Made by a program: the position numbers and the translations under genes. A DNA stretch of 64,000 nt from Massospora cicadina (lineage: Eukaryota; Entomophthoromycota; Entomophthoromycetes; Entomophthorales; Entomophthoraceae). The DNA lies in assembly GCA_022478985.1 (NCBI GenBank), contig JAKSZP010005279.1, positions 248,001 to 312,000 on the forward strand, given 5' to 3'. The notes under the pieces were generated by a model. It searched no databases. It had not been told where the DNA came from and was given only the letters and a program-made list of their open reading frames with translations. This document shows positions 1 to 64,000 of this stretch, piece by piece (the stretch's first letter is position 1; every line of letters begins with the position of its first letter).

Positions 1-995
1 TTCCAAAGGATGTGGTATTATCCTCATTTAAGCTCACTTTTAAAAATATATAATATAGAAGAAAATTATAAAAAGTTTGTGTAGTATATAATAGTATAGA
101 AATATAAATCAAAACATAAGGTTCAGAGGTCTTATAAAATATCAATAATAAGAGAAGCTTGGCTTATAATATAGCTAGAGGATTTATAGAAAGATGGCAA
201 CCAAAACATATACAATGGAAAATAAGTAACTGAGTAAAATAGGCTAAAATTATCTATAATAAAAGTATAGCTCAAATAAGATATAAACGTGATTAAGGGT
301 AATAAGACAAGTCAAACTATCATGTGTAATTTATAATATTGCCAGAAGGCATGTTAAGTCATGTTATGATGAATAGAAACTATATAAGTTATATCTCATA
401 TGATGGCATAAGTGAACTACAGTTAACTTGACTAATTTATCTTGTATATTGCTGTTGATAATTAAAATTACTTTCTAGTAACATAAATAATCAATATAAT
501 AGAATTGGACTTTCTCAAAAATATATCAAAAAAGTTAGCAGGTGACACTAATTAAAGTATAGCCCATTTTTATATGAAATCTAAAGCAGGTGGTATAAGT
601 ATGTCATTGTTTCAATAGTTTAGTCTAGCTTATTTCCAATAAGTAATAATTTTATAAAATAACCATATGTTATTCTTCCTTATTAACTTGATACAAAATC
701 ACATATTTTTATGTGTTTACTTTATTATCATAAAAAAGTCTATATACATATAGTATTATATTAAAATATTTGTAATATCACCATAATTAAATAGACAGAT
801 TTAAAAACTCTGTTAAATCTTACTTTGCATAATCTTAACTAAGATATAAATTTATCTGATATATAGTTATACTGACAAAGCTTGAACTCTAACTAAGAAA
901 AGAGGTTTATCTAAGTACTAATTTTTATAGTACCTTTTATTAAAAGATTAGAATAATACAGCATGACCTTATAGTACTAATGATCTTATATTATT
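1..995. other. AT-rich sequence, no gene seen
   Basis: No open frame of useful length, no retroelement motif and no RNA-gene signal could be recognised on either strand. Composition is strongly AT-biased, like the older decayed elements elsewhere in the window, so this is probably ancient transposon-derived or intergenic DNA. That interpretation is inference only. Confidence 0.6.
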
Positions 996-1010
996 AGAGC
1001 AATAAGCACT

Positions 1011-1038
1011 AGGGGTGGAAGGCAAGTTGTTAGGGCGT
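1011..1038 (+). mobile_element. SINE-like repeat, 5' (tRNA-like) part
   Basis: This short stretch ends in GGCAAGTTGTTAGGGCGT, which reads like the D-arm/A-box part of a tRNA. When the LTR retrotransposon 1039-9312 is removed, it joins directly to ATGGCTACC and then GGTTGCAGGTTTGATT, a B-box-like sequence, at 9318 onward. The reconstructed unit is flanked by a near-perfect 15-bp direct repeat (996-1010 and 9579-9593, 13 of 15 identical, core CAATAAGC), as expected for a SINE target-site duplication. The tRNA-like head is decayed (B box GGTTTGATTAC instead of GGTTCGANTCC), so this is not a functional tRNA gene. Confidence 0.6.
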
Positions 1039-2527
1039 TGTCAAGGAAATGGATAAGAAGTTTAGATTGGCCTGCCAGTTAGGATACAGAAGCGCCCAAA
1101 AAGCAAGCCACAATTCCAGAGGCATTGTTTCTTGAATGATGTTGTATGGCGCGGAAAGTTGGAAACAAATACTCATTGATATGCAGTGAGCGTGAAAAGA
1201 AATTTGGTAATAAACCAAGCAGTTTTAACTCTAGACCCCATGGGCCTCACTTCAGGGAGTTGCACTACCAGACTAGCTGCTTCAGTATTTTCAAAGGAAA
1301 GGGGTTGACACCAAAGCTGAGGTGAGAGGGCAATTACTTGCATGACGGTGAGATAATTGGCTCACAGGAATCCAATATCTGGTTATGGATGGCTTCAATG
1401 ATGGGATTAAATTCCCAGAAATTTTTTGCTCAGGAGATCCAGTTGACTATGAAAGGAGCTATCATGACCATCAAAATTGGTATAGATCATCCAATGTAAG
1501 GGCTGATGGGCCACCATGTTAGTGCCATTGGGAGCTCAGCAGAAAATTTTTTAAGAAAAATAAAAACTTTGGGAACTCATGGGAAATTTTATTGAAAGTG
1601 AAAATTATGGAATTGACTACCAATTTCCTCAGAGTGATGTGACTGATTAGTAGTGCTTGATTTAGGTCAGTTTGTCAAAGCATGGGATCAGGGCCCTCAA
1701 ATTTTGATCTAACTCAGCGAATTTTTGAGGGAGGGGAAAATGATTCTAATCTAAACCAACATCAAAGGAATTGATGGCAGGCCAAGTCGCTATCTGTTTG
1801 TCCGAAAATGCCTGACCCAATTTTTTACATTTATGGTGGTTAGCATGATGGCATCTGGCCTGATGGGCAATGGGAATCCCCCAGGGCCACCCCACATAGA
1901 GCCAGTCCCAACAGGTCAGAAATGGGTTCAGGATGGCCAAACTCCCCCATGCCTGGTCACTAAAGTGTTTGTTCAGCCAAATGGGTACCATCAATCACCA
2001 ATACCAATTTTTAATAATGGGCTTTGAACTATCAGTAACAGTTCCCATTGGAGCTACATGCCCATTGGGCTTTATACCTGAAAATTTCAAGGGGAGTTTG
2101 GAGTTGGCAACCTTACTGCTAAATGGCTTGATGCCATCAGCAATTTCAACTGAAAATTTGTTACTTATCCCCTTGACTATGAGTTGCACGCTCATTGGGC
2201 TTTATTCCTGTAGATTTTGGACATTATGACTTCAATTTTGAGATCTCAATGCCATCAGCTTTATAAAGTCCATCCAGATCATGGGGATGGCAGTTACCAA
2301 TGATTTCTGCGCAGATTTCCTTGATTTGTTTAACTAATTTGGTGGTGGCAAGTGCGGGGACTGGGGAAGGAATCTTCAGAGGGAGAGCTGTTACCCAGCA
2401 CTCGTCTACCACATGGGCAATGTCACCCTGTGTGATGGGAGGTGCAGTCTCCCTCGTCAGACCCTTTTTATTAGAGAATGGGAAAACTTCCTGGTCCATG
2501 CATAGGGTTCATTCCCCTGGACTTACA
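1039..2527 (-). repeat. 3' LTR of element E1 (left copy)
   Basis: This copy aligns along its whole length with 7822-9312. It begins TGTCAAGG and ends CTTACA on the plus strand, that is TG...CA in element orientation. The inner edge is adjacent to a purine run read on the minus strand (polypurine tract). A 91-codon open frame (2224-2499, minus) is shared with the other LTR, but its substitutions show no codon-position bias, so I treat it as chance. Confidence 0.85.
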
Positions 2528-2545
2528 TTACCCTTTCCTTTTGCC
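2528..2545 (-). other. Polypurine tract of element E1
   Basis: Read on the minus strand this is GGCAAAAGGAAAGGG followed by the LTR start. A purine-rich tract immediately upstream of the 3' LTR is the plus-strand priming site of LTR retrotransposons, so it supports both the orientation and the LTR boundary. Confidence 0.65.
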
Positions 2546-2639
2546 AAAGGAGGGGCGCCACCGCTGAGAAACTGTGAGAGCTACTTTTTTGTGAGCCTTG
2601 GTAACTTGATCGCCATTAAAGTAGCAACTTTTGAGGGGG

Positions 2640-2832
2640 ACAAAAAGCATTGGGTAGGATGCATGAAAAGCCTTGACCAGTTCCATTCAGTTTGTGAAAT
2701 CTCAGACCTTGACCCAGCTGTTCTCATAGGCTGGAAAACCCTTCCTAGTGATGTGATATTGAACTGACCCCCAAGATTTGCAGGATGCTAAATGCCTTCC
2801 ACTTCAGCCTCCTCTGCATCCTCAATCACTAT
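2640..2832 (-). pseudogene. Chromodomain at the end of E1 pol (frameshifted)
   Basis: Joined across frames on the minus strand, the sequence reads EVEGIL, then a short gap, then KGFPAYENSWV and MELVKAFHASYP. This is the pattern of a C-terminal chromodomain in chromoviruses (EVE-IL, then a W/KG-(F/Y)P--E-SWE core, then a VKAFH-like helix). Chromodomains of this class direct integration to heterochromatin, which suits the nested arrangement here. At least two frameshifts and two stop codons destroy the frame. The assignment rests on motif resemblance only. Confidence 0.6.
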
Positions 2833-2920
2833 CAGATCAGGATCTGAGGGGATAGTCCCTTTGAATGGGGACAGCTGAGATATGGGGAAACTGGATGTTG
2901 CTTCTAGTGAGATTGCAACT

Positions 2921-3912
2921 TCAACTGAAAAGCACCATTAACCAAATGCTCCTCCACCAAGTGGGGAAATTAACGCTTTCTTGCAAACTTCTTGGATGGT
3001 ACTGCATCCTCAAATGGCGCATATTGAGCATGACATATGAAACTACCATAATATTTTGGGCATGAAGCTGCTTCTGATCCACAAATTGCTTATAATCACT
3101 GATAGACTTAGTGAGATGCTCCCGCACCAAGGACTTGGTAGACCAAATGTGCTCTGAATGATCTGCGGCGGCTGGGATCTCTGGACGCAGACAAGGACTG
3201 ACTGAAAATGAGGGGTCATACCCCAAGTTTGCTTTACATAAGGAAAACCCTATAGAGGCATGTGTACCATTATTATAAGCAAATTGAGTGAGAGGAAGGT
3301 CATTGGCCCAGTTATCCTGCGCAGCTTCAGAATAACAACGCAAGTACTGTTCCAAGCTCTGATTAACCTGCTCGGTTTGTCCATTAGACTATAGATGATA
3401 TGCTGTGGATCAACAGAGTGTAACTTTTAAAATTGATAAAAGCTCATTTCAGAATAACGCTGTAAACTGGGGTCCATGGTTTCTGATAATCTTCTTCAGA
3501 CTAAACATAGAAAACACATGGCGCACAAAGAGACTGGCAGTTTCTTTTGAAGAAATAGCAGAAGAGCATGGGATAAATAGGGCAAATTTTGTAAAATGAT
3601 CAACCATCACCATCACCACATTAAACCCATTAGAACAGGGAAGTTTGGCAATAAAATTTACGGACACTGATGTCCATGGGCCCTCCGCCTGTTATAAGGG
3701 AATAAGGAGACCATTCCTTCCTGACCAATCTGACTTAGATTTGCGCAGGTAACACAATTGGTGATCCAGACTGGTACTTCTTTTGACAACCCCACCCAAC
3801 CATAGGCACATTTAACTAGGTCGATACATTTCTTATTAGAAGGATGGCCAACTGTGGGGGGATTGTGATGATCCTGAAACACTTTGGCTCTAAAAAGAGG
3901 AGGGACCCACAA
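2921..3912 (-). pseudogene. Integrase of element E1
   Basis: Three overlapping minus-strand frames together cover a Ty3/gypsy integrase. The zinc-binding part (3658-3912) shows HH-----GHPSNKK and later NCVTCA, fitting HHCC. The catalytic core (3449-3667) shows VMVMVDHFTKFA with the first catalytic Asp, then IRNHGPQF where family members have SDRGPQF, so the second Asp is Asn. The third part (2921-3355) includes EQYLRC and FAYNNGTHASIG. The frames are separated by stops. The reaction would be integration of the cDNA in the nucleus; this copy cannot be active. Confidence 0.85.
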
Positions 3913-4169
3913 TCACAACCAAAACTGAATAAGACCCTCCACTAAGAAATATAGGGAATGCCTATGAGCTGTGAGGGTCATTTGTTCCAATAGCTCCACT
4001 CCTTTGGGACAGGTCATTTGGGCTGCTAAAACCCGTGAAATAAGAGGCGCATCAGGAGTTAAGTCCACTTATGAGACCACGTGAGGTACAATGGATAAGA
4101 TTTAAATGATGGGAATTATGGTGACCTGACCGCTTCATCTGAGTCTATAGGGCAATGAGCAGGGTTGCA

Positions 4170-4690
4170 ACTGAGGAAATCAGGGAGCACATTTAATGTG
4201 CCTTTCAAAAACGCATAATTAAAGATGAAACTACACAAATCCTGGCAAGTGTAAGCTTTCCTATTGTCAACTTCTGTGGTTTATGAAAATAAAAAGGCTT
4301 GGTGATCTGTATGTACCGTTAACTCATATTGGGCGCCTTGTAACAGATACTATCAATGAGTCAAGGCCCATGCAATAGCTCCAACTTCCTTACCATAGAT
4401 GGCCCAAGATTGTTCAGTAGAAGAAAACTTGCAAAAAAATAAGTGATTAGACGTTTTAAACCATTGTGCTCCTGAAGTAGGACGGCCCTGATTGCAACAG
4501 ATGAGGCATTAAATGCTATGATATAGGTTTAGAGGGATCTTTTTGTTTTAAGATGGTAAAGATAAGAAAACCTCTTTAATTGACTCAAATGCTTGCTGGC
4601 ACTTGGGTATCCAACGAAAGGAAACATTCTTACCCGTGAGTGGATGAAGATGAGTAGCTAACTAGGATAGGGCTTAGGAAAAACTCTTAA
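4170..4690 (-). pseudogene. RNase H region of element E1
   Basis: Minus-strand reading across frames gives GKEVGAIAWAL and VHTDHQAF followed by LPDFLSCNP, matching the Ty3/gypsy RNase H order (KELLAIV--L, then TDH--L, then AD-LSR--P). Several stops interrupt the frame. It sits between the reverse transcriptase at higher coordinates and the integrase at lower coordinates, as expected for minus orientation. RNase H would remove the RNA strand during cDNA synthesis. Confidence 0.75.
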
Positions 4691-5529
4691 AAAAATGATG
4701 GTGCCCAAAAATCTTCTCAATTGTTTTTGGGTTGTTGGAGTTGGGCATTTGCAGATGGCATCCAAATTGTTGTGGGTGGGGGATAGCATACCCATCTTTT
4801 AGGACAAGATTACCCAAAAAGGTAACCTCCTCCCCTATAAAACTCGCATTTTGAAAGCTTGACAAACAGGCCCGCCTTGTGCAAGGCAGCCACTAATGCT
4901 TCCAAGACTTTTGTGTGTTGTTTGGTTATCAGGGAGTGAACCAAAATATTGTCAATGTATGCAGCTGCGCAAGTGAATCAGAGGTCACACAGCACGCTAT
5001 TGATCATTCTTTGAAATGTATCAAGTGCATTATTAACCCAAAGGACATTATGTGAAATTAAAAATACCCCTCTTTGTTTGGATAGCAATAAGCCATTCCA
5101 GACCTTTCATCACCTGAATTTAATTAAAGGCATTAATAAGGTCAATTTTAGAGAACATAAAGACTTACCAATCACTTGACTGATAGTTTGCTCCAGTGGC
5201 AAAGGGTAGGGATCATGAAATGTGATTTTATTTAGGAGACCATAATCCATGCAGTGGCAAAGGGAACCATTAGCCTTCTTGGCAAAAACGATGGGAGAAG
5301 TAACTGATGATGTCTTTTTAAACATCCACCCTTTCTTAAGCATGTCGTCCAACCATACATTGAGAGCATCCTCCTCCTCTGCAGTATACAGGTACAAAGG
5401 GCAGTTTATACTCACCACCTGAATCGTTGCTCTAAACCCTAAATTGAATTTAGTATGATGGGGAAGATGATCCGCCTTCTTAGAATTGAAGATACTTTGA
5501 TATCCCATTAATGCCTCAGGAAAATCCAA
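4690..5529 (-). pseudogene. Reverse transcriptase of element E1
   Basis: The longest open part (5110-5529, 139 codons) shows EEEDALNVWLDDMLKKG, then SPIVFAKKANGSL, MDYGLLNKIT and DPYPLPL, the N-terminal RT motifs of Ty3/gypsy pol. Further on, AAYIDNILVHS at about 4936-4968 is the active-site box with its second Asp replaced by Asn (YIDN at 4948-4959). The frame GNLVLKDGYAI continues at 4674-4865 and represents the RT end. Frameshifts separate the parts. The protein would copy element RNA into DNA; this copy is inactive. Confidence 0.85.
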
Positions 5530-5781
5530 TGGGAGACTGCAGGGGATACAAGGGAAGTGATGGAACTGCAGCTTTGAGTTTTAGTAAGGGTATCCACTAA
5601 AGGAAAATCACCCTCTGTCTGGCCATTAGCAAATGTCAACATATTAAACTTCAGGTGAATTCTAACATGCTGTTGGCGCCACCAACCCACCCCCAAAATT
5701 ACTGGAAACGCCAAGTTCAGAATTGCAGAGAACTGATCGCAAAAGCTAAACTGGTGAACAAAGAAAGATACTTGGCGTCAT
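5508..5781 (-). pseudogene. End of E1 aspartic protease and linker to RT
   Basis: The minus-strand frame at 5508-5714 reads AFPVILGVGWWRQQHVRIHL and NMLTFANGQTEGDFPLV. It aligns with the protease end of the element at the right edge of the window (PIILGVE then FDVRTNLKENTLSLTLKNG), so the two elements are related. The upstream half of the domain lies beyond the solo LTR, at about 6626-6760, where GNFMSVKLAHQLNL is readable but the DSG active site is not recognisable. Confidence 0.65.
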
Positions 5782-5786
5782 ACTAG

Positions 5787-6621
5787 TGTTGAGTTTTTGG
5801 GTTTTGCTTCAGAGGGCTGGTTCTTCTTTGGATGCGGAATGGAGTGTCAAGCGTCTATTATGTGAGGATAATAGACAGGATGGTAATTATAATTTAAATT
5901 ATAGCTTCTTTGGTAGTATTTAATTTGTATACCCAGTTTTTATTATTTGGACGATGGCACGCCGCCCTGATCTTACTGATCCCAAGTAAAAACCAACTAA
6001 TACAAAAGAAAGTACTAAACAACAAACAAGTTTATAAATTAAATTATAAATAAGTCCAGTAGTTGAATAACTATTAGTCTCAACTTAAGGGGTATTTATA
6101 GGGTTCAATGTTCACCACATCTTACCCATGACGTCTCATTTTCAGTGGCACTTGGTCACATAAAAAGTTTGTAAGAACGTCTACAAATACTTCAACTCAG
6201 GGCATCATGCTCAGCCTCAGGATTGAAGTAAACACTGTCATCATTCTCAAGATGGCGTTTCATACATTTCTTCAAAATAGCTGAACTGATTCACTTTCAC
6301 ATGCAATCAGCAGCACATAACAAGGCAATTTGTATCACTAATTAGTAATTAATTCAATCAAAAACTCGACTGACATTAAAAACTAATTTTGACATAGACA
6401 ACAAAGCCCACAAGCCCAAGTCATTAAATCAAAACTTAAGTTTAAGTTTGACCTAACCAACAAGGCCTTTGAGACCATGTCATCATAGTCAAATATAATT
6501 AAGTGAAATCACTAGGCCGCAATTCCCAAGTTTGGATATACTTAGGATACACCTGAACCATAATCGCTGATATCTGATATGATTGAATATCTGATGATTA
6601 GGTCCAGTCAATTACTCAACA
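5787..6621. mobile_element. Solo LTR, 835 bp, inside E1
   Basis: The segment begins TGTTGAGT and ends ACTCAACA, a perfect 8-bp terminal inversion typical of LTR ends. CTAG (or ACTAG if the last A is shared) occurs on both sides (5782-5786 and 6621-6625). It interrupts the E1 protease between GNFMSVKLAHQ and the ILGVGWW part. No coding capacity is visible inside. No homologous LTR was recognised elsewhere in the window, so the parent family is unknown. Confidence 0.75.
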
Positions 6622-6625
6622 CTAG

Positions 6626-7821
6626 GTATGAGGGCTGGGAGGCCAATGAAGCGACCATCACCATAGGACCCAAGTCCAGGTCAGGTTCAACTGGTGGGCT
6701 AACTTTACACTCATAAAATTACCCGCTGACTGTTGCCCACCAAGGCCTCAAAGGATATGTGGTGAGCTCTGATACTAATCTTCATGGACAATTAAAAATA
6801 GCTGAAGTTGTTTATTGGCAGCTTTGGTCTCTTCTGCTGTAAATTAAGAGATAGCTAGTAAATCAGGTGGAAGTTTGGGCTCCTTTTTGAAAGTAAAGTT
6901 GGGAAGAGTAAGGGTTTAGGAACCAGCTTCTTCAATCTGGGCTTTTACTGACTCATTAATAGATTAATCGGGATAATTTGACTCAGGCGCAGGGATATTG
7001 GTTGACTCTGGGTCCAGTACCAATACTGGATCAACGTTGAGAACAGAATACAAGTCACTGTTGGGTAGACAATCATATAGTTTCCAACTTGAAGGCGGAA
7101 AGCATGGCGAAGGGAGGAATTGATGGAGGTCACAGTCTAACACATTTGTTCCACTGTCCCCATAGGGGTGGACCAGACTTTGTAATGAGCAGAGGCAGAA
7201 TGCAATGCCTATCTAAAAATTGCTTGGAGCATATCATTTAAAAACTCAAGTGTGGGAGCCTGTTCATGGAGGATTGTGATTGATGAGGCCAAGCTAGGGT
7301 TTCAGCCATAAAGAAAAGTAATTGAAATAAACGTTCTGAACGTGACATGGGGGTTTCAAAGCAGCTAATACTGCCACAACAAATGAAGTAGGATCACCCA
7401 CATGAGCGGTGGAACGCAGAAGTCCTTGCACCCAAAGATAGGCTTCCCTTCCTCTGCATCCAAAAGGGCAACACCTTGCTGGGCGTTGGATAGTGACGCA
7501 GCATTATTCAGGGAAATGGCAGATTGCATTTGCACTTTGGCAAGGGTGTCAAGCACCTGATTAGCAATATCTCAGGAGGGTACAGTCAAATTTCATTCTT
7601 GAGAATAAGTCGAGGGAAGAGTAGCAGCCCACGGGGCCCTGCTACCATGGAGAAAGTTTTTTCAAAGCATCTTGAACGCTGCTCACAAAATTGCCAACTA
7701 ACCAAACAAACAGCAGAAGACAAACTAATGACTGTACATTCATTTTGGTAAAGGGTAACCACTGCAGTGCACAACTCTAAGAGAAGGGCAGGAATGGCTG
7801 GAAATAATGGTTGATCAATTA
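6626..7821 (-). pseudogene. gag and protease start of element E1, strongly decayed
   Basis: This is the internal region between the 5' LTR (7822-9312) and the solo LTR. Minus-strand frames such as 7365-7556 (TLAKVQMQSAISLNNAAS, predicted helical) are gag-like in position, but I see no CCHC zinc knuckle. The end near 6650-6730 reads GNFMSVKLAHQLNL, the start of the aspartic protease. Immediately inside the LTR, minus-strand TAATTGATCAACCATT does not resemble a TGG-starting primer site, so the priming mode of this element is unclear. Confidence 0.55.
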
Positions 7822-9312
7822 CGTCAGGGCAACAGCATAAGAAGTTTAAACTGGCCTGCCAGTTGGGATGCAGAAGTACACAAAAAGCAATCCAGAATGC
7901 CAGAGGCATTGCCATTTGAATGAAGTTGTATGGCACAGGAAGTTGGGAAACAAGTACTCATTGATGTGCAGTGAGTGTGAAAAGAATCTGGTAATTAACC
8001 AAGAAGTTATGACTTTAGACCCCGCGAGCCTCACTTCAGAGAGTTTCACTAATGGACTAGCTGCTTCAGAATTTTCAAAGGAAGGGGTTGACACCAAAGC
8101 AGAGGTGAGGGCGTGGATCCTTGCATGAAGGTGAGATAATTGAGCCCATAGGAATCTGATATCCTGGTGGCAGATGGCTCCAACGACAGGATTAAATTCC
8201 CAGAAATTTCTTGCTCAGGAGATTCAATTGAATATGGAGTGAGCTATCATGATCATCAAAACTGGTATAGTCCATCCAATGTAAGGGCTGATGGGCCGCC
8301 ATGTTAGTGCCATTGGGAGCTCAGCAGGAAAAATTTGGAAAAAATAAAAAATTTGGTAACTTGCAGATAATTTTTTTTGAAAGTGAAAATTAAGAAATTG
8401 GCCAACAACTTCCTCTGTGCAATAAGACTGATAATTTAGTGTTTAATTTGGGTCAGCTTGTCAAAGCATGGGATCAGGGACCTCAAATTCTGACCTAACC
8501 CAGAAAATTTTCGAGGGAGGGTAAAATGATTTTAATCTGAACTGACTTGAAAGGAATTGGCGGCAGGCTAAGTTGCTATCCGTTTGTCTGAAAATGCCTG
8601 ACCTGAGGCTTTACTGAACTTATAGTAGTTAGTGTGATGGCATCTGGCCCAATATGCAATGGGAATCCCCCAGGGCCACCCCACATAGGGGCATTCCCAA
8701 CGGGTCAGAAACAGGTCTGGGATGGCCAACCCACCTGTTCCCAGTTGCTGGAGCATTTGTTTGGCCAAATGGGTACCATTGATCACCAATTATGATTTTT
8801 GAAATGGGGCCTAAACTATCAGCAACAGTCCTATTGGAGATACATGCCTGTCAGGCTTTGTCCCAAACGATTTCAAAGGAAGTTTGGAGTCAGTAATTGT
8901 ACTTCTCAATGGCTCGATGCCATTAGTGATTTTGACTGAGAATTCCTTACTTGTCCCCTTTTGATTGAGTCATGCGCCCATTGGGCTCTATTACCATAAA
9001 TTTTGGACACTCCAACTTCAATTTTGAGGGCTCAAAGCCATCAGCTTTATAAATTTCATCCAGCTCATGGGGATGACATTTACCAATGATTTCTGCGCAG
9101 ATTTCCTTGATTTGGCAAACTAATTTGGCAGTGGAAAGTGTGGGGACTGGGGGAGGAATCTTCAGATTGAGAGCTGTTACCCAGCACTCGTCTACCACAT
9201 GGGTGAGGACACCCTGTGTGATGAGAGGTACAGCCTCCCTCGTCAGACCCTTTTTATTAGAGAATGGGAAAACTTCCTGATCCACGCCAGGGGACGTTCC
9301 ACTGGACTTATA
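7822..9312 (-). repeat. 5' LTR of element E1 (right copy)
   Basis: Homologous to 1039-2527 over its full length with scattered substitutions. It begins CGTCAGGG (the expected TG has become CG) and ends CTTATA. The downstream flank GGAGT matches the upstream flank GGCGT of the left LTR at 4 of 5 positions. It shares the minus-strand frame 8947-9285 with the left LTR. Confidence 0.85.
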
Positions 9313-9317
9313 GGAGT

Positions 9318-9582
9318 ATGGCTACCAATCTGAAGGTTGCAGGTTTGATTACTTCCCTTTGCACATTGATTGGGGTGCCAGCCAAAGGAAGCTATTGGCA
9401 GTTAGTAGGTCTAACAACACGAAAACCTTACCCATGACATAACCAAAAAAATGAGTCACAATCTGGAGGTAAAAAACTTTCTTTGAAAAAGTAGACCCTG
9501 CTCAGGTTTCATGTCAATGTTTACCTTCTTTCTTTAAGTAATGTCCGTCTCCTGTTTGGCTTGCCTTATATAAATATAAGAA
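9318..9582 (+). mobile_element. SINE-like repeat, 3' part
   Basis: Continues the tRNA-like head at 1011-1038: ATGGCTACCAATCTGAAGG followed by the B-box-like GGTTGCAGGTTTGATTAC, then about 220 bp of unrelated body ending before AGAACAATAAGCGCT (9579-9593), which matches 996-1010. The total reconstructed length is about 300 bp, typical of tRNA-derived SINEs. No long A tail is visible at the end. Family and tRNA identity cannot be assigned from sequence alone. Confidence 0.6.
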
Positions 9583-9593
9583 CAATAAGCGCT

Positions 9594-10905
9594 TTGATCA
9601 TCTAGAATAAAAATTATGTAAAGTATTTTTATTTTGTGACAAAAAACAAGTGTGAAAACCTTTTTAATAAAATTATTACTTTACTCAATCTTAAAAAACC
9701 TCTTCAATAAAAAAGGTATCTTTTCAAACAATATATGACTATTTCATAAATTAGTCCTTTTGTTTAAAGTTCATATAAGATAAAGGTAAGTTTTATGTAG
9801 ATATATACATAACTGATAATCATAGCCATTTATAAAATATAACAAGTTCTGAGAAATCTCAATAGTTTGGGTTAACTTTTGCCCTTAGAATAGAACCCTT
9901 GCAATAATCAGCAATTTATTTTAGTTAATAAATTTAGCAAAGATGATAATAACCAATGCTTATCAAGGTTCTTTAACCACCAATAAACAAATATTTTGGA
10001 ATCCATCAATAACTATGATTAAGGCCCTTTTATAGCTGGAAACAATAATGATGAAATTATCTCTATAAGGCTAACAGCAGCCATTTAAATTCAATAGTCT
10101 GAGTTGATGACAATCAAGGCCCTTTATAGATGAAAATTACAAAAAAATAATCTATTAACTACATATGATGGCCAAAATCAATACTTATTAGTTCTGAACA
10201 TAAAAGGAGTATCTATTAATAAGCATCTGTGTGAGATTGTCATATTGATAACTTGATTAATAGAGAAATTTCACAGAATCAAATAGTGGCACCACAAAGA
10301 GCCACAAGTGTCACTATAATCATGTGGAGTACAAGTACAGGTAAATAAGAAGTAAATCATGGGATATACATTATATAATATGAGTTACACAAAGAATTAA
10401 ACAGAAAAAGGATATGACATCTATAAATCCTAAACCAAGATGAATTTCAAAATTTATATTGTATTTTGGTATGCAACTAATAATTATCAGATAATTCTCA
10501 AGTTTTATTTTTTATACAGATTTTGCCATCATTTAATAGTTATTCAATTTTTTTTATATTAAAAATGTCTACTTATCACAGAATTTAAATTGTTAGTTTA
10601 CTTTACTTTCATGTTTAATAACAGTTGTATAACTCATAGAAGAGTTGCCATCAGAAATTCAGAATTTAGTATATTTCTCAAGTAGAGGGTTAGAAGAGTC
10701 CCTGTGTGCCTAAGAGAAGATTTAATAAGGGTAAAACTAAGTTTCAACTAGGCTTATTGCTTTTATCATGAGTAAAATCCTCTAATAATGAAGAACAAAT
10801 CAACTAATTTTATGACAGTGCACTTTATAAAAAATAATCTATTAATTCCAATTCACACCCTGGCACCAGCATTCTATGAGACAGAGAGGGTGGAACTTCC
10901 AAAAA
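9594..10905. other. AT-rich sequence upstream of element A
   Basis: No gene or protein motif was recognised. The last few hundred bases directly precede a primer-binding site at 10906, so they probably contain the 5' LTR of element A. I could not define that LTR because no second copy was found in the window. Confidence 0.5.
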
Positions 10906-10925
10906 TGGTGCTCATTACAGGGGGC
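10906..10925 (+). other. Primer-binding site of element A
   Basis: TGGTGCTCATTACAGGGGGC differs at one base from the sites at 18727 and 30811. It starts with TGG, complementary to the CCA end of a tRNA, as in LTR retrotransposons. It is followed by gag-like and protease-like sequence on the same strand. Confidence 0.7.
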
Positions 10926-10929
10926 GCCG

Positions 10930-12415
10930 TTGAGTAACTATGGAGAGTTCAGCAAATATATAATGGATAGTACTATGGAGATAAAGTCCCAAAATAGAGA
11001 TCTAGGGAGCTTAACTAGAGAGATTGATGCATTGTAGTGACAAGTAGCCAAGAAGGTAAGAAGTAGACCACCTGAAGAACCATGACTTATGGAGGTGGCG
11101 TGGAAATAAATTGAATAGTATAATTCCATTTTTCAAATAGAAGACAATGATACCATCTGGAGTCTAAATATGATTAACAGCAAACTTGAGTGCAACAATT
11201 ATCAGCTGGATTACATGAAGCAAAATATAGGTAAAATTCATGTGCAGCACCACCCTCCTCACTAATCTCTACCTAGTTCAGGAGAGCATACAGTCAGCAT
11301 TGGCACCCAAACACTGATACTCAACCTATAGGTCAAATTGTAGTACCCCACAGAACATCTAGACTTTAAAATAAACTTTGAGGCTAAGTTCACTCCTGGA
11401 AAAAGATCTATAGATGGATCTATTCATCTCTACAAGAACAACATGGAATTAAATGATAGATAATAGACTTGCCATATTCAAAGATGGATAAGCAGAGAAG
11501 CTCAAGAGATGCTCGGAGCCACCCTTTAACATCACCATACATGGGCTGATTTTAAAAGAGCTCCTTTTATCCAAATTTGGGAGTGCCCAAAATGTTTAAA
11601 ATCTGAAACAAGAGTTTCTATTCATGTAGATGAGGAGAAAAAAGTCAGCTGTTGATAACGCCAATTGCTATTATCTCAAATAACAGAAGCTTTGGACCAC
11701 TAATGCATTGGATTTGTCACTACAATGACATGATTGCTCACTTCAATCAAATCACTTATCACAATCCTATATGCACATAATATTAGCTGTTAAGCCAATT
11801 AACTCTCTGAAGGCCATCAAAAAGGCTCTTATTGATATCAATGCCGCTTTTAAGACTGAGTTTAAATATTAAGGACATTGATTGCGCCGCCAAGTGCAGA
11901 AAGCTATTTATGTTACCAATAGTAACAAAGAAAACCCTAAGGAGATATATCTCACTGCCAAAAGGAAGCACCATCCAATTAGATGTGCAATAATTGCCAA
12001 CAAGAAGGACAGTTTAAAGAATTACTAAACTTAAAAAGAAGAAAAGAAGGACAAAACAAAAGAATAAGGAGTCTGGTCAGTCAATTGGGTGGTTCAACAC
12101 CAATGGAATCAACAACTATGGACTGATATATGAGTAGAGTCAGGTTACTATTGGTATGATTCCTAGATGAGCTGACTTCCCTTTTCCATTTGCGGCCAAA
12201 TAATATAAATTATAAACTATCAGAACAATTTATCTATCCTAAGGTCAAAAGCCAACCAAAATTTTTTGAGGCTGCAGAAGATGGTGAAATATAAAATAAT
12301 GTCACCTTTATAAAATTTATATAAGATGGCTATAACAGCATTTTAATCTATCAATGATTATAATCTCACTAAAAGTTTAAAGATCCAGTCAAACAGTAAG
12401 TGTAATACTTATTAT
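10930..12415 (+). pseudogene. gag region of element A, decayed
   Basis: No continuous frame remains. Fragments between about 11.3 and 12.2 kb read like a gag capsid segment, and position (between primer site and protease) supports gag. No zinc knuckle can be read. The assignment is mainly positional. Confidence 0.5.
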
Positions 12416-12419
12416 AGGC

Positions 12420-12830
12420 TTGTTAATTAGAAAGATCATCACAAAAGTAGAAGTAACATTTCACAAGGCCAAAGTAATTTCAGTCTTGCATACTGGCGCC
12501 TGTGTTATCATTTTTATCAAAAACATGAGGAGATTGAAGTTTGCACAGTATATTAATTGCCAATCCATGTTTAACTTCTGGTCCAGGATCACTAAGGTCT
12601 TGGGAGCATGTTCAGAAAAACCTTTACAATTTAAACACTGTCATGTCTTCACCAGCTATAGCACCTGAAAAGAACTATTATAGATTCCCCATGGGAACTC
12701 AATTCTTAGTAGAGTTAAAAATTAATGATTTAAATCAAAGTTCTGCTAGTAATATCAGCTACAAAATGACATCAGTATTCCAGGTAGAGAGAAAAAGAGC
12801 GGGTGAAATGAGTATACCTTGTTATAACTG
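12420..12830 (+). pseudogene. Aspartic protease of element A, active site lost
   Basis: The frame 12420-12668 contains VISVLHTGACVIIF. The position and the hydrophobic-x-TG(A/S) pattern match the retroviral-type protease active site, with the catalytic Asp replaced by His (codon at 12489-12491). Downstream in another frame GTQFLVELKIND (12541-12831) corresponds to the GT(Q/D)FL--F end of the domain seen in the other copies (for example 42438-42647). The frame switches at least once. Confidence 0.7.
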
Positions 12831-13397
12831 ATATTTTAATTATTTAAATCAAAAATTTTTTAGAACAAAAGGACCAAATATCTACTTCCTTCTGTTGATG
12901 CTGATTCAGGATTATCCTTATGTGTCAGTGAAGAAAGAATCCTTCAACCATATTTTTTAAAAGATTCAGCAGTAGCCAATCCTTCAACCATGTGAATAAA
13001 AGATAATGCGCATCACTATTATCATGGATAATTGGAACAAATAATTCTTGAGATATACTGTCCCAAAGGATTAGAGATACAAAAACCTCAGTTATGCTCA
13101 GGTTTTGACTCCAATTATCAAAAAGAGATCCATGTTCTCCTAGAAAAACTTACAAAGAACCTTGTAAATAGTGTAAGAGGTAAGCAAAAGAGAAACCAAG
13201 TTAACTGTTATGCAAGATTGAGTCAGTTATTGAATCTATACATTGGAAATTATTAGAGCATAATAGGTAAATGAACAATAAGAATGCAAACTTAATGAAC
13301 TCTTAGACCAGTATTAGGGGTTTTCTTTAATGGACCAAATGACTATGTCTTTTCAAAGAAGGGTTCCATAAGATCATTACTAAAAAGCAATACCATT

Positions 13398-14539
13398 TGT
13401 TAAGTTTTCAGCCAATGGTGCAAGCTAAAATGAATTAATAAGGAAATTGAGAATTTATACTTACTTTTATAATGAAACTCCTGCATGTAATTGAGAAGTA
13501 GATTCTTCAATATCCTCAATAATAGCCAAGTAACTCTGGTACGCTCACCGTTATCAAGTCTACTGGTAACAAAAATTATGAGACCTTCTGTCTTCATACA
13601 GATTTAGGAAATTATTCCTTTATAATTGGGACTACTTCTCTAGCAGGTAAACTGAGTACTTCTCTTCTGGGAAGTATAAGCGCACACAGATATCTAATAT
13701 AGATGTAAAGGCAGCAGATAAGAATATCAGATAGACGACAGATGGACAACAAAAAATAATGAACTAAAGTACAGTAAATATAATGATCAATAGATAAATG
13801 ATAAATGATGATGAATTATAAATTGGGCAGGCACCAGTATTATATACCTCTTGGGCATCTTCTGGCTGAACTCATCTATTAGATGAGTTTATTCATATTA
13901 TGCCAATCCTCTGCTGGTTATGGCAATGGTCATGAAATATCTCCAAGCCAATTTAGTCCATGAATTGACTAAAAATAACAATCATTTCAGCCCAATTGAA
14001 AGCAATTTTACTCTCATAATTATGACAATTTTGGTTGCAAAAATCAACACCAAAATCTTTCCAATTAGAGCTATATCATAGCTCAAAGAATATAAATAAA
14101 TGAGGATAATAATATTTACAAACAATAAAGATGATGTACCCCTAATTGGAATGTTGGCAGGCCTTTCATAGCACTAAGTACGCCCTTAATTGGGACATCT
14201 ATGTTTAAGTGCTTAATAAATCAATTTCATTAAACAAACCCAAAATTACGCCTTAGTGCATTAATATTAGTGTACTAATCTAGGAGGCGCAATTTAGTTA
14301 ATGCTGTGAGACCACTTTGCACCCAAGTGGACACATAATCAGCCATAATATAATTATATCATAGCTATTATTAGCTATAATAATTGAGATGATTTAAGTA
14401 CAATTGAGGCGGTTTTGGAATGAGTTTAGTTATGCGGATAAAATGGGAAGGATCAAAGGATCCATCAATGGGATTAATCTATTAGCATTGATGGTTTTCT
14501 TGAAGGGTTTATTTTTGAGTCAACCATCAAAATCTAACA
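13398..14539 (-). repeat. 3' LTR of element B (left copy)
   Basis: Begins TGTTAAGTTTTCAGCC and ends CTAACA, and aligns over its full length with 28020-29160. The inner edge abuts a polypurine tract on the minus strand. Divergence is uneven: one stretch near 13440-13500 differs clearly between copies. Identity overall is estimated at a little over 90%. Confidence 0.92.
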
Positions 14540-14552
14540 TTTCCCCCCACTT
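14540..14552 (-). other. Polypurine tract of element B
   Basis: Minus-strand reading AAGTGGGGGGAAA sits directly against the LTR start TGTTAG. This is the expected plus-strand primer position and fixes the orientation of element B. Confidence 0.85.
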
Positions 14553-14879
14553 GACTGGAATATAAACCCTGAGTTTCCTGCTTCTCTCTTCATATATGTA
14601 AACAACGCCTCTTCAGCTTATCAAAAATTTGTCACTGCTCTTATTACCAAACAACGTTGTTATTTTAAATAACTAAACCTAAACATTTTATATGGGTATG
14701 TTTTTAGATTATTTTGAGAGTCCTGGTTAAAGTATCTTATTCTTTTACCAACTTTAATGATATCCATTCAGCCCTGATTTTTTATCCAGCAGCTAGATTG
14801 GGCCAAATTGGCACACAAAAATGAAGAATTAGGTCTCAAGTCACCTCCCCCTCAAAGTGGAGGAATAAAAACCTTGCTG

Positions 14880-15085
14880 GTTTTTTTTTCATAATTAAAG
14901 TTTGATTATATTATTTCTTTCTTATATATTATATATTCTTATTATCATTCTTATTATTTATTTTTCTTGTCTATTTATTTTTTTCTTTTTATTATTCTTA
15001 TATATTATTTTTTTCTTATTATTATTTCCCATAATTATTATTTTCTTATAATTATGTATAATTATTTTTTATTTCTTTTCCTCTA
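14880..15085. repeat. Low-complexity T/TTA-rich tract
   Basis: Runs of TTATT, TTTCTT and TATATAT dominate. The tract lies between the integrase end and the 3' LTR of element B, in its untranslated 3' region. It shows no coding signal. Confidence 0.7.
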
Positions 15086-15170
15086 ATCATCCCTCTTCCT
15101 AAACTTTCTTAGGAACTTAGCATGGACTCAATTATAGACATGTCCAAATTTATCTGCTTATTAGTGTAGA

Positions 15171-16334
15171 TTACTTCAAAGTCTTCTCTATAACGTCAAA
15201 TGGGCCAACCCAAATGCAATTTAACTTGTGAGTTTGGCCCAAACTGTGGGTATTACAAAAATAATACCTCATCCCCCACAGCAAGTTTGGGAAGATTGTA
15301 TCTATTTTTTTATTTTTTTTCATGTGGGGCCTTATAAAGTTTAAAGTTATTATCAAAAGCCTGGGCTTGCAGTTTGATTAAAGTTTCTGAAAGCCATTTA
15401 ACATACTGAGAATAGCATAATTATTGGGGTTCTTGTAGCAAGAAATACAACAACAGCGGTAAAGCTGGGTGCTTCCCATATAGAAGTTGGAAAGGAGACA
15501 TCTTCATGGCCGAATGGTAAGAGATGTTGTAGGCAAAATGGCTGAACTGAGAAATGTACTCCATTCAGAGGGCTTCTGAGAAGTCAGCTTTCTTAGGATA
15601 TTGACAAGTGTTCCATTGACTCGTTCTGATGCACCATTTGTTTCTGGGTGGTATGGAGTTGACAGAACACCACGCACTCCCATTAACTCATTGAGCTTCT
15701 GGAGAATAACAGCAGTAAAATTTGTGCCATTATCTGTTAATATGAATTGAGGACATCTGTGCCAATGAAAAATTTACTCCAAGATGAATTTAGCAGTTGT
15801 TGAGGCTCCTAAGTCCCAAATAGCCCTGGCTTTGACCCATTTCATCAAGTGATCAATTGCCACAATAATATATTTGGCTTTCACATTGCTAATTAGGAGA
15901 GGTCCAACCACATCTATGGATATAGTGTGAAGCAAATTTGGGCCAAAAAAGCTGGTACAAAATAGCTTTTTGAAAGGGGTTTTCCCCTTGGCACTCTTGG
16001 CAACACTCAAAGTTTCATAGATGTCAAAATGCATCGATTCCCCTTAATAATTTTTCTTGAGTTGCTCCTTTGTTTTCTTAAAGCCTCCATGGCCAGTGGC
16101 ATTATGAGCAGCCAATATTAAATCTGCTTGGGCTGAGGGAGGGGGATATATATATTTCTTCTCATCAATCGCCTTGAATAAGACTCCTTTTTCAGTGTAG
16201 GTGTCCTTTCTTAATTTGGAGAGAATTTTCTGTACTGGTTCAGGCTCATTGGCAAAAACTCCACTACTATCTTCTGGAATAAGGCATCTGTAGGCTGGCA
16301 GAGGGTTGCCACGATGGGCAGTTGAGACAAACAA
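15171..16334 (-). pseudogene. Integrase of element B
   Basis: Minus-strand frames at 16044-16334, 15774-16034 and 15171-15356 belong together. The first ends AAHNATGHGGFKKTKEQL, the HH part of the zinc domain. The second contains ISIDVVGPL and IIVAIDHLMKWVKAR with the first catalytic Asp. Between 15.77 and 15.5 kb the reading [24 protein letters not shown] supplies the second Asp and the Glu in other frames. The last shows IWVGPFDVIEKT, the GPY/F module. No chromodomain follows. The order and motifs are those of Ty3/gypsy integrase. The frame is broken at least three times. Confidence 0.88.
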
Positions 16335-16769
16335 TAAGAATTCTGATGCTTAACACCAGCCCAATGCTTGATAGTATAGTCATAAGCCTGCAGCTTTAGT
16401 GCCCAGTGAGACAAACGTCCTTCTGGCTCCTTAAAGTTATTAAGCCAGCTTAGGGATGCGTGATCAGTAACCACAGTAAAAAGCATTCCATGAATATATA
16501 CTCAGAATTGTTTATAGGCATACATAACTGCCAAACATTCCCTTACTGTCACAGTATAATTTCTCCTATGGGAATTTAGGGTCCAACTAGCATTGGCTAC
16601 TGGGTGCTCTTCACCTTCTTCTCCAACTTGGGACAAAATGGCTCTAATTGCTATTGATGACACAACTGTCTGGAAAATAAAGTTCTAGTCAAAGTCAGGA
16701 TAGTGCAACACTGGTGCAACTAATAGGGCCAAACAAAGCTGGTCAAATGCCTTCTTGCAGGCCAAATTC
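16211..16769 (-). pseudogene. RNase H of element B
   Basis: The frame 16211-16486 shows LFTVVTDHASLSWLNNFKEP and GRLSHWALKLQAYDYTI, then HQNSYCLSQLP (normally HQNADALSRLP). Upstream, KKAFDQLCLAL, VAPVLHYPDFD and VRECLAVMYA can be read across frames. The first catalytic Asp motif (normally TDAS) is replaced by VVSS. The solo LTR at 16775-17644 separates this domain from the RT thumb. Confidence 0.82.
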
Positions 16770-16774
16770 CACTC

Positions 16775-17644
16775 TGTGGGATCCACCAAAGGATGCCATA
16801 AATATTTTGTTAGAAGTGAGAATTTTACTTTATAATAAAAGTAATAAATGGTGCTTTTTTAAAGTTTTTCATTGTTTAAGCAGGGCAAAACCCAAAGAAG
16901 GTCCTTTTCACAATACTAGTTTTTCCTATTTAAACTAGTTTGGATTTTGAGACCATGGTTATTCGAGGCAAAAGTATATAAAGCTGAGTTATCTAAATTA
17001 GGAAATATAGGATTTCGGCCTATCAGATCAAAGCTAAAATTTTCTCTGAGGCAAAACCAACCCAAGTGGTAGCAATTTGATGAATTGTATCCAATCACCA
17101 GCGAGTAAAATCTTCTCACCTTGGTGGTGGTCAGACTCATGTGGTAATGAAAGGTTAATGTTTACCCTATCATCATTGAGTAATATCTTTGCACCTCAGA
17201 GGCGTTCAGATTCACATGGTGATGATTTGTTAATTTTTATCCTATCTCTGTCAAGTAAAATCTTTGCACCTTGGAGGTGGTCAGATTTGTGTGGTTGTGA
17301 TTTGCTAGATTTTACCCTATCATCATTGAGTAAAATCTTCACACCTTAGAGGTGGTCAGATCCGTGTGGTAACAAACACCTCGAATTTGGATGAGAAGTC
17401 AGAGAATTCCTATTATCAATTCTTACCTTATTATGCCAATTTTGGTTATAATCCTTATTTTTCTGATAGTCAGGATTCCACCAAAATCCCCACTAAGGTC
17501 TTTTTTGCCATTGGTACTCATATTGTTGATAACCACGATATTATTTGAAGATTTGTAGGAGATGGGCAAATCATGGTGGCAGATTTGGGAGCACTCATAT
17601 CTCCAACATTCTTTCTCCTAAGTCAAGAAGGTGAATGTCTGACA
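16775..17644 (+). mobile_element. Solo LTR, 870 bp, with CACTC target duplication
   Basis: The segment starts TGTGGGATCC and ends GTCTGACA and is flanked by CACTC on both sides (16770-16774 and 17645-17649). On the minus strand the host reads through: PFE before it and W---C-KAFDQL after it. It contains about 3.6 copies of a 75-bp tandem repeat and a 60-codon plus-strand frame (17366-17548). The strand is given as the direction of the repeat description; the true LTR orientation cannot be told. Confidence 0.82.
17103..17372 (+). repeat. 75-bp tandem repeat, about 3.6 copies
   Basis: The phrase GAGTAAAATCTT recurs at 17103, 17178 (GAGTAATATCTT), 17253 (AAGTAAAATCTT) and 17328, a constant spacing of 75 bp. 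Each unit also carries a variant of GGTGGTCAGA and a GTGGT box. The unit is a multiple of three and an open plus-strand frame runs through it (17077-17349), but no known protein repeat is recognisable. It lies wholly within the solo LTR 16775-17644. Confidence 0.88.
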
Positions 17645-17649
17645 CACTC

Positions 17650-18223
17650 AAAAGGGATTTTATCCTTAAGTAGATAAAACAAGGGTTCTCCAATTTGAGC
17701 AAACTTGGCAATAAATTGGCAATAATACCAATCATGCCCAAAAAATACTTAAATGTCTCACTTGGATTTGGGCCTCTTCATTTTATATATTGCTTCCAAT
17801 TTGGCCGGTTGTGGCCAAAGACCTTCTTTATCAATTACAAACCCAAGGTACTCCAGTTGGTTCTTAAAGAATTGACACTTCTGGGGCTTGATCTTCAAGT
17901 TTGCAGCCGCTAACATTTGAAAAGCTCTCCAGGTGTTCCAGATGTTCATCAAAGGTGCAGCTGAAAATTTTTATATCATCTAGGTATACTAGTACACATA
18001 TCAATTTAAAATTGCCCAGTATAGTGTCCATCGCTCTCTGGAAGATTGCTGGAGCATAACAGACTCCTTGGGGAATCCTCATTGGTTGAAATTACCCTTC
18101 TTGGGTAAAATATAGTGCACTTTTCTCGCTCATCTTTGGGTAGGTCAATTTGGCAATACCTGCTAATTGAATCCATCACTGAGAAGAACTTTGCACCCCA
18201 AGCCTGTATAGGGCATCATCAAT
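17650..18223 (-). pseudogene. Reverse transcriptase of element B, C-terminal part
   Basis: Minus-strand reading shows RIPQGVCYAPAIFQRAMDTILG and CVLVYLDDIKIFS (17864-18082) with an intact YLDD active-site box, then in a second frame LKIKPQKCQFFKNQLEYLGF (17758-17952), and finally FLGMIG-Y for the thumb. The part next to 18223 reads RIDDALYRLG. It continues on the other side of element C at 24171, where the N-terminal RT motifs lie. One frameshift separates palm and thumb. Confidence 0.88.
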
Positions 18224-18228
18224 ATGCG

Positions 18229-18725
18229 TGTTGAAATTCTGATATGACTGGATGATAAGCCCTAAGTCAATATGGTGGAACAAATGGGATCCGCTGAGTT
18301 GTTATGAGTATGATTAATTGAGCGCCTCAAAATGAGGCGATATTGGGTTGTTGGGAAATTGGCTGAATTGGGCGATTGTGAATTATCAAACAAAGAATTG
18401 GCAGAACCAATGAGATATGGCGAAGTGAATTACTAAGCCATGAAAGCGGTACCATCTGAAGTTGCTACCATACAAGAGGGATAGGATGATCGAGGAAGGT
18501 AGGTTGCTAATAGTTTAGAGTGGGCAAAACAGTGAGGATCAGCTGTATTTATTATAATAAATAAAGAAGTATAGTGGGGGGCAAGTGATCCATATTATTA
18601 ATAAAGTTTATTTTTGTTGTTTCAAGGGTAATGATCTTCATATCATTGGTCCTATTGCTCAGTGGGTTGAACCCTGCGCAATATTGATTACAGAGTATCT
18701 CAACAAAAACACCAATTTTATAACA
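18229..18725 (+). repeat. 5' LTR of element C
   Basis: Starts TGTTGAAATTCTG and ends TTTATAACA, and aligns over its entire length with 23667-24165. It is preceded by the target duplication ATGCG and followed after one base by the primer-binding site. It contains an AATAAATAAAG stretch that may serve as polyadenylation signal. Confidence 0.93.
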
Positions 18726-18726
18726 G

Positions 18727-18746
18727 TGGTGCTCACTACAGGGGGC
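18727..18746 (+). other. Primer-binding site of element C
   Basis: TGGTGCTCACTACAGGGGGC lies one base after the 5' LTR. It is identical to the site at 30811 and differs at one base from that at 10906. The implied tRNA 3' end is ...CCCCCTGTAGTGAGCACCA. Its form (run of C, then -GTGAG-) resembles a tRNA-Arg 3' end, but this is only a suggestion. Confidence 0.85.
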
Positions 18747-18784
18747 ACATTGATCAATCACATAGACTGATAAACACTCCTCAG

Positions 18785-19745
18785 TTGCTAGTCATGTCAT
18801 ATCCTGCTTGCTTTACTAAGGAATCATCTCAACACACTGCAGCTGTTGAATATGCAGGACTCAAGCTTGCCCTAGACGCTGTGCTCAATTTAAAAGGAGT
18901 TTTGCAAGAATGCATATTGACAAGCTGCCTCCATTTGACTGCAATGGAAACATTTATGGATTCTTTAAATGATTTGAGTTTGCAGTAGAAGGAGCCTCAG
19001 ATCGGCGTAAAGCCAAATTGCTAATGTCCACTTTGGATGTTGGAAGCGCTGACCAAGTTACTTGCTATCTTCCCAACAGTTCTGTAACCTATCAATAGGT
19101 GAAAGATACTGTGCTGTGATTTGTTTGGAGGAACGCCAAAAATGGCGAAATGGAAGACTGAGTTTTTAACCATGGGTTTCAACATAACGAGACTCTCACT
19201 GCATTTGCTGATCAATTCTCAGCAGAAGCCCATATGTTAATTGGGGCAGGAGTTTTAACTGAATGTGACATAAGCATAGCATTGACCTCTGCTGTGAAAC
19301 CATACCGAGAGCTTTTTAATGCTTTGGCTCCATATTTGGAGGTTGACATACCCTTGCTTAAACTTGTTCAAATTCTACGCCAGCTATCTGCTACTTTCCC
19401 TCCACCCAGTATAGAGCGGAACCCTATTGCCTCTGCTGCTAGCCTTGTTTATATGGAGGAATCGTCCCTCCTTGTTCAGTGCCCAGTTGACATTCCCTGG
19501 CCTTATTATAATCACCAGCCTCGTTTTCAACCAAGTTTCCAACAGCAAATCACTTCCCAGGATGAGCCTGGTTACACTGTTCAATACCAGTCCACCTTTT
19601 TGGGTGGCCCATTTTAAAACACTCAAGGACGCAGGTCTCATAGAGTTAATTGCTTTTCGTGCGGTCACCCTGGGCACCTGGCTAGGAGTTGTCATAATTT
19701 TTGGGTTCAGTACCTGTTGTGGGAGCAGTATAATCAGGGAAAAGT
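18785..19745 (+). pseudogene. gag of element C
   Basis: Frames at 18785-18988 and 19234-19617 contain helical capsid-like sequence (for example KPYRELFNALAPYL) followed by a Pro/Gln-rich linker. The frame of 19234 reaches a TAA at 19615-19617 (CAA changed to TAA) and then continues in the same frame into the zinc knuckle CFSCGHPGHLARSC at 19651-19692, a perfect CX2CX4HX4C. A further stop lies just after. Gag would package element RNA into virus-like particles in the cytoplasm. The N-terminal half carries additional frame changes. Confidence 0.85.
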
Positions 19746-19760
19746 CAGAGCGGAGTAGAG

Positions 19761-20605
19761 ATGGGACTCTATACTTCCGCTATTCTGACTCAAAACTTCC
19801 CACCTGAACCTATTCCTACACAGCTAGTGGATGTTTTCTGGTATAATGATGCTTTTCTATACCAGCAGCCAGTTGGAGGGGTAAATAAGCTGACACAAAT
19901 GCAATTCATGGATACGGCAGAAGCAGGCTCGCAGGATCACCCAAAACCATATGTTTGCCAATTGTATGATTACCTTCCTACCAATGAACCAGATCCACTA
20001 GCTGATGTGATTTTCTTAAAAGGGGTAAAAGTGGCCCTCCCTGTGGACGCTATTGTAAAGAATACCCTAATGTGGGGAAGGGTATTATGAGCTTCCTTGG
20101 AAAAAGAGATAAGTTAAATGTTCATGTTTTAAAACAAACAGATCCATCTTACTCTGAGTGTACCTACAGTGACACTGTTGTAGTGAAAACTTGAGTTCGT
20201 GCAATAATTGATATGGGTTCCCCATTCAACATAATGTCCTCAAAGTTGGTGTCAAAGTTAGCATTGAAGCCTGATGTAGAGCACCATATGGTGAATGGGA
20301 CCGCAGGCACAGAAAGTACAGTTTCAGAAGGAGCATACAGTGCACTACCCTTGAATTTTGGGTCGATTGTCATTTTAGCCCCAGCTATAGTGTTACCAAA
20401 CTATAAGTATGTCCTGTTAATTGGTACCACTTTTATGCGTCACTTTGGAGCTGTTGTTGATATGACATCAGAGACATTTGAAATTCTGGGGCAGCGGATC
20501 CCAATCTACTTCACTTCCAGTGGAATGCCAAAGGATCCTGTACACATGAGTCACGTTAATCTTACATATGGTGATGGGGTGGTTTCAGTTCTCTATCATA
20601 ATTAA
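19761..20605 (+). pseudogene. gag-pol linker and aspartic protease of element C
   Basis: The frame 19761-20090 (109 codons) is the linker before the protease. The protease begins near 20190 and reads RAIIDMGSPFNIMSSKLVSK, where the active-site Thr of DTG is Met (ACG to ATG, a C-to-T change), preceded by an in-frame TGA. The frame 20213-20605 continues with EGAYSALPLNFGSIVILAPA and VLLIGTTFMRHFG, the flap and C-terminal part of the domain. It would cleave the polyprotein; the DMG triad is expected to impair it. Confidence 0.87.
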
Positions 20606-20689
20606 AAAAAAAGACCTGGGCCCTTCCTACCCAAAACTATGAATATCAAGGGCTACCGTTTAGAGCTGCTGGCCTTATATCTATTCTCT

Positions 20690-21838
20690 CTGGACACTAA
20701 GCAATTATAAGTACTGAGTTAGAGGTGGAAGTGCCTGCTGGGCTATATGGGGAGGTCATTGGGCCCTATCAACAATCACGGCTTGAGACCCATGTGGCCC
20801 CTGGCATTATACTTCTGGGGCATAGGGGGATCAAGGTCTTGGTAGCGAATCTTCAGGATAAACCAATGTAAGTCCTCCAACAACAAGTAGTTGCATTCCT
20901 CCATTTCATTCCCGTTGAGGAGGTCCTTAGGATTCATGAGTTTGGTTCACTGGATGAATTCAGTCTTCCCGTTGAGACACAGTCTGGCATAATGGCAGTT
21001 GTACTGCGTGAAAATTTACTGGGGTTAACAGAAGATCAAAAGGATTGAGCAGAAGCCTTATTCTAAAAATATAAAAGAGATCTTTGCTGTCAATGATCAT
21101 TATATGGGGTGCGCCTGAGGAGTGATTCATCAAGTGGACACTGGGGATCATCTCCCATCAGATCTTGGACAATCCGCCCTTATAGAGCAGCAGAAGAAGT
21201 TGTCACAGCAAAAATTGATAAACTGTTGGAGCAAGGAATGCTTGAACCATCAAAGAGCCCATAGGCTTCCCCTGTCCTAATTGTCAAAAAAAGGATGGTA
21301 CTAACCAGGTAGTAATAGACTACCGCAAGCTCAACAGCACTACATAAAAGGATCATACCCTTTGCCAAGGATTGATGATGTGTTGGACTGGTTGGGGGGG
21401 AGCTCGTTACTTCTCCTCAATGGATTTAATATCTGGTTATTGGAAGATTGAGTTACCTGCGGTGGAACAGGAGAAATGCGCCATAATCACATCAAAAGGG
21501 CTTTTTCAACTGACACGTATGCCCCAAGGGCTGTGTAATGCCCCTGCTACTTTCCAACTGACGATGGACACTATCCTTGGCAACTTAAAGTTTTCATGCG
21601 TTCTTATATACCCTGATGACATTAATGTTTTCTCTCGAACGTTTTCTGAGCACCTTAGTAATTTGGAAGAGGTATTCCACCGGTTGGCTGAGGCCAACAT
21701 CAAAATTAAGCCCCAGAAATGCCACATTTTAAAGGATCAGCTAGAGTACCTCGGGTTTGTAGTTGATGCAACAGGGCTGAGGCCCCAACCAGCTAAGGTG
21801 GAGGCCATTTGGAAGATAACTACATCAAGCAGTAAATG
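20690..21838 (+). pseudogene. Reverse transcriptase of element C
   Basis: N-terminal motifs appear across frames between 21.1 and 21.37 kb (VIDYRKLNS, SYPLPRIDDVLD). The frame 21372-21839 covers palm and thumb: FSSMDLISGYWKIEL with a catalytic Asp, KGLFQLTRMPQGLCNAPATF, then CVLIYPDDINVFSR, which is the active-site box with Pro instead of the usual Leu or Val between Tyr and the two Asp, and QKCHILKDQLEYLGFVV. It ends at a TGA where the sequence continues as IQVFLGMVGYYR. Confidence 0.9.
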
Positions 21839-22440
21839 AGATATACAAGTATTTTTAGGGATGGTTGGCTACTATCGCTGCTTCAAGCCTAACTTTAGTT
21901 ATATTGGAGGACCGCTATTTGAGTTATTAAAAAGGATGTCACGTTTGAATGGACGGAACACTGTCAACGCTCCTTTGATACTCTTCAAACAGCATTGATT
22001 GAGGCACCAGTGCTACGTTACCCAAATTTTGAGAAGGAATTTATTGTACAGATGGATGCATCTCTTTTCGCTGTGGGGGCATTTCTGTCTCAAAAAGATG
22101 ATGAGGTGGAGGAGCACCCAGTGGCGTATCAAAGTTGAAGTCTGAATAGCCATGAATGTAATTATACTGTGACCGAGAGGGAGTGCTTAGCAGTGATTTA
22201 CACTTGCAAGCAATTCTAAGTATATTTGCATGGTGTAAAATGTAAAGTTGTAACAGATCACACCTCGTTATGCTGGCTGAAGAACCTTAAAGAGCCTGAG
22301 GGCTGGCTAGCATGATGGTCCCTAAAACTACAGACTTACAACTTTGAGATTCTTCACCGACCAGGAGCAAAACACCAGAATGCTTATTGCTTGTCAAGGC
22401 TACCAACTATTGCAGTTACGGCAGAACTGAGGGATATTAT
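21839..22440 (+). pseudogene. RNase H of element C
   Basis: The reading shows LRYPNFEKEFIVQMDASLFAVGAFLS with the first catalytic Asp, TERECLAVIYTCKQF with the Glu, VVTDHTSLCWL with the third acidic residue, and HQNAYCLSRLP (family HQNADALSRLP) at the end. Three stop codons interrupt this otherwise continuous frame. It follows the RT without a gap and precedes the integrase zinc domain. Confidence 0.88.
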
Positions 22441-22499
22441 GTATGACAAGATGCTCAGCGGAAAGTATGAAGATGAACCACCTCAATTCATCAAGGAGT

Positions 22500-23635
22500 T
22501 ATATGAAGTGTGAGCCAATACTTTTCAGCGGAATGTTGAGTTGTGTAAGTGGATTGGTGATTCCATGGTGAATTTTCTGCAACCCTCAACGCTGCCTAAC
22601 ATTATCATGATCGCACATAGGGCAGTTGGGCATGGTGGTGTGCGCAAGACATTGGAATTATTGTAACCTCAGTATTACTGGAAAAGCATGAACTTTGATG
22701 TGCTTGATACTATCTCCTCCTGTCACTAGTGGTAAGTGGAAAAGCCGTTTCACTGGAAGACCTCATATTAGTTAGTAAAGCCACACTTTGCTTGGCGTAC
22801 AGTTTACCTTGATGTCGTCAGCCAACTGCCAACTGGAGCTAACCAGTCCAAGTATATCCTGGTAGCAATTGACCACTTGACCAGGTGGGTTGAGGCACAG
22901 GTCATTTGGGATCTGGGCGCAATTACTGTGGCTAAGTTTGTAATGGAATGCATCATTCAGTGTCACAGCTGCCAGCATTTTATCCTTACTGACAACAGCA
23001 CTAATTTCACCTCTCACATACTTCCCAAACTCAACGAAATGATGGACATCCGCGGGGTTCTAAAAACTCCATATCACCATGAGTCCAACGTAATGGTTGA
23101 ACGGGTTAATGGGACCCTGGTGAATATTCTCTGGAAGTTGGTTACTGATAGGCCCTCTAATTGGAGTATCCTCCTTTTTACCGCAGTATTTGCCTACAGC
23201 ATTAGTTACCATTCTTCCATAGGGAAAAGCCCATTCCAATTGCTTTATTGATGGCACCCCACTCTGCCCACACTTTTGTATGCCTGTGTAGAGGACACTG
23301 GCGGAATGGATTTGCAATGCTATTTGATCATACTAACAAATACACTGAGTAAATTACAAACTGAAGCATACTCATTCAGCTTAGCCAAGAAAATCAAAGG
23401 CCAGGCTGCTGATCAGATACAGCGAAATGGCCTCGCACAGTTCAAAGATGGCGACCTGGTCCTATTCCATGATCAACATGGGTTCAACCAGAAGCACAAG
23501 CTAGCCAGTATCTGGATTGGGTTATTTGAAGTCATTGAGAAGACAGGGATAGATGCATATACTATCAAGGACCCCGCTAGCGGTCAGATCATCAACTGAG
23601 TGCATGCAAAGTTCCTCCAGATGTATAAGCAATAG
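22500..23635 (+). pseudogene. Integrase of element C
   Basis: The zinc domain reads HRAVGHGGVRKTLELL but its CxxC pair is damaged (SCH followed by a stop). The core frame 22877-23251 is well kept: the upstream bases give ILVAIDHLTRWVEAQV with the first Asp, then ILTDNSTNF with the second and [15 protein letters not shown] with the Glu. The frame 23276-23599 gives the C-terminal domain with IWIGLFEVIEKTG, where the usual GPF is GLF. One frameshift separates these frames near 23252. The gene ends just before the polypurine tract. Confidence 0.9.
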
Positions 23636-23653
23636 GTGCCTTATCATCCAGTC

Positions 23654-23666
23654 AAGGAGGGGAAAA
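23654..23666 (+). other. Polypurine tract of element C
   Basis: AAGGAGGGGAAAA lies directly before the 3' LTR start TGTCACG. This is the plus-strand DNA priming site and confirms orientation and LTR boundary. Confidence 0.9.
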
Positions 23667-24165
23667 TGTCACGATTCCAATATGACTGGATGATAAGCCC
23701 TAAGTCAATATGGTGGAACAAATGGGATCCGCTGAGTTGTTATGAGTATGATTAATTGAGCGCCTCAAAATGAGGCGATATTGGGTTGTTGGGAAATTGG
23801 CTGAATTGGGTGATTGTGAATTATCGAAATGAAGAATTGGCAGAACCAATGAGATATGGCGAAGTGAATTACTAAGCCATGAAAGCGGTACCATCTGAAG
23901 TTGCTACCATACAAGTGGGATGGGATGATCAAGGAAGGTAGGTTGCTAATAGTTTAGAGCGGGCAAAACAGTGAGGATCAGCTGTATTTATTATAATAAA
24001 TAAAGAAGTATAGTGGGGAGCAAGTGCTCCATATTATTAATAAAGTTTATTTTTGTTGTTTCAAGAGTAATGATCTTAATATCATTGGTCCTATTGCTCA
24101 GTGGGTTGAACCCTGCGCAATATTGATTTCAAAGTATCTCAACAAAAATGCCAAATTTTATAACA
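23667..24165 (+). repeat. 3' LTR of element C
   Basis: Starts TGTCACGATTCC and ends TTTATAACA. About 22 substitutions and two small indels separate it from the 5' LTR by hand alignment. The differences are concentrated in the first 18 bases. ATGCG follows immediately and matches the duplication before the 5' LTR. Confidence 0.93.
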
Positions 24166-24170
24166 ATGCG

Positions 24171-24857
24171 GAAGAGGATAGGAATCCTTTTTTGTAATGT
24201 TGTTAAGCTTTCAGTAGTCAATAACAACCCTGTTGCTCTCATCTTTCTTTTTTACAATGAGAATTGGGACAGCCCATTGACTCTTGGATAATATCAACAT
24301 ACCACAGTTGAGGAGTTCCTTAATCTCCTTTGACACAACCTCTTCAGCAGTTTTTTAACACCTAATTGGCCTCAATTGATTAGGTAAACAATCCCCAGTA
24401 TCTATCATATGGGTTACTCCTCATGCATATCACAAATCAAAATCGTCCTTGGCGAATATTTCATGGTATTTCACAAATAATCCTTGGACTCAGTCCTTTT
24501 TCTGTTCATTTAGTTTCCCTATAATTGGCCACAGGTATGCCATTATGAATATAATTAAACTCATCATCAGGAAGCCCTAGCTCATCCAGGGTTACAAAAT
24601 CATGAAAAATTCAATTTCCATTAAAGGAATTAAATGGAGATAGGCAACCACCTGGTGCCTTTTGATAAAAATTGGCTGATTCTGCATGTTTGTGAAGAGG
24701 ACACTAATTTCTTGATGTCTGGGAATAAATATCCCAGGCGCCACATTGTGTTTAAGTTGAGTTTGGAACCAAGGTTGATAAAATTAGCCATAGAGCCCAT
24801 CTGGGATTTGAATTGTTAGCACAGTATGGACGACTTCCTGCATTCCAGAGTCCAAAG
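24171..24857 (-). pseudogene. Reverse transcriptase of element B, N-terminal part
   Basis: On the minus strand the sequence reads EEVVSKEIKELLNCGML, WAVPILIVKKKDESNRVV, and IDY-KLNNITKKDSYPLP with a stop in place of the usual Arg or Trp. It then meets element C at 24165/24166 and continues as RIDDALYRLG below 18224. The catalytic boxes are in the part beyond element C. It directly follows the protease frame 24858-25439. Confidence 0.85.
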
Positions 24858-25439
24858 TTAGCTCCCTGTTTGCTCTAAGGGTATTCCCTTAGACTCATGG
24901 ATTTGCGTTGGCAGGGCCTTGACACGGCGCTTTGATTTAAAGTATTTGATAGGGATTATTCCATATTGATAGGCCAAATTAATAAACTGATTAGGCTTTT
25001 TCAGTCCCAATTTTGCGCCTTTTGTATAGTAAATCAGGATGGTTTGGTTAAGGATGATTAAGGTGTCATCCTTATGACTAGTAACCACTACATATTTTCT
25101 CCTAAAATCAGTGCCAATAAAGACCTCATAGTTCTGATTAGGCAAAACTATAGCTTGAGCGGATACTATTATAGATCCAAACTTTATAGGTAAGGCACTA
25201 TATGCCCCAAGAGCTCTGGTGGTATGTTTACCCGCAGTGCCATAATCTTGATCATGGGCAACTTCCAGAGCTATTCCCAACTTCTTCACCAACTTAGTGC
25301 TGACGATATTTAAAGGAGCTCCACTATCAATAATGGCCCAAACATGGACCTTATTAATAGCAACATCAGCATAAGTACACTCAGAGTATGGTTCAGAAGT
25401 GTTTATTAGGTGAATAGATTTGGAGTTGCCCAACTCCAA
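24858..25439 (-). pseudogene. Aspartic protease of element B (domain frame intact)
   Basis: A 193-codon open frame, the longest well-preserved protease in the window. VHVWAIIDSGAPLNIVSTKL holds the active-site DSGA at residues 38-41. LGAYSALPIKFGSIIVSA and EVFIGTDFRRKY are the flap and C-terminal portions, and they align with the proteases at 20213, 42438 and 59350. In the parent element this would be part of a gag-pol polyprotein; the ATG at 25439 is internal and not a true start. Stops bound it on both sides, so it is an isolated remnant despite the intact triad. Confidence 0.88.
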
Positions 25440-25516
25440 GTGTGATATGAGGCAAGAGCATTTTTCAGGAAAGTTTTACGCCAGAGTCTGCATGGGGATT
25501 GCGACCTGTACATCTT

Positions 25517-27990
25517 CTAAAGAGGGCAGATCACAGGAGCGAGTAGTATGAGGATCAAGGCCGTGGTCCATAATTTGCTTAGCATATGGTTTAGCCACCT
25601 GTATTGGGATTTTTCTGAAGCTTCACATGATTTTTGGCCTTTTTGGGATCTGGTTGTGACCATATGTACATCTTCAGCCATAATGAAATGTAAGGAATCT
25701 TCATTAATTGTCCTGGACACAAAAAGTTTTCCAGAATCAGGAGGAATGTTTTTGGTATTATGGGTGATAGTAGAGCATTCTGACTCTACTACACCTGCCC
25801 TTTTCCCAATTCTGAGCCCTTTTTCAACTCTATATGCCACATTAACTTCTGATTTTGCTTCCATTTGGGTATAACACTTATGGGCAAAGTGCCCTTTACT
25901 ACTGCAATGATAGCAATTGATGGCATTAGATTTGGGACGGTCATATTTCTGGCCCTTAAAATTACCATTTCTCTCTTGATCATGACTTTTAATAATAGTT
26001 TTCTGAAAAGGATGCACCCGCTGCTTATTGTTTGGCCAATCTGGCACCTCAAAACTTCTTGCACAGCAGCGTAAGTAGTCCACAAGTCTATTTGTTTCCA
26101 TATCATGATTAAAGGCAGGAATCATTACTCATTCCAAATCACAATAGGGCTGCATGGCGTGTTCCATGGCAATTTTTCGCATCAAATTAAGTCATAATAT
26201 TTGATCTGAGGAGCACTTGGGCTTCATGATAAAATTTGGTCAGCAAAGTCTTTTATGGACTCATTGGGTCCAAAATCAAAAATCAAGAGCTCTGTTTTTC
26301 AGGTTGACAGCTTTTTGCGCCCACCGAATTCCTTAATGACAGCCTGTTTAGCCTCATCATAAGACCAATCTTCCCCTAGATAGGGCGTTACAAGGTCTAC
26401 GCTGTGTGAATGCAAACAGTTGATGAAAGCTGTGGTTTTTTATGATCAGACGCTCCTCTCGTGGCCTTATCAAAAAGCTTTAAGAAGGAGTATATATTGC
26501 CTTTTTTATCAAATCTCAGAAAATTTAGTGGTTTGAAATCATCTATGCATGAGTCCCTAACAGGAGAGGCAGTTTCTCTTCTCAAGTTTAACCAACTTAG
26601 AGAACCTTTGGGTAGAATAGGATGTTGTGAGCGGCTTGGAGTGGGCATAGAGGTCAGTAAACATGGAATATTTTATGTATTTGATACATCCGTTCCATAG
26701 TCTTCATAAGCCTCATGACAATCTTCAGAATCGCTTAATTCTGTTTTTCAAAATTGGAATTGACGCAGCTTCTGAAGCAAAACTTGGCATGCCTTTGGGG
26801 CCGCATCTTCATCCTCCCCTCCCCCAAGATTGGTCGCACACTTGCAACTATTAACATTAAGATTCTCCATCTCTTTGTTAACTTAAGACAGATCTGCTTC
26901 AGCTAATGCCTATCGGGCTGAAAGTGCTTTCATTTCTTCCATCATTATCTTCACTCTGGTGTTAGCGAGCAATAGTTGGCTCTCCATATTATTTTTCTCA
27001 TCAAATATTATGGTATTAGAAGTATGGAGTTCGGAAATAGTTGACCATACATTGGCTAAAAAACCTTAATATCTGAATTTTCTGGTTGTTCTACTGTAAT
27101 GGGGGGTAACTGGGCTAAAGCCTCAATACCCCTTTGAGAGCTGAAAATTCAGTCTGGATATAATCTTCCAATATGACAAAACTTTCTTCCAACTCTCAGA
27201 GAGTTTTCCTTGAATCATGACCCAGTTGTATATTTACTGTATTGGATGCTATGTAATGATACTGCGTCTCAAGTCTGATGCAGTGGTTGGTAATATCCCG
27301 TTTCCACTGAATTGAGGATCCAGAATTATTTAGCACTTGTGTTGCTATTTTTGGGATGCCTTCATTAAGCTGAGCTACCAACTCGTCAATCTGACCATGA
27401 GCTTCTGCTGTGGCTCCAGTGTTCAAAACAATTGCTTTGCGCACTTCTGCAAAGCATGTATTAGCGTATCTAACAAGAAAGCTTGGGCTGACCATTCCTC
27501 ATCTTGGACACGGTGGAGGTGTGAAAGCTCAAGATTTTGGCGTGCAAAAATGCTTTGAGTATGTTTGATATATGGATGTACAAAGTTGATCAAGTATTCA
27601 TATGTGTTGGCCTAATTCTCTTGGAGACTTCGGCCCAAAGCAGCCATAGTGACTTCTCTGTACTTTTGATAAATCTCGTTCTTCAAAACTTAGTCTTTCA
27701 TATAGTAAAACAGACCAAAGCTTTGGTCAATTGCTGAAGAACCAACCTGGTAACATCAAAACAAGGTTTCCAACATTTCCTTGATATTGGCTTGGGTAAT
27801 CTCGGCCAGATTAGAGGTAGTGTTGGACCTGTTCCAGTCAATATTAGTTATAATGAGTAATCATTCCCCTCCTCATTGTCTGAACGATTTGATGTAAAGT
27901 GTTCAATAAACTGAACATCGCATGTTTCCATCACATTGTCACTGTACTTTTAGGAAAATATTGAAAGCTGATCATCCATGTTCATATTAG
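25517..27990 (-). pseudogene. gag of element B
   Basis: The frame 25517-26125 (202 codons) includes a basic region and the zinc knuckle CYHCSSKGHFAHKC at 25874-25915, an exact CX2CX4HX4C. Upstream gag is scattered over frames; the frame 27196-27495 (99 codons) is rich in predicted helix (AEVRKAIVLNTGATAEAHGQ) and probably belongs to the capsid N-terminal part. It starts just inside the primer-binding site at 28016. Stops and shifts are frequent between 26.1 and 27.2 kb. Confidence 0.82.
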
Positions 27991-28001
27991 GTAGTTGTAT
28001 T

Positions 28002-28016
28002 TTTGAATGAGCACCA
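28002..28016 (-). other. Primer-binding site of element B
   Basis: Minus-strand TGGTGCTCATTC begins three bases inside the 5' LTR (28020-29160). The first nine bases match the sites of elements A, C and F0; the match then ends, so either the site has decayed or only about ten bases pair with the tRNA. Confidence 0.72.
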
Positions 28017-28019
28017 AAA

Positions 28020-29160
28020 TGTTAAGTTTTCAGCCAATGGTGCAAGCTAAAATGACTTAAAAAGGAAATCAAGGATCTACACTCGCTTTTCTAATGGAAC
28101 TACTGCTTGTAATCGGGAAGTAGATTCTTCAATATCCTTAATAATAGCCAAGTAACTCTGATACGCTCACCGTTCTTAAGTCTACTGGTAACAACAATTA
28201 TGAGACCTTCTGTCTTCATACAGATTTAGGAAATTATTTTTTTATAATTGGGACTACTTCTCCAGAAGGTAAACTGAGTACTTCTCTTCTGGGAAGTATA
28301 AGCGCACACAAATATCTAATATAGATGTAAAGGCAGCAGATAAGAATATCAGATAGATGACAGATGGACAACAAAAAATAATGAACTAAAGTACAGTAAA
28401 TATAATGATCAATAGACAAATGATAAATGATGATGTTTTATAAATTGGGCAGGCACCAGTATTATATACCTCTTGGCCATCTTCTGGCTGAACTCATCTA
28501 TTAGATGAGTTTATTCATATCATGCCAATCCTCTGCTGGTTATGACAATGGTCATGAAATATCTCCAAGTCAATTTAGCTCCTGAATTGACTAAAAATAA
28601 CAATCATTTCAGCCCAATTGAAAGCAATTTTACTCTCATAATTATGACAATTTTGGTTGCAAAAATCAACACCAAAATCTTTTTCAATTAGAGCTATATC
28701 ATAACTTGACGAATAATAATGACTGAGGATAATAATATACAAACAATAAAGATGATGTACCCTTAATTAGGATGTTGGAAGACCTTTCATAGAACTAAGA
28801 ATGCCCTTAAGTGGGATGTCTATGTTTAAGTGCTTAATAAAACAATTTCATTAAACGAACCCAAAATTATGCCTTAGTGCATTAATATTAGTGTACTAAT
28901 TTAGGAGGTGCAATTTAGTTAATGCCATAAGACCACTTTGCACCCAAGTGGACCCATAATCAGCCATAATATAATTATATTATAGATATTATTAGCTATG
29001 ATAATTGGGACGATTTAAGTAAAATTGAGGCACTTTTGGAATGAATTTAGTTATGCAGATAAATTGGGAAAGATCAAAGGATCCATCAATGAGATTAATC
29101 TATTAGCATTAGTGGTCCTCTCAAAGGGTTTAACCTCGAGTCAACCATCAAAATCCAACA
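28020..29160 (-). repeat. 5' LTR of element B (right copy)
   Basis: Begins TGTTAAGTTTTCAGCC and ends CCAACA on the plus strand, homologous to 13398-14539 over its whole length. ACATT follows, matching CCATT before the left LTR at 4 of 5 positions. Confidence 0.92.
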
Positions 29161-30400
29161 ACATTTTTGTCTGATACATCAATATGACCCAGAAGTGGAG
29201 AGAAGAAAATAAAAGAGAGGTGAAGAAGCTCATAGATTTTGGGTATGATACTGTCATCCAAAAATCCTTAAGTGTCACCCCTACTAAATGTGCTAAATAA
29301 AATGGGACTCAAAGAATACTATGGAAAACTAAATATTGAACTCTCTGACCAATAAGGTATTGCACCCTTTGCCTCATTTTAGTGATCCTTTGTAAGGATT
29401 TAGGTCATATAATTTGCATGTTATACTAAACCAGTAGATACTAGCAAATGGAGATATTTTTAGAGGATTAAAAGAGTGAACTTTGATAACTAATCAATAA
29501 ACCAATGAGCTAATACATATGCCTAAGGACTTAATTAATGCACTGGAAACTTTTAACATGTTATGGACCAGATTTATAGATTGAAGAAGTTGAGTGTGAC
29601 TATCTATTTAGATAACATCGTTACATTCAGAAAAAATTCAAGGTTTACCTTAAACACCTGTAGGTTTATTAGTGTTGTTGAAACAAAGTAGCCTGAAGCC
29701 CAACGGAGCAAATGTTCATTTTTAATATCCAGTTTTAGCTCTCTGCCAAAATATAAAAAGAAAGGGGATCAAAACATAGCAAAAATTGAAGCAATAGCAA
29801 AAATGAGTTTACAGAAAGTATATGAGAAATGTTCAACTGTTATTGAGCATGGTAGGATGCTACTGTCAGTTTGTACTGAACTTTACAGACATTGCAGGAC
29901 CACTAAGCCATTTTTAGACTTGAGAGACTGTTTGAATAGGGTAAAAACAAAAGAACGCCTTCAAATAACATACCCAACTGTTAATAGAAGCACCTAACAT
30001 GATATATACAGACTTTGCAAAGACTTTCTACCTAAATAAAGATACTAGAAATGTTGAAATAAGGCCATAGGAACAAAGATAGATGGAGATAATGTAGATC
30101 AGCCAATTGGTTTTTACTCTATACTGTTTGCCAGAGCTGAACGCAATGATACAGTCACAAAACAGAATATTTAGCTTTGATTTTAGATTTCCAATACTTC
30201 CACCATGTATTTATAGATTACAATGTAATATTATAACTGACCATGCTATTGGAGTTTGAGAATGAAAATAAATTGAGCTTTCAAGTTCAGAATTAAGCTT
30301 AAAAAATTCAGTCTTTATCGACAATTTTAACATTATAACTTTAGCTAAGAAGCAATGAAGGGTGAAGAAGTCTGGAGACATCACAAGTGTCAATCTCCTA
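29161..30400 (+). pseudogene. Element A, right part: RT and RNase H remnants
   Basis: The plus-strand reading resumes the element A polyprotein after element B: EEVKKLIDFGYDTVIQKS is the RT N-terminal region, MVGCYCQFVLNFTDIAGPLSHF (29.86-29.92 kb, in two frames) the RT thumb, and LLIEAPNMIYTDFAKTFYLN with IITDHA the RNase H. The YxDD box cannot be read. The integrase is not found before the primer site at 30811, so element A is probably cut again by element F0. Confidence 0.7.
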
Positions 30401-30810
30401 GAGTCACTAAAAACAAACTTTTAAGGCAGCTTCCCAATCCTCAAAAACTAGATCAAAAGCCTATAACAATGGGGTCACAATATTACCAACAACAGAGAGA
30501 AGCAAAGTCTATTGAATAAACCTTCAATCTGGAATGATTAGGAAGATCTTGATTGTGTGGCACCTAAATGATCCTATTTTTGCAGGGTACCTATGAACAA
30601 TATTAATATTGACATTTTTTATGTTATAAAGTTTAAGAATTCTATCCATCTTGTTAATTGCATACTATTATTAAGTTCTCTCACTAGATTTAAACCATTG
30701 TAGCCCAGAAGCTAGTCCTAACCTCTTTGAGAGACACTAAAATCTTCAAGTTTAAAAGCCAAGCTCCATGATTTGAAACTTAGCAAATTGGATAGCCCAA
30801 AGCCAAGATC
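30400..30810 (+). other. Presumed 5' LTR of element F0
   Basis: No coding signal is seen. The position directly before a primer-binding site implies an LTR, but the start could not be found and no clear second copy was recognised further right. Confidence 0.4.
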
Positions 30811-30830
30811 TGGTGCTCACTACAGGGGGC
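30811..30830 (+). other. Primer-binding site of element F0
   Basis: TGGTGCTCACTACAGGGGGC is identical to the site of element C at 18727. It opens a new plus-strand element whose gag, protease end and RT are traced through several insertions up to about 49.87 kb. Confidence 0.75.
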
Positions 30831-33229
30831 TCTAACTTGTGTATGGAAAACTTTAATCACAATATTATGGAAAAATTCCAGTCAAGAGACTTCCTCCTCT
30901 TATTGGGTGAAAATGCAACTAGATGGATTAGTACGTACAATATGATGACTCTATCACAGCCTAAGAGCTTGGAATTCCAGGTGACCTTTGAATTAGTCTT
31001 TCCAATCTTCAATCAAGAATATATTTTGTTTTTTATAATAACATTAGCATTACCATTCATAAACTGCTGAAAGTTTTTATTCAATTAAAGGTCATTTCAG
31101 CAAACTCACACTACGGCTGTACCTCAAACTATGAGGGATCTGTATGGTTCTTCCTACCTAACTACCAACAGTCTGGGTACTGGGGCTGAACAAAATATCA
31201 TCTTTGTCCACCACGCAATTCATCACCTATTATAAATTTTAGGAATACATTATTACAAAGTGGTCCTCAGTTTAAATTAATTAACACCTTACATTATAAT
31301 GTAGTGAAATTCTATGACGTTGCACCGCCTACATTTTTGGTAATCAGATGGCAACCTTGTTATCATCAAAGTTAATTAATGAAGCTGAATTAAATTACCT
31401 TGCTGAAATCTGGGGTCTTGGGTGATTTAGAGGAACAATATAATAACCACTTACAATGTGTTTAATGGATGTACAAAGCGAGTACAACAACCCTCCTCTC
31501 ATTCTGAAGACCTTCTCCAAGCTCTTAACTCCTCCTAGTTGCAACTACTGGTTTATATCAAGACCTATCTTTGAAAATTACAACAGCGTTATCAAGACTT
31601 TTTTGAGAGCAAACATCCCATATCCAGAGGAGACTTTCATACCCAAAGGACCCAAGGGCCCACATGGGCCTAGGGGTCCTGAGGGACCTATAGGTTAAGT
31701 TAGGCTGATGGTCTTGGAGGGTCCTGTGACCATCCAGTACATTTGGGTTCCTCAAACCCAACTCTTTGAGGTTTCTTGGATTATGGAATCAGGAGATACT
31801 AACATGATTTTGGATTTATGTAACCATGTGGAAATCATAGCTAAGGAATTACTTTTTGCATGGATTGTATCCCTGAATTATAGTTTAATGGTGTAAGCCC
31901 TAGATGGGAAATGGATAATTTAAACGAATTTACCAAGGTGACAGATGATTGTTTTAAAATTGCTGAGCAGACCTATGGAAATCTTAAGACATGAGTTGGC
32001 GACTTAAGTATCAGTTTTAAAACTGTACCTCATAATCCAGGCCCTGAACGAGCAGCTTAGTCATAAGGACTCAATAGATTCTCTCAATTGATCTTGGGGA
32101 TAGTTTCAAAAAATTGGAAAATTTTAGCTGGCAAATAAATTGAGTTGTTCATAAAATATATGAGTGGAGACTTCAAAACTGGACTTAACCCTGTCATTGA
32201 CACTCTTTCTGCTTCTCTGATCTCTAGGTTTATACTTAGCTTCCAAGAAAACTTTCCTTATGAGGAGATTATCGCTTCTTTTTCATATGACTATGGGATC
32301 TCAATGCAAGAAACAAATGATCTTCAAAAGGTAAGGCACATCCATCTTGTCTCAGAAGCACACCCAGATAAAATCATGACTCATTATATATGAGAGTGCC
32401 AAACATGGGAACAAATCTAAACTGCTTTGTTTCAGTATTTCAGTAGTATTAAAGCCCTGTCAAACCAAAAAAGGCTTACATGGCTATATATAGACAAAAA
32501 AATTGAAAGTCCAAGCAAATTTTCTAGCCGCAGTTATGATTGCGCACAACCCCTTGGATACCATTATAATTATTGCGTTAGATGATGTCATACCTGATGT
32601 AATCTCCATAAAAATTACATCTCAATGTTCAATTTCACATTATCAGGTTAAAGCTTAGCTTTGTTTGTATTTAAGAGATAAAGGAAGCATTGAATGAAAT
32701 GTCTTTGAATTTATTCACTAATACTTATTGTTAAAGCATCCTCCACCAGTCATCCCAAGTACATGATGTAGAAGCCAAAAAGGATGACTAACGTATATAT
32801 ACCTAGTGTAAGGGTCTGCGTCACAATGCTAAGAAATTCTGAATGAGATGTGCCAAGGAGGCGGAAAAGGGCAGTTAATATGAAAAATGAGGCTCTTCAC
32901 GTTTAAAAACCAAAAACGCATCATAGAAAGCTTTTACTTTACTTACTGGATCTGACGTACTTGCTACTATGAGGAACATAGTATACTTCTCCTTTGACAG
33001 TAAAGAACTTGATATCGCTTACTTTTCCTATGAAAATTACCCAATCTTGTTACCCTAAACTATCCAATTTACAAGCCTGGAAACTCACGTAACTGTTAAA
33101 GTACTCATAAACTTTTTTATTAATAACAGCAGTCTCTCATCAATGTCATTATTTTCCAGTACTGATGAAGTGATCAAAATTGATCTAGATCTATTCTCAC
33201 TATATATAATATGAAACTTCCAGGCTTCA
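30831..33229 (+). pseudogene. gag (and start of protease) of element F0, with collagen-like tract
   Basis: Frames at 30813-31070, 31456-31698 and 32145-32393 cover parts of gag. The middle frame ends in a Gly-X-Y tract (see separate entry) preceded by LRANIPYPEETFIPK; the homologous copies read RANVQPTSEVRV and share this junction. Later, LQKVRHIHLVSEAHPDKIM and WEQI-TALFQYFSSIKALS resemble a capsid segment. No zinc knuckle was recognised. Stops are frequent and AT content high. The LINE 33230-38495 interrupts the region near the protease. Confidence 0.65.
31648..31695 (+). other. Collagen-like Gly-X-Y tract in F0 gag
   Basis: Residues 65-80 of the frame 31456-31698 read GPKGPHGPRGPEGPIG, five perfect Gly-X-Y triplets plus Gly, with Pro at every X position. 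The frame then meets a stop, after which further GGT/GGA codons continue in other frames. The same location in two related elements carries decayed versions of the same tract (39937-40007, 57814-57930), so it is a feature of the family and not chance. Confidence 0.8.
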
Positions 33230-33310
33230 TTAGCATTTCTTTCCCATAACAATAACATTAGTTACTATGATTCAATTTAAACAGCAATTTTTAATAACCA
33301 CGCAGGAGAG

Positions 33311-34430
33311 ATGGGCATATTCAACAAATCCCAATTAAAATGGGCGAAAGCCATAAAAGGCAATGGACAAAACAGTGCGCTTAAGGACAAGAAACGCCCT
33401 GGAGGGGGACCATGAAACATGGACGCCAAAAAACCACAAACTGAGGCACCACCCTGGTTTGTGGAGTTCACCATGAAACATAACCAATACATGAAAATAC
33501 AGAATAACCAACCCTTTTAAAAGGTAGAGCACGGGCTCCAACTCTGCCTAGGTGCCAAGTCTCCAACTCTGTGGGAGAAAGTGTGCGAGGCACAGGCCTT
33601 TCTCTTCCCCTACATGGTGTACGTCAACATCAATCCAATCCAATGCAGTTGGGTCAAATTGGCCTTTGAGAACAAAGAAGATGCAGACACCCCCACAAAA
33701 GTATTCATCAAAGTTGCCCTCCACAAGAGCAAACGAATTGTGCGCACTGTGAGCATCAGATGAAACAAAGCAAACACTTTGTTCATATCCTTTAACTTGC
33801 TCCCTACCACCCTTCCCTTCAAGCAAATTGAGGAGGACCTCTGAGCTGGAATTACCAGCCATGGAGAAATTAAACAACTTGAATTACAGTGGTTTCACAT
33901 GATGCAAACCTGTGCACAGGAAAGGCAATCACCGTTATCCACCCACTCCCTGAAGTGGCCACAGACCTCACAAGAATTCCTCATACAGAAGAGTTTCACC
34001 TCCCAGATGGGAAGGTGTCAAAGCCATTTTGTGTCACACTGGAACGCGCACCGCCTATCTACAGCCACTGCACTGCATTGGGGCACAAGGAACATGCATG
34101 CCCCATGAAGGAGAGCATCATGGCCCCAAACTTCTGCAATGACACCATGGAAGAAGACAACGTAGAATATGGTAAAATTACTGAAGCTAACTACGCCTTC
34201 AATAGGTAGAGGATGGGCACTATCTCCTCATAGACTCAGTGACACCCAAAGCACGCGAGATGATGCAGAAAGCCTGCAAGTGGGAAGCGACTAAGGCTGC
34301 ATCACTTGCAGCCTCTGCCATTGACCCTGGCAAAATTAAGGAAGACGTAGAGGAAACCAGCCAAGACAACCAATCAGAACAGACTGCTCAAGCTGAGGAG
34401 GACATGGAGGAAATTATCCAAGCCATCTAA
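33311..34430 (+). pseudogene. LINE ORF1 (RNA-binding gag-like protein)
   Basis: The first ATG at 33311 opens MGIFNKSQLKWAKAIKG, broken by a stop after 34 codons. Continuation appears in frames 33581-33763 (ENKEDADTPTKVFIKVAL, a possible RRM-like strand-rich segment) and 33889-34209. The latter ends with YSHCTALGHKEHAC at 34060-34101, a CX2CX4HX4C knuckle whose first Cys is Tyr (TGC to TAC). An acidic C-terminal tail follows (34239-34430, EEDMEEIIQAI). ORF1 proteins of such LINEs coat the element RNA. Confidence 0.78.
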
Positions 34431-34790
34431 TTAGAGCAGTACGCCCAAAATGAAAATTTTCTCAACAATGTGACTGAATTACCAAATGGTATCAATCAAG
34501 TAAACTTAGCAGAACAATTAGGCTTCACTTTGTGCAAAAAAGTGAACCCAATTCTCCAAATTTGAACCCCAAAACCATAGAAAAAACTAGTGCATGCACC
34601 GGCCCACCATTAGTCATGAGCAGAAGAATCTGCCACAAATTATAAAAACCACAATAACTGTGAGAAATTGACACGGATTATATGATCAGAAAATGCCACA
34701 GAATATTCTGGCCCATAAACATGAAGCAGGGCTAGCAAAAAGGGTGTTGGGTGTGGGCCAAACGGCCCTCCCAACTGCTCCTGAGGCGCC

Positions 34791-35470
34791 ATGGGAACCT
34801 CAGTGATAATAGGGGTGCTAAACATCGCGGGAGCCAGGGCTCATGCATCCCAAGCCAAAAAGCTGGACTTCCTGCAAAAACCCCCTGTAGATATCTTGGC
34901 CATCCAAGAGACCCACTGCCTACAGGGGGAAGAGGGATCCTGGTCAGCTAGGGTCTCACTATCCTTATCAGTATGGACAACACACAGTGGGGTGGTCATC
35001 AAAAATAACAATAAATAAAAATTACAAACTCCTCCTCATATCTTCACAGTTGCATCCTGGTTGTTTTGATCATAAACCAAGAGGACACAATTTTGATAGC
35101 ATGCATCTATGCACCTTGCACCACACCCAAGAGGAAACAATTCCTCAAAGCCATCCCAAAACTCGCCCTCCCACCAGATACCATCCTAATGGGTGACTTC
35201 ACTGCTGGGATAACCCAAACATGGACTGATGACCTAACCCCATGGGATACCCACTGGGGCACATTAAGTTCCGTGCAATGAAGGCATCCTTAGGCCTACA
35301 TGATACCCTCCCCCCTGGGTCACCACTCCTTCCCAACATGACCTGCCCTAACATATGCGAGGCTACACTCACCTCAATGAGCTGCATCAACTACATCCTC
35401 ACACTAAAAACCCACCGTTCAAACATCTCCAATTTTGCAACAAAAAATCAATTTCTTTGATCACTGACTC
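34791..35470 (+). pseudogene. LINE ORF2, endonuclease domain
   Basis: The frame starting at 34791 reads VIIGVLNIAGARA then ILAIQETHCLQGEEG, the Asn and the catalytic Glu (QETH) of AP-type endonucleases. After a frame change, LIACIYAPCTTPKR and ILMGDFTAGI follow (35066-35281), where GDF-N is usual and Asn is Thr. The next frame (35242-35460) includes SCINYIL, which aligns with the S-IDYIL motif. The domain nicks target DNA for primed reverse transcription. It is interrupted by at least two frameshifts. Confidence 0.82.
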
Positions 35471-36120
35471 GTTTTGGTGCAGCTCTCACCACCCAAACTC
35501 CCACACAGGTGTCAACCTGGAGGAAGCTACACCCAGAAAACATAAAATTTCCCAAATTATCTGAATGGGTCAAACATGAGGCCACAAACCCATAATTCAC
35601 AACCCCATTCATATCAGATCCCATCAAAACCTGGGAAAATTTAAAAACTGAACTAATAAATAAAACTCATCACCTCGCCTCATGTAAGTACACCGCCAAC
35701 ACAGCCACAATCAGGTGCACCTTGGCAGAACTGACCACCTCGAGCTCAACATCCTGAAGTCCAGCTACAGCCCCGCCTGGGGGCACAAATGGGCGGAAAT
35801 ATCCGCCCACCTAAACACCCTCAATTTCGAACACCACACAGAATAAAAGTATTGAGAAAAGGAAAGTTCATAAAAGAAGGCGAAACCTGCTCAACATACT
35901 TCTTCCATCAATTCCACTCCCACTTCAACCAGCCCACATGCACACAAGTCCGCAAAGTTGATGGCATCGTGGTAACTGACTCAACGGAGATCAAGATGGA
36001 AGTACACTGCTATTACAATGAATTATCTTGTGACACCCCAACGGAACCCCAAAAAATTAAAGATTTTATACACACTGCCAGAATACAAAGCACATCGCCA
36101 TACTACAACCTCTAAACATA

Positions 36121-36900
36121 ATAACGCAGGAGGAGCTCTGGGACACAGTTTGTGGTGCACCAGGTAGGAAATGCCCAGGGCTTGATGGGATACCTTACAA
36201 ATTTTACAAAAAATATTTTAAGCAAATCGTCCCCATCCTCTTAGCATCAATGAACCAGTGCCTGCTGGAGACACACCTCCTGCCTGGCGTTCAGAACTCC
36301 TATGTCAAAACCCTGTTCAAAAAGGGTGAAAGACTGGACCTGGCCATCTGTCTCCCAATTGCACTCTCTAACACTGATACAAAACTACTCACAAAATTTT
36401 AGCAACTAGATTAGGCACAATAGCCTCCATTATCCTGTCACCCAATCAGTTTGGGTTCATACCAGGGCGTTCAATCTGGACTAATATGCACTCCGTTGTC
36501 AACATATGTCAGTCCAAAGCAACTGGAGCCATGGTATTCTAAGACCAGGAGAAGGCATAAGTCTGCGTTAGCTGGCCATACCCAAAGGAATACCTAAGCG
36601 CCTGAAAACTCCCATCCAGATTCATAAACTGGGCGATGCTCCTTACAGAATCAGCATCCATGGCTGTATGCAGTCCTGGCCTTTTAACCAACAAAACCAC
36701 ACCACGCAGAGGGCTCAAACAAGGGGACCCCTCATCCCGCTGCTATACAACTTCAGCTTTGATACACTCCTTCGCATCACTGACTCATGCCTCATGGGCA
36801 TAACCGCACAATGCCAGTCACCAGTCAAGATACTAGCCTTTTCAGATGACTGCGTAACTAGTATAGCTAACAATAATGATGCCGCCAACTGAAACGCACA
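36121..36900 (+). pseudogene. LINE ORF2, reverse transcriptase domain
   Basis: Reading across frames: GRKCPGLDGIPYKFYKKYF, then CLPIALSNTDTKLLTK, SPNQFGFIPGRSI (with shifts), TRGPLIPLLYNFSFDTLLRI and ILAFSDDCVTSIANN. The FSDD box at about 36838-36852 corresponds to the catalytic (F/Y)xDD. The homologous minus-strand LINE at 46.6-49.1 kb has the same boxes in better order, which supports the alignment. Confidence 0.85.
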
Positions 36901-38380
36901 CTATAGGTAGATTCCATTATGAGCAACGCGTCTCTCAACAAAAGAAAAAAGGAAAAAATCCTCTTAAGAAAGTACACTAACAACTGGGCTAAAACACCCA
37001 AACCTCACACCCCCCCACAAAAGAACAACCCTCTCATCCTTCCCTTTGCATCACCTCCTATAACCAACCCTGTCCTCCACCTTAGGATATGGCTGGAAGC
37101 AGGGGGTATGTCAATGAGACAATTAAGAACAACCTACTACAATGGATGTTCAACTGCGTCGCCTCCCTTAACAGAAAATCCTCAGAAGTAATGGAGCGAG
37201 TAACAGTTGCCAACTCACTCATCCTCCAAATGCAGTGGTTCCCCACACACGCAATATACTTCTCATCTACTTTCATGTCCTCAATCCGCGCTTATCAAAG
37301 GGTGGCTGTGGCCTGGGACCTGGCCACCTGTACGGGTGGAAACACTCTTTGGCCCACGCTCTAGCGGAGGCATGGGTCTAATAGTCTTTGAGGTCCAAGC
37401 CAACCATATGCTGGGCACCTGGATAAAGAAAGTTCAAGCCTTAGACCTCCCACAACAACACTGGTCCAGAGCGGCGAGGGCCAACTTTGCACAGGTGCTC
37501 AAACTATCTAACCCACACAACCCGTCCAGCCTGCTCACCTACCTTGTAAATTACCCCAATGCAGCGGGCCAACATGAATCCCTATACACTTCAAACGTCT
37601 CCTCTGCACCATTCGGCACATGAGGTGGTTCGTCACAATAACAGGCATGATTCAGGTAAGGGGAAGGACCAGAGCCCACTTCACACTAAAGAATCCAGAG
37701 GACCACCCCCAGAGGGACAAACATGACGTGGCCCCATCATTTCAAGAATCGACTACCTTGTTGCTTTAGACATCCCATATGATCTCACAAAACAGAAGAC
37801 AATATGGAGGCTAACAAACAATCCGCTTCTCCAGACAAGGGTAAGAGCTAGCATATGGCGTTGCCTCAGAAGAACCTACAGAACAACAGATCGCTCCAAC
37901 TCTCTTCATGCAGAGTGCGCAGTGCGTGGAGGGGATGGCACCCCACCACTACCTTGAAGCATGCCCCCATCTAGAGCCATATAACGGGAAGTTGCGCGCC
38001 TGCTAAGGACCCAAAATAACCAGAAATTATCAATCTCCAGGAGCCTCCTCGCGCTCCAACTTGAATCCCTGATACCACCTACCCTCCGCTCCCTGAAAGT
38101 TACCATTGTAATGTGGACAATCCACACTATAGTACTGGATGCTTTCAAGGGAACCCTACCCACCATCCGTGGGACAACCAGCAGGTTCCAACTACACCTA
38201 CTGAAACACTTCCAAGCCTGGCTATATGGATACATGAGGCTGAAGCAACAACAACTTGTTGAGTCATGGTTTCCAGTCTGATTTCTGCACATGGATCCCT
38301 TCCTCCACACCTGCTCCATAACAAGGGAAACCCATAAGAGTAGCGCACTCAACCCCCTATACCTGGCAGTACTAGCTGGC
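36901..38380 (+). pseudogene. LINE ORF2, C-terminal region
   Basis: The region after RT contains frames at 37089-37364 and 37207-37623 with LFGPRSSGGMGLIVFEVQAN, then WSRAARANFAQVLKLSNP. The minus-strand LINE reads LFGSKRNGGMGLTNYVEKA and WARTARYNFTRALQLRNP in the same place. Further on, RTYRTTDRSNSLHAECAV and ACPHLEPYNG match its CAICGQYGSLDHHLGQCP region, a C-terminal zinc motif found in many LINEs, here with damaged Cys. The minus-strand open frames 37906-38382 and 38145-38348 are shadows of this region. Confidence 0.75.
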
Positions 38381-38511
38381 AACAGGGGTAGCTAGTCTAC
38401 TCTGGGGTGCCTAATTTAGTTACACTTCGCCTCACCCTATCCCATTATGTATTTCAGTATTGCCCGCCCCCTGGTCGGCTTACCTCATTTAAATAAAACT
38501 TCCAGGCTTCA

Positions 38512-38662
38512 GTTCACCTGATATAGAGGGTGCTTACTCAACATTACCCCTTTTTTGGTATATACCTTTATTATGAAAGCGCTAGATCTTGAAAATCCCA
38601 GCTATGATCTTCTGTTGAAAATACAATTGATCTGCAATTCTTCTGTCATTAGTCACTATACT
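38512..38662 (+). pseudogene. End of element F0 protease
   Basis: After the LINE the host sequence resumes with LENPSYDLLLKIQ (about 38590-38630), matching LENSSYDLLISTQFLVEF in element F1 at 42530-42590. This shows that the LINE and F1 are both inserted in the protease and linker region of F0. F1 begins at 38663. Confidence 0.65.
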
Positions 38663-39107
38663 TGTTAGGAGACGCATTTAAATCACTTTTGATAAGAACC
38701 CAAACTTTGATTAGCTAACCCTTGACAAGGGAACTGTCACCTAATGGATCCATTAATTAGGACATAAATTTTAAGGCTACTAAGAGACTTAGATATTTTA
38801 TAATTCCATCATTGTGTACAAAGAGAAGAATCCCTTTACATACTTGGGCAAAGCTCCTAAAAATATTGGGAAAAATCTTGCCAATCAAGGGGCTCAATAT
38901 CCTGGGTGAAGGTGTGTCCCATCAAAGACTATAAATATCCCCTCAATTAAGTAAATAAGTACTTAAAACTATATCTTGTTTAGTTTAATTGTTGCAATGT
39001 TCATTTTTTCCCAAGTTATAGAGAATCCCACTAGGAAGACCGCTGACATTAATATGACTAAATATCTAGCCTTTGTAAGAACCTGTCAACAAACTCCAAA
39101 AACACAA
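38663..39107 (+). repeat. 5' LTR of element F1
   Basis: Starts TGTTAGGAGACG and ends AAAACACA. Patches such as AAACTTTGATTAGCTAACCC, the AAGTAAATAAG region and AATATGACTAA align with 45741-46181, though divergence is large. A related, more diverged copy lies before F2 (about 54931-55385). Confidence 0.68.
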
Positions 39108-39111
39108 TACT

Positions 39112-39131
39112 GGTGATTTATTACAGGTACC
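39112..39131 (+). other. Decayed primer-binding site of F1
   Basis: TGGTGATTTATTACAGGTAC resembles TGGTGCTCACTACAGGGGGC with one insertion and several substitutions. The position four bases after the LTR end fits. Confidence 0.55.
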
Positions 39132-41400
39132 TTCTAAAGCCACCAGGTGTAGACTTACTTCCCCAATGACAGATAATTCCAGTGGAAACGAAATTCAAAA
39201 ATAGAGGAAATTATGAGTATGAACAGATGGTCCACACCAACAAAAAACTAATACCTGTCCAAATTATGTGAGTGATTTGCAATTTAGAGCGCAAAAACAT
39301 TCACCCGTCTAGTCCATGATGATACAACACATCTTAAATCAGCGGAAGTAGATAAGAGTGTGGAAGCTTTACTTTATGGATCTCTATGCCTGTGAGGATG
39401 ATCCAATCGAAGTTGTTTCACCCAGGTTCAGAGGAAGTGATACACCTATACACCAAGGCCACCCTCAAAGATACTGCGGTGCAAGTTTTCCAATTAGTTA
39501 TACCTCTGAATGTTTGTCCATCCTACTTTCCACCATCAGCTGCAGCTTATGAGATTGCATCATATGGAGTACCAAAGACAATTATTTTATCAGCAGCTTC
39601 ATTCCCAACTCCTTAATTATATGAGTCTGTTTTCAATTTCACTTGACAAAATCAAGAAGCTACTTTTGAAATTAAAGAGAAATTAATGATTTACAGAACA
39701 AACTTTTTAGATTATTAACAGAGTTGATGGATATTTTTGTAATAAATCACTCAGCAGTTAGCTAATGTCTCAGAAAATATGCACAGTGGCTTGGAACAAG
39801 CTGTGACAAGATTGTTATCTTAGTTGAATAAACAACAGCAAACTAAAAACTCCAAATTGAGGAGTTAACTAATTTGACTTGACATCTCAATGAAAGAGCT
39901 AATGTCCAACCAACTTCTGAGGTGCGTGTTTGAGAAGGGCCTCCTGGACTTGCTGGTGAAAAAGGCCACAAGGCCCAGAAGGACTCAGAGACCCAAAGAG
40001 CCTCAGATATTTTTGAGAAACCTTTACACATTGAGCCAACCTATGATGAAGACCATGCATCCTGGACTTAGAACTTGGAATGACAATTGGGGGGTCTCAT
40101 AGAAGTCGAATGGACATTTAAGGAAACTATCTTAATGATGAATTAACCTTAACTGCACTTCATGATAAATTTTCCACTATACACTAAATAATAAGACATA
40201 ATCACTATTCAAAAAACTCATATAACTACTTTGATACCAAGTTTAATAAATTTACCTCCTAGAGTCCAGAAATTGGAGAATTAACAAGATGACATTTCCA
40301 TAAACTTGTAGATTAGGCTACCTAAATTCTAAAAATGCACCAGGATATAAGTTCTAGGGCTTCCATCACTCACATTAAAATCTGGGCTATAATTTTACTA
40401 AAAACTCAACTTTTGAAATCAACTTGATCAAACTTGCATGATCAACATTATTGAGACCGAAAATTTAAAAAATGGTAGACCCTCAAACTCAGCTATACAT
40501 GTCCTCTATGAGCTTGCCAACTCCTTTAAGCATAACTTTAAGGAAAAACGTCCCTGATACAGAGAAAATTAAGATCTTCCTATTTGTATACAAAGGATCC
40601 ATGAAGCTAGTCCATAACAGACAGATAATATAAGACATCCAAACATTTCTTTGCGTTAGCGCCTGAAAATTAGTGATGCCTTACTTAAAAGAATGAACCT
40701 CTTGGGATCTAGTTAATGTGGTTTTAAAAGAACTTGGATTCAACTTTACCCTATCTAATTGTAAGCAAGCCTATGCGCATACATCCAAAAAATGAAGAAT
40801 CCTATTAAGAATTTGCTAACCATTTATACTAAAGCCCAGGATTTAGTATACTGTGACTGAAAACCTTTTAAGATGCAATAAGCTTTAGGATATCTAATTT
40901 CTCTTTTTACTGAAAACTCATGCTTCATTTCTAAGGAGTCAAGAAGATTCTCAAATTTATCCTTGACATCAGAGAGGCTATCAAAGTATTTTCAAACCGG
41001 AGATGCGTCATCCCTCATTTAATAAAGGTTTGTAACATAATATTCATGCCATCAAACAAACCCCAAAGTCTAAATTCAGACGAGACTCCTGATCCTATTG
41101 TAAGTTTTTAATCATCAAGAGATTCAGTGGTGGAAGAAGGAATCAGATGAGATGGAAAAAGAGGTTTCAGCCTAGGGCATGAGGCTCCCTATGCTGATGA
41201 ATCACCGCCTCAACAACTTACTTATAACCCCCTAAATCCCAAGTGCTTTATCATCTCTGCTTCCAATGACATGACATCCACAACACTATAGGTGTATATT
41301 GATTCTTCAACTCCTCTTATTTTAATTCAGAAAATTTTCCAACACCCTTAATAAGCCTATTATACCCAATGCTACCTATTAAATCCCTCACTTTAGATCT
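39132..41400 (+). pseudogene. gag of element F1, with collagen-like tract
   Basis: The frame 39386-39616 aligns with the start of F2 gag at about 55.65-55.9 kb (ALLY, HPG/HPD, then a -YFPPSAA-YE- segment). A helical, Gln- and Leu-rich stretch at about 39820-39900 (LNKQQQT in one frame, QIEELTNL in another) precedes ERANVQPTSEVRV and the Gly-X-Y tract. The part after the tract (40.0-41.4 kb) contains capsid-like fragments but no readable zinc knuckle. Stops occur every few tens of codons. Confidence 0.62.
39937..40007 (+). other. Decayed collagen-like tract in F1 gag
   Basis: The first frame reads GPPGLAGEKGHK (39937-39972). After a one-base deletion the adjacent frame reads GPEGLRDPKSLR (39972-40007), where two expected Gly are Asp and Ser, both explained by single G-to-A changes. 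Eight triplets are therefore recoverable. The tract directly follows RANVQPTSEVRV, homologous to the segment before the F0 tract. Confidence 0.75.
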
Positions 41401-41461
41401 TTTGTCACTCATGTTGAGATAGTTGTGCATAAAATGAAGGTTATAGCTTATTGTTGACACC
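41400..41461 (+). pseudogene. Protease of F1, first half up to the active site
   Basis: The host reads KVIAY, then ATTGTTGACACC (IVDT) ending at the insertion point of the solo LTR. After the LTR, with ACACC repeated, the sequence continues GG/GCCCCAGTCAACATTATC (G, then APVNII with one base slip). The LTR therefore landed on the DTG codons of the protease. Confidence 0.75.
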
Positions 41462-42355
41462 TGTCATGGTTGGATGACATTATAGTAGGAACAGATGCTA
41501 GAGATAAGGCTGGGTGACAGGAGGCCCTGAAGGTGAAACTTCAGGCTCTTCCTGACCTGAAACACACCTTAGATCAACGCTGGGTGCAAGCCAAGCATGC
41601 CCAGGTTGATGCTAATGGGGTGCAAAACGCTCAGCCTCTTAACTCGGCTCATGCCCTAAAACGAACAATTTATGTTATTGACAAAGATGGTTCAATTTGC
41701 TTGGTTGGAGAGCAAGGGTTCGAGTCCTACTCTAGCTATGAAATTTTAAGCTCAGGTAAAATATGGCTTCAATCAATTACTCAAGTGAAGGCACTTTCGG
41801 TGTATTTTACTAAAATGGATGGAAGCATCTGTTTATTGGAGCGTCAAGGCTTGGGCACACTTCTGCAGAACCTGAATTTCCCCAGCCCACTTTAAATATG
41901 TTTTTGCGACCAACATTCCTTGTTGGTCAACTTTTCTTAAATAAAAATACCCGTTTTTTTACGTTTTACTTATGGTTCCTTGGGCTAACCTGGTGGTGGA
42001 CCTCTTTGGGGAGGTCTCCAACTATGTGGGCCACTACCTTCTATCGCAATTTACCAAAATCCTAGGTGCTTACTTGGGTCACCCAGGTCCCCTCCAGATC
42101 GAGGTACCCAAGCTCCCTGACGCCAAGTTACACTTGATTATGGACTCCCCTCTGGGGTACACTCAAGTTGTTATGTTTCTATCTTACCTGGTCTTATACG
42201 TTGCATTCTACACCCTGGCCTGGGATACCTTTGGCACAGGCACCGTTTGAGGTGTCTTCTTACCCTTTTTCTTAATGGCTAGTTCCCTAGTAATGTGGGT
42301 TTGCATCCCACATCACCTTGCTGGGAACGAGAGAGTTACAGACACTCTCTTGACA
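41462..42355 (+). mobile_element. Solo LTR of the E family, 894 bp, TSD ACACC
   Basis: Starts TGTCATGG, ends CTTGACA, and is flanked by ACACC at 41457-41461 and 42356-42360. It is homologous along its length to 60191-61034, the 5' LTR of element E. It contains a 120-codon open frame (41533-41895) also recognisable in the other copy, and a perfect 8-bp-stem hairpin (41908-41928) followed by a polyadenylation-like AAATAAA. Because no internal sequence remains, it results from LTR-LTR recombination. Confidence 0.9.
41908..41928 (+). other. Conserved hairpin in E-family LTR
   Basis: GACCAACA, a 5-base loop TTCCT, then TGTTGGTC forms a perfect 8-bp stem. The identical 21-mer occurs at 60638-60658 although the surrounding LTR sequence has diverged. 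It lies about a dozen bases upstream of an AATAAA-like sequence, so it may affect 3'-end formation or another RNA function. Confidence 0.7.
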
Positions 42356-42360
42356 ACACC

Positions 42361-42650
42361 GGCCCCAGTCAACATTATCTCCTTCTGCCTTATAAGGCAT
42401 ATTAAGATCACTTCCAACTGTAATAACACTTTAGAATATGAAACCGCTGGACCCTTCTGCACTAGTTCCTTTAAGGGCTTATTCATTGTTGCCCATCCAA
42501 TTTGGGTCAATAGTAGTGTCCACGCCAGCAATTATCTTGGAAAACAGTAGCTATGACTTACTTATAAGCACACAGTTTCTGGTTGAGTTTGACACCAACT
42601 TTAGTTATATGATATGTATTTCTCCATATTGGATTGCGTTCTGCTAACAT
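42361..42650 (+). pseudogene. Protease of F1, second half
   Basis: Continues from the DTG codons with APVNIISF, then frame 42438-42647 shows LRAYSLLPIQFGSIVVSTPA and YDLLISTQFLVEF. The latter matches the flap and C-terminal part of the intact protease at 24858-25439 (LGAYSALPIKFGSIIVS, EVFIGTDF). Confidence 0.78.
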
Positions 42651-43900
42651 CTAGAACCTGCTTGAAGATAAAGGAAAGAGAAATTTCTGTAGTTCTATTA
42701 AAGTATTTAAAATTCATTTAAAGGCTGAAATTTCAAGTAGCGGGGCAAAAAATTTGTTGCCTCCATTTATGGATGACGTCCAATAAAAAAGTCTATATTT
42801 TCTGTCAACAAGGTCGTCATCCCTCCTAAATTTCAGATTCTAGTGGAGACGGAAATCCAAGTTTCTATCCTTTCTGCCTATCTATTGGATGTTTATGGAG
42901 AAACCAGTTATTCTATACAATAGCCCTTGACTTGTCATGCATACTCAATCCTGCGTATCAAGAACCTAATACTGTTTTGATGGCTAATCTTACCCACCAA
43001 CCTCAGACTGGATTCTAAACCATCTGATAGTCTATGTTCACACTTTACCAATTGACCAAATTGGTTTCATCAGGGGTTGTGGATCTCTTACTGAATTAAG
43101 ACTGGTAAATTCCTCATCATAGTGCATGCAGAGGTAAAGGTTGACAAATCTATTACTCTTGATCAACAAAATATTGCATATTCCTTATTGAGAAGTACGC
43201 TAATATAATTCAAATACTACAACTTTTGGAATGATGAAGGGGTCTAAAGAATGGTGTGACCAGTGATAATCAACTCATTTGGGCAGGCTATATCAAAATT
43301 TTAAAGTCAATTAAGACCAAGTGACTAAGGAGTTGATAGTTATTGGAGGCTGTCCTTTTGACGCCTTCTCAGAGACCAAGGGCCACTACCCTACTGTTTG
43401 GTCTGCAAGAAATATGAGCACATTGAGTAGTGATGAATTACTGGTGACTGAATGCACTAACTTAGATGAGAAGCTACCCACCATCCTTAAGTTTCAACTC
43501 TCTCAGACTTTTAGCTGAATCTTAGTTTTTTTCTTCGCCATAGATCTTGAGTAGTGGGTATTAGCATAACACACTTGCTTTTTCAAAATATAAAATGATT
43601 TTTAATCTCCAGTGAAGGGTTATTTATGATGATATATACCTCAGAGGTTGTACAACACCCTGACAAATTTCCAACGGGAAATATACAGAATTTTGGAAAC
43701 CTCAAAATTTCCTACATACTATTTTATTCAAATGATGATAAAGTGTTCTCCCATAACTTCAATGAACATATTAAGCGCCTATAAAAAGACTTTGATTAAA
43801 AGTGATCTTTTCCTGAAGCTGAATTTTGCCAAGTGTAGTTTCTTTAAGAAGATAAGCAATTATATGGCCCACAAATCTACTCATTAAAGAATCTCTCCAT
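42651..43900 (+). pseudogene. Linker and reverse transcriptase of F1
   Basis: After the protease, ILVETEIQVSIL (about 42839) marks the linker. RT is strongly decayed. Around 43712-43780 the reading YILFYSNDDKVFSHNFNEHI fits the active-site box (Y--DD) and following helix, and frame 43648-43887 continues LKLNFAKCSFFKKISNYM, the thumb motif LKL---KC-FF---V-YLG. Stops and frameshifts are too many for a continuous model. Confidence 0.65.
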
Positions 43901-44039
43901 TGCCTAGTAGGTTATTGTCATACAAAATATGCCTCAGCTAAACTCTTATCTATATAGTTTTTCCTATCAATTGTCAGTTACTATTAAAAGTTCATTCCTC
44001 ACTTTGCTGAAATTGCTGAGCCAATGGTATATTTACTTC

Positions 44040-44490
44040 ACAAAGTGATCCAATTTCATTAGGAAGAATTTCAACAACAGGCCTTTTATTCCTTGAGATG
44101 CTCTAATGTCAGCCCTTAAATTAGTCAACCCAAAATATGATAGGACTTTCATCCTGTTCATGGATTCCAGAGATGTTACAGTCAGAGAGATATTGGCACA
44201 ACTCAAACCTAATTGAGTCAATAACCTATTGTTTATTTCAGCAAAACTCTTAACAAGGCGAAAAGAAATTATACCATTATGATATGCCAGTGTCTATCTG
44301 TGCTCTTGAACATCAAGATCTTCTAACCCTCCCTATAAAGGACCACTTTACAATTGTAACTGACCATGTGTCTTTGAGGTTGTTGCAACAGACGAAGGAC
44401 CTCAACGGGAGAGTTGCTAGATGGGACCTCAAGTTACAGAATTACAATTTCCCATTGTTTACTATGCGTGACTATACACCAGAACACTAA
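44040..44490 (+). pseudogene. RNase H of F1
   Basis: The frame 44284-44490 reads DHFTIVTDHVSLRLLQQTKD and GRVARWDLKLQNYNF, typical of the second half of Ty3/gypsy RNase H. Upstream, KTFILFMDSRD (about 44145-44170, mixed frames) stands where the first catalytic Asp motif is expected. Confidence 0.75.
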
Positions 44491-44619
44491 CGAGCTTTTC
44501 CACTTACCTATAATACCTTATATGTACCAAAGAAGACCAGGCTTATAAGCTGATTGGGAGATCTGAGATGCGGGACCAAAATACCACTGGGGTTCAAGAA
44601 CAGCTAATATGGACGATTG

Positions 44620-45720
44620 ATCAAACCTAATTTAAGAGGTGTTCTTTATAAATGCGTAGGGAAGCTTTTTTTCTTATATACCTCCCTTGAATAGGACTTC
44701 TACTATCATGGAGGATCATACTACCATTCATGGCGCACAAGAGAACGTCTATCAGTGGCTTGAGTCTTGATGCTACTGGATTGAAATGATTGACTCCAAT
44801 TATAACGATATCAATTCCCTCCTTATAAGTGCAAGTCAAGCTCCCTCTAATATGATTTTCATTACCAAGTCTTGCGCCAACCTCAGCCTTTTACTAAGTC
44901 AGTATTATTGTAATATACCCTTGCCAACTGCCACGTATGCACACTTTTACATTATACTCAACATCATACATTACAAAAAATGGGCTGAAGTCACATTGGT
45001 AGTCTCCCCCACCACTAAAACCACTAGAATCATTACTACTTAATCAAGTATTCATCCATAATGGTAGTCCAGAAGTTTTCTTGTCAGAATATGGTATTAA
45101 TTTTGTCCCAGATAGTAACCTAAACTCAATTCTCCAATGAGGACGTAACAAGCCTTTATGTCCCCTATCACCCTTTACTGATGGGGGCGTAGATTGAGCC
45201 AGTGTACACTTATTTCTATATTCTGAAATATAGTATAAACTAATCTGTCCTGATGGAAAAAATATTTTTCAGGAGCGCTGATAGTTTAATGGGTAAACTA
45301 TTACCAAATTAAACGAGCAACCCATTTAAGGCTTTATACAATTGGATTCCTTGTTTCCCTCTAGCGTCCGGCCCATTTTCTAAACTTTTATCATTGACAC
45401 AGCCAATATATCTATATGGAGACTGCCGGGGAGATCTTTAAGCTACAGGATCTAATGGCGAAGTCCCTAGGGACTATTAGCAGATAAGGAACTGAGAAAG
45501 CCAATTTTTGAAAACCTGTCATTCTTGAAAATCAATTGGAGATTTAGTACTCTTCTACCATCACCATCCTGTATGAAGAGCCCATAAGTTTGATATTTTA
45601 TGGCATGAAACCTATTAAGTTATATACTTCTGCAGCCTATAATACTCCATCATTTCCAGCAAAATGGGCACTGTTGTTAATTGGCTCCATTGAAAATCCT
45701 ATGTAGTCATGTATCCCTTG
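44620..45720 (+). pseudogene. Integrase of F1
   Basis: The reading shows GAQENVYQWLES (zinc domain region), TKSCANLSLLLSQYYC, then the frame 44786-45043 including HYKKWAEVTLVVS and a continuation IHNGSPEVFLSEYGINFVPD, matching the second catalytic Asp region (LSDYG-NFV). VLFYHHHPV and KFDILWH at 45.54-45.61 kb correspond to the GPY/F region. The HHCC and the DDE set are incomplete. It is followed by a GAAGGGG purine run and the 3' LTR. Confidence 0.65.
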
Positions 45721-45740
45721 TCAAGATCTTGAAGGGGTAT

Positions 45741-46181
45741 TGTTGGTGGAGACAAAGTTCAAATCAGTTCATATAGTAACCAAACATCAGATGTTTTGAC
45801 CTTTGTCCAATGGAAATCACCACTCAATGAATCCACTGATTGAAATTACAAAGCTAAAAAGGCCTAATTTTTTAGAGCTACTTCAAAGTGTACAATGGGT
45901 CCTAATCACTTTGCAAGCTAATATAAGCTCCCTTAAAGATTGGGAAAGATATTGCCAACAAAGAGGTTTGATATCTTTAATAAAGGCTTATCCATTTAGA
46001 GATATTGATACCCCTCATTTAAGTAAACGAAGTATGTTTTTTATATCATGTCTGGTATATTTGTGGTATAGTGTATTATTTACTCTTTTAACTGACAATC
46101 CCGCTAGGAATCCAACTGATGGTAATATGACTAATAATTATCTAAAATTAAATAAACTGGCTACAAAACTCTAGAAACCCA
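45741..46181 (+). repeat. 3' LTR of element F1
   Basis: Starts TGTTGGTGGAGAC after the purine run GAAGGGG (45731-45737). Patches align with 38663-39107 (TTCAAATCA, AACCAAAC, CGCTAGGAA, AATATGACTAA, CTCTAGAAACCCA). A 123-codon open frame (45803-46174) runs through it but the other LTR copies do not conserve it. Confidence 0.65.
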
Positions 46182-46559
46182 AGAACGCTGAAGAATTATT
46201 ATCCCTATAGAGGTACAAAGCTAAATTGAATAATGAGGCATCACAAAAAACAAGCTGTATACTAAACTAGGACCTGCTTGGATAAATTAATATCTGATTT
46301 TAATTGAGTTATGTATTACTTCTGAGGCTTTCAGATGCAATTACCACCACCCATGGTCAATGGCCAAAAAATAATGCCCTTATATCCACCAAAGTTGACT
46401 TTGAAACCACTTAAATCACATGTCATAGTAAATACACAATTCACATATGTATCCCACTTAGATAATTATTGTATTTTAAGGGATGGTCAGACCCTCAACA
46501 GAAGATCTGATATTTCCACAAATACTCAACCATGATTATGCTGGGCTAATATCAGTGTT
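46182..46559 (+). pseudogene. Element F0, protease-RT linker
   Basis: ACTAGGACCTGCTTGGATAAA (46266-46286, cf. 42650-42670) and LPPPMVNGQKIMPLYPPKL in frame 46335-46535 match the corresponding linker of F1 (LPPFM, then a -LYFL- segment), so host element F0 resumes here after F1. The LINE inserted at 46560 interrupts it before the RT. Confidence 0.65.
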
Positions 46560-49058
46560 ATGTTTATTTGGGGAAGGTCGACCAGGGGACAAGCACTTCC
46601 AATATAGTGAGAAAACTAATGAAATTTGACAATTAAAGACACCCCAGATGGTTCAGAGCCCCTCTTGTTGTCTCCAGGATCACCAAGATTAGGACGGTAG
46701 GGAGGGGGTTATGCTGGCTTATTCTTGGATGCAGCATGTGTGAAGGAAAGGATCAACTTTTAGGAACCATATGGGGAATCATGTGTTGATTGTCCTTCTG
46801 TTATGGGGGGTCATATGTCCAAACAGCCATGCTTGGAAATGTTCCAATATATGGCTGTGGAAGCGATGAATGGCTTCTTGGATTGTTGGCGCTGCTCATG
46901 TGAACGATTCCAGTACCATTGTATGTATCATCCATAGTGCTATTGATACTATTAGCGCCCTTAGAGATGAATGGATAGGAGAGTCCATGTTTATAGCGAA
47001 CATGTTCCTTGCTAGGCTGAATGGATGTCCGTTTTCTTGGCGGAAAAGGCGCATGGCCTCTTTCCATAAAGCCACTGATGTTGGGCATTGTCCTAAATGG
47101 TGGTCTAGGCTTCCATACTGACCACATATTGCACATGAGGTATGAGTGGCATTTGACCATTCAGCTGTTTGGTATACTCTCCTCATACACCTCCATACAT
47201 GTGCTCTTATCCTGGGTTGGTGTAGAGGGTGATGTGTGTATCTCCATACTCTTCTTTGGGTCTACAGGTTGTAGGGTATGTCCATATGGTCCAGGTAATC
47301 TATCCTGGCTATGGTATTTGGGCTTTTGCTTATTATATTATCTGTGACTATTTGATCGTTGATCTCCTGTCTGTGAGTTAGCCTTATGCGTCCTTGGTGA
47401 CTGGTTTGGTCGTTTATGTGAATCCGCCACGTTGCTCTTCTCATGGCTAGGAGTATTCATTTGAATTGTGCAGGAGTGCCATGTGGTCATGCAGATGTGG
47501 GATGGGATGCCAGATATTTGATGTGTTTGGGTGGTCTGGGTTTCTTAATTGTAGTGCTCGTGTGAAGTTATATCTTGCTGTTCTGGCCCAGTGTGTATCT
47601 GGAAGATCTGTACTAGTCACCTGAGCTATCCAGGATCCAAGTATATGGGTTGCTTTCTCTACGTAATTAGTAAGCCCCATACCTCCATTTCTTTTAGAGC
47701 CAAATAGGGTTTCAAGGCGTACAGGGGGGTTGTGCTTGGACCATAGCCATCCTTGTAATAGGACGTGGACTGTGTTGAAGAAAGATGGTGAGAAAGCGAT
47801 TACATGAGCTGTGAACCATATGATTGATAGAATCATCGAGTTGGCTACCATGACCCTTCCTGTTAGACCTGTTTGGTGTCCATGTAAGAAAAACAATGCG
47901 TTTTGTTATTTTGTCTAATAATGATTTTCCATCATAAAGTTACCGTATCCTCCTGCTTCCAACCATAGTCCCAAGTGATAAACAGGGCCAGATGTTGGCT
48001 TGGTGATAATCGGAAGTTTTAGTGAGTTCATTGCTAATTTTTGCCTCCTATGTCTGGTCAGGAGTCTTGATGTTGTACTAGCTTGTTGGCCCTGTGTAGA
48101 TGGCATCCACTGGGTCTGATATTTTGCCAAGAGTATAATTTCCGTTTTCTCAGTGTTGAGTGATGCGTTACTTATGGCTGAATAGCCTTAAATTATCTTC
48201 TCAATTCTGCAAGCGTCTTGATTGTTAGATATGCCCACCATGCAATCATCGCTGAAGGCCATCATTTTGACTGGTGGTTGGCCCTTGACGTTGATTCCTT
48301 TAAGTAGTGTGTTTGTATTTTGGATTAGAGGGTCCAAGCTAAAGTTGTAGAGTAGAGGGCTTAAGGGGTATCCTTGTTTTAGTCCTCTCTGTGGGATAAC
48401 TGGGTTGGTTAAGAAGCCTGCTCCCAGCACAGCCATGGTTGCAGACTCTGTAAACAACATTACCCAGATTATGAATCTATTTGGAAGCTTGAATTTTTGA
48501 AGGCAGGCTCTAAGATAGGTCCAGTTCACCCTGTCATATGCCTTTTGTTGGTCTAAAAAGACAAGTGCTCCAGAGGTTTTGGACTGGCAGACATTTTCAA
48601 CTGTGTGAAGTTATCTCATATGGATCTTCTTGGGACTAATCCAAATTGTGATGGGGATATCGCATCAGTTGCAACTTCTCCTAGTTGTTTAGCAATATTT
48701 TTGTGAAAATCTCTATATCTGTATTGGTTAGGGAAGTTGTGCGCCAGTTGGATAGGTCTAATCTGTCTTCTTTCTTGAATAATGTGACCGTGTATGCTTC
48801 TTTGCCTCCAGGTAGGAGGCATGTTTTTATATACACTTGTTCATTGAAGCTAGAAGAATGTCAGAGATGTTAGTAAAATATTTTTTATAAAATTCATAGG
48901 GAATCCCGTCAGGTCCAGGGCATTTACCTCTTGGTGCACCACGTACTACTTCCCATAATTCCTCATGCAATATTAGGTTAATGAAATTTTTATTTTAAAC
49001 CGCGGTGTCAATATGTGCACTTCTAAGGAAATTATCAATGTATTCTGTTTTGACCAGG
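46560..49058 (-). mobile_element. LINE, minus strand, 5'-truncated in RT
   Basis: A 2.5-kb LINE fragment flanked by the 13-bp direct repeat TAATATCAGTGTT (46547-46559 and 49059-49071). It begins within the RT domain (minus-strand PGPDGIPYEFYKKYF just inside 49058) and runs to its 3' end at 46560. Truncation at the 5' end plus a long target duplication is the signature of incomplete target-primed reverse transcription. It is related to the LINE at 33230-38495 but not identical. No A tail is visible. Confidence 0.88.
46896..49000 (-). pseudogene. RT and C-terminal region of the truncated LINE
   Basis: The minus-strand frames, in order, are: 48616-48822 (RPIQLAHNFPNQYRYRDFHK, then SPSQFGLVPRRSI), 48188-48529 (GLKQGYPLSPLLYNFSLDPL and MMAFSDDCMVGI, with the FSDD active-site box), 47447-47896 (LFGSKRNGGMGL, WARTARYNF) and 46896-47186 (CAICGQYGSLDHHLGQCP, a CX2C-x-HX-C zinc motif). 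These are the palm, thumb and C-terminal modules of a LINE ORF2. Frames are separated by stops and shifts. Confidence 0.85.
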
Positions 49059-49071
49059 TAATATCAGTGTT

Positions 49072-49870
49072 GCTCATTAATTTAAAAAATGACCTAGGAC
49101 AATGGGCCTTGTATATAATTACTTATGTCCAATTATTATATTGAAAAGGTTGATGGCGTTCATGATTTAAAAGACCATGCGATTTTGGTTTTAAGCAAAC
49201 AACTATGGCAGCTCTAGTAGAAAAGTAAGTTGTAAAGGAGCTAACTGAAAACAATGATAGAAGGTTGATTATATATTAAAATATATGCAGACCTCTTCTC
49301 AACTGCCACATGATTTTAAGAATGAAGGGCGCTCTATGCCATATCAATACTGGGAAATAACACTCCTCAATTCCTATATATAGGAAGAGCAAGGGGGAGG
49401 AACCAAGGTGGCCATTAACTCAGAAAATTACTAGATTATGGTTTATTAGTACCCTTGAATACTCCTTGGGCCTCACCTCTTCTTTTGGATTGAAAAAAGA
49501 AGGTGTTACCAAGTAGTAATGGACTATTAAAGGCACAACTAGTAACCAAGAAGATAGATAACTGCTTTCCCAAATCAATAACTCACTTTGTCATGATTGG
49601 ATAACAGTTAATTGTTCAATTGCATTATTTAACGCGAATCACTACAACTGCCTCTTGGAGCTCCTCAAAACTTGCTTTAGTGCGTGATGCTAGACCTCTC
49701 AGCTGTGCATCAATAGTTTATCAAATCAACAAGTTTCTTATCTGATGGTGCAGTATGAGATTTTGATGACCCTCTGGAGTGCGCCAAACCTGTGCATAAA
49801 GATTTCTCCAATTATCAATATGATGGCATTCTTAAATTGAAGAGACATTATCTTAAAAACCTTAGTAGTT
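49072..49870 (+). pseudogene. Reverse transcriptase remnant of element F0
   Basis: The host resumes after the LINE with YIGRARGRNQGGH, LRKLLDYGLLVP and NTPWASPLLL, the RT N-terminal pattern. Near 49.8 kb YQYDGILKLKRHYLKNLSSF is a plausible decayed YxDD-I---S---HL--L block. No RNase H or integrase can be recognised downstream. Confidence 0.55.
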
Positions 49871-50058
49871 TTTATTTATATTTTTGAACCCATTTTTACT
49901 GTAATAAGCTTTTTGTCATCCTAACTTGGGTTTTGCACCTTCAGCTTTTCTGAACCTTTCTTAGCATTAGGGCAATGTAGTAAGGTTTAATTCATTAAAC
50001 TATATAAAGGAACTCTCTGTCTTAACTCCCTAACAAAGTTCCCACCAAAAGTTTAGCA
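49871..50058. other. AT-rich sequence, unassigned
   Basis: No gene is recognised. The phrase CTTAGCATTAGGGCAATGTAGTAAGG (about 49960-49985) has a weaker second copy at about 50795-50825, which suggests a short direct repeat but not a defined element. Confidence 0.4.
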
Positions 50059-50114
50059 CTCCTTATGGCATCCATTTTTTAGTACTAGATGGTCCCTCCT
50101 TATGGCATCCATTT
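50059..50114 (-). mobile_element. Micro-insertion of an 18-mer with 19-bp target duplication
   Basis: CTCCTTATGGCATCCATTT occurs at 50059-50077 and again at 50096-50114. Between them lie only 18 bases, which on the minus strand read GGACCATCTAGTACTAAA. The same 18-mer is inserted, with its own duplication, at 50970-50997. This looks like an extremely 5'-truncated retroposed copy. Confidence 0.6.
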
Positions 50115-50952
50115 GTGCTTATTCCTTCAATACTTCCTGTAGCCATGATTCAGCACTTATAAAGCTTACCCCCCTTCAGAATCCCACCATGCCCATGTCT
50201 TTTGCGCCTCTAATTTATCTGCCACTCTAATGCCAATGGAAGCCCATATGTATATCCATCTGAGTGGCTGCCACGCCAGTTTTAAAAGTGGCCTTCCTGG
50301 GAGTAAGTGTCAGTGAGTGGGGTCCCAAAGTGCACATACCTCAGTGCCTGTTGTTCCCCACTTTCAAAACGCCTCCACTGCTTCCTAATAATGCCTTCTT
50401 TTTATAAGGAGGCGTTGTCACAATTGTATTAATTTCAAAAATGGAATTTACTTTTTTAATGCAGCAGCAAGAGCACTTACCCTTCTGGTTATGGCAAAAC
50501 TTTCTTCAATGTGCGAAGTTGGACATCCTGGTTGTACCTTAATAAGTTTTGAGGATTGGTAAGCTTTTAATATGATGGCTATAGTTGGAAATATTGCCAG
50601 CATCAGGATTTCGCTGACCATTGTTCATTTGTTTTCCCTGATGTTTGGTACTTAAGTTTCCCAATATCTCAAGAAACCATTTTTAAATGACTTGATAGGC
50701 TTATCTATTGCATTTTTTAAACACATTTTTAGCTCTAAAAGTTTTGTGCCATTCTACCCTCAGTTTTCTTTATTTTGGCTTTGATAATCCCTTCTCAGCA
50801 TTAGGGTGATATAATATTTTATGATGATTATAGTTTTCAACTAATATATATGATTTAGGTTTTTCTAGTCTAGCTTATGTAAGTATTGCTTCCATTCCTC
50901 CATCACTCACAATACACTATAGATAGAAATGATCTATTAAATTCTTAATATC
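50115..50952. other. Unassigned stretch with GC-richer part and possible LTR start
   Basis: The part 50160-50410 is richer in GC than its surroundings and contains broken plus-strand coding-like sequence. AAGGAGGCGT directly before TGTCACAATTG at about 50406-50425 has the form of a polypurine tract followed by an LTR start, but no matching LTR end or second copy could be found. The rest shows no feature. Confidence 0.35.
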
Positions 50953-51014
50953 AAGATTTAAAAGTTTTTTTTTGTGGACCATCTAGTACTAAAAAAAAAG
51001 ATTTAAAAGTTTTT
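50953..51014 (+). mobile_element. Second micro-insertion of the same 18-mer
   Basis: AAGATTTAAAAGTTTTT occurs at 50953-50969 and 50998-51014. Between them the plus strand carries GTGGACCATCTAGTACT followed by an A run. It shares GGACCATCTAGTACTAAA with the insertion near 50.09 kb in inverse orientation. The A tail and the 17-bp duplication point to target-primed retroposition. Confidence 0.6.
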
Positions 51015-51054
51015 GTCTCTTGTTACATGAAGAATATTTTTGTGCAATTTTTAA

Positions 51055-51330
51055 TTGAAAAGTTTTGTCTCAACAAAATTTTATAAAATCTTTACTATTG
51101 GAGATACAATGTATGAAATGGCAATATCAGCCAATTATCCCAAGGAAGGCTTGGACATCCTCCTTCTCATTAATTCTTTACTCCTAATTATGACAGTGTC
51201 CTTCATTTTAACTTTGCTCCTTTTTGGTGTTTTGTCCCAAGAACAAAATTGTGCTTTCCTATATATTAATTTGAATTTTAAAAGCCCCAAAGGAATCCTA
51301 GTGGAGGCAGCTTTTTGGGATAAGGCCTAA
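51055..51330 (+). other. Open frame of 91 codons, unknown
   Basis: The frame has a very hydrophobic middle (LDILLLINSLLLIMTVSFIL) that could be a membrane segment. No family is recognised, there is no conserved second copy, and the surroundings are decayed repeat. I regard it as a chance frame. Confidence 0.2.
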
Positions 51331-51339
51331 GGTACTGCC

Positions 51340-52050
51340 CTTACTGCACTAGGGTTGCGCAAATCTGAGCACTACTAAAAGTGGACCTGATCGCAATTTG
51401 GGTTTATTTTGCACTACCCTAAAACTGACATATGTCTGCACTGTTTATTACTGAGCAGAACGTCTGCACCATCCAGGACAGGCGATATTCCTCTCATCTC
51501 AATTGTGAGAGACAAGACCTGATGACCCTCAGGATTAAGGCCCCTGAGAAGGGAGAAGCTGAAGCCCTTCCCTTTCTCGCCTGCTTTTTAGTGGAGTTAT
51601 GCTCTCCAGCCCCTTTTTGTCCAGAAAACCTTGAAGTCCTTTTGGATCAAGCGTTAATTTCTTGCATAAATACTTTTGCTACCAGATGGCTCATGACAAC
51701 CAATCTGGCAGCTAGCTGAGCCTCAGGTCAACTCGACAAACTGCAGCATTTATTGTAGGCAGGTGCACCAAAGCGCAGCCAACCATGATTGTCTCTCCCT
51801 TGTCCTGGGTACGCAACCATGCAACTTCAGCTCATGGATAAGCCGCTTAACATGAATCATGATTGACTCATACTCCCCCCTTCCTACTTATATCTATCCT
51901 TGGGGAGTGGTAAACACGCAAGAACAAGTTGGCATAGTCATCACTACTATCTCGCACCCCTTTCAGGCCACTACATGACCCACCAATGCACCTCTTTAGG
52001 TTCTGGTGTTTACTACTCGCCCATGTTTCCATGGGCCTAATATGATTACG
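51340..52050 (+). other. Unresolved GC-richer segment with a 95-codon frame
   Basis: The frame 51432-51719 reads through mixed composition (CTIQDRRYSSHLNCERQ, APEKGEAEALPF) and is followed by more coding-like but interrupted sequence up to about 52.05 kb. The GC content contrasts with the flanking AT-rich DNA, so this is probably a piece of a younger transposon. No motif allows a family assignment. Confidence 0.35.
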
Positions 52051-53790
52051 TTCTTAGCTTCGCTTTATATTAGTGTTTGAGTTTCAAAGACCATATTATC
52101 CAGCTTTTCCTTAGATATGTAAATTGGTCCTTTTTAAATAATTTAAAATAGTTGTTTGGGGACATTTTCCCATTAATTAATTATTTAATATATATGTTAG
52201 AAACCAACCCTGATGTTTATGATAATTAATATGTATTTTGGAGCAATCTTTTGACAATGTTAATATATATCTTTGATATAGAATATTAAGTTAATAACCA
52301 ATTATACTTGTATTGATAGGCTGAGATACCAAATTGATTAGGGATGTCTAGTTGAAAGTGCTGAAGTGGTGTAAATCTTAACTTGACAGTAGCTAGTGAA
52401 TCTTTTAATCAATGCAACACGTTGATGGTAAATGTTCCATTACTAAGCATGGCCACTGGCTTATCAAGAATAATTTGCAGGAGCTAACTAAAGGCATTGG
52501 AACACACTATTTTGGAAGTCAGCCCATAAGGGTCATAATCTAGGTGGTGATGGATGCCAATTAGGTGAATGTATATTGGAAGAGTTAGCCATTGAGATGT
52601 GTTTTCTTTTTGGGTAGTAAATTTGTTTTTGATGAATAACTATTTAGGTTGATATAACAAAGAGTTAATTAGCTAATGAGATTATGTAAATACCCAGTAT
52701 TTCAATCATTTGTTTTATTATTATATAGATCTAGAAGTTAACAACTTAAAATACTTATTCTTTTAATAAATTTGAGTCCTAATTCATATATTTCTCAGTT
52801 AACTCTAGTGAAGTAGATATCACTTGCTTGTAAGAAGATACCTGAGTGAAAAGAAAGATTATAAGCAGACTCAAGTGGCTAATTGTTGTCATACACTAGC
52901 ACTTTTTTATTTCTTACACTCATTCAGCCAGACTGTGCAATAATCTTAAAAATTCTACAATTTATTTATTAGACTCAGAGAGAACCTCAATATATGTTAA
53001 AGGTGCTTTTGAGAGATTCTAGTAGACAATGTAATATTATATAGATATAAAGATACCTGGAATCATAAGGCCTCCAAATTTTAGTCTAATGAAAAGTAGA
53101 ATTTTTCAGGGGACTTTCAGGATCTTAGTGGCATCCAAATAGGCTTAAAATTCTTTTTGTTACTACGCTTTTTCTTCTGGATCTTCAGGACTCAACTACA
53201 TTCTCCAGATTACTCTGTTAAAGTCCATATTAGAAAAACACTTTGATACTTAAAGTCACTTCAAAGCATCACTGATTTTCAGCAATTAATAAGAGTTCTT
53301 TATTTTTGAGATTCTCAAGGCGTTAGTTTATAACAAAACATGAATTGCCATCATTCTATGTTATCAGAAATAAGGATAGGGCCCTTGGCTCTTGAAATGG
53401 CATTTTAGTTGGCGTCCTATAAATGTTGTGATTTCATGGATATGAGTTCATCTTTACACTTTGATTTCTTATATGGTTGGTCCAGATGAATTAACGTCTT
53501 TAGTATCCATAAAAGTATCTCCTCTAAATCACACATGGTTATAGATACTTACCTATATATTTTAAACTACTCACCAAACCTATTAATTATAGTTGTTCAT
53601 CTAAAGTTGCTTCTAGGTTCTGAGTTCATTCTTAACTGTAATAGCGGTTATCTTAAAACTATACTGTATGATACTATCCTTGCAGTGGCTAAAGTTTTTC
53701 TAATCCCAATGCCATGTTTTCTAGAGTAATTTATTTACCATGACAATGTTCTAAAGCTATAATTTTGTCAAAGAATTTACTTAAAGATCT
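52051..53790. other. AT-rich sequence, no gene seen
   Basis: Neither strand shows a retroelement motif or a long frame. The 64-codon frame 53535-53729 is hydrophobic and unrecognised. By position the segment could hold the missing 3' parts of elements A or F0, but I see no sequence support for that. Confidence 0.5.
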
Positions 53791-53795
53791 TGATT

Positions 53796-54500
53796 TTCAA
53801 GGAGAGTAATTATAGCACTCCTGTTCCTGGGGAGGTGGTAGGAAAGACTTCCACACAACATGGGATCAACCTACTAACAATAGAGAAACAAAGCACCTAA
53901 GAGAATGGTGGTGTCCAAAGGCCCTAGGGCAAAGGTATCCTCACCCACGTTATCTGAGAACTCCTGGAGATCAACAAAAAGTACAAAGAATATATACATA
54001 TTTTAAAATTAACTGAAAGGGTTTATTATAACTGAGTTGACCAACAGAGAAGTTTAATCATTAAATATTACTAGTAACAATCAGGAGGACTCATAATTCT
54101 TTGGGTGAGGCACTGCGCCCAAGCTTAACCAATAAATGCAACTTTCCATCCATAGTCATACTGTAGTTTGAATAAGCCTGCTTTCAATTAATTGACTGGA
54201 GTTGTTTCCAATTTAGAATAAAATAAATTGAACGGGTTTTGAAGCTCTGTCCTCCACCAAAATGCAAATTTCTATCATAATTTTTCAATTAGCTAGTGCA
54301 TTTTAACGTAGCAGATGTAACGCACATCCAATTATTATGCTCACCCCCAGGGCCAATTTAGGCATAGCTTGCCTTTACCCAACGCTGATCCAGGGTGTAC
54401 TTCAGGTAAGGCTGGACTGCCAACTTTGTCCTCTTGGCCTCATCACCGCCAGCACTATCCTTACAATCTTTCCCCTCAATTATGTCATTTAATCATTACA
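53796..54500 (-). mobile_element. Solo LTR of the E family, 705 bp, TSD TGATT
   Basis: The minus strand starts TGTAATGATTAAATGACATAA and includes CTGGATCAGCGTTGGGTAAAG, homologous to the LTRs at 41462 and 60191. Its other end, AAGGAGAGTAATTATAGCACTCC on the plus strand, matches the reverse complement of the LTR end of element E. TGATT lies on both sides (53791-53795 and 54501-54505). The terminal TG has become TT at the left edge. Confidence 0.85.
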
Positions 54501-54505
54501 TGATT

Positions 54506-54930
54506 CTCAAAAACTTCTTAGGATTATATATTTAAGAGCATTGATTTTAATTAAATTTTCTATTGCATTAATATTTATTTCCAAATGGAGTTCAAATCAT
54601 AATTATTACTTGTATTTTCTCAGCGGAGCTCACAGCATGAAGTAACATTAATTATTTTTTCTCACAGTCTATCAACATTATAAATTAAAACTAAGATGTT
54701 AAAGTTTTTTTATGAGTTTATTATTAAGCTTCTTAAACATTAAAATCATCTGGTAGCTCAGTAGAGTGATTTATTTTTTTGGTTACATAATTTAAAAAAT
54801 CAGACGTAACTGCATACCAAGTATAAAATTATAATGGTTATTAACAAACACAATTGAGAAGTGTAACACAAGTCTTCTAGACTTGATAGGTAAATTTGGA
54901 TATGCTCTAAATGCATATGTAGATTGGTCC
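54506..54930. other. AT-rich sequence, no gene seen
   Basis: No frame or motif was recognised between the solo LTR and the LTR of F2. Confidence 0.5.
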
Positions 54931-55385
54931 TGCTGTGGTGTTTTTGGTAAAGATCAAGTTTGAGTCATTTTGGACATGGATAAACCCTTGGACAGTTCTC
55001 CAACGATCAATGGAAACTACCTCCTTAGTTATCCATTAATCATGCCATTGTTCCTAAAGATATAAAAAGACAAATTAATATGAGATTCTCTAAAGGGCGT
55101 AAAGGGTCTCATCCCTTCAATACCTAAATCTAAGTATCCCTCAAAATAGGAAAGATCTTGGTAAAAATAGTTTATTATACTCATTGAGTGATAGCCCTCC
55201 AAAGATTATAAATAATTCCTTGTTTAAGTAAATAAAGTAAAACTTACTCTATCTTGTCTGATATAGATTTTTGCCTAAGAGCATTTTCCCCTAGTAAAAA
55301 TCGTATAAGAAGCTTTCTAAAGCTGATTTGACAAATGATTGTTTAGCCCAAAAGGATCCAGATAATAAGTTTATGGAAATTTTAT
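54931..55385 (+). repeat. 5' LTR of element F2 (approximate)
   Basis: Begins about TGCTGTGGTG. Patches align with the F1 LTRs (AAACCCTTGGACAG, GGAAAGATCTTGG, AAGATTATAAATA, AAGTAAATAAAG, TATCTTGTCTG). The primer-binding site expected at the end is no longer recognisable. Boundaries are uncertain by tens of bases. Confidence 0.55.
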
Positions 55386-56199
55386 AAAATAATGCTTTCA
55401 GCCAGATGTCCTTCTGAGGTTACCAGGTGAAGATGCATCTTCAAAAAGATGAGTATTTCCAGTGGAGAAGACATCCCCACAAGAAAGGAAAGAATGAGTT
55501 TAGTAAGATGGGTCCACCTAACCAACAAGGAACCCCTTACTAAAACATGTGAGTCTATAAATCTATTGAGCCAATGATATCTAATCTTTTGGCCCCTGAT
55601 GATGCGGCTTTTCAAATCCAATTAACTAAAGTAGCCCAGACTGTGGAGGCTTTACTTTACAAGACTCTACAACCTGAAGGAGAACTAATAAGAACTGTCC
55701 ACCCTGATTTCACTTGAACTAATGCACTTATGCACTTTAGTCTTTCTTTTGAGCACAGCTCAGGGGCTTCCATTCCATGTCATATCTTTGTCTACTTTTC
55801 CATCCTGCTCTCCACCATCAATTAAAGCTCTTATGATTGCACCACATAAAATACAAAGACAAAATAGCCTCACTCAACAGCTTCATTACTAACTCCTAGA
55901 ATTATATGATACTGAATCAAAATTTGGTTGGGAATATTGTGAGGCTATTGTGGACCTTTGAAGAACATCATTGAGCTGAAGAGCCAACTAATTTATATTG
56001 ATAATAAGTTGATGGGTACTTATGTGACTTATTCATTTGGCAACTTAATAATACCTCTGTAATCCTATAAAAACAACTAGAATGAGGTATGGCTGAATTA
56101 GTAACTCAGTTAACTAGACAACAACAAATATATGAAACTAATATTGAAATTTTTACTAAGAATGCTTTCAGAAATCGCCTTAATCTAGGTGAAGTCTCA

Positions 56200-57760
56200 A
56201 CTTTAGGGTTACCATACACAATTGCTTTAATTGATGTCAACTTACCTATTATTATTGATATTGTTTTATAATTACTATTTAACTAAATTAGGGTTAAAGC
56301 CTAATATTACTGCTATAATTTATCTATAGATGTTCTATTGGGCATAATTTTATAATCATAAATACTGTTGGGATTTTACCCTTTTAAGTTTAAGCCTTAT
56401 ACTGGGTTAAATCTTGACAATTCCCTTAAGGCCAAGTCTTGAGGTAATAGGCTAAAAGCCTATTAGGTTTAATTAATGATTTACCAAAGGATAAGGAATA
56501 CTTTGGTGATATAGACCCTATTAGGACAATGTCTTATCCATTCTGTGATGAAATCATTTTTATCTGATCCTACAAGGTGCATTGTAGAAACCTTGCTATA
56601 ATATTACTATATTTAGTATTATGCCTTCAATACCAATTCATATATAATATCTCTAATTAAATATCAGCATATTAGCTTATATTTAGACCTATTATCAATG
56701 ATCCTAAAATAGTGTCCCTATTATTCAAATAAACATATATGATTACTCGCAACTTATAATCTTATTTTTATTTATTTTCATAATATATGAGAGCCACTTA
56801 AGGCTTTTTGTCCCTGAAGTAACTAGACCATGTCCAAGGGGCCTTGACGTTGGGACCCAAGTCTAGACTATCTGCCGGAGAATGCAAATAAGGACATCTG
56901 ATCTGAGTATATCTCCCTTAATTGGATTAACCCAAATTGAGGCCAACCCTTCATTTAGACTAATATATCTAATAATATATAAAGATATTGATAGTCACAT
57001 ATACCATATTAATAATATTCATTGCCTCCATATAATCCAGCTTAAGAGCTATACAATCTTGAGAAAGCAAACCCTTTTCCAAGTAATCATCTTATATTTT
57101 TAAGCACTAAGCAGTTTCCATTAATAAGGCAGTGTTTATGACCTAAAAAACTCTGAATAAATTTCCCTGTTAGTGCCCCACTGGACAATGAGATAGAATA
57201 TAATGTACATGCCAGATAGTTAGTCATCCTGATATTAGGCCTGGTATTGTATTCAGTGTTTAACTCATTTACCCACCTCACTAACCACTCACGCCACATA
57301 TTATGCTTTATCACCTATTGGCCTTCTAGTAAAAAAATAATAGAAACCACTTAACTGTGTTACCATTATTTTATCTCAGTCTAGCCTTCCACAATGAATC
57401 ATGATCTATTCCAACTCTATGTCTGGAAAGAGTCATCGCTTCCTTTATTCCTGAAATTCCTTCAACTCTCACACTTAGTATCTAACTATCACTCATCAAT
57501 ATCCTGATTTTACATATGGTACTTTAAATAAAAACTAACATTTTTCTTAAATAAATACTTCTTACAACCAATATCTTTATTACAAACTCCAATCTTTAGG
57601 ATGGAAAAAATATTTTGCCACAAGAATTGCTAAGAACCTCTGAAACTTGGAATATTAAGTTTCACCAAGTTGTCCTTCCTGGCACATCTAAGTAGCCAAC
57701 CAATGAATCATATATCCTTATATTTGATGCAATAGAGCGCAAAAATGAGAAATGTTATGA
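56200..57760. mobile_element. Probable insertion in F2 gag, unidentified
   Basis: Comparison with F1 shows about 1.56 kb of extra sequence here. The minus-strand frame 57087-57314 and the plus-strand frame 56882-57103 have no recognised function. A plus-strand LSIDVLLGIIL reading at about 56.32 kb faintly resembles a protease end. No target duplication or LTR ends could be fixed. Confidence 0.35.
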
Positions 57761-57813
57761 CAGCTAAATAATAGGCCAACGCTCAATCTGCCTATGAAAT
57801 GTGCGTTCAAGAG

Positions 57814-57930
57814 GGACCTCCCAGGCCTGCTGTCCCCAAAGGCAAGAGGGTCCTGAAGAACTCATAGGCCCATAGGGCCCCTAAAGGTTTATAGGCACCT
57901 CCAGGACCCCCTGGAGATTCTTCAAGTATA
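57814..57930 (+). other. Decayed collagen-like tract in F2 gag
   Basis: Begins GGACCTCCC (GPP) and, in shifting frames, gives GKRGPEE-like and then APKGL-APPGPPGDSS. Several Gly codons are changed to Ala and one stop is present. Its position after the NRPTLNLP segment matches the tracts of F0 (31648) and F1 (39937). It appears to be the longest of the three, about 13 triplets. Confidence 0.65.
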
Positions 57931-59319
57931 GTGCCAATCTGTAACAAGGACCTTAAATACTGAATTTTTAAGCCTAGAATGTCAATTGAGGGGAATGGAT
58001 TGTGGATATAAATGGACGTTAAGTAAGAACTATATTGGCAGTGGTCTAACCTTGAATGCCCTCTCTGATAAAGTGGCTACATACAGCAAGCGTATTCAGA
58101 TATGGCCTCTTTAAAGCAAGCCCTAATATACTCTTGACGCCAAGATCAATTGACTTACTTTATGACTCCAGGATTTATTGATCTGCAAAAAATATTGCAG
58201 AAACTCGCCAACATGAATAGAAAAATAACAAATATACCAGGCTATCAGTTCTAAAGCTGAAACTCATATGTGAATGATTTAAGTCAGAATCTGCAAGAAA
58301 ATCTTACTTTTTTATGAATATTAGGAAAATCAATACCACATGGCTGACCCAATTGAAACGGAGCCATCAGAAACAGGGAGACCCTAGAACCCCACCAAAC
58401 AAGATCTATCTGAGACTGCTAGTAATTTAAAGCCTTATGAAGGAGAAGTATGTCTTAGTATGGATAGCATAAATACCTTCCTCTTTGTATATTAAGGAAT
58501 ATTAAGATAGCCACAATAAGCAGAAGGTCAAATACATACATACATGTCTTGACAGCATTGCCCAAGAAATAATAATGTTTTACTTCAAGGAATGCACTTC
58601 TTGAGATCAAGTAAAGGCTGTCCTTATAAAGAATTTGGCAGCAATTTGATCCTGCCCTTTTGAAAGCAAGACTTTATGCGCATTTAATCGAAAATAGTAG
58701 AATCTTTTATAGATTTTTTAATCACATTTAATATGAGGTCCAGGCCTTAGCCTCTTGGAACCAGGTTACCCTGGAAAATTTAATAGCTGCGAAAGTATCT
58801 GCTTCTCCTTCAACCATACCTTTTTTCTTCGCTTCTAAGGAACCAAGAAGCTCCTTATATCAATCCTCAGTTAGATGGGGATACTATGGGACTTCCCAAA
58901 CCAGAGACACGTCACACCTTATTTAGTAAAGGGCCATGACCTCATATCTATGCCTTTGAGTGAAAAATGAGGTCTCAGCCCAAACATGATCCCTGTTACT
59001 ATTTAGGGGTTTCAATCATCAGAAGAGTAAATTTCTGGAAGAAGTCATATGAGGCGATGAAGAGGCATCAGCTTAGGGCGCGAGGCTTCCTATGGTGACA
59101 TATATACACTCAACAACTTATGACAGATCCTTTGACACCTGTTCATTTCTTTGTTTCTGCTCTAGATGGAAATGACATCCCCAATACTCTCATTAGAAAA
59201 AAAATTGATAATTTATCTTAATCTGTCTTAGGTAAACCCATATATTCTCAAAAATACTAGGAGTCCAATGCTATTAATAGATCATCACTTTGACCTGATG
59301 TTATTTGGGTAGAGGTAGT

Positions 59320-59800
59320 TACCCACAAGGTAAAAGTCCAAGCTATTGTTGACACTGGTTTCCTCATTAATGTCATCTCCTCTCTACTAATAAAGTGACT
59401 CAAGGTCGTTCCCGAAATGTAATAATACTTTAGAGTACAGAACTGTCAGACCCTCATGCTCCAGATCCCTTAGAAGTAAATAAGGCGGGTTGACATTAGG
59501 ACAAATATACCACGACGAGTTTTTAGCCTGTGCTTGGGTTTAAACCTGTGTCAATCAAAACCCAACCCAGAGTGGAGCAGGAACTACCCCGCTATGCTAC
59601 CACTCCTCTACCAGATCCCTTAGAGCTTACTCATTTTTACCCATCTTATTGAGGCCCTTAGTAGTGTCAGCCCCAACAATTGTCTTAAATAATTATAATT
59701 ATAATGTACTTATTGACACATAATCCCTGGTCAAATCTAACACCAAGATTAGTCATAATGATTTATATTTCTTTATACTGGGGTATTATGTTCTAACATC
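59320..59800 (+). pseudogene. Protease of F2, split by a SINE
   Basis: KVQAIVDTGFLINVISSLLI at about 59331-59390 holds an intact DTG triad. The reading DPHAPDPLR stops at the SINE (59475-59610) and continues after it with DPLRAYSFLPIL, then VSAPTIVLNNYNYNVLIDT, matching the F1 protease (DPSALVPLRAYSLLPI, DLLIST). Stops and shifts exist on both sides of the SINE. Confidence 0.8.
59475..59610 (-). mobile_element. tRNA-derived SINE, 136 bp, 14-bp TSD
   Basis: Flanked by CCAGATCCCTTAGA at 59461-59474 and 59611-59624. On the minus strand it begins TAGAGGAGTGGTAGCATAG; TAGCATAGCGGG matches the polymerase III A-box consensus TRGCNNAGYNGG at every position, and GGGTTTTGATTG about 35 bases later resembles a B box with one extra T. 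The body continues to CTTATTTACT. No A tail is present. It is different in sequence from the SINE-like unit at 1011/9318. Confidence 0.82.
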
Positions 59801-60190
59801 AGGCATAACCGGTCTATTAAAAAAAGTTTAAACCATGAAATTGCCTGGTGGAAAATCTCAAGTCCATTGAGCATCTAGTTTATTGATCAATGTGGAAAAG
59901 ACTAAGTTACTTCCATACACCGTCAATGCCCTTGAAGGGATTTTTATTTTCCTTGTCAATAAAGCCATCATCTCCCTTAAGCTTAATTTTTGGTGGATAT
60001 GGGGATAAAAGTCACTATACCATCAGCTCATCTATTGAAAATTATATGAACTCAATTCATCAATACATGATCACTGACTTGCCCTGGAATACTTGACCCT
60101 GCATACTGTGGGCCTACTATCATATTGGTGTCCAATCCTACTAATCAACCCTTGACTGTGACGTATCATCACCAGATAGCCTATTTTCAC
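59801..60190 (+). pseudogene. Protease-RT linker of F2
   Basis: The frame 59890-60096 is open for 68 codons but not recognisable as a domain. Its position between protease and the insertion point of element E corresponds to the linker of F1 and F0. No catalytic motif is visible. Confidence 0.45.
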
Positions 60191-61034
60191 TGTCATAGTT
60201 AAATGACATGATAGTGGGGACCAACCCCCAAGGATAAGGCTGGGCGACAGGAGGCCCAGAAGGTGAAGCTTAAGGCCCTCCCTGACCTCAGGCACACAGT
60301 AGACCAACGCTGGGTACAAGCCAAATATTCCCAGGTTGGTACTAGTGAGGTTCAAAATTCTCAGCCCCTTGTATCAGCTCAGGCATTAAAATGGATGAGT
60401 TATTCAATTAATGTGGATGGTTCTATTTGGGTAGTCAAGGAGCAAGGTTTTGAAACCTGTTCCATTTATGAAATCACACATTTGGGTCAGATCCAACTTC
60501 ATTCAATTACTAGAGTGAAGACAGTTTTGGTGTATTCTACCAATATGGATGATATTGTTTGCCTATTAGTGAATTGGTGCTTGGCCCACTTCAGCAAACC
60601 CCAAATTACCCTGATGTTGTTTAAATTTGTTTTTTGTGACCAACATTCCTTGTTGGTCAACTTCTCTCAATAAATTTTCCCCAATTTACCATTTTTATTA
60701 AAATGATATTTTGAATGATCCTGTGCACAGACCCCATTGAGGAGGTCTCACACTACATTAAACATCCATTTTAACTATGATGAGCTTATCCCCTAGTACA
60801 CCATTGGTTCGCCCAGGTACCCTCCAACCTGGGACGTTTACCCCTTCTCTCCTTGTGCACCATGTGTCTTTTGGTTGGTTATTTATCGCACTCCTTTGCT
60901 TTAGTTATTATTGCTCCAGCACACTCTGCTGGGCTCTAGTAGCTTTGGTGTTAACAGCCAGTTTCCTTGCGTTGGCTCTGTTCACCGTGCACCACCACGC
61001 TGGAAACAGGAGAGTTATAGACACTCTCCTTACA
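60191..61034 (+). repeat. 5' LTR of element E
   Basis: Homologous to the solo LTR 41462-42355 from its first bases (TGTCAT) to its last (GAGAGTTATAGACACTCTCC, then TTACA). It carries the hairpin 60638-60658, an AATAAA at about 60669-60674 and a 136-codon open frame (60263-60673). The following bases CTAGTCAACCAATCACTT do not start with TGG, so the priming mechanism may differ from that of elements A, B, C and F0. Confidence 0.9.
60638..60658 (+). other. Conserved hairpin in the LTR of element E
   Basis: GACCAACA, loop TTCCT, TGTTGGTC: the same 21 bases as at 41908-41928. The 3' arm TGTTGGTCAAC is also kept in the minus-strand solo LTR near 54040-54050. AATAAA follows 11 bases later. Confidence 0.7.
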
Positions 61035-61600
61035 CTAGTCAACCAATCACTTAAATTTATGTGCATGAACTTTTTCTGTGTGGGAATTTTCCAAAGTGTA
61101 AACAGTGGGTGCTGGCTGTGGGCCTTGGCTGTGGTCAGCTGCACCACTGTTTCCTCTTTTTCCTGAAGGTTGGTGCAACTCGGCGTTATTATGGTTGCCT
61201 CCAACTGGAAAGTGCCCACCCTTTGTGCTCATACCTGGTGGATACAGACACTTTGAGATCCAAAAGTTGTGATTCCTCAACTTTCCACCGAAATTGCCAA
61301 ATTTAATTTAGATAAATGAGTTTTACTTTGGCAGCACATTCAGACGATGCTGGTGGAATTGGCACAGATGGGCCTGGGGGTGTTGGCCTTGGATAACATT
61401 GGGCATTCCATTAAAGTTAGGGGAATAGGGTCATTTGCGTCTAAAAACGCGTTTTATGACGAAAAACTTATATAAACCTCTGAGCCGTTTATTAACTTTT
61501 ATGGCTTGGATGAGAACCCTATTCCGGTATATCAAATAACCCCTGAGAACCCTCGTTTGTCCCATACCATTATCCGTGGCACTCAGGAAGTGGAGAAAGA
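61035..61600 (+). pseudogene. gag region of element E, short and decayed
   Basis: Only about 0.8 kb separates the LTR from the protease active site, less than a usual gag. Readable parts include MLVELAQMGLGVLALDNIGH and INFYGLDENPIPVYQI at 61.34-61.55 kb. No capsid signature or zinc knuckle was seen. The gag may be partly deleted or of an unusually small type. Confidence 0.5.
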
Positions 61601-62079
61601 ACTTCGTTTTTAAATATGATAAAGTATATGCACCCACAAAAGGCATGATGGGGTATGTGGCCTCAGTAGTAAGAGTGGCCAACTATCCCTCCCCCTTCTA
61701 TGATTACAAAACATACCCTGATGGTGTGCTAGAGCCAGAGGAAGACTTTTCAGGTGAAGTGTTGGCGTTTTCTGCATTAAATAAAGATCATTTGGGGTAT
61801 TTTCTACTGACTGCTATTCTGTCCTCCCCTTTTTGGAAATTCAGCACCACTATTCTAGTGGATACTGGCACCACTGAAAACTTTATGGACCAGAGCTTAG
61901 CCGACTACCTTGGGCTGAGTTACTTGCCAGGTGGTATGGTTAGGGGAGGGGCGTCCCTAGATATTCCCACTCTGAAGTTCATTGGGACAGTGTACTATCA
62001 GGTTGGCAAATACCACTTGTCCAATCACTTCCAAGATATCAAAAACCTCTTGTACCCTATCATTTTGGGTGTGGAGTAG
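61576..62079 (+). pseudogene. Aspartic protease of element E
   Basis: A 167-codon frame. STTILVDTGTTENFMDQSLA holds the active-site DTG at residues 96-98 (61861-61869), and YPIILGVE ends the domain. The frame ends at a TAG where related proteins have Trp (TGG to TAG), and continues in the same frame as CWKFDVRTNLKENTLSL. The frame start is internal. The enzyme would process the polyprotein; the triad is intact. Confidence 0.88.
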
Positions 62080-62106
62080 TGTTGGAAGTTTGACGTTAGA
62101 ACCAAC

Positions 62107-63060
62107 TTGAAAGAAAATACCCTCTCCCTAACATTAAAGAATGGTCGCACACTAGTTGTTCCTTTATCTGAGGCTGATGCTCAGGGCGACTTGCCCCACT
62201 TGCCCCACCTTCACACCCTTAGCCTTGACTCTATGCTGAAGCCCACTGTGGTGGTTCCCCTACCTTCTTGTTTGGAGGGTTTGATATCATCCTTTGATGC
62301 AGCTTCAACTGATGCACTACTTGATCATTCCAAGTATGACTGTGACTTTAAACTCAATGTGGATCTGGTGCGTATTTCTTCTCCCATTTACCCTTTGACC
62401 ATCTGGGAGGAAAGGGAGCTAGATGTATGGGTGAAGGAGCATTTAACCAAAGGTGCGATTTTTCAGCGTACCTTCCCTGTATGCTCCACACTTCTCTTCG
62501 TTGAGAAGTCTGATGGTACTCTACGCTTTTGAATAGACTATGGGAACCTCAAAAAACTTTACTGTACCAGACCTCCATCCCATCCGTTTGGATTCACAGA
62601 TTTCACGCTATGTGGAGAAGGCGAAGGTCTTCTTCAAGATGGATTGCCTCAATGCGTTCAATCATATTTGGATTAAAAAGGGACAAGAGTGGTTAACTGC
62701 ATTCTGTACCAGATAAGGGATATTCCAGTTTTGGGTCATGCCCTTTGGGCTTAAGTATGCCCCTGCTATTTTTCAACGCCGCATTGATGAAGCGTTGGGG
62801 ACTTGTTAGGGGTATGTGCGGTTGCCTACATGGACGACATTCTGGTGCTTTCCCCTGACCATGAGTGTCATGCAGTACACCTTTGGAAAGTGGTGGAGAG
62901 GTTAAGAGCATCCCGCCTCACTCTAAAGATCAGAAAGTATGAAATTCCAAGTCACAGGTCACTTTTCTGGGCAATGTAGTGTTTGACCAAGGACAAATGA
63001 TAACTCCAGACAAGGAGAAGGTGATCCTTGAGTGGCCTACCCCCAATTCAGTAAGAGAAT
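62107..63060 (+). pseudogene. Reverse transcriptase of element E
   Basis: The frame 62107-62532 covers the linker and RT start (YPLTIWEERELDVWVKEHL, KGAIFQRTFPVCSTLLFVEK). After a TGA at its end IDYGNLKK follows, then KVFFKMDCLNAFNHIWIKKG with a catalytic Asp, FWVMPFGLKYAPAIFQRRID, and AVAYMDDILVLSPDH with the YMDD box (about 62822-62840). Two or three frameshifts separate these. It would synthesise cDNA in virus-like particles. Confidence 0.88.
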
Positions 63061-63062
63061 GA

Positions 63063-64000
63063 GGAGTTTTTTTTTGGGAACTGTGTACGTTCCTCAAGAA
63101 GTTCACACCCAATCTTTCTGATGTGGCAGCGCCCTTGTATAAGGCTAGTGGTGCAAAGGTGCTTCAGTGGTCCCCCATTTTGGAAGATTATTTCCAAGAT
63201 GTGAAGTGCGCCCTGTTGTCCACGTCCATCCTTTACCATGTCGACTCTTCCAAAGAGTTCATTGTGTCTACTGATGCCTCCAACTTTGCCATAGCAGCTG
63301 CCTTGTTACAAGTAGGCGAAGATGGGATAGAGCATCCGGTGGTATATTTTTCTAGGAAGATGTCCCTGCCTGAATTTAATTACGCCGTTTACAACAAGGA
63401 GTTACTAGCAGTGGTGGAGGCGCTGATTTATTGGCGTCACCACTTGCATGGCTCTACCCAACCATTCCGTGTACATACAGATCAACTTGCCTTGCTGTAC
63501 TACCGCTCCCCTCATGTCCTAACCCCATGGCAGACCCGTTGGCATGAGACCCTTGCCCAATTTGCATTTTCTTATGAATTCACCAAGGGCAAGGATAATG
63601 GTTTGGCGGATGCTTTAAGCTGCAATCCTGATTTAGCTCCTGATCTAAAGGAGGTAGAGGTCCACAACACACAGGTGATGAATCTTCCAAACAAATTTGT
63701 GTCTCTACTTCCCTCTCCCCCGGCCAACGGACCAGCGCTTGCACCTCTGGAAAATGCAGAGGAAAACAGTATGTTCAGAAAGGTAGAACTTTTCTCAGCC
63801 GCTACAGCTGAATATACTATGGTACTTGCTAAGAGCGCTTTAAAACAGGAGGACTTATACAGGGGTTATCACTTAAAGGATGAGATGATGTGGTTTAAGG
63901 GGCTCCTATGGATTCCTGCTGGACCACTGCGCCTGGAAATCATCAGGGACCATCATGATGGAATCACCATTGTCATCCTGGGAAAGCAAAGACTGTGGAG
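63063..64000 (+). pseudogene. RT end, RNase H and integrase start of element E (open to window end)
   Basis: One frame is open from 63063 to the edge. ELCTFLKKFTPNLSDVAAPL is the RT thumb. FIVSTDASNFAIAAALLQVG, NKELLAVVEALIYWRHHLHG and VHTDQLALLYY carry the RNase H acidic residues, and DNGLADALSCNP ends it. LRLEIIRDHHDGIT starts the integrase zinc domain; the following GHPGKAKTVE is visible only after adding one base near 63975, so a one-base deletion shifts the frame there. The upstream boundary is an in-frame TGA at 63060-63062. Confidence 0.9.

What the first reader, a model, noticed from the sequence alone, without database searches (positions are those of the whole stretch)
30831..58000. 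Collagen-like Gly-X-Y tract shared by the gag of three copies of one retrotransposon family
The three F-family elements each carry a Gly-X-Y tract at the same place: five perfect triplets in F0 (31648-31695), eight recoverable triplets in F1 (39937-40007) and about thirteen decayed ones in F2 (57814-57930). The segment just before each tract is also shared (RAN-P--E in F0 and F1), and in F1 and F2 a Gln/Leu-rich coiled-coil-like stretch lies upstream. Coiled coil plus Gly-X-Y is the layout of trimeric collagen-like proteins such as phage fibres and bacterial collagen-like proteins. A gag with a triple-helical module would be unusual; I do not know of a described case, which is not proof of novelty. 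In F1 several Gly losses are single G-to-A changes, so the tract was once purer.
Basis: partly seen in the sequence, partly recalled or inferred. Interest (0 to 1): 0.8.

Follow-up and report, generated by a model that had tools for sequence, protein, structure and literature searches.

The report
Collagen-like stretch in dead retrotransposon gag
Three long-dead Ty3-type jumping-gene copies each carry, at the same place in the region of their shell-protein gene, a short stretch that would spell a collagen-like protein segment, an unusual feature whose function can only be guessed because no intact copy was found.

Summary
A frameshift-tolerant Gly-X-Y scan of the + strand ranks the three named places first (31648-31695, 57849-57921, 39937-39972), above the best of 30 shuffled windows. 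The tract lies 677, 682 and 704 bases upstream of homologous capsid-region sequence in F0, F1 and F2, so it sits in the N-terminal extension of gag. F1 and F2 are one family (64% of aligned bases). F0 is a distant relative: no DNA similarity, but a significant collinear capsid-region match and a Ty3-type primer site. Three other elements of the window lack the tract in the corresponding part.

Weaker than stated: coiled coils are only suggestive; F1 and F2 share a one-base frame offset inside the tract, so their ancestor may already have been broken; no selection on the frame could be shown; PF01391 is not reached (11.8 of 27.2 bits); no relative of this gag was found. Best reading: a decayed Ty3-like lineage whose Gag carried a short collagen-like module, perhaps a trimerising spacer. 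Host unknown.

The parts
30811..30830 (+). F0 primer-binding-site-like sequence, identical over 20 bases to that of element E (18727-18746)
   Evidence: 0 mismatches; none of 100 shuffles had a match with up to 3 mismatches
31503..31620 (+). F0, Leu/Gln-rich heptad-like stretch upstream of the tract (in another frame than the tract)
   Evidence: 0.71 hydrophobic at a/d, shuffle P 0.113, so only suggestive
31648..31695 (+). F0 Gly-X-Y tract GPKGPHGPRGPEGPIG
32325..32450 (+). F0 capsid-region piece homologous to F2 58518-58646
   Evidence: E 0.006; 25.8 bits; 0 of 200 shuffles of the 2-kb segment and 0 of 60 whole-window shuffles reach it
39117..39862 (+). F1 N-terminal gag extension, homologous to F2 55397-56148
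   Evidence: 481 of 727 aligned bases identical
39937..40007 (+). F1 Gly-X-Y tract, with a one-base frame offset between its halves
40613..41345 (+). F1 capsid region and what follows it
   Evidence: collinear with F2 58512-59251
41461..41945 (+). repeat interrupting F1 between capsid region and protease (also at 60190-60674, and on the other strand at about 54118-54506)
42302..42608 (+). F1 protease remnant
   Evidence: 42471-42590 hit by the proteases of M and E, E 7e-9 and 3e-8; 42302-42472 by a second, 26% identical piece; end
43602..43914 (+). RT remnant downstream of F1, taken as F1's by position and strand
   Evidence: 43602-43793 E 3.5e-6; 43636-43914 E 0.058
55397..56148 (+). F2 N-terminal gag extension
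56149..57757 (+). stretch in F2 with no counterpart in F1 (about 1.6 kb, presumably an insert)
   Evidence: alignment stops at 56148 and that resumes at 57758, next to each other in F1
57814..57930 (+). F2 Gly-X-Y tract, decayed, spread over two frames
58512..59251 (+). F2 capsid region and what follows it
59306..59792 (+). F2 protease remnant
   Evidence: 59607-59795 E 2e-6 and 2e-8; 59306-59419 E 0.03 and 0.003
13398..29160 (-). comparison element M (LTRs 13398-14539 and 28020-29160, 92% alike; decayed gag with long N-terminus; no Gly-X-Y tract), with element E nested in it
18229..24165 (+). comparison element E (LTRs 18229-18725 and 23667-24165, target duplication ATGCG; short gag N-terminus; no Gly-X-Y tract)

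Best explanation
F0, F1 and F2 are old, decayed insertions of a Ty3-like LTR retrotransposon lineage. Its Gag had a long N-terminal extension (about 500 codons between the primer site and the first recognised capsid piece in F0), and about 225 to 235 codons before that piece the extension carried a short collagen-like Gly-X-Y segment of roughly 5 to 13 triplets, placed between two helix-like, possibly coiled-coil, stretches. Shown: tract beyond chance, same place, gag side of the element, absent from the corresponding parts of three other elements of the window. Inferred: that it was translated in the Gag frame of working copies. Inferred with less certainty: that, as in other short collagen-like proteins, three chains joined by the flanking helices wound the tract into a stiff triple-helical spacer that held Gag trimers together or held the N-terminal part away from the capsid shell.
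For: Top three places of a scan over the whole + strand. Collinear with the capsid region: 677, 682, 704 bases (coordinates). F1-F2 homology runs through the tract with E 4e-92, and of the three frames the Gly-X-Y frame gives the best protein similarity over the tract block (1.41 against 1.17 and 0.53 per residue). The F0 capsid-region match exceeds all 60 shuffled windows. F1 runs gag, protease, RT on one strand. Residues are collagen-like in kind: in F0 all five X positions are Pro and Y holds K, H, R, E, I; Gly uses all four codons and Pro three, and Tandem Repeats Finder lists no array there, so this is not a fresh DNA slippage repeat. The gag-side parts of M, E and the element starting at 10906 reach at most 3, 3 and 2 Gly in 6 triplets, against 6, 4 and 4 in F0, F1, F2.
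Against: F1 and F2 share a one-base offset between the halves of the tract, so their ancestor may already have had a broken frame there. Permutation of mismatches gives no frame conservation in the tract block (P 0.54 in the Gly-X-Y frame; first half alone 0.13). The heptad signal is weak. PF01391 scores 11.8 bits against a cut-off of 27.2 in F0 and is not listed at E up to 1 for the tract frame of F1 or F2. F0 has a stop directly after its tract. No protease or RT was found for F0. No homologue of the F gag was found in the protein database (6899 candidates, none at E up to 10), though the query was broken and short exact words are needed. Five to thirteen triplets are short for a stable triple helix without hydroxyproline (general knowledge).
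Confidence: 0.55

Rival explanations
1. The tract was translated in Gag but was a flexible Gly/Pro-rich linker between domains, with no triple helix.
For: Short length; weak heptads; PF01391 far below cut-off.
Against: Gly is strictly every third residue for six codons in F0 and four in F1, and X is Pro 5 of 5 in F0; a mere linker does not need that period.
Confidence: 0.3
2. Inherited from a dead or non-autonomous source: F1 and F2 descend from a copy whose gag was already frame-broken within the tract, so in that branch the tract was passive DNA.
For: Shared one-base offset within an ungapped 124-base block; no frame-specific conservation.
Against: 42 gaps separate F1 and F2 over 1376 aligned bases (43 blocks), so two independent single-base losses near one place are not excluded; F0, a distant relative, has an unbroken tract.
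Confidence: 0.35
3. Chance or a short GC-rich repeat (GGNCCN) with no protein meaning.
For: The pattern also reads as Gly-X-Y on the other strand in F0 and F2 (23.9 and 14.1), as a GGNCCN run would; F1 exceeds the best of 30 shuffled windows only narrowly (15.2 against 14.7).
Against: Three places at the same distance from the capsid region are the top three of the whole strand; mixed codons; no tandem array; in F0 the + strand Y residues are K, H, R, E, I, on the other strand S, L, C, L, L.
Confidence: 0.05
4. A piece of a host or other gene for a collagen-like protein captured by the element (transduction).
For: M, E and the element at 10906 lack the tract, so it was gained or lost in one lineage.
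Against: F1-F2 homology runs on through both flanks without a visible longer captured domain; introns or foreign flanks were not searched for.
Confidence: 0.15

Closest known systems
Ty3-like LTR retrotransposons (Metaviridae)
   Same: gag region, then aspartic protease, then RT on one strand in F1; F0 shares its primer site with the Ty3-like element E
   Different: long N-terminal gag extension with a Gly-X-Y tract; E has only a short N-terminus and M a long one without the tract
Collagen-like proteins of phages, virophages, polinton-like viruses and bacteria (PF01391)
   Same: short Gly-X-Y tract with Pro at X and charged residues at Y. A paper on cryptophyte polinton-like viruses describes collagen repeats in fibre proteins (PMC12220804, passages seen)
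   Different: here in the gag region of a retroelement, much shorter, below the PF01391 cut-off
Entomophthoralean fungal genomes (Entomophthora muscae)
   Same: Ty3 elements make up 39.1% of that genome and an enrichment of PF01391 among features distinct to E. muscae is reported (PMC10515909, passages seen); four retropepsin families named there also match the M protease here
   Different: the passages do not connect the two and discuss the collagen domain with secreted proteins; the retropepsin families are general; nothing here shows that the window comes from such a fungus. A lead only

Membership tests
Ty3-like LTR retrotransposon | primer-binding site next to an LTR | tested here: inconclusive
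   F0 has the site at 30811; no LTR pair was seen for F0, F1 or F2 in the self-comparison; E and M have LTR pairs
Ty3-like LTR retrotransposon | aspartic protease followed by RT on the gag strand | tested here: met
   F1: protease 42302-42608, RT 43602-43793. F2: protease only. F0: neither found
Ty3-like LTR retrotransposon | integrase after RNase H | not tested
   not looked for in F elements
Retrotransposon gag (capsid, zinc knuckle) | match to a gag capsid or CCHC profile | tested here: inconclusive
   three frames each of F1 40501-41102 and F2 58401-59002 gave no gag profile at E up to 1; capsid assignment rests on position and a weak match to the M capsid region (E 0.61); CCHC seen in E (0.0047) and M (0.039), both below cut-off; in F0 only a weak CCHC-like piece at 34066-34101 (E 0.032)
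Collagen triple helix repeat (PF01391) | score above Pfam's gathering cut-off | tested here: not met
   F0 11.8 bits, E 0.21, cut-off 27.2; F1 and F2 not listed in the frame of their first tract half; their second-half frame was not submitted
Collagen triple helix repeat (PF01391) | Gly at every third residue over a run | tested here: met
   F0 six in a row, F1 four in a row in one frame; F2 only across frames
Trimeric coiled-coil plus collagen-like protein | coiled coil next to the tract | tested here: inconclusive
   heptad test on seven F segments: shuffle P 0.113, 0.118, 0.449, 0.06, 0.0995, 0.048, 0.064
Trimeric coiled-coil plus collagen-like protein | trimer and triple helix | not testable with these tools
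   needs expressed protein

The most novel reading that the evidence does not exclude
A lineage of Ty3-like retrotransposons evolved a Gag whose N-terminal extension is a miniature collagen: helix, Gly-X-Y, helix, forming trimeric stalks on or within the virus-like particle. As far as my searches show, no collagen-like module is described in the capsid protein of a reverse-transcribing element. In repeat-rich genomes it could make transposon Gag count as host 'collagen-domain' genes.
Probability: 0.3. Interest if true: 0.75.

Novelty: new variant of a known kind. Interest (0 to 1): 0.5.

Why it matters
Gag proteins are thought of as helical shells with zinc knuckles (general knowledge); a triple-helical segment in one would be a new way to build or extend such a particle. 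It would also warn annotators that PF01391 hits in genomes full of Ty3 elements can come from transposons rather than from secreted host proteins.

Tried and rejected
Nothing found: tRNA genes and Rfam families in the window; homologues of the 81-residue F0 tract piece and of the F1/F2 gag with the tract masked; viral contigs with the primer site, the RT and an RT alignment; bacterial and archaeal contigs with the RT; phage records with the RT. Bacterial and archaeal contigs with the RT alignment gave 7 loci in MAGs, best 48% identity, not identified further; none of the 7 holds four Gly triplets in a row. The RT of element E finds 35 proteins at E up to 1e-20, 28 of them 60 to 76% identical, all without names, so the host stays unknown. 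That the primer site fits a tRNA-Arg-like 3' end was recalled, not tested. A programmed frameshift as cause of the shared offset in F1 and F2 was weighed from recalled slippery-site rules and dropped; no tool tested it. No structure prediction was run: the segments are broken and without relatives.

Papers: eight searches, seven with collagen or Gly-X-Y terms and one on Entomophthora Ty3 terms; passages of four papers seen, the rest as listings only.
Full report
What was checked. The window is CpG-poor (observed/expected 0.28). Of its six open frames of 150 codons or more, all submitted to Pfam, two pass a cut-off: an RT at 21372 and a protease at 24861-25439 minus; two more have retroelement matches below cut-off (zinc knuckle at 25520-26125 minus, protease at 61576), and two only unrelated matches below cut-off.

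The tracts. A plain scan for four or more Gly triplets in a row finds five runs in six frames: F0 31648, F1 39937, a Gly-rich run at 61352, one at 34764 on the minus strand, and the mirror reading of F0. A scan that tolerates frame shifts ranks F0 (24.5), F2 (17.3, its peak at 57849-57921, without the first part of the tract) and F1 (15.2) first on the + strand; the fourth is 12.0, and 30 shuffled windows peak at 14.7. On the minus strand the mirror readings of F0 and F2 lead with 23.9 and 14.1, so the pattern alone does not name the strand. Against shuffles of the local 141 to 181 bases the counts reaching the observed score are 0, 0 and 1 of 2000 for F0, F1 and F2 (all). I chose the scores after seeing the tracts, so these figures are somewhat flattering; the longest-run test (6 against at most 5 in 60 shuffles) does not depend on weights but speaks for F0 only.

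The elements. F1 and F2 match each other over the N-terminal extension (481 of 727 bases), the tract and the capsid region (886 of 1376 bases; blastn E 4e-92). Downstream of F1 lie a protease (42302-42608) and an RT remnant (43602-43793); downstream of F2 a protease (59306-59792). F0 has no DNA similarity to either (best E 0.015 at a non-collinear place), but a capsid-region piece of F2 finds F0 32325-32450 with 25.8 bits, more than any of 60 shuffled windows (maximum 22.7) or 200 shuffles of the 2-kb segment (maximum 21.6), on the right strand and at the right distance: tract to capsid piece 677, 682 and 704 bases in F0, F1 and F2 (subtraction). F0 starts with a 20-base primer-site sequence identical to that of element E. 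So F0 is a relative, not a demonstrated copy of the same family.

Comparison inside the window. Element E (LTRs 18229-18725 and 23667-24165, target duplication ATGCG) lies inside element M (LTRs 13398-14539 and 28020-29160, minus strand). M has a primer-site-like start that shares nine bases with it (TGGTGCTCA), and a long gag N-terminus with a heptad stretch (shuffle P 0.02) but no Gly-X-Y. E has none, nor has the stretch after the primer site at 10906, whose capsid I did not identify. The tract therefore marks the F lineage as far as this window shows: three of the six elements looked at.

Frame. Across the 124-base ungapped tract block the Gly-X-Y frame gives the highest F1-F2 protein similarity, but in both copies the second half of the tract reads as Gly-X-Y one frame over. 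Either the common ancestor already had a broken frame, or both lost a base near the same spot. Permuting mismatches shows no frame conservation in the tract block. Of the 14 stretches tested from the tract on (two are halves of the first), each in three frames, two results of 42 lie below 0.05 (0.015 and 0.039), about what chance gives; of 12 in the N-terminal part none lies below 0.05. The F1-F2 pair thus behaves like two neutrally decaying copies and says little on selection.

Coiled coils. Leu/Gln-rich stretches exist on both sides of the tract, but the heptad test is weak for each. I picked the segments by eye.

Outside the window. No relative of the gag was found. RT relatives are unnamed. 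The only literature lead is Entomophthora muscae, where Ty3 elements and PF01391 are both reported as expanded or enriched (PMC10515909); nothing here shows the window comes from such a genome.

Judgement. That the tract is real and belongs to the gag region of a Ty3-like lineage I hold at about 0.8; that it was a working, translated Gag segment at about 0.6; that it formed a triple helix at about 0.3 to 0.4.

Noticed in passing
18229-24165: Ty3-like element E with LTRs of about 497 bases (96% alike), target duplication ATGCG, primer site TGGTGCTCACTACAGGGGGC and RT open frame 21372-21839.
   Followed up: yes
13398-29160: LTR pair of 1.14 kb (92% alike, TGTTAAG...AACA, flanks CCATT/ACATT) bounding a minus-strand element into which E is nested.
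   Followed up: partly
1053-2525 and 7837-9310: Direct repeat of about 1.47 kb, 82% alike, without TG...CA at the aligned ends; nature not worked out.
   Followed up: no
41461-41945, 60190-60674, about 54118-54506 (minus): A repeat of about 480 bases that interrupts F1 between capsid region and protease and follows the protease in F2; these two 72% alike.
   Followed up: no
17103-17372: Tandem array, unit 75 bases, 3.6 copies.
   Followed up: no
61576-62079: Open frame of 167 codons with an aspartic protease match below cut-off (E 0.004), perhaps a further retroelement type; RT-like pieces at 62624-62946.
   Followed up: no
10906-10925: A third primer-site sequence (one mismatch); the frame after it has a heptad stretch (shuffle P 0.004).
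   Followed up: partly
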